Shown here: piece after piece, positions 1-64,000 of the stretch | Numbering within the stretch: position 1 is the stretch's first letter | Layout of the letters: each line of letters begins with the position of its first letter | Assembly (NCBI GenBank): GCA_009760855.2 | Contig: WPIO01000030.1 | Span: 682,001-746,000, forward strand | From: Cristatella mucedo | Lineage: Eukaryota > Bryozoa > Phylactolaemata > Cristatellidae | Direction: 5' to 3' | DNA: 64,000 nucleotides | Notes under the pieces: model-generated | What the model was told of the DNA's origin: nothing | What the model saw: the letters and a program-made list of their open reading frames with translations, nothing else | Database searches by the model: none | Translations under genes and position numbers: made by a program

Positions 1-139
1 GAGGCAGCGCCAGGAGGATTTGGCGAACGCCACCGACTGCGCTCGCATAGCGACCATGGCCCAAATTTTGTGTTTGTATTTTGTTTGTGGGTGCGCACGT
101 GGTCTCGGCACAGGGATTTGCCGTTGGAAACTAGAAGTA

Positions 140-610
140 GGTTGGTGTAGTGTATGATGTGCCCCTGCCTTTACGGTGGAAGCGGAGCCTAAGTTCTTTA
201 GTCAGGGTCTAGGTTCGGGATCGGGTTTCTTGGTCTAATTTCAGTCGTTTCCCACAATTGATGGAGGTAACCTAAGTGCGGGGACTCATTTTCCCCGCAG
301 GAGTTCTTGTGCTGTTGGGAGTCTGCGAAGACTGTGGGGATAAAACTCATTTAGACGCACAGTGACATTGTGGGCTTGCGAATAAAGCTCGGTAAAATCT
401 CCAATTCGTGTGTCTCGATTTCCAATTCACGCCGCGAACTCACGACCCCTAAGGAACGGCGACTTGGTCTGCGCCAGAAACACTCATTGCGTGGCGGTCT
501 GCATTTTGTGCGTAGACGCACACCGAAAGGCTTCATGGCGGTAGGATACCCGCTTTTGAGCGGCCGGTTACGCCAACTCCGCCGAGCCTTCGGCGCTACA
601 ATATCATACA
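140..610 (-). repeat. Dispersed repeat R, inverted copy
   Basis: On the reverse strand this stretch matches 6440-6860. Shared landmarks are the segment around GAATTGGGGATTTTACTGAG, the run reading AATTCGCAAGCCCACAA, and a block resembling CCTAGACCCTGACTAAAG next to GCTCCGCTTCCACC. The element class is unknown. Polypurine tract, primer-binding site and transposase were not seen, so it could be a solo-LTR-like piece or a non-autonomous DNA element. The two open frames here overlap on opposite strands and look like chance. Confidence 0.6.
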
Positions 611-1075
611 AAGTAAGGTAAAATAAGATATACGAGACGTTAGAAGTATAATAGAAATATTATTGTACATTTAGTTACACACGCATTGTTTACACAAACT
701 ACCAGCCTGTGAATATAGGTAACTTGTTTGATGACGAAGCGATGAAGATGAAGAGATCTACAGCACAGCAAAGAAGAGCGACGTTACTTCTCCTTTGAAG
801 GCACGATTTCGGTGGGAGGGTCTTATGATTTGGGTGTACTCTCTTCAGCAGATGCGACGTCTTCTTCCGCGTTTCATACGTACAGGTTTAATTTTAATTT
901 TAATACTGCGGGGTATAATTGACTCAGTTAATCAAGCGCATCCTGTTTCATGTTTACTTTATCGATCAACTTTTGAATGAATATGTATTCGATTGAAAAA
1001 TAACGCGATAGAGTGAAGCCACAAAAGCCGAAGCACGAATTGGTGAGGGATGACTGAACGTGAAAAGGTTGGTAC
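611..1075. other. No gene seen
   Basis: AT-rich sequence with only a short open frame at 795-980 that has no recognisable motif. I see no RNA gene or repeat copy. Confidence 0.5.
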
Positions 1076-1149
1076 TCTTCGCTGTCTTTGAGACATGGTA
1101 TATTCTGGCCCTCGACGGGAGTACAGTTTGACGTGGCCTATTTTACACC

Positions 1150-1262
1150 CGAGTATATAGTGGTCTAGGCCGTTTTAACTTTGGGGTGCAACATGGCCTA
1201 GGCCGTTTTAAATTTATCCTATGACGTGGCCAATGCCGTTTCAACCTCGGTATAATCTGGGC
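1150..1262 (+). repeat. Short imperfect tandem repeat
   Basis: Three related segments occur at about 1160, 1193 and 1233, each close to TGGCCTAGGCCGTTTTAA, spaced 35-40 bases apart. The second holds the palindrome GGCCTAGGCC. No function is evident. Confidence 0.55.
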
Positions 1263-1336
1263 GGTTATACCCTAATCTGTTTGACCGGGCTTGATGCTAG
1301 AGCCGTTGCATCTCGATAGACCTCCTGTGATGGCCG

Positions 1337-1720
1337 ATGGGTGGTGCAGCAATTAATTCAGGGAGGGTGACTGCATTTGCTATTCAACGGACAGTTGTCA
1401 AAACTGCTGCTACTGCTATTGCTGCTGCAAATGCATCTGCTGCTGCTTCTGCTGGTACTTATAATGCCAATGCTACTGCTAGGGCACACCAAACGCTACA
1501 CGGCTTTTTGGCGTCGCAGAATTTATCCGAAAATGGAAGTTTTGCGAACATCGCATACGGAAACCGATACAGCCAAGACCTGTGGCCGCTGAGTCTCCTG
1601 CGCCGGCGGCGGCGTAAGCTGCACCGGCGGCACGTTAGTTATGGTCGTGCGCACCTATTATCGCTTCTTCATCTTAGTTTAAACGCATTTCTAGAGATTT
1701 TTAAGATTCGTGGAGATTAA
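1337..1720 (+). other. Alanine-rich open reading frame, uncertain
   Basis: A 127-codon frame with an alanine/threonine/asparagine-rich stretch at about residues 24-50, produced by GCT-type trinucleotide repeats at 1400-1480. A second frame through the same repeats reads poly-leucine. The Ala-rich style recalls the linker exon at 20488-20628 but I could not align them. There are no splice partners, domain or conserved motif. It may be a low-complexity repeat and not a gene. Confidence 0.2.
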
Positions 1721-1775
1721 CCAAAAAAAGATTCGTGAGAAAAACAAAAGAAAGAGCCCAGAGCCGCAGCCGTTG

Positions 1776-1923
1776 CCGAGCTGGTTTGGTCCAGCGGTTA
1801 AGGTGCTCGCCCCGATCAAAGTCTGGCTGAGGTCGTGGGCTTGATCGCCGCATCATACGTGAAGCGCCTGAATAGAGTTTGAGCTATCTTGGGGCGCTAT
1901 ACAAATGAATTATATTTTATTTT
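1776..1923 (+). mobile_element. SINE-1 (tRNA-headed, LINE-B-like tail)
   Basis: The head looks tRNA-derived. An A-box-like segment TGGTCCAGCGGTTAAGG lies near 1788 and a B-box-like segment GTGGGCTTGATCG near 1836. The tail (AAGCGCCTGAATAG, then TTGAGCTATCTTGGGGCGC) resembles the LINE-B 3' end. Other copies are at 10767-10911 (-) and 62850-63010, with old ones at 19266-19410 and 56418-56560. Transcription by RNA polymerase III is expected for this class but is inferred here. Confidence 0.8.
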
Positions 1924-2069
1924 GCCGAAGCGGCCAGCTTTGCCGTGGCTCGTTTCGCGGGAGCTTCGAGCTGAGTACCCGGTTTCGTATTCCTAGAATT
2001 GTCTCGAATCGATGAGCACGTACCCCTACTAGCGTTACTATGAATCTCTCTAACTTACCACACCCAAAA

Positions 2070-2275
2070 TTTAAACACAACTAAACGCTAGGAACCATAC
2101 TTGCATGGTGACCCCGCGCATGTCACCCCTAACCATGTTATTCTTGTCGCTTATTGTGCATGCTACCTCATACCTTTCGACCGCGTTTCCTTTGTGGCAA
2201 ATGGAAAGCGCCTGGAAAAAGATTGAGTTATCTGAGGGTGCTTTTTCAAGTGTGTTATCATTGCCATTTACAATC
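2070..2275 (+). mobile_element. LINE-B 3' end fragment
   Basis: Matches the 3' untranslated end of the LINE at 59376-60490. Both have a CATGTCACCCCTAAC segment, then a TTTCC(T/A)TTTGT(G/A)GCAAATG segment, then AAAGCGCCTGG-like and ATTGAGTTATCTGAGGG segments. No reverse transcriptase is attached, so it is a 5'-truncated insertion of the kind usual for this class. Confidence 0.75.
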
Positions 2276-2329
2276 GGCACCGGCAGTCGTTATGAAGGTA
2301 CGTGTGGCTCACCCAGCTAGAGTTCTTGT

Positions 2330-4340
2330 CCTCTCAACCAGCTTGGTATCGAGGCAAAGGCGGATCAGTCACTCTCTAAATATGAGGCGCGGCCTTCCTA
2401 ATGGCAGATTTTACCTTACTACGCGTCAGCCCCGCTAATATGCGACCTAACCGACCGCCCACAAGCTTACAATGCCCAATCAAGAATCTAATCAAACCGC
2501 GCCAGCAGACCGTGCGGATGAACCGTAGACGTCTTTTTGCCTTGCGACATGGTGTGTCGGAAGGAATTTTTCGAATCAATCCGCCGCAAAACGAGTAGCT
2601 GTTGTTCTTGAAGCCTTTGGGTGTTACCCAAATGTGGTATACCAGGATGCTGTCAGTCTGTAGGCCCGGCACTGCTACTGTAAAATAGCACCAGCATGGT
2701 TTTAGATCGCACTAGGACTTCTTGGCTGAAAAGCACCTTTGTATATGGGCAGTCAACAAGACTGCCAAGACTGTCAAGACTCACTTGACGTTGGATCAGG
2801 AGGGCTTGACTTGAGCTTAGAGGAGGAAGAGGAGGCGCAAAAAAACCAGCTGTGGCATATCTGCCAGTAGTATCGGCCTGTAGAGCTTGGAGGCATTCGT
2901 ATGGGAACCCGGAACATACGAGGATTAACTGCGAGTGTCTAGTAGTGCCATTTTTAGATGCAGCCCTCGATTAAATTGCAACTGCATCTGCTAAGTATCC
3001 ATAACTTTTCAAAAATACTTAGTAAACCTTAATGAAATTACCAAGAAAGTACAATCGCGGCAAGAATACGAAACACAGAGAGAAATTGAAGGAGCACCCA
3101 CGCTTTGAGTGAAGTTTTTTAGACACTACATTGCGTGCTATTAACATCGCACCACCCAGTATCGACACCATTGCTGAGCTGAGCTCCGTTGCCACGCTCT
3201 TACATGCTTTTAAAGCCTGGTGCTTTCGTCTTGGTTCCCTGGATTTATCTGCCAGCATAGGCTCAGAATAGCGATAATTAGTATTAATACGAGTACGTTC
3301 GCTTAGGATCTCAGAGACCTGCCTACTCTCTTTCCCGGCACCGTACCCAGGTCGTGGGTTCGAGTCCTTCAGTGGGTAATCTACAGTGGGAAATAACAGA
3401 TTGCCAACTGCCAATGGCTCCGATAGGCGTTATATTCTGCAGATAGTTAAATGAGGCCGTTAGAACAGCTAACCTTTGTAGTTTACATATTAACCTTTAA
3501 ACAATAATGACTTGCTTCCTTTACAGAGTATGTAAATATGCTGTAAAGGAAGCATGTCACTGTGGATAGTGATAATATGCACAATGTCAGCACGAATTTG
3601 AATACAAAGGACAATTCAAAATGACCCGGAAAACGCTGTGAGAAATGAGTGCATTTTTTTAAATGTTGTCAGATCAGGAGATGTCGAGAATCCAACTGTA
3701 GTGGTTTGTAGAATTTGGGCTCATACGAGCTAAAATACGGTCTTCCCTAGAGTTGAGGTTGATTTTAGATTCAGCTAAACGACTTGAACCTGAAGGTCAG
3801 ATGGTTGGACGCCAAGCCTGGTTGACATGTTGTTCGAATAGATAGGCAAGAGCAAAAGAATTCGAGGAAGCAATCGCGAGTGAAAGAACATTGTAGTAGA
3901 AGCACCGCTTGATGATGAGTCAGTCATTGCTGCACCGCATCTAACGATTACCAGGGTAAATCGCGTGTTCCTGTAGACAACGTATTTTATGTTTATGAAC
4001 GCTGAATCGCCGGGTTCCGTTGACTTACTTCATTGTATCTCACTTCGCTGCGCATTTCTTAGAGTAATATACCCAATTCTTCGATACCAGTTAGATTGTG
4101 TGAATATTTTTTGTCTACTTGTTGGGCTTTATTGGTAAATAGCTTTTACGGCACGCATCGCGGAAGATATTCCATTTCAGACAGCTACTACTATAAGAGC
4201 TGCTTCTGTTAGGTACTACTAGTTACTGTTAATATGATGCATTACACCCGATAGAATTAAGCAGTCTAAACAAGTAACTCGCATAGATTCTGATGACATC
4301 AGACGTCAACCTTAATTCTGGAGATTCGCTTATAGGTCAC
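2330..4340. other. No gene seen; one tRNA B-box-like site
   Basis: No supported gene. At about 3352-3366 the sequence GTGGGTTCGAGTCC is a near-perfect B box preceded by an AGGTC segment, as in the SINE-2 head, so a degraded SINE head is likely near 3300-3400. The minus-strand open frame at 3019-3414 runs across it and has no recognisable domain. The remainder is unassigned. Confidence 0.4.
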
Positions 4341-4369
4341 TGGCAACTTTTCAGACTCAGCTATGTCTG

Positions 4370-4560
4370 CTGCACTGCATGCAATAGCGAAGAACACGGT
4401 TGTTATGTAATTTGGAAGCAAAACCTAAGCTGTGCAAAGTTTTTCGCGGAAACTTCAGCTTTAGTGCAGTTCGAATGTTTTGGGCTGCCATCTGTGCCGG
4501 GTCATTGGAGGCCATAGCTTGAGAACTTGAAATAGCTTATAGCTTATAACAAATAGGCCA
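4370..4560 (-). repeat. Single ~172-bp satellite unit, minus orientation
   Basis: Shares with the minus-orientation units at 9560-10740 the order: AATTTGGAAGCAAAACC, a segment around GTGCAGTTCGAATG, then GGTCATTGGAGGCCATAGC and TGAGAAC. One unit only; the flanks are not satellite. Confidence 0.6.
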
Positions 4561-5389
4561 TGACTTGAGATAGCCGACATCAAAAGCATTCATTTTCACA
4601 GTTCTTTGCATTCTAGTGAGTACCAAGGAGCTGATGGTACTATAGTTTGGCATTTTTTGGGGAAAGGCCCCACGCTTGCGGCTGCGGCCTTCGCTATGAC
4701 AATGCCGGTGCAAATGTTTTAGTGGACCGTTAGAGGCCTCAGCTGTTGGCACCACGAAAAAAGCACGCAGGACAAAAGCACGCAGACAAAAGCGCGGCAA
4801 AAAAAGCGAGAAATGTTAGAAACCCACGGAAAATGCACGCACCAAAAAGGCGCGCAATTATAATAATAATTTTTGAAGTATATTATTTAATTAACTTAGC
4901 AGAACGTTTGGGTTTCAAATCAATATAGCGAAAAGAAACAAATATTCTACTGAAGGGCTAGTGAGGAAATAGCAAACGCACGCTCAGTTTTGTCAAGCAT
5001 TAAAATGCAAAATCCGAATCCGGCAAATATCTTATCAGGTTTTGAGAAGGTCCGTTAGAATGCCTGGCAGCCACTGTTCTTAGAGTGCAACTAGTTGGAT
5101 TGTTGTTCGATCTCGGGCAGGATCTTTTGCGTTAGGTTCAAGATTTCAATCTTGCAACCAAGTACCAAGATGACGAAGATCTGCAAATGCACGTCGAGAT
5201 TATTTTAGCTCCGAGCTTCGTTCCAGTAGAGGATGTTCCTGCTGCCTTCGACTATTGGCTGACGTATACGCTTCTCTAATGTCACCGTTGCTTAACTTCT
5301 ACAAATAAAAAAATATAGAGGAAGACATCTAAGAGGTCAACGTGTTATTCCAAAGCTTAATTTGCAACTGTAAAATTTTCGGGATTTAT
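4561..5389. other. No gene seen
   Basis: Contains short A-rich repeats (AAAGCACGCAG and variants, 4755-4800) resembling those at 8090-8130, and otherwise unassigned AT-rich DNA. Related sequence also borders the second satellite block, so it may be a shared flank of the arrays. Confidence 0.4.
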
Positions 5390-6240
5390 TTGAATAACTG
5401 CGATATAGCTGCCATTTTTACAATAAACTTCAGAAGTTTGCGGTTTTGATTCCAATTATACAGAGAGTCGTCATGGGCTTACCAAACCGAATATCATGCT
5501 ATTTCACTCGCGCGTTCTCGTGCTAAGGTCTTAAATGCCCACATTAGCCATCCTATTTACACTTTCAAATAGCGATTTAGCTGCCATTTATAAAACAACT
5601 TTGCAAAACAGCGGTTTTTATTTTAAATTATAGAGAACAGTATGCAAAATTTGCTCACCTCATTTCGTGGGATTTCCCTTGCGCGGTGTCAGGCTCTGGC
5701 CGGTGATGGCCCGACCCAAATGGTAGTCCTAAGCAGTCAACAGTGACGCAGCTGCAATTTCAAAATTAAAGCGTCATCCAACCGCAGTTTCAAATGCAAA
5801 CTGCAGCAAGAAATGGTCCAGGTCAACTCACCAAATTTCAAGCGATCGCGCTTGGGCGATCTCACGCTGTGACTTCCAATGGCCAGAGCCAGCCAGCCTT
5901 CTTACACATTGAAACTGCGATACAGCTGCCATTTCCCCAATAAGCTTTTAGAAGCTTCGGTTCTGATAATACTTTATAAAAAACGTTTGTCTTGAGTATC
6001 AAAAAAAATTTCACGGCATAGCGCATGGGCTTTCTCACGCTATGGCCTCTTAAATGTCGGATAAGCGATGCTCCCAGCATCTTCCGATGGTGAAATGTCT
6101 GCCGCTTTGTCATCATTAAGTCTCGCACAGCCGTGGTTTTGATTCCTCAGCATATAAGACATTTTTTTCGGATTCACCCCAAAAATTTTATGCAACCACG
6201 CACGGGCGTTTTCACGCCATGGCCTCAAATGATCTGGGCT
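5390..6240 (+). repeat. Satellite array, plus orientation (~5 units)
   Basis: Units begin at about 5396, 5568, 5742, 5908 and 6060 with a segment like AACTGCGATACAGCTGCCAT, giving spacings near 150-175 bases. Each runs through GGTTTTGATTCC, a TTACCAA-type segment, a TCACGCTATGGCCTC-type segment and CAGCCAGCCTTCTTACACAT. Units are well diverged from each other. The unit length is close to nucleosome-repeat length, but a centromeric role is not shown. Confidence 0.75.
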
Positions 6241-6284
6241 AGGCAGTTGAAAACTGCAGCTATCGACAATGATTTCGTAATTAA

Positions 6285-6440
6285 AAGCCGTATCGCAGTT
6301 CAATTATGTAGGAAGGCAGGCTGAAATGAGCTATTGGAGGCCATAGCGTGACGAAACACAAGCGCAATCTCTTGAAATACGGTGGGTTAACCTGTAGTAA
6401 GGTTCTCTATAATTTGAAATAAAGCTGCCGTTTTGAGAAG
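6285..6440 (-). repeat. Satellite unit, minus orientation
   Basis: Immediately after the plus array the repeat reappears reversed: GTATCGCAGTTCAATTATG, then GGCAGGCTG, ATTGGAGGCCATAGCGTGA and TTCTCTATAATTTGAAAT. This makes a small head-to-head junction near 6250. Confidence 0.65.
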
Positions 6441-7060
6441 TAGCTTAACCTGCCGTTTACCTAGCGGCTTGGCCTACTGCCTGATGCCGTTCGGTGCGCG
6501 TCTCCGCAAAATAAGATGGCCGCCGCTATAACAGCGTTTCTGGCGCTGCCCTACTTATCATTACTAAAGGGGGTCGTAAGTCCGCGGCGTGAATCAAAAA
6601 GCGAGACACACGAATTGGGGATTTTACTGAGCTTAATTCGCAAGCCCACAAAGTCGCTGCGTCTAGCTCAGTTTTACCTCTACTCTCCTCACACGCTCTC
6701 CACTGCACAATCACTCTTACGTCAGGAATATGTCCTCCGCATTTACGCTGCCTAAGTATATCGTGGGGAAAGACCCGAATGAGACGACGAACCCGAACCG
6801 GAGCCTAGACCCTGAACTAGGGCTCCACTTCCACCTTGCGGCAGGAATACCTCATACACTACACCAAGCACTCTTGCGGAGGGATCACGTCCCCCGGACT
6901 TACGCTACCGAAGTGTATTGCGGCGAACGACCCGAATAAGACGAGCGGCCAGAATCGGAGCCTAGACTCTGACTAGAGAACTAGGGCTCCGCTTCCACCT
7001 TGCGGCAGGAATACCTCATGCAACACACCAATCTCTCTCGCGTAGGAAGCACGTCTCCAC
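6440..7060 (+). repeat. Dispersed repeat R, plus copy with 157-bp tandem
   Basis: The first half matches the inverted copy at 140-610. Within it, two tandem units of about 157 bases start at ~6743 and ~6900 (TTACGCT(G/A)CC(T/G)AAGT). Each ends with CTTCCACCTTGCGGCAGGAA and TACCTCAT, and a partial third starts near 7060. A shorter fragment of R lies at 50290-50395. No coding capacity was recognised. Confidence 0.65.
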
Positions 7061-8445
7061 ACTTAGGCTACCTGCGTCTCCAGGGGGACCGGCCCAACTA
7101 GGCAAAGGAACTCTAATCAACTGAATATCTGACATCACACCAACTACTGTTAGCTCGCACCTGTGAATCGCTAGGCCGAAACCGCGTGCAAGCGCCACAC
7201 ACGCAACACAAAAGAAACACAAAATGCTAGCTCGATCGCGATACGACCGTATTGGTGGAGCCCACCGGATCCTCCGAGTGCTATCTCGTCCTGTCCTGTC
7301 AATCGCCGGCGATCAGCCCGTCCTCCTCCCTCGCTTTCAGAGAAACAAGGCCGACGACGTCGAAGCGAAGCCGAAGTGAGAGCCGAACAAAAGATCAAGA
7401 GCGAGCGTCGCTCGACTCTTTAATACTTAGCTGAGACATTGGGGCAAGAGCTTTGTGGTATTGGACCCGACACCATGGCCCATTACGGTAAGGAATTACT
7501 ACCGCCACTAGACCACTGGAAGGGCCCCTCTGTGCAGCTTGAATGCCGAATAAGTTCCAGACGATTCTTTTTGGATAGAGTTATCGCCGAGGTTGACAGG
7601 CCAGTCAACATCAATCAGGCGCTCCCGAGGATATCAGACCAGTTCTAAAAGCCGAATCGCCACCGCTGTTCCCAGAGCTTTCTGGCTTGCTCTTAAAAGC
7701 TCTTGCTCTCTAACCGCACTGGCGCTCCTCTCTGGCTCACTGCTCCAGGACAAAGGAGTTTTCGCCGGCCGAACAGTTCTTGTTCTCGCTAAAATGAAGC
7801 CAAGGCCAGAAAGGCGCGACCAATACTTAATGCGAATCAATGAAGCTTTTAAATATAAAGCACGGTAAAGCAGCAAGTAGCTCAGTGCATTCTTAAGCAT
7901 CCGAATGGAGCCCTAATTGCTGGGTGAGTAAAATGCCTCCAGGCCTGCGGAGCGGCGCCCATTACTGCACTTGCTGCCTAGCTAAATCAAATCGGCTTAC
8001 GCCTCCGCGGTCCACCCTTACAAAAATGCAGCAACAGCTTACCCAAGAAAAGCTGGCATGGCAAATGCGCGACGGACTAAAGCGCACAGCACTAAACCGA
8101 ATAAGGCAAACGCACGCAGGTCAAAAGCAAATAGGTAAAAATTTCCAAGCAACATTGAAGCCCAGAATGAAAGAGTGCGAACATAATTTTAAGGAATGAT
8201 GGTTGAAATGGATGTTCATAGTGTAAGTATTTTATAAGAAAAAAAGCGTACGTAGAATAACTCACGTTGCTTATGCCGAATTTTAAATATATTTTCAAAT
8301 GGTATAGTTACATAGAAATAGTTAATATAGCCTTATATTGTTTATCTAAGTTTAAATTTGATGCACTGGTTGAGTGATTTTTAAATGTAATTCCCGCGAA
8401 AACTGTTTGGAGGTAGGTTGCTGGTAATGCACGCACAAACATTTG
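7060..8445. other. No gene seen
   Basis: Fairly GC-rich from 7060 to 7900, then AT-rich. Several open frames of 60-91 codons overlap on both strands and none shows a domain, splice pattern or paralogous support. It may be the inner part of the element containing repeat R. Confidence 0.4.
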
Positions 8446-8449
8446 GGTT

Positions 8450-9500
8450 CCTCAAATAACTGCGGTTCGGTGCGATGCCGCTTTCATTTGCAAAATAAAC
8501 ATCAGAACACTCAGGTTTTGATTCCTAATAATACATAATCGCGTTACGGGTGTCCCACTAAATTCATGCACATACCCATACGAGTTCTCGTCTTACAGTC
8601 TTGAAAGGTCTGCGTCTGCCAGCCTACTTACACATTCAGAAGTCGATAAAGCTGTTATTTTTGAAAGCCTATGCGAAACTACTGCTCTGATTACAAATTA
8701 CTGACTACAATATGCCAAGATTACAAACCAAACTTCATGCGATTTCGCTTGTGTGTTCTCAGGCTATAGTCTTGGGTGGCCTGGAAAATTGCAGCCCCAT
8801 TTAGTGAACTGCGACACTACTGCTACGTTCCCAAAAGGCTCAGTAAAATGGCAGTTTTATTTCAAACGATAGAGTATTCAAGGTTAACTCACCGAATTTC
8901 TAGAGATTGCGCTTGGGCGTTGTCGTGCTCCGGCCTACCGTAGCCCAGGCCGGAAAGCCTCCATACGTAAGCGAACTGCGATGTAGCTGTCATTTACAGA
9001 TTTAACGGCGCGTAGCTGCAGTTTTTATTCCAATCATAGAAAACAATGTTTCGGGTTTACCAACCAAATTCAATAACATAGTGGCTGAGGTTTCTCACGC
9101 TATGGCTTCCAATGGCCCTGGTCAACCAGCCTTAATAATTCATTCCAACTGCGATACAGCTGCCTTGTTCACTGTTTGCATCGGGCAAGTGTGGGTCAAT
9201 TTCACGTTAGAGCAAACAGTGTTCCGAGTTTACCAACTAAATATCAAGCCATTTTAACGTAATGACCTCTTAAGGTTTATCAAGTGCATTATTATTGTTA
9301 TTATTAAGGTCCGGCGCGCTCTGGATGTTTGAATTGCGGTACGACTACTATTTTCCAAATATTCTACTGAAAACTGTGGTTTCGATTGCTTATTATGGAC
9401 AGCAATGTGTTCCAGGTTAACCCAGTACGTTTTATGTGATTTTGTAGCACTGTATACTGCTGTGACCTCCGATGGCCCAGACATTTGGAAACCACTATAT
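8450..9500 (+). repeat. Satellite array, plus orientation (~6 units)
   Basis: Unit starts lie at about 8463, 8638, 8804, 8974, 9149 and 9334, so spacings are 166-185 bases, mean near 172. Landmarks in each unit match those of the 5390-6240 array, including GAACTGCGA-like starts, GGTTTTGATTCC, TTACCAACCAAAT and CTCACGCTATGGC segments. Confidence 0.8.
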
Positions 9501-9559
9501 ATTACAGCATATAAATAGTAGCATTAGAATTGCATTAGAACACGATCACCCAATATCAT

Positions 9560-10740
9560 TATATAATTTGAACGGTGAATGAAATGGAATTAGGAGAGTA
9601 TATAGCAAAAAATTTTTTCTCTAACGTGGAATCAAATCACCTGCTGTACAAAACCTATTTTGGAAATGGCATCAGTATAGCAGTTGGATCGTGGCAAAAC
9701 GATGGCTGGTTCGGGCCATTTGAGGCCATACATTGACAACTCACATGAACAATTGTACAAGCATTTTTAAGTAAACCCATAACACAGTTTTCTGTAATGG
9801 TAAATTAAAACCGCAGTTCCTCAAAGCCTATAGTGGAATAAGTGGCTGTTTTGCTGTTTCAATGTGTACGGGGGGCTGACTATCCCGGACCATTTGAGGT
9901 CATAGCGTGAAAACGTTCATGTACAGTCTCGTGCAATTTTCGGAGTGAACCCAAAACACTTGTGCTATGCTGAGGAATAAAAACCTCAGTTTACGACGCC
10001 TAGTGCTGAAATGGCAAACTGTACCGCACATTAAAAGATGTATAAAAGATTGCTGGTTCAGGCTGTTGGATGGTATAGCATGCGAAACCCAATGCACTAT
10101 GTACTGAAATTTTCTCTATATCCAGGAAGTATGTTTTATTTGTAAATTAGTATCAGTACCGCAGCTGCGAAACGCTTATTGTGGAAATGGCAGCTGTGTC
10201 GCAGTTGGAACGAGTAGCAGGGCTAGCTGGCCCTGGCTCCTCTAAATCACAGCCGGAGACTGTCAAGTGCAATCGCTTAAAGTTTGGCTAGTTTACCTGG
10301 ACCATTGCTTGCTGCAATTTGCATTCAAAACAGCAGTTGCTTCAAGCTTTTTCTGAAGTTGCAGCTGCGTCGCAGTTGACTGGTAAGGACTACCATTTGG
10401 GATTGCCAACACCGGCCAGAGTCTGAGAACACGTGAGAGAAATCCCATGAAATTAGGTCGGCAAACGTTGCATAATAATCACTGTTATTTGGAATCAAAA
10501 CGGCATTTGAGCGAAACTTTCGTGCAAATGCTACCTTGATTGCTGCTAGAACGGGTAAATATGATAGCTAACGCGGGTTACTTGAGGCCATAGCTCGAGA
10601 ATGCACTAGCCCAATTGAATTAAAAATTGTGCTGGTCAACAAATAATAACGTTGCATATCATTTGAAATCAAAACCACACAGTTCTGACGTTTATTGTAC
10701 AAATGGCGACCGTTTCCCTGTTATTCATAGCCCCGAAAAT
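9560..10740 (-). repeat. Satellite array, minus orientation (~7 units)
   Basis: The reverse-complement start motif (GGCAGCTGTGTCGCAGTTGG and variants) appears near 9680, 9845, 10013, 10190, 10360, 10530 and 10703, again every 165-175 bases. With 8450-9500 it forms a long inverted arrangement whose centre is near 9530. SINE-1 abuts its outer edge at 10767. Confidence 0.8.
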
Positions 10741-10766
10741 TCCAGTCGTAAACTAAACGTAGCGTT

Positions 10767-10911
10767 AAAATATAATTCATTTATATAGCGCCCCAAGAGA
10801 ACTCAATCTCTATTCAGGCGCTTCACATATGCCTCGGGGCTCGAGCCCACGACCTCAGTCAGATCTTAGTCGGGGGCGAACGCCCTAACCGCTAGACCAA
10901 ACCAGCTCGGC
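10767..10911 (-). mobile_element. SINE-1, minus strand
   Basis: Read on the reverse strand this gives GCCGAGCTGGTTTGGTCTAG, a B-box-like GTGGGCTCGAGCCC and a tail AAGCGCCTGAATAGAGATTG, TTCTCTTGGGGCGC, TATATAAATGAATTATA. It is the least decayed copy in the window, with a stem possible between GGCGC and GCGCC in the tail. Confidence 0.82.
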
Positions 10912-11044
10912 ACCACGTAGGCCTCCTACATATCTTCAAATGCACTTATCCTCCTAGAAGTTGATAAACGGTGCCATTAAAGGAGGGTGAACTTCGGTTG
11001 ATCGTCGAAAGCAGCAGGAACATCCACTAAATGTATCAAGCTCA

Positions 11045-11290
11045 CAGCTAAAGTTATTCGACGTGCGTTCGCCGATTTATGCCATCACAGTCACCGTTGC
11101 ATGCTGCCACTAAGCACACATACATGCTGATCCTGTGCAGGTCACCCCTAAACAGGTTATTTATGTTGTTTATCAAGCATGAGCAAACTCAGCATTCAAT
11201 TGTGTTTCCTTTGCTGCAAATGTAAATTGCCTAGAAAGTGATTGAGTTCTCTCGGAGCGCTATATCAAGCGTGCTAGTAATATTATTGCT
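11045..11290 (+). mobile_element. LINE-B 3' end fragment in copy 1
   Basis: Carries TGCTGCCACTAA, CATGCTGATCCTGTGCA, GTCACCCCTAAACAGG and the terminal GATTGAGTTCTCTCGGAGCG, as in other LINE-B ends. The same fragment sits at the matching place in copy 3 (48715-49090), so it was present before the block duplicated. Confidence 0.75.
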
Positions 11291-14200
11291 ACGGCACTTT
11301 GTTGCAACTTAAGAATTCAAGTTCTTGGTCGCCGGCGATAAAAATTCGTAGCCCGATTATATTGCCAGCATGCTTAGACAGACTGCCGTGCGTAATGAAT
11401 ACTTTTGGTTCGATTTCAGGCCCGATGCAGGCTGTGGGGCCTTGCCCGTTTCTTGAAGCTTCTTGGAGAAAATTTGGTTGAGATTGAGAGACTTCACTGC
11501 TAGCATATTCGTGGCTGATATTTCTTCTGCCCACGAACTCTCAGCTCAGAGGATCTGTTTGGTATTGACTTTTGTCACCAAAGGGCCTTACTGTCGGTGA
11601 GGTGAGGCTGTCACCAGGGCCGCTGCAGTTTTCAGCCTGGGCTCCCTGCCCGATTAGCAGGCAGCTTACTACAGCAGTCTTGCGATTGGCTAAGGTTCGC
11701 AAAGTTGGGGGCACGAGCGGCTGCATCGCTTGGGCTTCGGCCGGCTGAAGGAACTCGACGGCAGCAAGCGCCCACCCTCTCGGTACAGCTTTCAATTACA
11801 AACCTGCGACCTATCACGTGTTAGGCAATGCGTAGATGGCGTCGTAGCTGCTGCTTAGCTGGGCTACAGCATAGTCGAGACTACATCAGTTATGACCGAC
11901 TGGAGCGCAGCATAGCCCAAGGCATGGGCGTGGCACGCTGGAGCAAGCGTTTCGCATGCCGCGCTCATTCGGCCTAGTGGCTTGGGCTTGACGACGCTCG
12001 CCTCTACCGAAGTGGCGGAGAAGGCGTAACCTGCCGCCGCTTACCAAGCGGCCTTACAGGCTCGTCTACGATCAATAGGCTGGCTGCAACGAAAAGAGCG
12101 TTTCCGGCGCCAGCGTACTCAGCTCTACCAAGGGGTCGCGAGCGCGTTGTTGCAGAACAATGCTCTCCCAACAGCACGGTAGTGAAAGCAGGCAGAACAC
12201 CGAAGCTGGCTAACAAAGACGTGTATTCTCCCCCGCGCCTACAGCGCTCCAGAACAGAGCCGCTCGCCGGCATTCCAACTGCCCCTCACTTCCTCCCAGC
12301 CACAGCTCATCCCCGTGGAGCCTGTGGACAAAGCCGGCCTGGGCTCAAGGGACATCCGCCAGAACACAGATGGGCACCGGCCCATCCCCAGACACATACT
12401 ACCGCTCTGGTTAACAGAGGACACTGCCGGTCTGCCGATACCGGCTGAGTGCCCGTAATCTAGAATGATGCCCATACGAAGAAATACAACCACTATTCCC
12501 CATGATGTTAAGATTAGCACCACAAACACTCACAAGTAACTTGAGAAATGCGGCGTAGTCGAGATATCTGGTAAAAAAATAATCATCCTAACGGCAAGGA
12601 AGTGTCAGAGGGCGCCTGGGCCCCGGCCCTGGTAAAGTTCATTTGACTTGAGGTGCTGGGGTGCGTTTTCCTGCCCTGGAACGAGGCACACGTCGGATTC
12701 GTCGCACGTATCCGACGTGTGCCGTATCCACGTATCTGACACTACATGCTTGGTTTACGATGTCTTGAGGTGGTCCCTTTGAAAGGCTGGTTAAACTCCC
12801 AAAGGTGATGCGATCCACTGGTTGAGAACCGCTGACTTAGGCAGTCCTCCGGCATAACACAGGGAGTGACTATAGAGTGAGTTCTGTTAATCACTAAAAT
12901 GAAGCAGCCGGGCCACGCCCAGTCATCTTCCTGGTCAGATATGGAAAGGTGCACCAAGTTCAGCTGAATTTAATAAAATGCCTGCATGTAACTGAGTAAG
13001 TTTGGATCGTCCAGAATCTTGACGTTTCACTGGCAGTTGCTTTTGGCAGTTCCTTTAGTAATTTGCCGTCTATATTCACCTTAATGTTGGTTATTCCCCT
13101 CACTGCAATATTAATCGCTAAACCTTTCTTGCCAGTGGCTTATGCTCCAGTTCATTGGCTGAATGTGAAGCATGCATGCAGCTCACTTTGTTTCTTACTG
13201 GGCACGAGGCTAAAAATACGTCATTAAAGTCCTTGTATTTCTATACCCCATAACTTTCCTCACACTGCCTAACGTTGTCTCTCCCGAAGAAGGGTTGTAC
13301 AGTAGTACAGACAGAGCTAAGGTGGAGCAAACTCCTTGCTGTTTATTTGCCTTTTGATATCGCAGTCCGTGGCAGTACACTTCTTGACAGCTAAAGGAAC
13401 GCCCGACCAAATGTGCATTCGTGCAAGATATGGTGTGGGCGGCTATGGTGTGTGCATCAGCTTCAGGAAATTTCTCTCCTTCTCTGCCTTCATAACAAAA
13501 AGAAGCCGTCCGCTATGCCTGGCGAGAGAGCTTACCCTAAAAACCCACACCTTTCTCATAGCATTCTCACCGTCTCTACACCTTGTGCACATTGTGCTTA
13601 CACTTGCTGTGAATGTTCATATTGCAACTATGCATGCGGGATTCTTATAAAGCATGTGTACAGTCTCAAGTGAGAAGCTTTGTTGTCTGAATGTCCTGTG
13701 CAAATGGTTTGCAGCCAATATTTTTGTAGCGTGGCAAGTTCATGCATACAGGTGCCTGGTCGAGTAGCTATTATTACGCTGCTATTGCTGCAAGAACCAA
13801 GCTATTAGGTCGTACCCAAACGTCACATCTACCCAATGCCTTGGCACCAGCCTGTCCATGTAATATGGTCTTGTGTTGAGGCCACAAAAACCAAAGTCCC
13901 GCCAAATAATAGCACTCGGTGAAGCAGACGACATAAACGTCGACATGGCGTCAACGTTTACCATAGGCCTGGCGTTCAATCGTACCCACGGTTGAGCTTA
14001 CTTGATAAACAGTGCAGTGGTGACTACAGAACTGATAATAGTGCTTTTCCTCTTGCTAAGAAATTTTGCCAAGGGGTAGCCGTTGTAGCTACACATGGCA
14101 TACTTCCGGCAAGTTGACCTTGATCAGTGACCGTTTACCAATTCTGCCAATCAAGGTAAAGGACTTTACAGGCGGCACGCTGTGTGCACCAGTCATTGCC

Positions 14201-16669
14201 TGGGCATCTTTTTTCTCTGGTCGGTTCAGTACCTCTAATTTACAACAAGAGGTTGGACAGCCATTAGTAAGTAACATTTAGCCTATCAGTAGCAACTTTC
14301 TGCTCTTGCAGTGGCCAGTGTTTGCAGGTTAGAGGTGCGCTTAGCGCAAACTCATAGCTGTCTAGCGGAGAATTGTGCGGGGGGGGGGGGAAGCGTCTTA
14401 GGTACCCAAAACGATGATGTTATTTTGAAGCTCGTACATTTGTTGTCACAGTAGCAGGATGGGCAATTGCGCGTGCCTTGGAAGGGCTACTGCGAGACAC
14501 TGGGCAGCACAAGCAGCGCCGTGTCTTTCATTTTACAGTTGCTTTCTTCAGCCTTTTCTTGAGGAACGAGCCAGAAGAACTTGTTGCGTTGTGCTTCTGG
14601 GCTGCATTGCGATTGCAAAAACGTAAGTATTCGCTCTCGACCTTAAAGATAAGGTCTTATAGGCTTGTTGCAGCTGATCCATCTTATATCTACTGTTTAC
14701 TACATCAGATTCGTGGTTGCTATGGTATGTCTTTGCTCGTGTGCCATGTAGATAGCTTAGTCGTGGAGGATTTTCTTCTAGACTCGGAGCAAGAGATGCC
14801 TTTCCTTAAGATAATTTGCAACGTTAATGTCTTGCCGCAGCCCGGGGATTTCGCTTTCTCCATGGAGAGGTTCTTGTTGCTAAACCGCATTCCGAGTAGT
14901 TTCGCCACATGCTGAATGGTGCTGTGTGAGTGAATAGTCCCACAGAGCTGCTAAAGTCGTGATGTCTGGGTAGCAGTGTTCGATCTTTCATGTTGGCCAC
15001 AGTGTGGACTCGTAAGGCTCCTGCCTGCAGTAGACTTGCTGACTCAGGTCCGTTCGAGGGAGGCAGCATTGATCTGAAGCTGCTATGCAACTCAGCAGCA
15101 ACCAGTGGCTTTTGCTCTGGTGCTGCAACTCTCCTTACACCGTCCCCATCGCTCACCTTTGTTCGTGATTGTGCATGCTGTTTACACTTTTCTTTGGTCG
15201 CGTGTTGGACGAAGTTATGGCCAACGTGGCTGGTATTAATCTTTGCTCTTAGTTCTAGCTTGTGAGAGGCTGGGCCCACTTAGAGAAAGAGGATGCACTT
15301 AGAAGGCAAGATTAAAGCTCAGTGGCTTCAACAGTGTGTAGGTAGCCTCGATTTTGCATCAGGTGAAGATTACATGGGCATGAACCGCTCATTTAAATGT
15401 AACATGTATCCTTTGTACGTTTGGCTACTAGTTGCAAGGGACTTGCATGCTGCAGCTGGCACCTTACAACAACGGAGTCCCGTGCTTTTTAATACATGGC
15501 TCTGAGCAAAGGATATCGGCAGTGAATTTCATACATTTGTTGTCAATAAATTCCACGTCCTTTAATTTTGGAAAGGGTATTGTAACTGACGGAGCATATC
15601 AGAAAACTGGCCTTGAATTCTAATGCATTAAATAGTAAAAAGGATGTCGGAGAAACTGACCACTGATTATGTCCCCTTGCTCATGTGGTGGTCAGAAAGA
15701 AAATCAGAAATACTGTTCGGGACTCCAGCCTCTTCTCGAAAGGTGCTTCCTAACGTCGCTGTGCTGTAGACACTGCTGCTTATTGTTCATCTATATGTAA
15801 ACTGAATTTATTGATTGAGAGACATTGAAATCAGCTGCTTCAATATAAGCTGTAAAATAGAATTGCTTGACCTGTGAAATTTAGTAATCTCATACTTTCA
15901 TCTGCATGGGAATGTAGTCAAGCTGCCAATAAATCAGAGGATTGTTCTAAGAAACTGACTCGGAAACTGAAGTTCAAGTATAACACTACGTAACCGGTAG
16001 ATTGGGAACATTTGCAGAGGCCAAACCTATTTGTGATTGCATAGATGACACAATTACGAGCTAGGTAACATGCTGTAAAATGATGGTGAAGTTGCTCTGA
16101 AGGATTGAGCTGGACAAAGTTACATCGAAGGTCAAGCCCCGTGATGAGGACCAATTCATATGTCGCTCGTGGTTTAAATGGAATTACCATTACAAAACCG
16201 GCTTGTGAGACGGTCACAATATTGCAGCTCTTAAAGGCTAGAGTTTCAGTGGTTTTAGAGGTTTTAGATGAGGTTGGAACGAGCAAGCATTTCAGCAACC
16301 GATATGCCAGTTCGGGCATGGGTAGCTATTGATCTTGAGTCTTTTGCACATTTAGTATATTGTACACTTATGCATATAACTGAACGAGCCTGACAAGATA
16401 CCCCGACTTGCAGATGAATTAAGTGGTGGAACAGTGACACGTGTTAGCAATTGTTCTTGTACGATATTTTATTTTTGGGTGATATCACAGTGTGACATGC
16501 AGCATGCTGACGTCTTTGATCGGATGTTTCATGTAGTGCCGGCCGGTCGTAGACTTCTCAACCACAAACAGTAGATGCCTCAGGCACGTCTTACAATTCT
16601 GAAAATTGATATCAAATGTAAGCTTATGCATTTGTGAAGGTCGTCACATTTGTTTGTAATCTTTTGTAG

Positions 16670-16731
16670 GTTGGCCATGAGCCAACCTCAATTGGGCCAG
16701 CTAATTCCCTCGAAGGAACAGAAACAGCCTG
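16670..16731 (+). CDS. Candidate first coding exon of zinc-finger gene
   Basis: Flanked by a TTTTGTAG acceptor and a consensus donor GGTAAGT. An ATG at 16677 opens a frame of 18 codons starting MSQPQLGQ and ends in phase 1, which fits the next proposed exon (18999, needing two bases). It could instead be an internal exon, because the frame is also open upstream of the ATG. Copy 3 has no counterpart; its homology breaks near here. No domain is present. Confidence 0.4.
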
Positions 16732-18998
16732 GTAAGTACTGCATGTCTTTTTCCTGCTCTCATCGCATGCCTGTCTGGGCATGATTCAATGCAATTACTA
16801 ATAAGAACATTTCAAGTGCGGACCCTGGTGTCTTGATGTGTTATCTCTGCATTGATGTTGTAGCACTATTAAAGCTGTGAAACACTTGTGTTATCTAGCC
16901 TGTCTGTCTACAAATTACGAGTTCAGTGGAATTATTTCAACCCTTGTGGCAAGTTGTAGAGCCTGTTGATAGCCCTAGTGTTCTAGCATAAGCAATGGAC
17001 AAAGCAACGTCTAATTTGACATCGAATAATCCGTGCCAATACTTTTTATCTATGCACAGATGGTTCTACATTTTCCAGATGGCATCCTGACAATGTGTGA
17101 GATTAATTACTCAAGTTGATTATTGAAACCATATTCGAGAGGTATTGAAGAGCTTGCTTCGGCACACAAACATGGTGATTCATTAGCAGGCCTATATTCT
17201 CTTCTCTTCTTCTGGCTCCCAACGTTCCAGCAAACGCAAGCTTTAGCTTTTTTTTTTAGCTGCTCGGCAGGCTTCCCAGTTGCAATTCTCATTGACCTTG
17301 GGTCTCTGTTGTCTCCTGGGCCTACATGATCCACCTCTGCCTATCAGTACCAGCTAATCGCCAGTATGTTGATGGACTACAGCTGCCTACCGGCCTGTAT
17401 CTAGGTTACACGGAACAGCTAATCAAAGGTGAAGTAGCTGACTACAGCAACTTTCTAACCTTCACCCCAGCCACAACTCTTATAGTCACGACCAAGGCAT
17501 CATACTGAGGATCAGCTAAATCTGACATCGTAGGTCTACTGTGGCAGACATGTAAATTTGGCTGCAGGCAAGTATCAATGCAAGTAACGAACATTTTCTA
17601 ATGCTTTTATTCTTTAATCCTTATGAAGTAATTTTATAAACAATATTAGGAAACCACGGGGCCTCAGCACGTGCACCCAGATCAAATACAACTACAAGTT
17701 CTCTTACTATGCTTAGTGCTGATCTGCTAAACAGCAGACTGGCATAAGTCGCAGTTGGGTAAGTATCTGATGACAAAGTTTGATGTTTTTTCTAAGACAG
17801 TCCAAACATTTTGAAATTGATTTGTCGCAGCACATGAAGCAAGTATAGGGATTGACCACTAATCATTAGCTTGCAAGTTTAGAGAATGTACAATAATAAA
17901 CTAACAAATCAATAAATATCAAAACTAAAATCGCTAATGTAACAAATCTCGGCTAGTGCAATATTATCTAGTTTAGCCAAGAGGACGGTAATTGGAACCA
18001 ATCAGGACTCGACGGTCGAGCATCATTGCTGGCCTGACTTGTCCCAAGGGCAAGGCAGAGGCCTTGAACGACCAAGCTCATAGGTGCAAGCCGCCCAGCA
18101 GCATATGTTAAACACACAGATAGAGAAATAGTTGCCCAATGGGCTCTACATTTATATGGTATATTTATATCTAATATGGTCACTGATATATGATACTTCA
18201 TAGATAGACAACTACAGTACTTTGGTTTGAGAAAATCACTCGCCATACGTCATTCAAGTTTCAGTAATAAAGGTGATTCAAAATGCATCTACAGGAGGCT
18301 AGTTACTTATATGGTCAATTAATCTATTACAGTAAAAGTGGTATTGTTGTGGTATTCTCTTTATTCTGGAGTTGAGCAAGATGTATCTAGACATCCTAGT
18401 GGTCTTATGTTTGACTTCCAAACCCCTTGAGGTCTAGAACCTATCAAAACTCATGCAAATGCTTGAATTTTTTGCCGATAATGCAGAATATACGTGATTC
18501 CTACACTTTAAGACGTACCCAATGCACTGCAAGCATTTGCCATCCCAACATTTCTAGCTACTTCAGCAAAGGAGACACATTGCTGTATATCTAGGATTTG
18601 TTGACTACCCTAACCGGCGTACTCCTCAAAATCCGAAGAAGCTTTGTGGCTTTTCCGGTTAATCCAGATTAAACTAAATTACGGCAGTCCAGCATTGAAA
18701 AAAACCGCTCAGGCATAGTATGATTTGAAGTGAAAAGATACCTAGTCAAGCTGCAAGCTTGGGCTAGCCTATGAATGACATTTTGGTTCTGCTATCGTAT
18801 AGCTTGGGTAATTTCTGCAGCCAACCACAGGCTATATATGTGAGGTCTGTTCTAATAGATTCTGTGCTCATTAAAAGGTGGAAGCTCATTCACAACGGCG
18901 GCTTGTGTCAAGTAGAGTCTGTCAATCTTCCTTTGGTCATCGGTGCTTCAAACGATTGAGATCTATCCGACAAGGTTTTCTCGGCTTCTTTTGCTCAG

Positions 18999-19199
18999 AC
19001 TCGGCTGATGCAAGGATTATAGCTCACACTGTACCACGTTATCAGGAGGCACTGCAGCTTGTAGCTGCCACCAGTAGCACTAATGCGGTTTCCGCTGGCG
19101 AGAAGCAAATACACCAAGTCGTAAGTCATTATGGCAATAAGGCAAAAGGACCTGCTGTCCAAGACAATGTTAAGATAAAGAAGACGTCTAGTCTACTTG
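18999..19199 (+). CDS. Conserved non-finger exon of zinc-finger gene, copy 1
   Basis: A 201-bp exon with acceptor TTTTGCTCAG and a weak donor GTTAGA; copy 3 has GTAAGC at the same place. It enters by completing a codon with AC and leaves in phase 1, compatible with the finger exon at 20138. The product is 66 codons plus split ends, hydrophilic, with the conserved segment GEKQIHQVVSH. The copy-3 counterpart (56099-56299) is also exactly 201 bp and stays in the same frame apart from one stop codon. That length and frame match is the best evidence it is coding. Function is not recognised. Confidence 0.55.
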
Positions 19200-19204
19200 G
19201 TTAG

Positions 19205-19444
19205 AAAGCTCTCTTTTTCTCTCTCTCTCTCTTTCTCTCTTTCATTTTATAACCATTTTTTGCCCAGGTTTGGCACAGGGGTTAAGGCACTGCCCGCAAC
19301 GACCAATTTCAAAATGATTGCTTTAAATGACTAAGGCTTGAAACTGTCGGATTATATCAAGTCCTTGTTTAGGGATTGAGTTATCTTAGGATGCTGTTTA
19401 CAAGTGAATTATTTCTCACGTGCGCACTCACGAGAACATGCACA

Positions 19445-19541
<97 letters not shown>

Positions 19542-19545
19542 GCAT
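19205..19545 (+). repeat. Intronic CT tract and (CA)n/(TA)n microsatellite
   Basis: A CT-rich tract of ~40 bases starts just after the exon donor. An almost pure (CA)n tract runs from ~19441 to 19526, followed by a short (TA)n. Copy 3 has both in the same order (56310-56400 and 56605-56720) with different lengths and purity. The peptide repeats translated from here are artefacts. Confidence 0.9.
19266..19410 (+). mobile_element. Old SINE-1 relic, copy 1
   Basis: Degraded SINE-1: CACAGGGGTTAAGG corresponds to the A-box region, GGCTTGAAACTG to the B-box region, and AGGGATTGAGTTATCTTAGG to the tail. Copy 3 holds an equally degraded counterpart at 56418-56560, so the insertion predates the duplication. 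Confidence 0.55.
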
Positions 19546-19778
19546 ACACACGTTTTCACATTTCGTTGCGTCTTGTACCTGGGTGGAGCCTCGTGACGTC
19601 AACTAGTGGCCCAGTTTGGGGTGGCATCCGAGGGATTTGATCAAAGATTGTCTGCTTCAAACCATTTATTTGCTCTGGTAAGTGGTCAATAGCTCAGGGG
19701 CTCGAGCTGCAGCTTTGGCAAGCGATTGCAAGTGCATCATTACGTTGACAGTTTGCACTTTTAAAAAGAGACATCACG

Positions 19779-19933
19779 CCCACGACCTCGGTCCCGAGGT
19801 CGTGGGTTCAATTCCTGCGGTGGACGATTCTTTATTGCCACTGCAAGCGGTGGTGATAGCCGAAAGGCTCTTCTGTCGCTATACAAAAAGAGGCTATTTA
19901 ATCAGCTAGGATTTCATATTTATTTATTTATTA
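19779..19933 (+). mobile_element. SINE-2, 5'-truncated
   Basis: Starts with a perfect inverted repeat: arms 19779-19791 (CCCACGACCTCGG) and 19794-19806, loop of two bases. A B box GGTTCAATTCC follows, then the body ACTGCAAGCGGTGGTGATAG, CTCTTCTGTCGCTATACAAA and GAGGCTATTTAATCAGCTAG, and a T-rich ATTT tail. Copy 3 lacks it at the matching position (~56915), so it inserted after the duplication. Other copies are 48786-48967 (-) and 52250-52421 (+). Confidence 0.78.
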
Positions 19934-20137
19934 TGCCATTAAACTGACCAAAGACGTCTGCTAACGTCGTTTCTGCAGTAAAAGAAGCTGTTTGATTATT
20001 GCCAAAGTGGTGGCATAGGTGCTTAGCTGTTTGCGATTGGTCACCAAAGACAGGCTGCACCTTATGTCCAGAAGAGGCAGTTCACATTACCCGTGCGTGT
20101 TGCTGCCTCGGTGTCAAAGCGCCGTGCTCCTTTGCAG

Positions 20138-20244
20138 TGAGCTACCAATGTTCTCTCTGCTCCAAACGCTGCGAACGATCGGGGTTGGTTGAAATGCACA
20201 TATATGCTGTTCACGGGAATGCTGCCGGAGCTCGCATCTTGGAG
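20138..20244 (+). CDS. C2H2 zinc-finger exon, copy 1
   Basis: A 107-bp exon with acceptor CTCCTTTGCAG and donor GAG/GTAATT. It reads VSYQCSLCSK and ends in a phase-0 junction after GARILE. The finger fits C-x2-C-x12-H-x4-H (Cys in QCSLC, His in MHIYAVHG), which in this family coordinates zinc and usually contacts DNA. Its phase joins the 201-bp exon before it and the proline/alanine-rich exon after it. The copy-3 counterpart (57126-57228) has lost one codon and carries a one-base frameshift. Confidence 0.65.
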
Positions 20245-20487
20245 GTAATTCGCTTGAATGCTTAGCTGCTCTGTCTGTTCACTCGCGGGTGAGCCGTAAT
20301 TTAAAAATGCGAGCTGGTAGCTTACTCTTAATGTTAGCATCAAGGTCGTGTCATGCTGCCTCTGCCCAAGCCAAGCGTCCGTCTCACCTACCTGCTCTGC
20401 TCAAATGCATCTGTAGCAAGCATTGAGTTGGATGCACATGCAACGATTGCTTGCTCTAATCTGTATTGCACTTCCTTTCACCTGAAG

Positions 20488-20628
20488 GTCAATTTATCAC
20501 CGGGAGCTCTTGATGGACAACGTGACCAGAAGGTGTCAGCATCTGCAGTGGTTGTGCCTTCGCCAGCAACATCTGCACCGGCACGAGCAATGGCTGCTCC
20601 TGCCTCGGCAACGACTGCTCCTGCACTG
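20488..20628 (+). CDS. Proline/alanine-rich linker exon, copy 1
   Basis: A 141-bp, 47-codon phase 0-0 exon reading VNLSPGALDGQRDQK and then an Ala/Pro/Thr/Val-rich low-complexity stretch. The acceptor is CCTGAAG and the donor CTG/GTAACG; copy 3 keeps GTAA at the same donor. A disordered linker is the simplest reading. It could extend past the donor as a terminal exon, since copy 3 stays open to a TAA and copy 1 has a TGA at the equivalent base but in a shifted frame. Confidence 0.4.
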
Positions 20629-21276
20629 GTAACGGTTGCTGCAGCATGGCTGCTGTTTCTACTGCAGCAGCTACGATGGCAGCAGCTGTTGCTGGTTCTG
20701 CCTGAGGCTTTACTGGATTGCACCAGTAGCATCTGAACCTTCAGCTTATGTTCTGGCTTTCTGTGCACTCGCACTGGATTCTCACCAGTCCACAAATTAA
20801 TTTCTAAGTTGTGAAGGCTTTACAAAACATAAGTGACTCTCTAGCAGTCTATTCAAGCTTATTTTGTCCAAGTCTAACACTTGTCAAGTATCTCTGTCAA
20901 ATATGGATATAGGCAATTTTACCAGTAAACACAGTGCACACTCGCATTGACTTTGTTACCGTGTTTATTCACTTAGTCTGGAGTTGGAGCAAGGTTTTTA
21001 GCACTTTTGGATCAGGGATCTGTCCCTGTGGCGGTAAAGTGACCACCCTACAAAGGAACTTGATACTAGAATCGGACTCGATAAAATTGATGGACAACCA
21101 GTTTGTCGTGTTTTCTTCTATATTGTAGCACCATATGCATGTGTTGTACCCTCCAACAGCATGCTACTTCCCTGGTTGGCTGCTTAATGAGCAGTGCTCG
21201 TTGGTCAGAGCAGCCAGCTCTGCATTTGCTGCTGTTCACCTGCTTCATGACCTTCATGCATGTTTAAGTATCAAGT

Positions 21277-21360
21277 TACAACTGTAACTGCTGTGGGTTT
21301 TCTTCGAAATGGAAAGCTGTGATTCATCGGCACATCAAGCGTAGACATCCAAATCAGAGG
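21277..21360 (+). CDS. C2H2 zinc finger, exon borders uncertain
   Basis: The frame YNCNCCGFSSKWKAVIHRH then IKRRHP fits C-x2-C-x12-H-x4-H exactly (Cys 21283 and 21292, His 21331 and 21346). Possible acceptors are TTTAAG (exon from 21269) or ATCAAG (from 21276). Neither gives the phase-0 entry that the exon at 20488-20628 would need, and no strong donor follows. Either an exon is missing between them or this is a decaying finger. A small possible exon, 21487-21527 (TTGTAG acceptor, GTGAGC donor), reads SSGHLRTSR and may be part of another finger. Confidence 0.45.
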
Positions 21361-22241
21361 AACCTCGGAATAAACTCATCTCAGCTAAAATGGATCGGTT
21401 CGACCTACAATATTCCTCTCATGCTAATCAATAGGCAGTCAAAACTAATCTGTTGTGTCATTTTTTCTTAATCTTGCACGTTGTAGTCCGAGCTGGTGTC
21501 TTCGGGACACCTGCGAACATCTAGACGGTGAGCCTGCAATATGCTTAGTCTGAGAAGGAAGGACAGCCTCAATTCTCAGTTCTATTGCCAGTTTATCAAA
21601 TTAAGATCGCGATAGCAGGGAATACTAGAAGTTGACAGAATACAGTCGTGAGAATATACGTGATCACCTGTGATATTTTTTGTTCGAACAACTATGCACT
21701 TGAGCACAAGCACAAGAGGATACGAATAGGCCAATGTGCAAAATTTGGCTCCTAAGCGGTTATTTATATAGTTTAAATTAATGTTAAAACAATTCTAAAA
21801 GTGTTCTGAAACACGGAGTCGAAAGGAGATGTCAGAAATCTGAACCATATGTAGACTTAGCCCCTTAGTAAGTGCGATGGAGAGCTGCTACCCTCGGCTG
21901 CTTGCTGCAACTGTGACTGGGTGAGATAGATTCAACAGACTCTTCGAGAGAACTGCCGATGGATGAAAACTAAGGGAGGTCCGAATGACGATGGCTTCTC
22001 AGCCGCCAGATTGTATGTCCTCGACCTAAAGTAGAAGAGAAACCCATGAGTGTGGTATCGCTTACAGTTGAACAGGTAGTCAATTTTAGTAAGCTCCCAG
22101 CCGCAGCAAACACGCTGAGGGCGGCATCAAGAATTATACCACACGATCAGGGATTGAGTGTGGTTCAAACGAGTAGCCATTCAGCAGTGCACACTTTCGC
22201 ATCACGGTGAACCACCAATTCCACTCGATTTCATTTTTTAG

Positions 22242-22367
22242 GCTTCGTGCAGCAGCCATCTCAAGCAGCACGTCAATGTGCACGAAATCGACTACGTGTC
22301 AGTGCCACCACCGAAAGCCGCCCGTGGCGAAGAGGTGAACGCATGCAGCAGAACATCTGTCGACCAG
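22242..22367 (+). CDS. Exon carrying second half of a C2H2 finger
   Basis: The acceptor CATTTTTTAG is followed in phase 0 by ASCSSHLKQHVNVHEID, which looks like the second half of a finger (hydrophobic L, then H-x3-H). Its Cys pair should lie in the preceding exon. This is the same split-finger layout as the last intron of the gene. A consensus donor CAG/GTGAGC at 22367/22368 ends a 42-codon exon in phase 0. If that donor is not used the frame stays open to 22634. The exon with the matching Cys pair was not found with certainty. Confidence 0.45.
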
Positions 22368-22720
22368 GTGAGCAGTTCCGGGAGCAGAAGCAACTCGGAA
22401 GAGGCGGCGTCCCGCTGCAAAGACGCTGTCAACATCTCCGAGCTCAAGCAACCCACCTGCATATCTAACCCATTCTACTCCTCTCGTCCGTGGCACCCTA
22501 GTACCCCAGCCGGCTATAACGCGACGATCCGATGTCGTCGTAAGGTCGGAAGCTGTGCAAGTGCAGCCACTGTCCGTGTGCTGCACCCATGCAGTCTCTG
22601 CAGACCTAGTACGGGAGAAGCCACAAGCACATGATTTGACTACCGAGGGCCACACAGGATGCCTCACGGGCCGGCATCGCCTTTGCAGCTGCACATTCGA
22701 CCTCGGCCACCGAGCTATAG

Positions 22721-22795
22721 TGCATGCAGATCAACTACTCGTGCGACGATGAAGGTTCGCTCGAGGAGCACTTGGTCGTGCACAATGCGGAGTAT
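22721..22795 (+). CDS. Zinc-finger-like exon with altered Cys
   Basis: After a possible acceptor GAGCTATAG the frame reads CMQINYSCDDEGSLEEH then LVVHN. Spacing from the last part (L-x2-H-x3-H) places the second metal-binding Cys where ATC (Ile, 22730-22732) stands, giving C-x2-I. It is either a degenerate finger or a misread frame. A GT follows at AAT/GTGCAT. Confidence 0.3.
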
Positions 22796-22799
22796 AATG

Positions 22800-25529
22800 T
22801 GCATGCACATAGCTAGAGAGTTTTCAGAGTTGTGTTGCTGATGCTGGGGCTGACCCCGTGCTTCTGCTGTGCAGTGCAAGATAGGGAGCTCTCGGAAGAG
22901 GGAAGAGTCTTACCTCTGTGCTTACGGAAGCCTCCTTCAAACCTGGTGGTATTGGCCAAGGCTATTTTCGCCCTTGCTTTCCTGTACTCGTGCACGAGCT
23001 ATGCTTGTTTGTTCTTGCTAAGATTTAGCATTCTGCATCACACTTCAGTGGCTCATTGTGGTATTTTTTCGTTAGGTTAGAGCTATGAGTATTTATTATC
23101 TTATTGTTACATCAAATTAGGGCCAGAGAATGTTAGTCACGTTACTGCGATCGAGCCGACTGATTGTATGAAATTAGTGTTTGCTGCCACGCTCAGCTTG
23201 TTTTTAGGAAAGTCATGCTGGCCTGTGGTGGTAAATAGTTTACCATACCTGCTTACATTTTCACTTTTCAAATTGCATATCGCAAATTGGGTTGTACTTT
23301 AACCGAGTTTCCTGTACTTTCCAGGCTTGGGGATAGTTTATCTGGTTCAACAGTTTTTGGAGTTTGCTATCATTATACTTTCAATTACCCTATTAGCTTC
23401 CTCCTAGAGTAACTTGAAGCAGCGTGTCCCCTCCACAGCTTGCCAATATAACTTAATTTCATCAAGTGGATAGACTCTAATATATCAGCTTAGTGTGCAT
23501 ATTCATGGTTGTTGGCAATAGCATGTCGTATCAGATTCCGATTTTCATATTTAGGTTTCTTACGCTTTTGAAAAAGCTTAGAATAATAAAAATACTAATG
23601 ATAGTCGTGCCGTTGTTTAATGCACTCAGATAATATGGTCTTTTTTACTTCATAGGCACTGTACATATGCGTTAGAGGTAGCACGATTAAATGGTTAATA
23701 GTAATATTAAAATGTCAACGAGCCTAACATGGACGTGACATGCACGGTATGTAGGGTTGGTGTTAGATGGTATAACATCAGTACACATAAGTAGTCACAA
23801 CAAATCGCCACGACCCACCATATGCTAATCTCGGCCAGATTTGGGTTACCCTGACTTCAGTCGGGATTGTATTCCGAGCTTTCGGGGCATGCGAATGAAG
23901 GCACGTTCTCCAATTGGCTTGAGATTTGTTTGAGGCATAGTTAAGCATTTTGGGTCAGAGATGTGGGCGGTGCAATACCTAGCCTGGTTGGGATTTGTCC
24001 AGAATATGAGTGTGCAGTCATCAACATCCGGATGACGGCCATGCACACTTTAGCAGCAAGGGTGCTTCAAATTTTGAAAAGCTGGAGGGCTGGGATGGAT
24101 CAAAGCATAGGTGCACCTCGTATTGTTGCACAGCCAAGGCAATACTGAATCCACCTGCAGTGATTAGCTTTAAAACCACACAAAGCTTATGTGATAGGTT
24201 TTTAATTTCAATAGAAGAATTCCACTGGTCTGCCAAAACTCTTTTCCTTGTCCTCTATTGTAGCTTCAGTAGGGAAATGGAGTGGAATTTGCAAAGTTCT
24301 CTTTAACTAGCGTCGCTTTCCTCAGTAGTTGCCCACCTACAGACTTTTCTAAAGGTGCAAAGACAAGACCTAAGGCAAAGTACATATTTATTATGTTAAC
24401 TTTTCACGGCATCATTAAATCCATGCATCGTAGAAGTAGGACGGTGATAATAGGGTCTAGTGGGCTAGTAGTCTCTCGTGACTTTGCGATGAAGTTTAGG
24501 ATATCGTCAGGTATATTTACTTTGAATGAAGAGATTAAATTGGTACACATAATTAAGAAAGCATTCTGTGGGGCTGTTCCTGAGGGACAGCAGTCCATTG
24601 GGGACCGTACTACCTTAGGGGTGCACCTGTTGATTGGTTCATCTTGCTGACAAAGAAGTTAGAGAAGCGTTCAGCTAGCTCGCCGCCAAGCTCTCTAAGA
24701 AGCTAACCTGAGAGCAAGTAAAGAGACAGTTTATATTCAGCATCCACATTTTTGGATTGTGCATTGTAATTCAACAAGGTTTTCTATTAAACAATTAGTA
24801 TTCAGTCGTAGCTAGGATAGATTGGCATGATTAGCAGTTGCCCTCTTACACATGTCGATGGACAGTAAAACCTGATCGTTTGAATACTTTCTCAAACTTA
24901 AGCTTAGCTGGCATAGCTAGGTTAAAATATGCAATAAAATAAAGGATATCTGGGCAATTGCACTTAGGGTGCACAGTCAGAGTTGCAAACTGATCAATCA
25001 TGGCAGCTTATGTCGTGCTGTTGCATGCTACTAATGAACATGTCGGAAGGATATTGAGCAGCACATGCGAAGAAGATATTTCCGTAGTGATAACGTCGAC
25101 TTCAAGGGTCTTCGCTTTTCGCGATTCACTGATGATTGTGAACTCGGAGGAGGGCACACACACTGCTGCCTGATTATGATCTGCTTGAGTTGAGCCGTGC
25201 AGAATTAGGTCGTGGTAGAATTATTGATCGATAATGTGACCCTTGTTGTGAGTAGAGTCATGCATATGAGCCACAAGAGAACAAAGTCAGACACTGCAAA
25301 CACTTCGACACCTAAGACCGAGGCTTACAGTTTATGAATGCCATTGGCCCCTCGTGTCTTGCGGTACGTTACAAATCTAAGATTCTTTACCATGCTTTAC
25401 AAGTCATTGTTTGATTAGTTTCTGTAGACAAACCTCTTTAATTAATAGCTTGGCACGTCACAACTTAATGTTGCAAGGTAGGTAAACACACCTCAGTAAT
25501 TATTGTATTGGGTTTTGTTGACATCTCAG
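22800..25529 (+). other. Probable intron sequence; no gene seen
   Basis: Between the finger fragments and the 3' exon group. Open frames here (for example 24282-24650) have no finger pattern or domain. I found no SINE, LINE or tandem repeat copies by eye. Confidence 0.4.
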
Positions 25530-25623
25530 GGTTTCATTGATGTTATCATGACTGATGATCAGGTCGAAGAGATGGATGGATTGACAGCACGAGCTAGTGA
25601 GGGGGCTGAACCTTTGTCCTCTG
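25530..25623 (+). CDS. Acidic exon upstream of finger group
   Basis: Acceptor GACATCTCAG, donor CTG/GTATGT. It reads GFIDVIMTDDQVEEMDGLTA and then ASEGAEPLSS, an acidic linker without a domain. It exits in phase 1, and the next exon starts with AG, so the split codon gives Glu. This is the first of five exons that join without a phase conflict to the stop at 28525. Confidence 0.65.
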
Positions 25624-25710
25624 GTATGTATTGCTGAGTGCTTACCTCGGGCTTTGTGCTGCATTCTTGCTGGTTGGCCTTACTGCAATGTGCTGGTGGT
25701 TGTTCTACAG

Positions 25711-25870
25711 AGGATGGTTTTACTGTGCAGTACAATCGTACCAGTGGTGAGCACGTCTTAGAGCCTTCTTCCGATAACATTAAGCAGTACCAGTGCGAGA
25801 AGTGTCCTTATGCTGATTCGAGGATGGAACACTTCGAGCGGCACATGAGCATGCACGGCAGTCGCCAGAA
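25711..25870 (+). CDS. C2H2 zinc-finger exon
   Basis: A 160-bp exon between acceptor GGTTGTTCTACAG and donor AA/GTAAGC. After a hydrophilic segment (EDGFTVQYNRTSGEHVLE) comes a finger QCEKCPYADSRMEHFERH then MSMH, matching C-x2-C-x12-H-x3-H. The exon leaves in phase 2, and the next exon supplies one base to make Lys. The aromatic residue two after the second Cys and the absence of TGEKP-type linkers set it apart from KRAB-style arrays. DNA or RNA binding is inferred from the family. Confidence 0.8.
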
Positions 25871-26014
25871 GTAAGCAGCTGTTCGGAATTTGTAGTTTTT
25901 TGGGCTTTTTGATCTGTTGCTAGAACGAAACTACTGAATTTGCTTTTATTAAATAATTACCTTCTGTGTGTTACTATTGTAAAAGCTTGATGTTGGCAGC
26001 CGTTTACCTTTCAG

Positions 26015-26212
26015 ATTTTTCTGTGCATACTGTGACTACAGTGTGCCAGTTTTCAATTTTCTTGAACTTCATGAGCAGTTGCACTTGTTTCCATATCCAA
26101 GTCTGGTAAAGGGCCAGAAGCCTAATAATCCCACAGACTTTTACGAGAATAGACTTGTCAACTGTGTCGCACCCATTAAGTTTGTTGATTCATCCAAGAC
26201 GAAGCTTTATAG
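26015..26212 (+). CDS. C2H2 zinc-finger exon with long linker
   Basis: A 198-bp exon after acceptor TTACCTTTCAG. The finger FCAYCDYSVPVFNFLELHEQ then LH fits C-x2-C-x12-H-x3-H. A ~40-residue linker follows (FPYPSLVKGQKPNNPTDFYE and on to SSKTKLYR). The exon ends AG/GCAAGT, a GC donor. The split AG+A gives Arg and enters the next finger in frame. An alternative GT donor at CTG/GTAAAG (26106) would be phase 0 and would put the next exon out of frame. The frame itself is open only to 26243. Confidence 0.78.
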
Positions 26213-26344
26213 GCAAGTACTTACACCACTAATGAATGATTAGCCTGCTGCAATGTACGTCGTCGGTATCAATTTGACCCGATAATTCTCTATGCCCGGA
26301 AAAGTGCTCGCATCATTCTATTCCTGTATGGTCTTGCTTTGTAG
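26213..26344 (+). other. GC-AG intron
   Basis: A 132-bp intron starting GCAAGT after exon-final AG and ending TTGCTTTGTAG. AG/GCAAGT is the form normally seen at GC donors, which need strong pairing elsewhere to U1. Phase on both sides supports it. Confidence 0.65.
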
Positions 26345-26459
26345 ATGCGAGTGGTGTCCATTTACCACTTACAGGAAAGAGCGTCTAATGAGTCATCTTA
26401 AGTTTCACAACATCAAAAGTGCGTTAAAGTGCCATTACTGTGATTACAGTGTCAGCAAG
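26345..26459 (+). CDS. Exon with one whole and one half C2H2 finger
   Basis: A 115-bp exon. The first finger is CEWCPFTTYRKERLMSH then LKFH (C-x2-C-x12-H-x3-H). After a short linker NIKSALK the next finger begins, CHYCDYSVSK, and is cut in phase 0 by the donor AAG/GTAGAC. The rest of that finger is supplied by the exon at 28145. Spacing across the junction is exactly 12 residues between Cys and His, which confirms the join. Confidence 0.8.
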
Positions 26460-28144
26460 GTAGACATTAATGTGTGATCTTGTGCTAACAGTTATGCTGA
26501 TTTCGAGTGCTTTAAGCTCATATCTAATCGCCCAACGTAGCATCTTCATTAGCTATTTGTAACGAGTTTCGAAACCTCACTGAAACCCAAAATAAAAGTT
26601 ACAAATCCTTCCACCAGCCAAAATTGTTAAACCCTAAATACAGAACACATCGCAAGTAGCTTAGACACTATGGATATTTCTGCATACTGCCATGGCAGTA
26701 GCATGTCGATTGCTTCACCCGACAAGTTCAAGATCGCCGAAGAAAGAAAAACATTGAAAACTTAGTAGGTTGTACAACATTCCAGTCAGTAGTATTTCTC
26801 CCCAGGTTTAAGGACTATGTACACTCGGCCGAGAAAATTCATGTTAGTGATGTGGCTTGTTACATATGCCAGGGATTGAACTGATGCAGAAAGATTCAAA
26901 CGACAAAACCATGTTTTGAAACTTGTTAGATCTGATTGGCTATCAAAAGAATTTCCAAACCACCTATAACTCGGAGATATTTTTTGGAGCAAAGCTGAAA
27001 GAAAGTTCAGCCACCAGCTCAACTTAATACTAGCTTGAAAGAGAAATAGATGTTCGAAAACTATTGATTGGGAGCCTAGAAAGATTAAAATTAGACGAAA
27101 TGAGGCATTGATGCCCATTCTACTACCAGGTTTCACCGACTCTTGAGTAGGGAAAAACGATACAAATGATGCAAATAAAAATGATAAAAATATATAAAAA
27201 TATATAGATATAAATGATACTAATTTTAAGGTAGCATCAGTGATATCCGAGCCACTTTCTGACTTCAGTCAGGTGTCACCGACAGAGAAATGGACGATTA
27301 CATCCTAATACAAGTATCTGGTGGTTAATGTGCAATTAACTGCATTTATTAGGCAGTGAGCTGGCATTTGCCTGGTCAAGTTTAAATGGGCCACTAAGTT
27401 TTCCGCTAGATCTATTACTGCTATACTTGCGAAAGAAAGCAGTTGTAGCAGGAGATGATGTAGATACAGTTGCCATTATAGTTGCGATTGTAGGTGCAGT
27501 TGCCGCTCGCTTCCCCTCATGATGTTCTCTCTCTCTTTTAGTGCAGCTCGCCCGTTCCCGTTTGCAAGGAAACTACAGTTGCCATTAGGGTGCCGGCATC
27601 CCTGTTTGTTATCCCGGCATGAAATTTCCGGGTGATACTTAACTTGCCACTCCTTTAGAAGACACGCATTAGATATTATTAGGAATGAATACCATGCAAC
27701 CACAACAAATATCTACGGTCGTACTGGATAAGTAGTGCATCGGAAACTGGACTAACAATAACAGGACCACGTCCAACGAAGACACATCAGTCACCGGCAA
27801 ACGATTAGATTTCAGTTACCTGTCCAATTTCTTTGGTGCTAGGGGCGAAGGACTCTCGGGGCTCGAAAAGAGGTCTTAGTTTAATCGATAGTGTTGCTTA
27901 GATGGCATCACCGTTTCATGTAAATGCATAGATCAAGGTTATGCTCACAGAGATTTAATAGGATTACGCACGATCTTCTCAACTTGGACAAGTATCCATT
28001 GTCACAATGCGACACATTCCAAACCATATTTCCGCTTCCAACAACTGACAAGTAGAGCTCTAAGAATGCTTACTAATTTTTGTGAAACTAAAACTGTGCA
28101 AGAAGTCGCACGGTGCTCAATTTGATGTGACCGTTTTCTTGTAG
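26460..28144 (+). other. Intron splitting a zinc finger
   Basis: A 1,685-bp intron, GT...TTTTCTTGTAG. It is AT-rich, with an A/T-rich patch at 27165-27225. The open frames inside show no domain. Confidence 0.6.
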
Positions 28145-28525
28145 GCAAGCAACCTGAAGCGACACATTCGACTGCATTTCATGCCATCTATTGGAGATGA
28201 CGGTGCTGTAAAACCTCGAGTTCAAGACAGTGATGGCGATCGTAATGGTAATGGCTTAAGCATGGACGAAACATCGGTTGTGGAACCGGAGTTTATTGAC
28301 ATATCTGAATTTCAAAAAGCTGTCGGAACTAACTCTCTCGGTGATGGTAAAGATTGCAATCATTCTGCAGCTGAAATGGCACCCGATACGACAAAGGAAC
28401 TTGTTTGTCAGTATTGTTATCGCAAATTTCAATCGGCAGATAAACACCACAACCACGAGCTGCAGCATTTAACTAGCATGTGCGGAAAGGATTGTGAAAG
28501 TACTGATGAGGATGGAAGTTGCTAG
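28145..28525 (+). CDS. Terminal exon, C2H2 zinc-finger gene
   Basis: Begins in phase 0 with ASNLKRHIRLHF, completing the finger started at 26427. A ~70-residue polar, acidic stretch follows, then a last finger CQYCYRKFQSADKHHNH then ELQH (C-x2-C-x12-H-x3-H) and an acidic tail ending at TAG 28523-28525. It is 127 codons including the stop. The five 3' exons together encode five fingers. The arrangement suggests a nuclear, sequence-specific regulator, but I cannot name an orthologue. No clear AATAAA was seen close downstream. Confidence 0.8.
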   Translation, partial: ASNLKRHIRLHFMPSIGDDGAVKPRVQDSDGDRNGNGLSMDETSVVEPEFIDISEFQKAVGTNSLGDGKDCNHSAAEMAPDTTKELVCQYCYRKFQSADKHHNHELQHLTSMCGKDCESTDEDGSC

Positions 28526-28529
28526 GTAC

Positions 28530-29305
28530 CGCTTTATTTTTTTGCAACTAAAAGGCAGCACTGTGCTTATGATTCTGGTTTGTTCGCATTGATTGTGGCA
28601 TGGACGTGCATTGCACGTAAATATATTCGAAACCCAGCTAGCTTGAGATAAGTAGCAGGGCAATTAATAGACTGGCCAGTTTCATACAGCATTGTCGGAG
28701 GCTTTTGTAATGCATACAATTTTCTTGAAAGAAAGGACTTTGTTTGCAGTACTCATTTTAAGTTACTAGGACTTGGTAGGTGTAAAATTGTATCATAGTG
28801 CTCCGTGTAGTATTTACTTCCACGAATGGAATTGAACCCTTGCTGCGATAGCGATTCTTGGTGACGTGTACTAAAGATAGTGCATGCGATTGAATCGGAG
28901 CTGAGATATTAATTCACGCGATCTCCGGTTATGTTTTAATTCTAGTTCTACTACTCGTGTGCCCCGGTTCATGTCCACCACTTTTCCATCCCATGCAAGC
29001 CCAGACTTAGCTGAGAGATCTATCCTGCTACGAATTTCATCCTTAAGCAAGCAATGCATCTTGCTATATCTGGTGCTATCACAGTGATAAAAAAGAATTG
29101 CCAGCATGAGGATCGGAAATTGTGTTATTAGACATTTGAGGATCAACGTCCGATTACTGAAGGTCAATTTTTGTGTGACTAAGCTGTTCACTTCTAAGAC
29201 AAAAGACTTTGAATAATCTAAGTCAAATTGCTAGACTTGAGTCTTGAGACATGATCATCGTATTCTAAATCATTCAGGTTTACTATTGCTATGATCTGAT
29301 GAGTG
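28530..29305. other. Intergenic; nothing supported
   Basis: Downstream of the zinc-finger stop. Open frames on the minus strand (28871-29191) show no domain. No repeat was recognised. Confidence 0.4.
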
Positions 29306-29309
29306 AATA

Positions 29310-30300
29310 ATAAATATAATAATAACAAACTTGATAAAGCGCCTTCAGATATCTCAATCTCTTTCTAATCGCTTTACATATGCCGCAAAGGAACATGACT
29401 CCGTGGTTAGAAGTAGCATGCTCAGGAAACAAGAATCACGTAATTAGGCGTACCAGGCCCAGGGTCAGCCTACAAGTGTGGTTAGTACTAGTATGCAGCA
29501 GTGTCAGCACGAGTTAGCACATAAATGACGAATCACAGGGACTCACTAATTGCTGTCATAAAAAGGTGATTTTTTAGCTGTTTTTAAATGTGCTAAAGTC
29601 AGGAAAGTCATGACGGATGTTGGGAGTGCGTTCTAAGCATTGCAAGCATTCGAACTAAAGGCTTGGTCAGCAAAGAACATAGGTTGGTATAAGGTATAGG
29701 TAAACAGTGAGATTCCGAAAAGCGAGTGATCCAAGGCTTAGTCTGGTGGGGCAGTAGATCTGATAGATAGGCTACAACCAAATAATTAGGGGAACCGAAA
29801 GTGAGGGACAAATCTTGGGAGTCGATGCGTTGCTCGACTGGGAGCTCGTATAGGTCGGCGAGAAATGGTGTCATGTTCCGACTGCGATGCTTACGATAGA
29901 CAATCCAGCTGTAGAGTTGTACAGCAGCTATAGGCGCCTGATTGCACATCCCGGTATACCGGCAAGCAGTGAGTTTCAGAAGTCATGACGGAGTGTCACA
30001 GATTCATGGACCAACATAGATGTGGTATGCCTGTCTAAAAATCCCTAATTTTAGCAATTCTATGTAGCTGCAAGTAGGCAGACCTGATTGAGGAGCTGAT
30101 TCGGTCGTCTAACGAAAGGTCACTCTGGAAAATGACACCTACGTTTCTTGCAGATTCAACAGGCGATATGCTGGCTAAGCTGTTTTTTTGTGTATAGAAC
30201 ACGAATCCATTACAGAGCACCATAGCAGCAAATTTAATCAACAAATGAAGTGACGACCGCTGGCCTAAGGGCTTTGAAACCTTTTGGCGAATATCATCAT
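29310..30300 (-). mobile_element. LINE (CR1/L2-like), 5'-truncated, minus strand
   Basis: Reverse-strand frames at 30035-30244 (ESARNVGVIFQSDLSLDD and on to LHRIAKIRDF) and 29608-29949 (LADLYELPVEQRIDSQDL and on to VAYLSDLLPHQTKPW) match in order the C-terminal part of a CR1/L2-type reverse transcriptase, with a frame change between them. The 3' end near 29310 reads as GATATCTGAAGGCGC followed by TTATTATTATATTT, similar to LINE-B. It is not autonomous. Confidence 0.75.
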
Positions 30301-32450
30301 CGATTGACCAGATACAAACTTATGTCTATTTAGACCTACTTTTAAGACACTTGAATTGCTGATTTGCTGGCCTTGCACGGTATCATTTCGTTTCGCCGTG
30401 AGATTCGGAGACTTCAAGCATCTTTGCAAATGAGAAGTATTCACAATTATTAAGGTCATGAAAGTCGCGTATGCACTCGGAAATTAGCCAAGGTAAATGT
30501 AGCGAAGGAAAACGCATCATTGTCTGCCCAACTCACAGGTGCTCAGCTTACCATTATCTGTCCACTTCAAGAGCACCCTTGGGCTGCATGAGCGAGTATC
30601 TACCTCATTTGATCCTTGGACGCTTTTTCAGTTAGAGTCTCACGCTGATTGTGGCATTGGTAAGCACGAATCTGCCGGGCAGCCTAGTGCCTACGAGAAG
30701 AAAACTAGTACTGTAGGATAGGCCAATGATAATACAATCCACTGCTTTTAAAGAGGACGACAACTGAGACCAGTAAGCACTTGATACTTACGTGTCATTG
30801 CCGGCTGCCTTTGCTTTTTCAAGAGTTAGGCACTCACTCGTCTTTAACGTCCAAGATCTTATCCTAGACGCTAACTCAGCGGCATATGGAAAAAGATTGG
30901 TATTACAAATACTTCTGTTAGAGGTCTGCATAAAGGAAAGTATGTCTACATGTCATTTTCATCGAATGCTCTGAGCCAGAGCTCGCCTATCAGATGGTCA
31001 ATGGTTATGGACTGCTATTGAAATGATCTCTACCTTGCAGTTGTTTTAGAAAATCACTCACCGTAGGTAACACAGCTTATCTCATGACGGCTATGATGCA
31101 TGCATGTTTTATATAGATTTGTTTGTGGGCGACTTATTTCTAATGGCCTAGGTAGTTCAATCGCAACGAGTCAACGGCTAAGCAGGCTGTAGGCGGTATA
31201 CGTGCTAATACTCTAGATGACTTAATAAATAGCTGCTTTTTAATTGGCGAGAACGCCTCACCTGCTGCCCAAGTTTAGGCAATTATGCATCTCAGCGCCT
31301 GCTGCTAATTTAGAGTCTATTGGCTGACTCCCAGTCAATATCTGACCCAGGGATATTATCCAACTCAGGGATATTCCCCGACTCAGCGGTATTTTGGTAT
31401 TTTTTATTAGGATGCATCCCTCGTTGACAGCTGTGCTCTCGAAAATGCTTCTGTGTGCCTCAAGACGAATAAATGTTGAGACCCTTGTATGCTGACGTCC
31501 ACAGTTGTAACTCCACGAGACTCGGCTTTATCCGCCGCCGCTGGAGCCACAAGAACACTTCGAGGGCGGAAGGATGATGCAGGCATTCAATTTTGGTGCT
31601 TTCGAGCTCGGGGCTCTAAGGAGCTCGAAGCCAATTAAACACTACCACACACACCTGTTAGACCCTATTGCTAATCAATAATCACGCCGATCATAAAATT
31701 CGAAGCATTCCGATGTGATTACATTTATTCAATTCCTGTTACTTGCATTCGCAGCATCACTTTTCTGCACCAGTTAAATAAGTAACTAGTTTTTAGCAGC
31801 TGGTAAGCCTATTTAAATAACATAGACATCGTCGCTAGCACGAGTCTTCTGTGCCGCTGCCTATATAGCAAAAGGTTCTCCTAATATTTCCTTAACAACG
31901 GCCATACAAAGGGTTGGGGGTCTTTCAAGTCTTAAGGAAGCTTGAGCCTAAACGTAGCTGGGCGTTGAGAAGTCAGCGTTTAGCCAGCAGCTCCCACTGT
32001 AGATATACGCCGGAGGAGCAAGAATGCTTTGCAGCGTGGATATCTTCGATGTAAGATTATTGGCGGCAGGTCGCCGAGTTCGTTTACCAGGAAAACTTCA
32101 GCGATACAGTTCTAGCGATTTGTGAATCACGGCCACGTGGCTCACGCATACCTCATTCAGCAGCAACGATCGCTTTCGGACGAACGGGCTACTGACAGGT
32201 AATAGGCGAGCCATGGAATCGTTGAGACCAGCCGCCAAAGGCATCAATGTTTATGTTCCCAACTTTGAAGCAAGTTCACGGCGATAGTGAATTTAAAGCA
32301 TGAGCAGGGAGTGGAAGGCAATGGAACCTGCTTTTCAAGGCATCATGCCCCCTGTATTCATGCACAGATTAATTGCAAACCCTCGAAACCATCCGATGAA
32401 ACGTGGAAGCTGCAAATGATCTGGGACTGTGGTGTGAGCCAATGTATTGA
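30300..32450. other. No gene seen; small minisatellite
   Basis: Unassigned apart from three imperfect 18-21-bp units at 31340-31400 (variants of ACTCAGGGATATTCCCCG). The 30539-30721 and 30792-30974 frames lack motifs. Confidence 0.4.
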
Positions 32451-32479
32451 GTCTCTAGAGCATCGCGAACCTTAGCTCA

Positions 32480-32935
32480 ACCAGACGAAAGAGAGGAGAG
32501 AGGAGAAAAGAGAGAGAGAGAAACGAAGAGATAGAGAGACAGGGAGAGATAGAGAAATAGAGAGAGAGACACTGAGAGAGACGCAGAGAGGGACAGAGAC
32601 TAGTGTCACAGAGAGAGAAAGTGAGAGAGAGATAGAGAAAGAAAGAGAAACACACGCACACACAGACGGACAGAGACACAGGGAGACAGAGATTAACAGA
32701 GTTAGAGAAAGACACAGAGTCTGACAGAAACAGAGAGAGAGAGAGAGAGAGACATAGAGACAGAGAGATTTAGAGTGAGACAGTGATAGGCAGAATGACA
32801 CACTGAGAGAAACAAGCAGAATTAAATAGAGGGAGAAAGGGGAAGAGAAACAGAGAGACACAAGACACAGAGAGGGTTGTAAAGAGAGATAGTGAGACAG
32901 AAAAATAGAGAGACTGAAAAAAAGACAGGCAAGCA
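32480..32935 (+). repeat. Purine (GAGA)-rich tract, copy 2
   Basis: About 450 bases of imperfect GAGA/GACA repeats. Sequence on its right side matches that right of the 50398-50672 tract in copy 3, so the tract sits at the same place in both copies. Serine/leucine-rich translations from it are artefacts. Confidence 0.85.
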
Positions 32936-35149
32936 GGCAGACTCACCGTAAGAGTTCTAAGTCTTCTCCTAATGCCAGCATATATTACGTAGCGCCGGAG
33001 AACGAATACGAGTCACCAGTAGTAATGGTGGGCTAGCATTTCAAGCCTGCAGGCAGACCGGTAGCGCTCAATCTACATGAGCACGGAGAATGGGCTCTCG
33101 CTTCGGCTATCCACCAACAGGCACCCGGAGTGGCTATTTCCGGTGACTTCAGTTAGTCAGGAATACTTCAGCATTCATGGCCACTTTTACCTATTTTTAT
33201 GATCAGACTTTGAGAAATGGCTCATAATTCAGCTCAATTTCTTTAAACAGTCTCACATAGCGGAGCTAGTTTTGCTCGTCCGAAATCTTCACATCTCATT
33301 GGCGGTTGCTTTAACTGTAGCAAGTAATTCGTCCGAGATCTTCTGTAGCCGAGTTCCGGGGGTCGAAGGCTATTTCCCGCCAAGCCCCACCACACTCTGG
33401 CCACGCTGCTGCTCGCTCTGCTGCTGAACCAGGGTTAGACAAGCGGCCGTCAGGTTAAACATCTTTATAATATCGCATGCACCAACAAAAACAGGGGAAC
33501 TAAACAAGTCTACAGCGGTCCGATGCAAAGTACACTATAGGAGCGCAAGACGACGAAGCATGCACCAACGGACGCGTTAGTTGGTCAGTCGGCTTCCGCA
33601 GTCCCGCCGTTGTACCGACTCTAAATCCAACAGTACGAGCGTACGCCGTAAAAGATCCGGCTAGCTGAGTAACTGCTTGGCTATTCGGAGTCGACGTCCA
33701 CCACAGTCGAGCGCTTCCGCCGAAAGACGCCAACACGTGCAAACGCGCTACACGGGGAACGCGGAATATACAAGCCAAACAACGAGCGTGCTATCCAGCT
33801 CAAGTTGAGCCTTGGGCACTCGTTGCCTTGCGTGCGTGGCCGCATCGCCGGAGCACGCCTGCACAAATCCAGGGACGTATCTTGGCGAGACCGGGAGCCT
33901 TCCTGACTTACTCGGCCAACTTCCCTTACCCAAGAACCCCGGTGACCCCTTGTCACCGCACATGTCATAAATCAGACCCCGGCCTAGCTGGTGACCCTTA
34001 CTTCATAACAGCCGTCCTGTCCCAGCCAACAGAACCTAGCCTGGGAATACATATACTAGATAATTGAATTCGTCTCACGGCAGTCTTTATCGCCCAAAGC
34101 TTCCTTGCCATAGGCCTTGGAGTTTTCCAGCGTGCTGTGCTTAACAAACATTCATTTTGTTGCGGATATTAAGATCTTATATACGCAAAGCGAAAGCTAA
34201 TTTACCCTTGAGTACGCTGCAGAAAATTGTCTAGCTTATTATCCAACGAGTCCCGCAAGCATTGCACAGCCAGGCACGTCGATGCACTTCGTTATATTTG
34301 CACCTAGCTGAGTCCAGCTAACAAAAACCAGACCACTTCACACTGCACCACGGAAAGTTTACGAAAAACAGTCTCACCACCGACGAGAAGTCACGTAACA
34401 CAGCCCAAATTGAATTACTGTTCGTCTGTCTGGAGTGCGATTCCCCGACCCACTTTACCAGCCAATGGTTGCTTAAAAGGCTGAAAGTATTATTTAGTTT
34501 ACAAAATGGCGAGTTCCCAACGCGTTTCAAGACATCATTCTGGAGCTCCAGCCATTGAAATGAGCGTCCACTTCGTAGGGCTGTAATGCTTCGGAAAAGG
34601 AAGCAATGGGCTGAGGATGCTAGTGCTGTAATTCACTGGCTAAATGTGAGGTATACATGCATCTCACTTGTTCTTCACTGGGAACGAGACTAAAAAGGCG
34701 TTATGCACGTCCTAGTAATTCTGCACTAGATAATCTTTCTCACGCTGCATAACTTTGCCTCTCTCGAAAAAGGATTGTTCGGCAGTACAAACAGGGCTAA
34801 AAAGGAGTGAACGCTTTGCTGCTTCCGTGCCTTTTAGCCAGGATAATACATGCCAGCGGCATGCAAGACTGTTAACTGAACTCCTAAAAAAATTTGCACA
34901 AGTGAATAATATGGTGTGGGTGGGAATAGTTAGCCCTTCACCTTCGGTGAATGTATATCTTTCTCTGCCTCTAAAACAGAAAAGAGCCGTCGGCTATTCC
35001 TGGCGTGAGAGGTCACCCTAAAAGCCCACATATTTCTCACAGCATTCTCTCAGTCCCATACACTGGGTGCCATGTGCTTAAACTTGCTGAGTGTCCATTT
35101 TGTAACTTAGTAATGTAGTGTATCTCCGTCAGTCACACCACAAAGTCAT

Positions 35150-37265
35150 AATATAATAGACGATGTGGGTGTAACGCAGGAGAGTTTTTTTTTATAGCGC
35201 ACTCACAGCCTAAGCCGCTTTCGGTACGTATTCGGTAGCCAACAGACTTCGTCTCACGAAACAAACAGAACGTGGGAAGCATAGCAGAGTCAGGAGAACA
35301 GTTGAGGTAGTGAGCAGCATGGAAGTAGCAGCTCAAGACTGATGAAAAGAATGAGCCAGAGTAGGCAGCAGATGAGTATTTGTCGTTGGGTAAGGGTTGT
35401 GGAAGCGAGTTCCACGGTCTAGGACCTGCAAAGCTTAAGCTTCTGTCGCTGACGGTCTTTAAGCAGACGAATGGAACCGCTAATTAATTGTCTAAACAGG
35501 ACCTGAGGGCGCAGAGAGGCTGAAACTTGTGGAGAAGTTCAGCTAGGTACGAAGAAGCCAAGTCGTGGCGGGCCTTGTGGGTCAGCATAAGAAACTTGCA
35601 CTGTATCCTTTGCTCAACCGGCAACCATCCTAGCTCTTCCAGCAAAGGAGACACGTGGTCAACCCTCTGGGACTTAAAGACAAGCCTTTCAGCAATATTC
35701 TTAGTAAACTGCGGTGGCCTAGTTGCTTTCTTTGGTAGCCTAACCAAAAGGGAATTACCATAATCAAGACGATACTGAACTAAGGAGCCAGTTACATTTT
35801 TTGCAAGATACTGTGGATAACAGCTCCCAATCTTGGATAAGAGTCGAACGTGATGGCTAGCCCTAGAAGCAGCCTTCTGAATGAAGCTTTCAAAATTTAG
35901 GCAGCTGTCGAAAACGTCACCTAAATTTTGAGCACGTGGTGATGGTCGCACAACAGCACCCACCATTGGAAGAGCAAAGCCTTTTAATCCAGCCCGCGTT
36001 TAGGGCTCCTATGAGCAGCAGTTCGGTTTTATTGTCATTTAGTTTCAAGAAGTTTTTTTAGATCCAGGACCGAATGTCGGCAAGGCAAGCATTCATTTTT
36101 TCAGTTGCTGCAGCAGACTACGACGGCTTAAATGAAAAATACAGCTTAGTATCGTCAGCATAAAAGTGATATCCTCTTTCATGGGCCTTAATCACCTTTC
36201 CCTGAGGTTGAATATAAATGGAAAACAGCAAGGGACCGAGTACAGACCCTCAGGGGACTCCAAAGGTTACCGGTCTCGTGTGTGAGATATGAGCCCAACA
36301 CGACGCTGATTCAAGACGATCAGACAAGTACGATTTAAACCACGCCAGCGCTTAGTCTGCCTGACCGATCGTTGTTCTCAATCGTTCAAGTAGAACATCG
36401 TGATCGATGGTGTCGAAGGCGGGAGACAGATCTGGCGGAGCTAGGGCCGTAACATTCCCGTCAGCGTTGCCACGTACAACGTAATTGTTAACACGGAAGA
36501 GAGCAGTTTCAGTGGAGTGCTGCCTCTTGAACCCTGATTGAAATGTTTCTAAAACTTTATTCTTTTTTATATGTTTAACCAGCTGCTGAGCAACAATTTT
36601 TTCAAGAATCATCGATAAGAAAGGAAGAAGGGATTCTTCGCGATAGTTTTCGGGGACCTTTGTATCTCATCCAGGCTTTTGAAGAATAAGTCTAACGATT
36701 ACCGATTTGAAGGACTTGGGGACCACCCCTTTTCATAAAGAAGCATTTAAAATCTCGGTTACGGCAGGGCTAGGTTGGTTTGCCAGTGAAGACCACGGGG
36801 ATTGTGGTGTAGGGTCTTCAGGAGACGACCTTGTTTTGCTAGACCTTGTTAAGGTAGTCTCGTCGCCTGTAGAAACCTCGGAAAACCTTTAATAAGGAAG
36901 GTCACAGGCTGTGATAACGGAAATGCATTAGTCGGAGGTGGCTTTATGGAGGCCAAAATTCGCACACTTTTTTCACTAAGGAAATCTGAAACTTTTCGTT
37001 TGAGTTCTTAATATCTAGAAAGTCAGACCTCTAAGCTTTAAGCCAGTAAACGATTTACTGTCTTATAAATCTGTTTAGGGTCCAACTGGCAGGAATTTAG
37101 CTTTCGAGTAAAACAAGAAGCACTGGCCTTTTTAAGCATCCGGGTGCAAACTCTAAGGAAGTCTTTGAAATTGACTAGATCTTTATCAGACCCCGATTTC
37201 TTGAAGTACGTGTATGCTTCTTATCAATCTACGCAAAGCTTGAAATGAGATGCTGGGTCGTCTGT
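35150..37265 (-). mobile_element. LINE-A (CR1/L2-like) in copy 2, minus strand
   Basis: The reverse transcriptase can be followed on the minus strand. There is an ENYR then SLLPFLSMILEKI region (~36580-36680) and a QSGFKRQHSTETALFRVNNY segment with a D-x-AFDTIDHD-like segment (36352-36612). [17 protein letters not shown] and the catalytic YADD lie at ~36160-36290, with a stop in place of the residue before GSVLGP. The C-terminal LPVEQRIQCKFLMLTHKA part lies at 35484-35966. The 3' end near 35185 has an A-rich tail. Several stops and frame breaks make it inactive. It interrupts duplicated sequence that is continuous in copies 1 and 3. Confidence 0.85.
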
Positions 37266-38010
37266 ACGTACTGTGCAGTTTTGTTACAGCCAATATTTTG
37301 ATTATCCTCGCAAGTTCTTGCATAATGTATTCTTAGAAGAGCGGACACTAGTATGATGAGATTGCTGCAAGAACCCAAATATCAGGCAATATCAAAATAT
37401 CATGGCTGCCCAATGCTTTGGCACTAGCCTGTCTATATAAGACGGTCATGTGTAGAGGCCACAAAACACTAACTTCTGAACAATTAATAACACTTGGTGA
37501 AGCAGACAACACGTCACCAAGGAGAAAATGTGGAAGATAGGGCCACAATGATGCCCAACCTTTAGCCTACCATGGATTGAGCGAAATATAATACAAGTTT
37601 TGTGATGACTGTAGAACCGATAATGTCGCTCATTGTTTTGCTAAGAAGGTCAGCCAATCGGTATACTAGTTCTACGTACTCATGGCACACTTCCGGAAAG
37701 CTGACCTTTATCAATTTCTACTCACCAATTCCACCAATCAGCATGTAAACCTGTATGGCAAGCGGCGTGTCGTAATTTTTACTCGGACATTTCCTTTTCT
37801 CTGGTCGGTTCGGCACCTATTATTGGCAGCACGAGGTTAGACAGCCGCTGGTAAGCAATGTGGTGCCTAGCGGCTTCTACTGGCTCCTTTCGCATGGGCA
37901 GATGTTGGCAAGTGAGTGGTACGTTTAGCGATAACTAATGGGGCTCCGTCTTTGTTAGGCAAAACGACACCGTAGGCCTGCACCCTATACATTTGCCATC
38001 ACGGTTGCAG

Positions 38011-39109
38011 ATTTTCTAGTCCATCCTGCCATCATGATGCCATCATGATGGCAACTATTCACACTGTCCTCTTTCTACGTTGCATTGATCTACTGCTGCC
38101 ATGCATAACTAGCAAAATATTACAATCATAATATCATAATATATAATATAATATGATAGCAATAATAATAATAATAATAATAATAATATAAAATAATAAT
38201 ATAATATATCATAATATCATAATCGTCATCATAATTTCATCAGCCTCTGGTCCTGTCCTAGCCCCTTTAAAAAAAAGCTGTAGTCAGGCCTCTGCTCAAG
38301 AAAGCAACACTAGACCAAGAGAACTTGAGCAAATTCTGCCTAGTTTTCCATCTACCGTTCCTATCAAAGACACTGGGACGAGTCGTGGCAGACCAGCTGA
38401 ACTCATATATTGAAACTTCACACTTTGCTAGCAAGGTTCAGTCTGGTTTTAGAGCCAATCACTCTACAGAGTCAGCATTGTTTCGGGTGTACAACGACCT
38501 ACTTAGGAATGCAGACTTGAGTAGAGTACCTCTGATTGTTTTACTCGATCCGTCGGCAATTTTTGCTCCTATCGAACACCAAGTACTCTCGAGCGCCTCT
38601 TATCTTGCCTGGGCATCACTGGGACAGCACTAAAATGCTTCAGGTCCGATCTGTTGTGTAACTGTGGCGTCGGCGGCCGCTGTTCTTGTAGAGGCCACCG
38701 GCGCTCGCCTACGACTGCTGGACAAGCAAGCTGGTCATGACCGGCAGCGGATGGTTAGTAACTGACTGTGCTCCTGCGTTGGCAGCCTGGCACGTTCGTC
38801 CCAGAGCAGCAGAAACGTACCTCCTCGATCCTTTTGCAAACCTCAGCATAACACTGGCCGAGCCCCTATCGATACGACTGGCTGTAAATACGATCGGCAA
38901 GCAGTTTGCCTGACATTTCCTCCTGAAAATCAAAGGAAAGAGCAAACTGTCACTGCATGCACGATCATCGCTTGGCATGGCGGCAGCGAGCCGGAATCGA
39001 TCGCTACGTTTCTGAGCTCGCGCTTTCTCTGAGTGAGCTCGATGCTGTGATCCAGCTCGGAGGCTAGGGTGACGTCTTTCTCGAGTCGGGCTCATGATCT
39101 CCGTGTGTT
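38011..39109. mobile_element. 1.1-kb insertion in copy 2 flanked by 23-bp direct repeats
   Basis: The 23-base sequences 37988-38010 and 39110-39132 are identical but for two bases and flank DNA absent from copy 1 (break at ~14450). Inside are an AT/TAA microsatellite (38110-38240), a LINE-B RT fragment (38245-38640) and a GC-rich segment 38660-39095. The left end (CCATCCTGCCATCATGATG, 38022-38040) is also an inverted near-copy of sequence just inside and beyond the right flank. Confidence 0.6.
38245..38640 (+). mobile_element. LINE-B reverse transcriptase fragment
   Basis: Reads LVFHLPFLSKTLGRVVADQL, then SGFRANHSTESALFRVYNDL and PLIVLLDPSAIF, which are the N-terminal fingers/palm landmarks of a CR1/L2-type reverse transcriptase. 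It stops before the YADD region. The similar fragment at 42005-42470 begins at about the same place. Preceded by an A-run (38269-38277). Confidence 0.75.
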
Positions 39110-40543
39110 TACATTTGCCATCATGGTGGCAGGATGGACAAGCTAACGAGCCTTAGAGGCACGAGCGCGATACGGGGCAAAAAAAGCAGCACCGTCTATA
39201 ATTTGGCAGTTACCTCCCTCAGCCTGGTCTCGAGAAGGGCAATCGAATAGATGAGTGTCTTCCTGTTTTGGCCTTGTCACTCAGCTTGGAAATACCTAAG
39301 TACTCGCTATCGGTATTAAAGATAAGCTGTTGACAGCTTGGTGCAGCTGGTGAATCTTTGCATGAACTGCAATAGCAGCCTTGCTATAGTAGGTGGCTTC
39401 GGTATGCATGTGCTGGTGGCCTGCCATAAATAACTGAATCGTGTAGGAATTTGTACGAGACCGAAGCAAGATATTCGATGCCTTAAGTGATTCGTACTTT
39501 GGATGGCAATTGCTTGCCACAGCTTGGGTAGCTCGCTATCTTTGTGACCATGCTGATGTTGCTAAACCGCTTTCTAAACCGTTTTGCCACGTGCTACTTG
39601 GAGCTCCGTGATTAAACGGCCCACAAAGCTCGCAAGGTCATGGTGTCCGGGTAAGACTATACGTACGAGCCGCTGATGACCAGGTTTTTTATTTTTTCTG
39701 AGACAGTTCAAGAATTTAGAAACCAGATTTCTCACAGTACATGGAGCCGGTGTATTGATTGAATACTATTTAATATAATAATGTTATTATTATATTTAAA
39801 TATTAAACAATATAATTAATTGAATATTAAAATTAATTGTTAGCTTGCAATTTTAGAGAGTTACCACAAAAGAGAGGTGATATGGTACCCTGCGAATTTT
39901 AGCTTCTACTTGCAGGAATCTATTATAATGAAAACTAGCTGATGTCAAGTTCACAAATCTAGCTCCAAAAAACTTGCAAAACTCATCAGGTGTTACCAAT
40001 ATAATACTATACATTTTGCTCTTCATATTTGATGTCACAAATTCGCTACACTTATGTCGGGTTCACTCCTGTGATGGCAGCCAACTTGGACGAACTATTA
40101 TTCTGGTCAGGAGCTGGAATTTCGCAACTGGAGACCATACGATCGATGTGCGGCTTTTTGAAATCTAATGTTCCGAGATTATAAAAAAAAATATCGGGCA
40201 AGAGAAGCACAAGGTGCTTGCTAGCCTCATGCTGATTCAGTAATTAAGTCCAAGTCATTCCTATTAATTACTCACTTAATCTGATTGGAATTGCAGCATT
40301 GAGCGCGGCTGGGCAACTCGGCTTCACAATTCATCCCTGAACCATGTATACTGAAAAAATGCATCAATGGTTAATCGGATACAAGCTGCTTGTATTGTCT
40401 ACCCGTGCCTACTTTTGCTATGCTTCTCCTGATGGTTCAAGAGTCTAGTACGGCACCATTTTGTTTCCAGTCCAGTTACTATTGTGATTCGCATATCGAA
40501 ATCTGCTTTGCAAATGCAAAGCATGAAGAAAATTAATTTTTAG

Positions 40544-40708
40544 GCAAGAGCCAGCCACAAGTGCAATATGCAGACGTTCCCATAAAAGAAATTCTCGGCG
40601 GGAAACGTGTCGGATTTAGATATAGTCAGTCATACAAGTGCTTAGCATGCAGCTATCGATCGAAATTCAAGTACAACGCAATGAGGCACGATCGCACGAT
40701 GCATGCAG
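40544..40708 (+). CDS. C2H2 zinc-finger exon downstream of copy 2
   Basis: A 165-bp exon between acceptor AATTTTTAG and donor G/GTACGA. It reads KSQPQVQYADVPIKEI, a short basic region, then the finger YKCLACSYRSKFKYNAMRH then DRTMH (C-x2-C-x12-H-x4-H). It enters by completing a codon with GC and leaves in phase 1. The next exon begins with AG, making Glu, so the join is in frame. The SQPQ start resembles the copy-1 exon at 16670, but surrounding DNA is not clearly collinear, so homology of the two is unsure. It is intact as far as it goes. Confidence 0.7.
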
Positions 40709-40812
40709 GTACGACTTGACTTCTTCCGTTGCACAAGGTGCCTGCTCTGAGCCATATCAGCTAGTTTTGGCTGACTACCACTAGCCGATCTCTTCACTTT
40801 CTCGTTGGTCAG

Positions 40813-40998
40813 AGCCTAACGGTGCACAAGTCACTCGGGACTCGAAGATTCGTCAGCAGGAGGCGAAGCTTGCTCGTCGCAGAGGTGTTCCCCAGGCCGT
40901 GGGATTGATTGATGATGAGACAGAACGTTTCCCGACTGGCGAGGCCACTGCTAAGGCAATTTTTTCCAGTCCCGCAAGGCCGACGGCCATGAGAGCTG
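40813..40998 (+). CDS. Exon following the copy-2 finger
   Basis: A 186-bp exon between acceptor CGTTGGTCAG and donor CTG/GTAAGG, 61 codons plus split ends. It reads EPNGAQVTRDSKIRQQEAKL, ARRRGVPQAVGLIDDETER and ends SSPARPTAMRA: a charged, probably helical N-terminal half and a Pro/Ala-rich end. There is no domain. Phase matches the upstream exon. If the donor is not used the frame runs to a stop at 41201. The sequence around the donor (GCTGGTAAGGGCTC) recurs at ~41870-41885, a local partial duplication. Confidence 0.55.
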
Positions 40999-41204
40999 GT
41001 AAGGGCTCGATTTTTGAGTGCATCGCTAGCCTTGCTGTGCCCATGGGCAAGGTCTCGAACGGATGCCAAATTGAGGCTTTTCCATGGACAGAAATACCAA
41101 CTCGACCACTATCATTACGACTGTGCCTCAGATGTCGCATCATAGCCTTCTCGCCACCGATGGGTGAGCCAATAGTCAGAATTATGTACGAATCAAGCTG
41201 ACAG

Positions 41205-42000
41205 CTAACAATACGAATACAGTATAACTATAATAATAATAAGAATAATAGCTGGTAGCTTACAGTACCAATTCCAGACACGCTCTTTACTGTGAATCGC
41301 TGTATGGTCACAAGGCAATGCTTATGCATGGGTTCCCTCGTTACTGTTTGCACATCTGACTCAGATGACGGAGCAGGGTTTCGAATGCCTAACATTCAAA
41401 ACCGCTTTTCAGGGGTCTGTAACGCCTATCTACTTATTTAATAGCGAGAGCCAAAACAGCCCTCATTAAGCACTAGAGTCACCATAAAGATATTGGTGTT
41501 CAGTTTGCAGCTAACGATCCAAATTAAAGTGTAGTCCACAGAGACAGGAATGCACGACCCATCCAGGGACAAGTTAAGAGCCTTTGTCTCATGAAATTGT
41601 TGATCGGTAGCTCACCTGCTCTGTATGCTGCATTTTAGTCTGCACATAACCACCAAGTTGTTTTACTATTTTGTTGCTCATAAATAGCAGATGCGAGAGA
41701 AACCGAGGAGGCTACAAACCTCTGGCAGCGGGATAAACCGTTTACTTCTGAAAGCAGTTAGCCCACGGCAGCATGACTGCTGGCAAAGATAAATATCGAT
41801 TATGCAGCCGGCTAGCCCGCTTCGCATATAACTGCATCCACCACTAAGGAAAAGACGGCTACTGGTGCTGGTAAGGGCTCATTTATTGAGCTGCTTTGCT
41901 GTGCTACGGCAGTCTCTCGCTGTGAGCCTTAAGTCGCCTGCCAGATCTTTAATGAATACCTGTATAATTGACGTCAAAAATACGTCATTGGCCTAAGGTT
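41205..42000. other. No gene seen
   Basis: Contains a short AAT/TAA microsatellite at ~41225-41250 and, at 41830-41960, a decayed partial repeat of 40970-41090. No other exon could be phased onto 40998. Confidence 0.4.
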
Positions 42001-42004
42001 ATAT

Positions 42005-42920
42005 CCCAGCACCTTTCAAAAAGACTGTAGTCCGGCCACTCCCCTAGAAAGCAATACTAGACCACGAGAACTTGAGAAACTTTCGCGTAGTCTCTCTCCT
42101 ACCCATCTAATCAAAGACACTGGAACCAGTAGTGGACGACCAGCTGAACTTATACATTGAAACTTCAAACCTTGCTGGTAAGTCACTGTCTGGTTTTAGA
42201 GGTAATCACTCCACAAAGTCAGCAATGCTTCGGGTGTACAAGGCACTACTTAGAGACTTGCAAATATTTCACAATCGACATACTTTCAGACATAGGTAGA
42301 GTATCACTGCTAGTTTTGCTCGATGTTTCGGCAGGTTTTAATCCTATCAAATACTATCACGTCCTTCCTGGGCGCCTCACAAACCGCTTGGGAATCGCTG
42401 GCACAGCATCTCAGTGGTTTCGGTCCTATCTCAAAGTGGGAGACTCCAGAGTATCGATTTGAAGCGACAAACTCATCCGAGGTACATTAATAATATGGGC
42501 TACCTCAGTTTGTTTAGTTTGGTTCAATTCCTGTCACAGTTTATGCTGTGCCTCCTTTGTTCGCTTCTATCGTTCCAGCATTTCAATTTCTCTTAACACC
42601 CATGCGTCGGGACATATACCGACCTGACCACATTTTCAAAGAAACTCAAAGCGCACCTATTTATCAAAAAATTTAGCTTATCCCTGTTATTCCCACTTTA
42701 TGAGCTTATGCGTGCTGACACTAATCATGCTGCCACTAACCGTACTTTGAAATGCTGACCTTGTGCAAGACAACTGAAGCAGCGTTATTCTTGTTGTTTA
42801 TTGAGCACTAATCGTTGGATCGCGTTTTTCCTGTAGCAAATTTAAAGCACCTAGAAAGTGATTAAATTCTCTTGAGAGGTTTTATTATATATATTATCTT
42901 CGTTATTATTACTTCCTAAA
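42005..42920 (+). mobile_element. LINE-B, internally deleted
   Basis: Begins with the same RT region as 38245-38640 (TTGAGAAACTTTCGCGTAG, ACCAGCTGAACTTATACATT). It continues through SLLVLLDVSAGFNPIKYYHV and RLGIAGTASQWFRSYLKVGD, then jumps directly to the 3' part (TTCAAAGAAACTCAAAGCGC, TGCGTGCTGACACTAATC). It ends with the LINE-B terminus AAAGCACCTAGAAAGTGATT. The YADD-containing middle is missing. Confidence 0.8.
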
Positions 42921-42939
42921 ACACGATGCTACGCTATTC

Positions 42940-43640
42940 TAACTAATGGTGCTGTTGAGCAACCGTAATAACGTGCTCGGATTTAGGGCTTGTTTTCGAA
43001 ACGTTCCTATATTATAAACTTAATTCAGAAGCTTTATTCCACAGCTAGCCATCACGTACAATCCTTACCTAAAAGTAGGAGCTGAGCTGTCTTCCACAGT
43101 AGCTTGAAAAACGTTTAACTGGATGCCTAGCTCGGTCTAGGCTTCATTCGTAATTCCCTTTTGGCTGAGCTAACAAAGAAAGTAACTAAGTAACCGTAGC
43201 TGGCTATGAATATGGCTGCAAGACTAGTTTTCATGTTTCAGAGGTTGCACCACGTGTCTCCATCACTAAAAGAGTTGGGATGGCTGCTGGTTGATTTACG
43301 GAACAAAGCAAAGTTCTTAGGCTAACCAACAAAGCCCGCCACGTCTTGGGTCCTCAGTACCTACCTGAGATGCTGCAGCACTTTCAGGCCGCTCGTTCCC
43401 TCAGGTTCCGCATGGACAATAAATTAGCTGTTCCATTCCTCGACTGAAAAACCGTTGGTGAAGAGGCTTTAGCTCAGAAGGTTCTAGACGGCGGAACTCG
43501 CTTCTGGGATTATTAGGGTACAACAACTACTCTCCTGCTGCCGACTATGGCTCATCCTTTTCAGCTACTGTCCTTATCTGCTACTTCCATGCTAATTACT
43601 ACCTCAACTCCTCTCCTCACTCTGCGACGCTTCCCACTTT
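42940..43640 (+). mobile_element. LINE-A C-terminal fragment, plus strand
   Basis: The opposite strand of the LINE-A at 35484-35966 matches this stretch: AATGGTGCTGTTGAGCAACC and ACGTGCTCGGATTTAGG near the start. Later come the frames for VSPSLKELGWLLV, a TNKARHVLGPQYLPEML-like segment and LRFRMDNKLAVPFLD. Frame breaks are frequent. It lies directly after LINE-B, so two LINE fragments are joined head to tail. Confidence 0.7.
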
Positions 43641-44700
43641 CTTTTTGTTGCGTGAGATGATGTCTTTTGGCTACCAAAGCAATTCCCGAAAGCCGCTTAC
43701 GTTGAGCTCGCCCTAAACAAAACCGCCCTTCGTAACTCTCACTTATTCTTTCTGGCTTTGGGGAGTTACAGACAGACACAAATGACATCGCCGTGAAGTG
43801 CTGCACTGTAGTTTTAGTTACTGCACTTTCCGTTGTTAAAGCAAATTGATAACTAAAGCAGAATTAAAGTCCTCGTTACAACAGAAAGTCTTTTATAGTA
43901 ATGCAAGCGATTTACCAAGTGATAATAATAGGCTCAGTTTGACATATCAATTCCTGAGAGCTGTGGACAGGTTGTGAAATTTTTTTGGGAATGGCTATGA
44001 TATTATGCACCTTGTCGTGCTTAAATATTCACCAAAGTCGGATTGTGACTAAAATATGCAAATTAATATTTTTATGTTCAAAAGTGGCTGCCGCTAAAGT
44101 TTCTCAAGGTGCTGACCAGCTTGTGGGTCTAGAAACTTAATGTTAATAAGGCAAGATATTCATTAACAGCATTCCTACTTTGGCTGGTTCCTAAATTATT
44201 CGAAGTTAACTGGGCCTAAAACAGTTGATTGAAAAAACTTATTATTCATGCTAACCGTCAATCGAAAGTGTATTAATTAGCTACTACTGCGTAGCAAGTG
44301 ACATTTTAGATATGATCTAGTGAAAGCATTCTAAGTTTTCGAATTTTCAGATAATTATCATTCAGAGTTGATCGCGAATTAAAGCTCACCACTGCCCTGC
44401 ATCTAGAAGTACTACAGAGTCGGCCGGCCCTTCCGCATTCTGGTTACTGTGGTTAGCAGTCGCGGCTAATCTACTAATCTGGTAACGAAGAGTTATGGCT
44501 TGCAGCAGTTTGAGTATTCCTGAATGTTTCCTCCGAGATTCCTAGGATTGCTAAGGTGATGCTTCGACAGGCAGGCCTAAACTTGCAGCCCGAGCTTTTA
44601 TTAAAGCATGCCTTGTAATTAAAAGCCTGCCGGGCCTCCATAATTCTCTGCTTAACTTTTATCTGTCCAAAACTGTGTATCGCTTTTGAAGCAAATGCAG
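43641..44700. other. No gene seen
   Basis: AT-rich, unassigned. No repeat copies recognised. Confidence 0.35.
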
Positions 44701-46160
44701 GGTAATAGTGTATACACACGCAATACGCAACTTTCGGCGTGTATGCGGTAGCGAATCATCATCTCAGGCAACTAAAGGAAAGTGACAAACATGGTTGAGT
44801 AAAAACGGCAGGCGAGGAACTGAGTAGCTGCGAAGTAGAAGCACAGGATGATGGATGCGGTACAGTAAGCTGGAGAAGAAAATATACCGTGCGAAATATT
44901 TTTAGAAGTGAGTTCTGCACTCCAGGGACTGCACAGCAAAACCTTCCCGTCAACAGTCTCTTTACGAGTAGATATTGAAGTATATTATTTATTGTCCATA
45001 GAGTTTCGGAGGGAACAAGGAGTCTAATACCAGTGCAGATGTTCAGCTTGGCATGAAGGATCCAAGATACGGTGGGCCTAATGGGCTTGAGTAAGAACTT
45101 TGATCTGTATCCGTTGATCGACCGATAGCTTTTTTTGCATGACCGAGAGCTTTGCCATGAAAACTCCTATAGCAAAGTAATGCCGCTGCACCTCTGGGAA
45201 TTGTTAACTAGCCTTGAAGATATATTCATCACCCGCTGCATTGGCCGAATCGTGTTTTTGGTAACCCAGCAAAAATAGCATTCCAATAATTCAGACGACA
45301 CGTTACCAAGAGCTGGCTGTATTTCGTGCATGTCGCCAAGGTAGGCGGTCATTAGAGTAACATATAAATCCGACGAGACGACTGGTAGTAAAAGCAGTCT
45401 TCCTTATGAAACTTTCACGTTGTAGGCAGTTGTCAAAATCACACCCATATTCAGCTCGCATGACAACGGTCGCACAACAGCATTACTTATTAAAAGAGCG
45501 AAGTCTTCTTATTCAGCCACGCGCTTGGTGAGTCGTGTGAGTTCATTTCAATATTTCCTTAATTTATGGAACTTGGCTGACATCCAGGATATGTTGTCAG
45601 TAAAGCAGGCCAATAGCATATCAGTCTATGCAGCATATTCCGACAATTTAAACGAACAATACAGCTGTGTTTCATCAGAATGTAAGTGGTGTCTGATCCC
45701 ATCGAACCAAATCACTTGTTCCATATGTTCTATATAAATGGTGGACAGCAAACAGCCAACAATGGACCCTCGTGGGACTTGACAGCTAGGGTCTCGTGGA
45801 GTTGATAACTAAGCTAAATGGATGGTAGACTAACAGGCCAGATGCGAAAGACGCTGGGCCTTTCTTGCCAAGGCCGATCACTTTGTCCAATCGTTCAAGT
45901 AGAATACCGTGCCCAAAAGTTTCAAACGCGGCCGATAGGTCGAACAGGCCCAGGGCAGTGATATTTACGTCTTAAATGTTGCATAGGGTTTCACTAACTG
46001 CACAGCGGATAACAATTTTTCTGAAGTGGCATCGCTTGAGTGCCGACTGAAATGCTTCTAGCTATACATTATTTTAAATATGTGCTACTGACTATTTTGA
46101 AACATTTACTATAAAACTCGGAATTGCTGCAGCAGCATGAATATTTCTGGGCTGCAGGAC
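44700..46160 (-). mobile_element. LINE-A, highly degraded, minus strand
   Basis: Parallels 35200-36600 block by block: CGTGTATGCGGTAGCGAA with CGTATTCGGTAGCCAA, the gene-end region 44880-45130, CAATCGTTCAAGTAGAATAC (45888) with CAATCGTTCAAGTAGAACAT (36378), and a YADD-region equivalent near 45650-45700. No long open frame is left. Confidence 0.7.
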
Positions 46161-46689
46161 GACTTCGGTGATCTTTGTGTGGCATGCGTTCAGGCTCAGA
46201 GCGGATCGTCAGCAAACACCTCCGAATGGTCCACCAGATTGCAGCTGGTTATTTTGTCGTCGAAAGCCTCTCAATTTGTATTAAGCACCGCAGCTTGGTA
46301 AAATAAAAAGCACAATCACTGTGTTACTACTCTCTAATTGCACGAGGTCAGTGTCCATTGCAGCACTATTGACAACTGTTTGGTGCTGTTCACTTCTGCG
46401 ATTGAATGGTTTGATTGGTCACAAATCTTTCACCCCCTGCTTCGGCAAAAAATTAAAAATTGGGGTGCACTTCTCAAGCTCAAGCTTACCTAATTTTTGA
46501 ATCCTGCCTCGCAGCCAAGGAAAGTTAGGGATGGGCCAGTTAGGCACTGGTAGTGGGAGGTTATCCGTTAGGTTTATTATGGCCAAAGACCTGTGGTTAT
46601 ATCTTTGAGATTTCTGTCGCTTTCTCTGGCAGTAGATATAACGCTATATGTATTATAAATTAGTGTCCTTCTGCCTTTACGCTGCACAG

Positions 46690-47025
46690 AAAGCTTTTTG
46701 TCGGCACTTAGAAATTTGTTCACCGAACATTGACTCCTGTCACAGTAAACTCGTCCATAAAGGGCTGAAAAGGAAAGCAGCTGCATCCGATGGATGTGGA
46801 ACTGTTCCGGCTATGCTATCGCAAAAAGCCATGCAACTGACGGCAACATCTAGTCATTGCTATGAGTTAAGCCGTGTTATAAACATAAAGCAACGGCTAC
46901 TTGAAATGTTTAAAGCATATCTCCCCACTAACATAATTAGAATTATATATACGATGTCAGACCAAATGCAATGGCCATCTAATTTAATATCTTGCCTATC
47001 TACAATGTCAATTCAGTACAGGTAA
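46690..47025 (+). CDS. Candidate terminal exon, finger-like start
   Basis: After a good acceptor (CCTTTACGCTGCACAG) a 111-codon frame opens with KAFCRHLEICSPNID and runs to TAA at 47023-47025. The start resembles the second half of a finger in the same phase-0 layout as 28145 (RHLEIC for RHIRLH), with the last ligand Cys instead of His. The rest has no domain. Alternatively the AGGTAAGAC at 47019 is a donor. Not convincingly tied to any upstream exon. Confidence 0.25.
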   Translation, partial: KAFCRHLEICSPNIDSCHSKLVHKGLKRKAAASDGCGTVPAMLSQKAMQLTATSSHCYELSRVINIKQRLLEMFKAYLPTNIIRIIYTMSDQMQWPSNLISCLSTMSIQYR

Positions 47026-47689
47026 GACGTGTCCAAACCCGTCTTAATCGCCACAATCGAAGGTCATTCAAAGCGAATGGACTAAAGAGGATGCTCTCTT
47101 TTCTTCCCGCAAGTCACCTAGTCGGACATGTTTGTTCTCAGAGGAATAAATGGTCTTGAACCTGACCACGTTTTGTCATGAACAGTGAACTCTTGAGCTC
47201 ACGTGCCCTAAGTGTGGTTTTTTGTAGGTGAGTGCTCTTGCTAAATCGTTTGCCAGCAAAATAGCTGGCGTTCTTGTACACTCTGAATCTTGCACATCCA
47301 CATCCTCTGCGACACGGCTAACCTTTTTTTAATCGCCCGTCGTCATTCTATTCACTCGAAACGCAAGCTTGGTGATAATGCTCACAAGCATTGTTAGTGA
47401 TAACGTTCGTAGTCGTCGGTGCCGATATCAGTGTATAAGCATCATCCGTCGATCACCCCAGCATCAAGTACGATTGTCCCTGCATCACCAAAGGTATTGC
47501 GTATTTGTTGAGCGAAGCGAGGCACTTGCTAATGGGCAGCGAACCGTCATAGTCAATCAGCGTTACTTTTCTTATATTGATAACGTTGGCATTTCTGTTA
47601 GGTACGGTAGACAAAACACAGGTGGCAGCCATTAGCACCAGTAATTGGTGGTTCTTGGTAAGGCTCGCATAGTGACTGCTTTATCCAGT

Positions 47690-47985
47690 TTTCTTTTCCA
47701 GTCTCTCGCTCTCTCCCTCTTTGTCTCTCTCTGCCTTTCTCTCTTGCTCTCTGTCTGTCTCTCTCTCTCTCTTTCTCTTCTTCTCTTTCTTCTCCCTGAC
47801 TAGTCTCTCTTTTACTCTCTCCGTGTCTCTGTCTCTCCCAGTCTCTCTCTGTTCCTCTCTCTCTCCTCCCTCCCACCCTTTCCTCACCTCCATCCTCTCT
47901 CCCTGTCTTTCACTGTGCCTCTGTCACTCTGTGAACTTGTCTCTTTTTCTCCGTCTCACTCTCAGTCTCTCTCTCATTCACTCCG
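47690..47985 (+). repeat. Pyrimidine (CTCT)-rich tract
   Basis: Nearly 300 bases of imperfect TCTC repeats. It has opposite strand bias to the GA tracts at 32480 and 50398 and lies just outside copy 3. Open frames across it on both strands are artefacts. Confidence 0.85.
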
Positions 47986-47989
47986 CTGG

Positions 47990-48573
47990 GACCGCTGAGC
48001 TCGATGTTTAGTAGCTCAAATTAATAGCAAGTTAATACCTATGAATCTGCTAGCAGGCTTAGCAGACGACTGGGATCATTACCCTCAGCTCGACCACACG
48101 TGGCATTGGCTTGGTCTGGCAGACCGCCTGAGAGTCGGCTTTTCGCTTCTCTGCTGCTGTCAACGAGTACACGGCGTACGAGTACATCCGTCCGAGCTGA
48201 ACGGACGCTGCTCTGTCCTCATTCTTCTTTTCACTCTCTGTACTCAAGCCATTGGGAGTAGCAGAATATTTTATCCGTAGTAACTAATCTATCGATCCTC
48301 CAACGATGTTGTAGTTTCGTTTAATTAATGGCACTGCCCCTAATCGTTGTACGAGTGGACTGTACACCCGATGTGGTATGCGGTCGTCAGGTGCTATTAC
48401 TGATTGTTCTGACAACGGGGTTGCATACACTCCGGTGAGCGAGGGGTGAAGATAGTCGGGATTCCCTCTTCTCCGTGTACTACGTGCCTAGTGAATAAAC
48501 AGGTGGTGGGAGTCATCGGTTTGCTTTCGGTGCTGTGTGCGACGGCAATATATCTAAAAGCCATTTCTGGTGG
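47990..48573. other. No gene seen
   Basis: Unassigned DNA between the pyrimidine tract and the left edge of copy 3. Confidence 0.4.
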
Positions 48574-48612
48574 CAGACTGTAGGCCTACAGTACATATAG
48601 GCCTACAGTCTG
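48574..48612. repeat. Perfect hairpin at the left edge of copy 3
   Basis: Arms 48574-48588 (CAGACTGTAGGCCTA) and 48598-48612 (TAGGCCTACAGTCTG) are exact inverted repeats of 15 bases around a 9-base loop. Similarity to copy 1 starts directly after it (GATCGTAGAGAGCAGCAGG against GATCGTCGAAAGCAGCAGG at ~10999). Confidence 0.9.
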
Positions 48613-48714
48613 CTGATCGTAGAGAGCAGCAGGAACGCCAGCTACAGGAACAAAGCTCAGAGCTAAAATTATTTTTAAGTGCATTCTCAGACTTTTGCAG
48701 CTACGGTCGCTGTT

Positions 48715-49090
48715 ACATGCTGCCACTAACTAACCTCGCATGCTGATCCAGTGCATGTCACCCTAACCATGTTACTTGTGCTTTTGTTAAATAAAAAAAA
48801 ATTCGTAGCTGCCTAAACAGCCTCCTTTTGTATAGCGACAGAAGAGCCCTTGTTGCTAGCACCACCGCTTGTAGTGGCGATAAAGTATCGCCCACCTCAG
48901 GAATCAAACTGACGACCTCGGGACCAAGGTCTTGAAAGCAACCACCTTACCCAGTGTGCCATTACGGCTCATTAAGCACGATACCTCTCAGTATTCGATC
49001 GTATTTCCTTTGCAGCAAATGTAAACCACCTAAACAGCGATTGATTTCTCTTACGACTCTTTATCAGGTATACCATTATTATTATTATGG
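48715..49090 (+). mobile_element. LINE-B 3' end interrupted by SINE-2
   Basis: Left half 48715-48785 (ACATGCTGCCACTAAC, CATGCTGATCCAGTGCATG, TCACCCTAACCATGTTA) and right half 48968-49090 (CTCATTAAGCACGATACC, TTTCCTTTGCAGCAAATG, CAGCGATTGATTTCTCTT, ending in ATT repeats) together make one LINE-B terminus. Copy 1 has the uninterrupted form. Confidence 0.8.
48786..48967 (-). mobile_element. SINE-2, full-length-like, minus strand
   Basis: On the reverse strand it starts with a tRNA-like head: A-box-like TGGCACACTGGGTAAGGTGG, then TTGGTCCCGAGGTCGTCAG and B-box-like GTTTGATTCC. The body is CACTACAAGCGGTGGTGCTA, CTCTTCTGTCGCTATACAAA, GGAGGCTGTTTAGGCAGCTA and a T-rich end. It inserted into a LINE-B end after the block duplicated. 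Confidence 0.78.
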
Positions 49091-50289
49091 TACTCCATTG
49101 CAACATACAGATTTCACCTATTTTTCACTGGTGATGAAACTGGCAGACGATTAAATTGCCAGCACGCTCAGGCAGACTGCCGTGCACAACGGACATTTTT
49201 GTTTGATTCGTGGCACCATGCTGGCCGTGGGGCCTTGCAGTTTCTTGAAGCAGCCCGGAGAAAATTTCGTTGAGATGTATACCTTTACGGTGGCTAGCAT
49301 ATTTACGGGCTCATGTTGCTTCTGCCCACAAACTCCCAACTCAGAACATCTGTGTAGTGCTTATGTTGGCCACCGAAGGGCCATACTGTCGGTTAGGCAC
49401 ATCTCTCACCAGAACCGCGATAATCTCCCGTCTGTGCTCCCTGCCCGATTAGCAGGCTGCTTTCCGCTATAGCCTTGCGATTAGCTAAGGTGAACAAGAT
49501 GGTTGCATTAGCCGTTACGTCACACCTCGTCCTCATGGAGCAAGAGAATAAATCTGGCCTGGGTCAAAGGCACATCCTGCAGATCACAGATGGGCACCGG
49601 CCCCTCCGTAGGCAATATCCTTCAGCTCTTCTGGTTGGCTGAGGACAATATCGGTCTGCCATTACCGGCCGAGTGCCCCTGATCTAGAATGATGCTCATA
49701 CAAATAAATACTACAAATATTCCCCTGAAGTTAAATTCAGCGTCATGAACACACACTTAGGAAACTGAGACAAGCGGCATTGTCGAGCTATCTGGTCAAA
49801 GCATAGTCATCGTAACGGCAAGGAAGTGTCAAGTTGCCCATGTTCCGAGGTTAAGTTCAGCTGAATTCCGGAGCAGGGGTGCTTCTTCTTGCCTGGCTCG
49901 AGGTGCACGTCAGATACGTTCCGAAGCACACCACGGACCTCAATTCCAACGCCATGGCCCTCGCAGGTCACCGCGCCCTCGAGCCACTTGGTTTTGCAAC
50001 GATTATCAAGTGCATTATTATTATTATTATCATTATTATTATTAACGCCTAGTTGCGTCGCAAAGACTTGCTGGCCGACTGCGTATTTAAAGGTCCACGA
50101 TCTGAATCGTTTGTGCCCAGACGAGAGGGCTTGTTTGCTCGTAGGAGGTTAGCCACCAGCTGGGCACCGATTCTTTGTCCAGTAGTGCGATTGCCTAAAG
50201 AACGGTACCAGTCTCCCATCACCGGCCGAGTGCTGGCGTGCATGTGATATAAAATCGTGCACATACAAGGAATACAAAGTAAACTCGTG

Positions 50290-50395
50290 AAGCAAATTGG
50301 AGAGAGAAACACAAACAAATAGAGAATTTTACTGATCTTGATTCGCAAGCGCACATTGTTGCTGCGCCCCTAGTTCAGCTTTATTATAGGAAAGA
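50290..50395 (+). repeat. Repeat R fragment
   Basis: GAGAATTTTACTGATCTTGA, TTCGCAAGCGCACA and CTAGTTCAGCTTTATTAT correspond to 6620-6690 of repeat R. The GA tract begins immediately after. In copy 2, TTAGCTCAACCAGACG stands in the same place before its GA tract. Confidence 0.55.
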
Positions 50396-50397
50396 GG

Positions 50398-50414
50398 TAG
50401 AGATAGGGAGAGAG

Positions 50415-50501
<87 letters not shown>

Positions 50502-50572
50502 GAGAGAGGGAGAGAGAGAAAGGAGAGAGTGAGAGATACAGCGAGAGAGAGACAGAGAGAGACAGAGAGAGG

Positions 50573-50613
<41 letters not shown>

Positions 50614-50672
50614 GGACAGAGAGAGAAAGAGAGAGTGAGAAAGAGGGAGAAGAGAGAGAGAGAGAGAAGTCT
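50398..50672 (+). repeat. Purine (GA)n tract, copy 3
   Basis: About 275 bases, the first ~90 almost pure (GA)n. Orthologous in position to 32480-32935 in copy 2; copy 1 has no such tract near 12700. Confidence 0.88.
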
Positions 50673-52249
50673 AAATTTGCTAGGAACGCCAATGTATATT
50701 ACGAAGTGTCAGAGAAGGACTGAGTCGCTAGTAGTAAGGGCCGGCGAGCAGTCCAAATCTGCAGATAAGCTAGTAGCCATCAACTATTAGATGTCCATCA
50801 CAGTTAGGCAATCAGATAGGCCAGCTGTTCTCAACCTTCCTATAGCTGCTACCCTTTACTGGAGTTTTTCATTTTGTGGCAACCCCCAACCATCAAGTTA
50901 ATTCGTGCAAAATGTGTAAACACGTGTTTTCTGATGGTCTTATGTGACCCCTGTGAAATGGTGGTTTGACCCCTAAAGGGTTCACGATCAAGAAGTTGAG
51001 AACAGCTGACTTAGGCTGTCCTCCAGCGCCGAACATGTAGGTGCTGCAAGGTGAATTCCAATATTCACCAAATTTAAGAAGCTAGGCCATGCTCAGTCGT
51101 CTTCCTCGTCAGACATAGAAAGGGGCTCCGAGCTCAGCTGAATTAAAAAAAACACACGTAACTGAGCAAGATTTGATCGTGTGTCAACTTGACATTTCAC
51201 TGAGGGTGGCGTTTGCTATAGTAATTTTCCGGCTATCTCCATCTCAATGTCGGTTATTTCCCTCACAGCAACTTTAATAGCTTAATGCTTTTTGCCAGTG
51301 ACCGTGGAATTTTTCACAGTGTGCTATCCTTAATAAACGTTCATGTCTTGCCGATCCTAAGCTCTTCTGTACGCAGACCATAAGCTTATTAGCTCCTGAG
51401 TACGGTGCATAACATTTTCTAGCTTAAAGCCCAAGTAGTCCCACAGGCGTTGTGGAGCTAGGCACGTCGATTCACAACGCTACGTTTTCACCTAGCTGAG
51501 CTAGTAAACTGTATGTTTCAGCTAAGAAATGCCGTACCAGTTCACACTTCATGGAGTGTCTCCGAAAGACGGTCTTTAAGGCTTTGAAGCTATTAAAGGC
51601 CACTTAACGCAGCCCCTTCAATAAATCTCCCACTGTCTGCAGGGCGACTCGAAAGCTTATCTTTTCAAGCCAATGGCTTCTGAAAAAACACGCGGAATTA
51701 CATAGTTTCGATGATGAAGACTTCCTTAGACGTTTTGGATCTTCATTCTTGAACTCCAGCAATCGAACTGAGCGTCCAATACGTGATGTTTTAATTGATG
51801 AAGATGTTCGGCTGAGCATGCTCATGCTTCAGTCTACTAACTAAATCTAAGGCATTCATTCTGCTGACCCTTCTCTCACTGGGTACGAGGCCTAATCGGT
51901 GGAATGCAAGTCCTAGTATTTCTACATCAGATTACTTTGCTTACACCGCCTAACGTTGCATCTCCGGAAGAAGGACTGTTCAGCATTTCTGACCGGGCTA
52001 AGAAGGAGCGAACGTCTTACTGCTAATTTACCTTTCGGTTAGGGTGGTCCAAGGCAGTACACTGCATGACAGCTAACGGAGCGCCCGACAAAATGTGCGT
52101 TCGTGCAAGACATGGTGTAGGCGGCAATGGTGTGCGCATTAGAATCAGAAAATGTTTCTTTTTCTCTGCATCCTTAACGAGAAGGAGCCGTCGGCTAAGC
52201 CTGGCCAGACAGTTACTCTAAAAACCTGCACGGTTCTCACAGCGTTCTC

Positions 52250-52421
52250 GGTAAGGCGGTTGCTTTTCACGACCTCGACCCCCGAGGTCGTGAGCTCGAA
52301 TCCTACAGAGGGCGATCCTTTATCCCCACTGCAAGCGGTGGTGATAGCCGTAAAGGCTCTTCTGTCGCTATATAAAAAGAGGCTGTTAAATCAGCTAGCT
52401 TTATTATTATTTTATTATTAT
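52250..52421 (+). mobile_element. SINE-2 in copy 3
   Basis: Head GGTAAGGCGGTTGCTTTTCA, inverted repeat TCACGACCTCG ... CGAGGTCGTGA, B-box-like GCTCGAATCC, body CACTGCAAGCGGTGGTGATA, CTCTTCTGTCGCTATATAAA, GAGGCTGTTAAATCAGCTAG, and an ATT-rich tail. It splits the segment that is continuous in copy 1 (AGCATTCTCACCGTCTC, ~13560) and copy 2 (AGCATTCTCTCAGTCCC, ~35040), giving two empty sites. Confidence 0.8.
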
Positions 52422-53504
52422 TCTTTCCGTCCCATACGTTGAGAACTATGTGCTTATACTTGCTGTGAATGCCGATATTGCAACTATGCATACAGGCTTC
52501 TTATTAATTTTGCATAAAGTTTCATAAGAAACGCTTGGTTTTCCGAAATTCCTGTACAATTATTTACTGTCAATACTTTTGTATCGTAGCAAGTTCATAA
52601 ATATCAATGCTTGGTCGACTAACCATTGGCTGTAATTGCTGCAAGAACCAAGCTATCACGTAATAACCAAAATATCAAGGCTGCCCAATGCCTTGGCAGT
52701 AGCCTGTCCATGTTATACAGTGTTATGTAGAGGCCCCACAAAAATCTGAATAATGGGCAATAAAAGCACTCGGTGAAGCAGAAGACCGAAACGTCAACGT
52801 GGTGATCAAGCTTTACATAGGGCTAGGCCTTCTGTCGTAACCTGGGTTGAGCTTAATTAATAAAACGTCCAGTGGCGACAGCAGAACCAGTATTGGCGCT
52901 CGTCGCTTTGATAAGAAATCGCCGACTGGTAACAGAGTTCTTGTTACCATAACGAAACTTCCGGCAAGCTGACCTCTATGAAGGGCTGTTCACCTGTTCC
53001 ACCAATCAGCATGCAAGTCTTTTTGGTGCACACTGCTTTCGGCAGTCATTACTCGGACATTATTTCTCTGGTCGATTCCGACCCTCAATTTTGCAGCACG
53101 GTTTAGGACAGCCATTGGTAAGCAACATCGAGCCTAGCAGCAGAAACTTTCTGCTTTCGCCCTGGTCAGCGTTTTTTGCTGGTGAGAGGTGCACTTGGCT
53201 CCAACATAACGCGGTCTTGCAGGTAATTGGCGGTCCGTCTTAGGTAAGCAAAACGATGCCGTCAATTTGCAGCTGGTACATTTCTCATCACGGTTTAAGG
53301 ATGGGCAAGTGACCGCTTCTAGAATTGGCTACTGCGACACTGGGCAGTGCAAGCAGCACCATGTCTTTAATTTTGCCGTGGCTTCCTTCAGCCTTTACCG
53401 GAGGAAGGTGCCAGAATAGATGTGAGCAGCATGCATCTGTGCGGCAGTCCAATTTCGACTTTTAAGATCATCCATTAAATTCTTGATGCAACTTTTCCAT
53501 ATTT

Positions 53505-54150
53505 TCATCTACTGGAAACTGCAGAAGTCTTGTGATACCACGGTAGCTTTGGAATGCCTTCGCTACTGTACCGCCAGGGATAACTGCGGCATGCAGGAAT
53601 GTATTCGAGACAAGAGTATGTATTCGGGGCAAGAGACGCCCTATAGTGATTAGCGTCTTGAATGACTTGCCGCAGCCTGGGCTTATCGCTTTCTGCGTGG
53701 CTTGGTTCTCGTCGCTGAACCGCATTCTGAGCTGTTTTTACACATGCTACTTGGTGCTGTCTGATTGAATGCCCCACAGAACTGCTAAGGTCGTCGTGCC
53801 TGGGTGGCAGCTCTCGAGTTTTCATGTTTGCCACAGCTTAGACTGGTAAGGCTCCTGCCTGCGGTAGACTTGCTGACTCTGGTCCGTGGGAGAAAGCAGC
53901 ACTGGTCTGAAGCTGCTCCCCTGTTATGCAACTCAGCAGCAACCAGTGGACTTTGCTCTGGTGCTGCAACTCTCCTTACACCGACCCCATGGCTCAACTT
54001 TGTTCGTGACTGTGCATGCTTTTTACATTTTACTTTGGTCGAGCATTGGCCGAAGCTACGGCCAACGTGGCTGGCATTTATCCGTGCGTTCAGTTCTGGC
54101 TTCTGATAGGCTGGGTCCACGTAGAGCCACGGGATACACTTAGCAGGCAA
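53505..54150 (-). other. Minus-strand frames shared with copy 1
   Basis: Two overlapping minus frames (53785-54150 and 53505-53834) correspond to the single 151-codon minus frame at 14824-15279 in copy 1. Shared segments include KKHAQSRTK, GVRRVAAPEQ and LVAAELH, then ANMK and DLSSSVG after a frame change. Plus-strand frames through the same DNA are shared too (CNSAATSG, CSGAATLLTP). Conservation on both strands is expected from duplication alone, so coding is unproven. Confidence 0.2.
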
Positions 54151-56098
54151 GATTAAAGCTCATTGGCTTCGAACGTACGTAGGTAACCTCAAGTTTGCAT
54201 CATGTAAAGATGACATGGACATTAACGGTTCATTTAAATTTACCACTTATCATTTGTACGTTTTGTTACTAATTAAAAAGGATTTGCATGCTGTGGTTGA
54301 CACCGTACACCTTGTGTTATTCTGTGCTATGTAATATATTTCTCTGAGCGAAGAACATTGCCTTGTGCTAAATGTACACGCGTTAGAAATACATTCCTAT
54401 TCAGTCACTTTGGGCAAACGTATTGTAACTGACAGAGCATGGCACAAATAATTGTTTAAAAAATTTGGCCTTTAGTTCTAAAGCATTCAACAATGAAATA
54501 GGTTTCGGATCAAATGGACCACTGATTATGTCCCTATGTTCCTTAGCCGGTCAGTACGGAACTTTGAAATACCATTTGGGACTCCAACCTCTTCTCGCAA
54601 GGTGCTTCTTTATGCCATGGTGCTGCTGACACTGCCTCTCACTGTTCATTCATATGTAAACTGAATTTATTGATTGCGATACATGGCGATCAGCAACTTC
54701 ACTAGATTTGAAGAAAACCGAGCTAATCAATGGTTAATCTGTAAAGTTAAGCCCTCTCTTGATCCGACCTGCAGGAATTAAGTCAAGCTATCATTAAATC
54801 AGGGAAATTTCTAAGAAACTGACCATATACGTTTAAGTGTAACATGAAGGTTATGGAAAATTAGCATTACTTCAACGATAAAGATACTTATGATTGCATA
54901 GACAATACGATAAGTAGCTAGGTTAGCATGCTGTGAATCGATAGTAAAATGGTTCTGAAGATTTGAGATAGACAAAGTTATAGTGAAGGTCAAGCCCTCG
55001 TGATGAGGATTAAATCATGTGTCGTAAGTGGTTTCGGTTGACCAACCGCTGGAAAATCGGTTTTTTGGGGGTGATCGCAAAATTTTAGCCAGAGGTCGCG
55101 ATGAGCATTAAATCCGTGCAAAAACGTGCCCGTTTTGGCTTGGGTAGCGTTGTGTCTCGAGTCTTATTTTTATTTAATACGCCATGATTTTTGCATATAA
55201 CTGTGCCAGCTCTCAAAGATACCCAAAGTAAGCTGAATTTTGAAAAGTAGCAGCCACAAGTGTCTGCACATGTTCTTGCACATTGTCTTAATTTGGACAA
55301 GCAGTGTGCTGACGTCTTTATCCAGATGTTTCTTGTTAAGTTTTCTACTCGCAGGCTTTCTCGACTACAAGAAGTACATGCCTCACGTTCAATCTCGCAA
55401 TTCCTTATTATACATTCTAAATCTAAGCTTATGCAATTGTGAAGATCGCCACTTTGATTCAGCATTTCAGAGCTGAGCAAGCTGTAAGTAGCCAGCATGG
55501 TGGTAATATGCATGAAGTCGAAACCTGCGTGGCTATTACCCTAAAACTTACCAAAAATATGCAAATGCTTGCATATTTGTCCACCTATGCAGCAGTCATT
55601 TAATCTCAACACTTTGATAAATTCCTTAGGCACTGCAAGCACTTAATATCCAAACATTTGGAGCAACTTCAGTGAAAGAGCCGCCTGGCTGAATTTCTGG
55701 GATTTGTTGACTTCCCTAGCAGTTGCACTTCTCAAAATCCGAAGAAGATTTGTGGCTTTTTTGGTCGACCCAGCCTGAACTAAATTACAATGGTCCAACC
55801 GAGACAAAACATCACTGGCGTAGTATGATTAGAAGAGCAGTCTCGTAGTCCAGCTGCAAGGTGGGGAAAGCCTATGAAAACGAATTTACTTCTACCATCG
55901 TGTAGCTTGTGTAATTCCTGCTGCCAACGACAGGCTGTATGTGTGACGGCTGTTCTAATTGAGGCCGTGATAATTTCGATGAGCAACCTCGTCCACAACG
56001 CCAGCTTGTTTCAAGAGCAGTCTATCTCCATGTGGTCATCGGTGCTCACAGCAGCTGTCGATCTTTTTAAGTAGGCTGTCTTTGTTTCTTTTGCTCAG

Positions 56099-56299
56099 AT
56101 TCTGTGGATGCACGGATTATAGTGCACCTTGTGCAACATCAACCGGAGAAACTTTAGCTTGCAGCTGCCACCCGTTGCATTAATGCAGTTGCTGTTGGCG
56201 AAAAGCAGATACACCAAGTCGTCAGTCATCGTGGCAGTAATTCAAACGCGCCTGCTGTCTTTAAAAGTTTTAGGATTAGGAAGACATCTGAACTACTCG
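56099..56299 (+). pseudogene. Disabled 201-bp exon, copy 3
   Basis: Counterpart of 18999-19199 with the same length, an identical TTTTGCTCAG acceptor and a stronger donor G/GTAAGC. The frame is kept throughout (GEKQIHQVVSH is shared) except for TAG at 56155-56157, where copy 1 has CAG. With splice sites and frame preserved, inactivation looks recent relative to the duplication. Confidence 0.65.
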
Positions 56300-56309
56300 G
56301 TAAGCAAGA

Positions 56310-56317
56310 GCTCTTTT

Positions 56318-56376
<59 letters not shown>

Positions 56377-56720
56377 CTCTCTACCTCTCTCTCTCTCTCA
56401 TGTAGAGCTATTTTTTGAACTTCTCGCCACCGGGATTAAGGTAAGCACCTGCTACAACGATGGCTAAGGAGCTTACTTTACATGACCAAGATTTGAACCT
56501 TTCGGCTTATATAAAGCACCTGCTTAGAGATTTAGTTACCTCAGCATGTTATGCAAATCTAATATGTCGGTTGGGCGCACTCACGGAAATATCACGCAGT
56601 CACACACGAACGGACGCTGATACATACATGCAAGGACCCACTAAGACACACAGACTGTTACATTTGCAGACACACACACAGACACATACACAGACTCACA
56701 CATGTACACACACGTTTATA
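56310..56720 (+). repeat. CT and CA tracts, copy 3
   Basis: CT-rich tract at 56310-56400 directly after the exon donor, and an interrupted CA/CAGA-type tract at ~56605-56720. Both are in the same order as in copy 1. Confidence 0.85.
56418..56560 (+). mobile_element. Old SINE-1 relic, copy 3
   Basis: CACCGGGATTAAGGTAAGC and AAGATTTGAACCTTTCGGC match the head, and AAAGCACCTGCTTAGAGATT the tail, of SINE-1. Same position as 19266-19410 in copy 1. Confidence 0.5.
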
Positions 56721-57125
56721 CGTTCCGATGCATCTTGTGGCTTTGCCTAGAGGCCCAATTTGGTATCGCATCTAATGGATCTTAGCAACGTGATTCGGCT
56801 GTATACCATTTACTTTTCCTTGAACACGGTCGGTAGCTTGCGGCAACCGCTATGGCTTGGCCGATCGATTCCAAGCACATCATTTAGCTTAAAGTTTCTG
56901 CTTTTTAAAAGAGAAGTCGTGATATTGATCTAAGTGAATATGTCTGCTAACGTCTTTTATGCTGTAAAACCGACCAATGATTGCACATTGCTAAAGTGGC
57001 GGCATAGGTGCATAGCTGTTTGTGATTAGTCAATAAAAGGCAGACCACTTTATATCGAGAAGAGGAAGTTCACATTACCCTTGCGTCCTGCTGCCTTGGT
57101 TTCTAAGGAAAGTACTTCGTTGCAG

Positions 57126-57228
57126 GGCGCCAGTGTTCTAGCTGCATTATGCGGTCCAAAAATCGTGGGTTGTTGAAAGGCACATCGGTATAGTTCACGG
57201 AAGTCCTGCCGGAGCTCGCATTTTGGAG
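57126..57228 (+). pseudogene. Frameshifted finger exon, copy 3
   Basis: Counterpart of 20138-20244, 103 bp against 107. Acceptor TTGCAG and donor GAG/GTAAGT are kept. Loss of one codon near the start and one further base between the Cys pair (QCSSC) and the His pair puts the histidine half (RHIGIVH) in another frame. A stop at 57190-57192 follows in the entry frame. Confidence 0.65.
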
Positions 57229-57469
57229 GTAAGTCGTTTGAGTGCCTCGCTGCTCTGTGCAAATACTTGCAGGTACATCGTATTTTACAATGTGCTGTCG
57301 TTGCATACTCTCAACTTAAGTAATGAGATCATATCATGCTGCATCTGCCCAAGCCAACTATACGTTCAGCCTACCAGCTTGGGTCTATGCATTTGTAGCC
57401 AGCATTGAATTGGATGCGCACGAAGCGTTTGTTTGCTTTCACCTTTATTGCGTTTGCTTTTATCCGCAG

Positions 57470-57609
57470 CTCTTTTTTCACCTGGAGCTTTTGATGGACA
57501 GCTTGACCAAAAGCTGTTTTCACGTGCAGTGGCTTCGCATGCTCTTGCAGCACCTGCTCCTAGATGGGCAACGGCTACTGTTGTGTGGACAATGACTGCT
57601 CCCGCACGG
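57470..57609 (+). pseudogene. Linker exon remnant, copy 3
   Basis: Counterpart of 20488-20628, 140 bp against 141. Acceptor TTATCCGCAG and a GTAA donor are present. The SPGAFDGQLDQK frame is offset by one base from the phase-0 entry used in copy 1, so it would not be read in frame. Confidence 0.5.
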
Positions 57610-58069
57610 GTAAAGGTTGCTCCTGTACCATCATCTCATTTTACTGCAGCAGCTGCAATAGCAGCAGCTGTTTTTGCTCTTGCCTAAGGCTGCACCGGTA
57701 GCATCTGCACCTTCATTGTGTGGTAAGGCTTCCTGTGTACTTAAACCGGCTTCTCTCCAATCCACAGTTTGCTTCGTTGTTAAGATGGCTTCAAAAAACA
57801 CATGCGATTCTCTAAGCGTCCATTCACGCATAATTCTGTCTGTCTAATACTTGACAAGTAACTCTTTAAATAGAGCATTTAGGGCTATTTTACTAGCAAG
57901 CACAGTGGGCATGCTTTTTTGAAGTGTCCATTCACTTATTCTGAAGATGGAGCTCATTGTTTCTCACTGGTGGATATTTTGCGTCGAGGATAAGTCTTTG
58001 AGTAGCTAAAGTACCCACCGTACACTTGGATTTGCTACGAGAATCGGACTCAATAGAATTTATATCTGC

Positions 58070-59375
58070 ATGAGAGATTGTAGTTTGGAAAGCAACGCGA
58101 AAACCAATGGCAATTTCAAAGACATGAAAGTTGATGGCATACGCTAACGTTGCATATTTTTCGACATCAAGACAGCCTGGCAAAGTTCCGTCATTCTGCA
58201 TCTTAAGAACTGCCATGGTCGGGAATTAATCTGACAATGCTCTTGAACTAAAGCTAGAAGCTGAGACTAAATTCATAAACTGCTTCATGTTGCTATTACT
58301 ATGCAGATGACATGCTTAGCTTTTATAAATATTGCATTCACTGCACTGGTCTGACCTTGTAAATTGTGGCACTAGTTACCTGTATTAACGTTAATTTTTT
58401 GTTATGATTTAGTCTCTTTAAATAATATTTATCAGAGAATCGTGAAAGTTTGCGTTCCCCAAGCAGTTGTCAAGAAGCCGGTGTCGGATGAGTTGAAAGC
58501 GTTCGTTGCACCAAGTGTACCTTGGGTGCACATAAGTTGAGATTGCTTTCAAAACCCATATAACGCCATGAACGCGTTTATTCAACCTTGCGTCGTCGTC
58601 TTGAGCCGCTATTGTTTACTTTGTATAAGATCGTCTCTGTAGACTTTTCTAGCACAGCTTTGTGTAAGACATGTGTGTATAACATCAAGTGCTGTATACC
58701 TGGTCGATCACCCTGAACTAATGTTCCAAGCACCCGCACGATAACCGGGAGCGGGTGCAGATAGTAGGGGGCCTTAGCTGGAATAGGCTGGCGTCCGGGA
58801 ATCTCTCCTGTATTCGGTGCCCCTGACGTAACAAAGATATTAGCAAATTTCTTGATATTTTCGGCGTATGTTGTATGCGTTAGTTTACTTGTACGTTACA
58901 TGCGTGAATGATAATAGGCATTCATATCACGTCAGTCTGCAAATTGATCTATCCAATTGATCAGGAGTCGTGCTATCGGTAGCAACCAAGCAAATTGTCG
59001 CGTGATGAAGATTCTGTTGAAGCAGGAACTAAAGTTAGGTAGGAGCATTAAAGACCAATGGATTAGCGCCGATTGGGGAACCAAGGTGATTTCGAGCTGT
59101 CACTTGAAAAAGGGTGCTTGTGGGGCCACAGTCGTGAGAGCTCGGCAAGGCCCTGAGCCCCTAGCTACACTACGTGAGCACCTTGCTGCCGCCTGGCCGG
59201 CAGGTTGTGCCGGTAGCCCTGCAACCAGGCTCCAGACACAGACAAATAGGCAACTGCAATGAGCATTGGACGCGAACGCAGCCCTTCGGCCCTTACACTA
59301 TAGGCCCAGTAGAGCCATTGAAAGTCCTTCAAGCCTTCGAGCACCTCAAATTCTCTCAACTCACTTGCTGCATGT
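58070..59375. other. No gene seen
   Basis: Beyond the right edge of copy 3. Unassigned. The GC-richer 59100-59330 stretch has overlapping frames on both strands without motifs. Confidence 0.4.
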
Positions 59376-60490
59376 ATTAATGACATCCGCACATGGATGG
59401 CAGAAAATTTTCATAAACTAAACGATGATAAAACTAACTTACTGGTTATGGGCTAACCAAGTGTAATTCACAAATTGGAGAGGCCGACACTCAAAACTTA
59501 CTCTGCCTGCATGTCTCTTGTTGGATCAGCTCGTAATCTAGGTGTCATATTCCAAAGAGACCTCTCAATAGACTACCATATCTGCTTCACAGTCAAATCT
59601 GCCAATTTCGCACTTCGTAAAATTGCTAAATTTCGGACTTGTTTAAATGAGGATACCACATCTAAGTTTGTACATGCATTCGTGACATCCCGTCTCGACT
59701 TCTGCAACTCACAGCTTATTGGCCTACCACCATGTGCGATCAGGCGATTGCAGCTGGTGCAAAACTCTGCAGCTAGGCTTATCTGTCGTGAGCGTCGAAG
59801 TTGCTACATTACTCCACTTCCCACTGACCTGAACTGACTACCAGTCAAGCAACGGATTAACTTCAAGGTTTTTTTACTCTCTTTTAGGTCACTTTATTCT
59901 TCGGCTCCAGCCTATTTCTCAGATATACTCCCCCATCACGCCAAGCATCGTACCAGCCGCTTTTCGGAATCCACCAGTCTACAAATATCTCGTAAAAGCC
60001 TCTCATTCGTTGGAGACCGTGCATTTAGTTCGTATGCTCCCAAAGCCGTCCTCCCAAACTCCCTTCCGACCTGCGTCAGAACATCCCTTTAGCTGACCGT
60101 ATTTAAAAAGAACTTCAAAACACACCTATTAAGGACAGCATTGAGTGACTCCCAGTGATTTGTCCTACATGTGCTAATGCGTGCTGACACTGTGCATGTT
60201 GCCACTAACATCATGTGCTTATGCGTGCTGACACTGTGCATGCTGCCACTAACAACATGTGCTTATGCGTGCTGACACTGTGCATGCTGCCACTAACAAC
60301 ATTTGCATGCTGACCCTGTGCATGTCACCCCTAACTATGTTATTCATTTTGTTTGTTAATCATGCATGATATTATTCACCACTCAATTGCATTTCCATTT
60401 GTAGCAAATGTACAACACCTAGAAAGATATTGAGTTATCTGAGGGCAATTTATCATTATTATTAATAATATTATTATTATTAAAGGGCTT
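59376..60490 (+). mobile_element. LINE-B (CR1/L2-like), 5'-truncated, best copy
   Basis: From 59376 the frame reads DIRTWMAENFHKLNDDKTNL, then GSARNLGVIFQRDLS, FVHAFVTSRLDFCNSQLIGL, QLVQNSAARLICRERRS, then a stop, then LPVKQRINFKVFLLSFRSLY and FSDILPHHAKHRTSRFSES. These are the C-terminal landmarks of CR1/L2-type reverse transcriptases, in order, with isolated stops near 59457 and 59837. A 3' UTR follows with three 44-bp tandem units, and the end ATTGAGTTATCTGAGGG plus (ATT)n. It lacks the N-terminal RT and endonuclease. Confidence 0.88.
60171..60302 (+). repeat. Three 44-bp tandem units in LINE-B 3' UTR
   Basis: Units start at 60171, 60215 and 60259 (GTGCTTATGCGTGCTGACAC and on). Units 2 and 3 are almost identical. 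A related partial unit follows (TTGCATGCTGACCCTGTGC). Other LINE-B ends here show one or two units. Confidence 0.9.
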
Positions 60491-60549
60491 TAGCATTGAT
60501 GGGAGCGAATTGTATATAGAATGGTATTATCAATTCTGTGTACTTGTGA

Positions 60550-61320
60550 GGGGGCTGTCGTCCTAGCAGGATAAACTAGGTTTTTTTAGGCTCCGGCGAC
60601 AAGGATTTCGTCCGTGCAACAGAGTTGCAGCGTCGCTAGTACACCCTTAAACAGCTGGTAGAAGCCCCGAAGGCAGTTTTTGAACTGATTGGGTGGCAGG
60701 CGGCTGCGACACTGAGCTTGCTTTCTAAGCAAACAATAGACGCAGTAAAGTGTGCATGAATTTTATGAATGCATCTTGAAGAATGCAGGATTGGTGTACC
60801 TTATGATGGCCACAACCGAACTCGATGGGGTACTGCTTTCAATTTTTTGTGCGTGGCTTAAATCTTGGCATTGGTCAGCATAAGTTTCGCAATGGGGCAT
60901 CATAGCTTGTATAAAGTTCTGCGAAATGCCAAACATTGCGAATAGCTTGCGAGGCAGAAACAAGTCGCCCGATGGGCTGGCAGGTCAAGTGTACGGCATG
61001 GGCCTACTTGAACCCATTGCCTCTACGGTGAGCATTAGTGAGCGACTCCTGGCATCTCAGTTGAAGCACCTTTGTAACATCGAGGCTAGGATTGCATCAA
61101 GAGCATTTTTGGCAAAACCTAGGGGCGTTTGTGGTGGGGGACCAGTCGAATTCTATTACGACGACAGAAGGCCAATTTTTCGACGATGCAAGTAGCCCAG
61201 CCATACAGAGCGGCAGCTCAGGACGCAAAAAGCGAGAGAGGCTCAGATTTGCAGCTTGCTGACCACGGGGACCAACCACGGGGCTTCTACGTGTGGCTTC
61301 CTACCTACGAGCTGTAACCA
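60550..61320 (+). mobile_element. Gypsy-type element, 5' / gag-like region
   Basis: Assigned by position upstream of the protease. A frame around 60640-60750 gives LVEAPKAVFELIGWQAAA, and at 60926-61195 a frame contains LLASQLKHLCNIEARIASRA. Near 61190 CKxPSHTERQ could be a decayed CCHC knuckle, with a stop inside. No intact gag frame and no LTR were identified. Confidence 0.4.
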
Positions 61321-61420
61321 CGCTGGGGCTGCATATGTCATGTGGGGCTAAGAAAGCCCAATCCATACGAAACACGAACTGACCGAGAGCCCACATAGCC
61401 CACTGGTTTGACTAGCACGA

Positions 61421-61606
61421 GTGCTGCAGGTCGTGACGGCCCTAGGCGCAAGAGAGAAAATCATTACTACGGCAGTGGACCTGCAGATTGACGGCCGTAA
61501 CTTTGGTGCACTTGCGGACTCCGGTGCTGATACCTCGATGATTATTGCGAAGTATGCCACTGTCAGAGGCTTGAGTTTGAAGAAGTCCATTATGGGCTGT
61601 GGATGG
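61421..61606 (+). mobile_element. Retropepsin-like protease fragment of Gypsy-type element
   Basis: The frame reads AVDLQIDGRNFGALADSGAD then TSMI. The DSGAD segment at 61517-61531 is the aspartic protease active-site signature of LTR retroelements (one Asp per monomer; the enzyme acts as a dimer processing Gag-Pol). The domain is cut short near residue 62, where a 140-bp segment duplicated from 60550-60710 is found. Confidence 0.75.
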
Positions 61607-61755
61607 ACTAGTTATACCTAGCTGGATAAATTAGGGATGTTTTTGACGGCACGGCGACAACGATATCATCCATGCGACAGAGTGGCTGAGTAGCTATTGC
61701 ACCCTTCAGCAGCTGGTAGAAGCCCTGAAGGCAGTTTTTGAATTGAGTGTGTGGG
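61607..61755 (+). repeat. Internal duplicate of the element's 5' segment
   Basis: CAGCTGGTAGAAGCCCTGAA and GGCAGTTTTTGAA (61707-61742) repeat 60655-60690, with further matches on the left (GGCGACAA, CATGCGACAGAGT). The two lie about 1,050 bp apart in the same orientation. The later one interrupts the protease reading frame. Confidence 0.65.
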
Positions 61756-62215
61756 AGACGGATGCTCATTGTCCACTGTGAAGGCCGCCAGCGTGACCGT
61801 GGCACTACTAGAGTTCCTAGGCACGGCCCGTGGTCCGATCACAACTGCAAAACTGATAAGAAGACACACTGTACATCTACCCAAAGGCAACTCACTTACA
61901 GTTCTACTAGGTACATACTTCCCCAGGAAACTTTGCTTTCTCACTCTGGACTACGAGAAAGCTGTAGCTACTGTAGGGAACTGTACGATAAATCTGATGA
62001 CCAACCACTGTTGTGACCCACCTGAGGTTGATGTGTGCGTGCGATATGATATAGATATTGCACCAAGTTGCAAGCTGCTCTTCAAATGTTCCATGACAAC
62101 TGCCGTAGATAATGAGTGGCTGTTTGAGTTCAATGAAGGGAGGCTGGCAGGGATACGTCAGACAGCAGCTACGACCATAGTCGAATCGCAGGGCTGGATC
62201 CCTGGATCTCATTAA
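61751..62215 (+). mobile_element. Protease-to-RT linker region of Gypsy-type element
   Basis: A 154-codon open frame. LIRRHTVHLPKGNSLTVLLG then TYFPRKLCFLTLDYEKAVAT and VGNCTINL follow the common pattern after a retropepsin (an LG-x-DF-like segment, LDY, then a glycine turn and short strand). The second half has no specific assignment. It is the longest intact frame in the element. Confidence 0.5.
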
Positions 62216-62544
62216 TGCTGGCCACTACTCTGTTCGCATCAATCTGAGCGCTCGTATTGGTAAACTGCTTCCAGTAGTAATTAAGAATGGAAATGCAACA
62301 GAAGGCAGCCACTGATATATTGGTGGCCTTCGAGAAGTAGCAAGGGAGAAGATAGTTTTGGATCGTTCTGGAAATAGCTTGACACTGCGAAAACAGTAGC
62401 AGCTGCAAGACCCCCTAGCCAATTAACAGAATGTTTTCTCCACCATGAGCTGAGACCCCCGGTCTGCTAGAACCGGCAAAGAGCCAGACAGACAACGGGA
62501 GTTCGAGAACGATTCGGGTCAAGAAATATTCTATACCTCAGGCA

Positions 62545-63290
62545 CTTCGGTCCGAAGTAAACACCAGGTGCATGAAACACTCGAATCTGGTGTGATTGAA
62601 GAGTCGTGCAGCCCAAAGAGCTAGCCATGGTACTGGTCAAGAAGAAGGACCATATCGACAGGTTCTGCATCGACTGAAGGTGGCTTAACTCGTTACGGTT
62701 AAGGATAGTTACCCATTACCTCGGCCAGATAAAGTGCGTCAATTGTTAGTAGATGCATGATATTTCAGTACCCCTGACCTCGCATCAGGATACCGGTAGA
62801 TAGCGATGCACCTGAGGACAAGGCAAACACTGCTTTTGTGACTTATAGCGCCCAGCTGGTTTGGTCCATTGGTTAAGATACCCACCCCGACCAAGGTCTG
62901 AATGAAGTCGCGAGCCCAAGCCCCGAAGCCTATGTAAAGCGCCTAAATATGGATTAAGTTTGCTTGGGTTGCTACACAAATTATATACTATGTATTTATA
63001 AATAATATATTTATACCAGTTTAGGAAGATGAGCTTTGGCTGTGCAACGCCCCAGGTACGTTCCATGGAGCCATCAACTTTGTCGTATTGGGCCTTCAGT
63101 GAAGTACTTGCATTAATAATATTGATGACGCACTAGTCTTTTCACGAAGCTTTGAGGAGCATCTTATTTGGTTTGGAAAGATTCTCGATAGCAAGAGGGC
63201 AAATATCTCAACATCGAACCCTCAAACTACTGCTTCACCAGGAACCACGTGCACTTTCTAAGGTACTGTAATGTAAGCGGACGGTAGGCA
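62545..63290 (+). mobile_element. Gypsy-type reverse transcriptase, broken, with SINE insertion
   Basis: Landmarks in order but in changing frames: LESGVIEESCSP (~62560), VLVKKKD then RFCID (~62630-62670), ENPKANTAFVTYS-like (~62800-62848), then SINE-1, then LYQFRKMSFG (63011), a stop in the following stretch, and NIDDALVFSRSFEEH (63118-63162). The catalytic YxDD is present as NIDD, so the Tyr is lost. Frame breaks and stops make it non-functional. Confidence 0.8.
62850..63010 (+). mobile_element. SINE-1 inside the reverse transcriptase
   Basis: GCCCAGCTGGTTTGGTCC, ATTGGTTAAG, a B-box-like GCGAGCCCAAGCC, and tail AAGCGCCTAAATATGGATTA match SINE-1. It separates TAFVTYS from LYQFRKM, which are near neighbours in this family. 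A short TTATA occurs on both sides but is too short to call a target-site duplication. Confidence 0.8.
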
Positions 63291-63329
63291 TATTGCGAGA
63301 TCCTGAGATTGTGGTCAAGAGTGAGCAGT

Positions 63330-63925
63330 ATGCCGACAAGGGATGCGCCAGGTGTTAGGCAGCTCCTCGGACTGGCTTCATACTACCGCAAGTTTGTGCC
63401 ATGGTTTGCTAAAATCGCCCTGCCTCTAAACAACCTGCTGCAGAACGGTGAGCACTTCGTGTGGTCGGGGGAATGCGAGCGTTACTACAAGGATTTCTGG
63501 GACCGGCTATGTGATAAGCCAATTCTTATTTTTCCAGACCTTGCAGTACCATTCGTATATAGTACTACTGCCAGCGGTACTGCCCAAGGGGCGGTTCTCG
63601 CGCAAGGCAGATGGGAAGGAGCACACAGTGGCCTATTTCAGCCGAATTCTGAACCAGGCCGAAAGTAATGATTCGACTGCTGAGCAGGAGGCACTGACTG
63701 TCGTGCACTGACTGTCACAGTCGCAGTCTGTCACTTTCAAGGGTACCTTTATTTTCAGCAGTTCTATTTCCTGACTGCATACCAGCCTTTGGTGTGGGTT
63801 CTTAAAGGGAATCACGAATCTCAGCGATTAGCCAAGTCGGTCTTGGAGCGGCCAGAGTACGATATGGAGATAAAATGTCGTCGTGGGAAGGGTAATGCCA
63901 ATGGGGAAGATGCAGTTAAACAATA
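63330..63925 (+). mobile_element. Gypsy-type RT thumb / RNase H region
   Basis: VRQLLGLASYYRKFVPWFAK and LNNLLQNGEHFVWSGECE are the classic end of Ty3/Gypsy RT. RNase H follows with FVYSTTASGTAQGAVLAQ, where TTAS stands for the usual TDAS and the first catalytic Asp is missing. Next is a frame change near 63590 to YFSRILNQAESN and AEQEALTVV, then QPLVWVL and a CRRGKGNANGEDAV end. Integrase would lie past the window. Confidence 0.85.
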
Positions 63926-64000
63926 AGTTGCTGCTCTGCATAATGGACTCGTTACAGGGGAAAGATGTCGTTCATTAAAAACACGAGCATAGAAAATACT

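Follow-up and report, generated by a model that had tools for sequence, protein, structure and literature searches.

The stretch of DNA analysed here (the window, 64,000 nucleotides) covers positions 682001-746000 of contig WPIO01000030.1, which is 4.57 Mb long in an assembly of 572 Mb and 688 contigs. It holds three related units on the forward strand. Unit B1 (10940-30550) is of a kind we call type I and consists of the remnants of one gene, gene A, followed by an intact second gene, gene B; it is collinear with unit B3 at 70-76% identity, and its final 1.4 kb is part of a repeat family. Unit B2 (34056-48576), which we call type II, is collinear with contig 645.2-662.9 kb at 75-84% identity. 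Unit B3, again type I, begins at 48609, passes the window end at 64000 and continues to ~758.9 kb of the contig, so that further copies of its genes sit outside the window, up to ~759 kb. Window positions are given in bases and contig positions in kb; the contig context is taken from the sequence at 600-910 kb, excluding 830001-835000, which amounts to 5 kb of the right arm of the inverted duplication described below.

Gene B (25548-28525, + strand) is a five-exon C2H2 zinc-finger gene of 309 codons plus stop, with exons at 25548-25623, 25711-25870, 26015-26212, 26345-26459 and 28145-28525 whose joined frame is open. The splice sites can be read both here and in the mirror copy of the gene, and all are GT-AG except for the GC donor of the 26015-26212 exon; one finger is divided between exons 4 and 5. 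Over 304 of the 309 residues, Pfam reports zf-C2H2 at 32.8 bits (cut-off 25.2) and zf-H2C2_5 at 32.9 bits (cut-off 27), together with the PriA zinc-ribbon model at 28.6 bits (cut-off 26), which is taken as a cross-match. C2H2 zinc-finger proteins are a DNA-binding family, and by this family membership gene B probably encodes a DNA-binding protein; among solved structures, those closest in sequence are of generic C2H2 proteins such as PRDM9 and CTCF, which give no family name. A search of viral contigs with the gene B protein gave three stretches that match a pattern, none of them encoding a relative.

The mirror copy of gene B (854.6-857.5 kb) is likewise open. Between the two arms the gene differs by nine nonsynonymous and two synonymous changes (dS 0.011), and thus bears no sign of recent purifying selection. 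The copy in B3 (755.2-757.2 kb) and its own mirror are both dead: the start codon is absent, exon 2 contains a stop, and the match to exon 2 stops six bases short, at a point that lacks a donor. Between B1 and B3, dN/dS is 0.57 for the left copy and 0.61 for the right, values which suggest that selection acted on gene B over some of the period after the two units separated.

Gene A, which lies upstream of gene B in type I units, is in a poorer state. Its first finger exon in B1 (20138-20244, + strand; acceptor TTTGCAG, donor GAG/GTAATT), read from the sequence and from alignment to B3, encodes a single finger that scores 14.4 bits with Pfam zf-C2H2, under the cut-off of 25.2, and 30.6 bits with an in-house finger profile that was seeded with this same finger. 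The counterpart in B3 (57120-57228, + strand; found by tblastn as a piece at 57157-57228) is dead, its frame lost through a 3-base and a 1-base gap while the donor is kept. The next finger exon in B1 (21274-21371, + strand) is truncated at its 3' end, at ~21371, and scores 23 bits with zf-H2C2_5, under the cut-off of 27, the longer mirror exon reaching 31.5. Relative to the mirror copy, 6.0 kb has been lost from B1 here; this segment is kept in the mirror arm, where it holds finger exons at 865.5, 864.9 and 862.5 kb, and is largely kept in B3. The terminal exon in B1 (22242-22813, + strand) has decayed into finger pieces in differing frames and shares 60% of its amino acids with the B3 exon (753.08 kb) and 90% with the mirror copy. 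The mirror copy of gene A is decaying too, with a cysteine missing from its first finger and stops in its terminal exon. In B3, two gene A exons, at 747.4 and 751.2 kb, have open frames; in the terminal exon at 753.1 kb the frame stays open across a half finger and the finger after it, and the last finger lies in another frame. All three B3 gene A segments fall below the Pfam gathering thresholds, and one of two mirror exons lies above them.

Unit B2 contains one open finger exon (40630-40710, + strand), which scores 24 bits with zf-H2C2_5 (cut-off 27) and is 85% identical in amino acids to a copy at 652.05 kb that itself scores 30.2 bits. About 0.86 kb downstream lies a dead tandem copy of this exon (41491-41568, + strand, found by tblastn), with an in-frame stop and a lost histidine; the local alignment of the two scores 390, against a maximum of 162 in 200 two-base-block shuffles. 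Such pairs of finger exons are also seen at 652.05/654.3 kb and, within the mirror arm, at 840.8/839.9 kb. B2 further contains a weak relative of the first gene A finger exon (46172-46264, + strand; tblastn E 0.013, and 7e-4 for its counterpart at 660.5 kb). The three single-finger exons of the window (at 20149, 21283 and 40639) are all below the Pfam cut-offs; exons related to them, at 866.2 and 652.05 kb, score above these cut-offs. In the left flank, ~80 kb from the window, two adjacent C2H2 fingers are encoded on the opposite strand (positions 1855-2031 of 600001-604000).

The original prediction had described one intact, one partly intact and one dead copy, which is only roughly right. 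B1 does have an intact gene B, but its gene A is broken by the 6.0-kb deletion. B2 has one open finger exon and a dead tandem copy of it. In B3, the finger exon inside the window and gene B, beyond the window, are dead, while gene A exons beyond the window are partly open.

Single-finger exons in the same orientation across 20-41 kb could also be read as parts of a single, very large zinc-finger gene with many exons, in which internal duplication multiplied groups of exons, on the model of lola-like loci, which have alternative finger exons. We regard this as highly improbable: gene B begins with an ATG of its own and runs through five matching exons to a stop, the terminal exon of gene A is a separate one, and no BTB domain was found in the segments scanned, which cover part of the window. 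More broadly, neither KRAB nor BTB domains were present in 18 Pfam-scanned proteins from selected open segments.

The relationship among the units extends well beyond their exons. Self-BLAST of the 64-kb window yielded three plus-strand diagonals in the order claimed by the original prediction, which had proposed three collinear blocks in the same orientation; B1, B2 and B3 are ~65-75% identical in nucleotides, and most of the matching sequence is noncoding. Between B1 and B3, seven of nine HSPs form a single chain from 10994/48609 to 19894/57041; an eighth, excluded from the chain solely for overlap, extends the match to 21091/58063; the remaining HSP is a short repeat. In collinear segments chosen by hand, this pair has 7,247 gap-free columns at 74.1% identity (K80 0.32) with 133 indels, B1 and B2 have 1,994 columns at ~70% (K80 0.377; six of seven HSPs in the chain), and B2 and B3 have 2,243 columns at ~70% (K80 0.381; five of five, the first falling within an AG-rich simple repeat). 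Across the core, weighted identity of B2 to B1 and B3 is 65-67%. Minus-strand matches for the three block pairs numbered one, zero and one. As controls, 12 pairings of block with non-block sequence returned 20 matches, all short and repeat-like except three between B2 and 41.5-48 kb, namely a 1.5-kb and a 0.5-kb LINE-like match and the finger-exon duplication.

Among 1,688 three-way columns, B1 and B3 share a state at 287 sites, compared with 195 for B1 and B2 and 172 for B2 and B3, and the grouping of B1 with B3 was the largest in all 2,000 resamplings. Coding content is not supported as the cause of the similarity, as the shared sequence has no clear three-base periodicity (266, 62 and 72 sliding windows; largest chi-square 10.2), which implies that the similarity is mostly noncoding and inherited. 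The part most conserved between B1 and B3 is at 14900-15300 (83-84% in 200-column bins), also without clear codon periodicity. The block limits first proposed (11-21, 32.4-39.9 and 48.6-58.1 kb) are clipped by later insertions and by the window end. The proposal that each block is tied to C2H2 exons holds for B1, with its exons at 20138-20244 and 21274-21371, and for B3, with the frameshifted relic of the first of these, but the B2 exon at 40630-40710 has no nucleotide counterpart in B1.

Repeats of several kinds are scattered through the window. Reverse transcriptase fragments, which we take to be LINE-type, are found at 35484-35999 (-), 36355-36708 (-), 38237-38630 (+), 41985-42253 (+), 42930-43776, 59457-60000 (+) and 29493-30175 (-); the first of them has no Pfam match, and the fragments at 35.1-37.2 kb break the match of B2 to B1 and B3. 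A short interspersed element of ~150 bases, with copies 79-83% identical, occurs at 19781-19934 (+), 48788-48934 (-) and 52268-52421 (+); its copies in B3 split older sequence, and our guess is that it is of tRNA-like origin. One repeat occupies the same place in B1 (11088-11297) and B3 (48702-49088, where a later insertion interrupts it), and by this shared position seems to predate the split of the two units. A 44-base tandem repeat is present in 3.2 copies at 60167-60306. No exact target-site duplications of at least 7 bases were found near five insertions in the stretches searched, and Rfam and tRNA scans of the window returned nothing.

With short interspersed repeats inside the blocks, the block might conceivably be a transposable element of high copy number that lies by chance next to zinc-finger exons. 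In a whole-genome search, all 15 matches of a 2.6-kb core query (13563-16175) fell on this one contig, between 646 and 881 kb; those up to ~737 kb are plus-strand matches, and those from 827 kb onwards are minus-strand matches. The first look gave 12 candidates for this query, compared with 10,377 for a query bearing a true dispersed repeat. Among the best-scoring candidates the block is thus local and not a dispersed transposon, contrary to the high copy number that the original prediction had named as grounds for abandoning its model. As the units moreover carry gene exons and span 14-20 kb, we give the transposon explanation almost no credence. A search with the left flank (600001-604000) returned, among the best 40 of 10,377 candidates, 79 matches, comprising the flank itself and 78 of ~510 bases or less. 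Most of these 78, within the same best 40 candidates, correspond to a dispersed repeat at query positions 3066-3565 (contig ~603.1-603.6 kb). With 10,377 first-look candidates for the query that contains it, this repeat is very abundant, and several of its matches are head-to-head pairs.

On the scale of the contig, the three copies in the window are two unit types in alternation. One direct chain joins 645.2-662.9 kb to 716.1-730.6 kb (B2), another joins 692.9-712.6 kb (B1) to 731-758.9 kb (B3), and a truncated type I copy lies at 664.9-669.8 kb. Nine places match the core; a partial copy at 829.6-830.0 kb, with fewer than 500 query bases and adjoining the excluded 830001-835000, was left out of the tree. 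In the tree of the remaining eight, the type II copies (646, 719 and 844 kb) are set apart from the type I copies (668, 734, 695, 871 and 880 kb) with 100/100 support, and the pairs 719/844 (100/100) and 695/871 (100/99) are mirror copies of each other; the order of 668 and 734 is left open.

In the assembly, the entire window (1-64000) is contained in the left arm of a large inverted duplication. Reverse-complement alignment shows that 681.36-763.94 kb (arm limits 681.358-763.942 kb) mirrors 895.42-800.58 kb, with a 36.6-kb spacer between the arms. Fourteen HSPs that start to the right of 686 kb and have at least 700 bases and at least 90% identity add up to 58.7 kb, with a weighted identity of 95.2%; this count omits further arm matches at 682.41-697.52 kb (15.2 kb, 93.4%) and 681.36-682.34 kb (93.1%). 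In megablast, 19 HSPs of at least 500 bases align 73,691 bases in total, with 4.18% substitutions and 249 gap openings; some positions in this total, chiefly at 694.7-697.0 kb, are counted twice owing to an extra copy in the right arm. Divergence between the arms is uneven. In 4-kb bins it is ~5-6% at 680-703 kb, partly measured against the extra copy, 2-6% across 704-747 kb, 1.4% at 748-752 kb and 0.3% at 752-756 kb (12 mismatches in 3,997), and it reaches 7.6-11.8% per kb at 760-764 kb. The longest run identical between the arms is 2,113 bases, whereas the maximum in 300 random placements was 329. Tract identity therefore exceeds that of a uniform mutation process, and fits gene conversion and haplotype coalescence alike: arm-to-arm conversion would explain the patchy divergence, and so would variable coalescence of misjoined haplotypes.

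The second of these corresponds to a reading in which the direct duplications are real and the mirror arm is an assembly artefact, a second haplotype joined inverted to the first. The mean divergence of 4.2% and its patchiness resemble allelic difference, and misassemblies occur among published palindromes (PMC7953838). Against this, the arms are finite: beyond 681.36/895.42 kb, out to 910 kb, the flanks are linked only by repeat-family matches and by ~74-75% paralogy, as between 676.7-680.0 and 904.7-907.7 kb. The flank at 600-604 kb has no second long copy among the best 40 of 10,377 candidates. Furthermore, the spacer holds, at 785.3-798.2 kb, an inverted third copy of 671.5-684.8 kb (89-94% identity), and an additional type I copy lies in the right arm at 879-882 kb. 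Taken with the finite arms, these extra copies suggest that an artefact would require more than one wrong join. We consider a misjoined haplotype unlikely, and the finite arms, the different outer flanks and the extra copies favour a mirror that is physically real, as far as can be judged from the assembled sequence.

If the mirror is real, the locus may be a very large palindrome (arms of 80-95 kb) in which conversion homogenises some tracts (746-756 kb, the region of B3 gene A), other tracts drift to 5-12%, and intact and broken copies overwrite each other. We put forward this full scenario only tentatively and judge it somewhat doubtful.

Overall, we think it likely that this is an animal C2H2 gene cluster that expanded through segmental duplication within the locus, in two phases or more, an old direct one and a later inverted one. 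The copies are collinear, in the same orientation, on the same chromosome and inclusive of noncoding sequence. The original proposal of tandem segmental duplication of a zinc-finger locus is therefore supported, but not as a simple tandem triplication, as two unit types alternate and the most recent large event, an inverted duplication, extends outside the window. In the sequence of events that we propose, old direct duplications, by unequal exchange or replication-based duplication, would have created alternating type I (B1, B3 and 664.9-669.8 kb) and type II (B2 and 645-663 kb) units, which are now ~16-35% diverged. Later, more than 80 kb, the whole window included, would have been duplicated in inverted orientation around the 36.6-kb spacer. 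Deletions, frameshifts and insertions would then have removed genes piecemeal and differently from unit to unit, while arm-to-arm gene conversion probably kept some tracts nearly identical, and is the likeliest cause of the near-identical tract.

We suggest that one zinc-finger locus underwent duplication in both orientations and at two ages that differ clearly, an ordinary kind of cluster growth. At this locus it can also be tested directly whether finger genes are protected by conversion between palindromic arms, or whether such structures in animal assemblies are joined haplotypes. Primate Y palindromes have nearly identical arms, unlike those here, which are ~4% diverged on average. The locus does resemble Y-chromosome palindromes with gene conversion, as portrayed in a review of palindromes in parthenogenetic animals, in having large inverted arms with near-identical tracts; the same review warns that misassembly can create palindromes (PMC7953838). 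The literature on C2H2 clusters and palindromes, searched by subject, gave nothing attributable to this locus. Tandem duplication is believed to be how such clusters expanded (PMC2443715, PMC3701560), and mammalian clusters share this mode of growth with the locus, with lineage-specific loss described there (PMC2443715); unlike in mammals, the fingers here are spread across many small exons, and a long single-exon finger array was not seen. A zinc-finger palindrome has already been reported in the springtail Folsomia candida, where one of 11 palindromes contains two times five zinc-finger copies (PMC5490193). Both cases are inverted duplications of a zinc-finger array on one scaffold, but the arms here also hold much older direct repeats, and dS between arms is 0.011 for gene B, compared with 0.2 for the Dscam2 genes of another palindrome in that study (PMC5490193). 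What is new here is that the unit types alternate, together with the gene models and the mirror arm.
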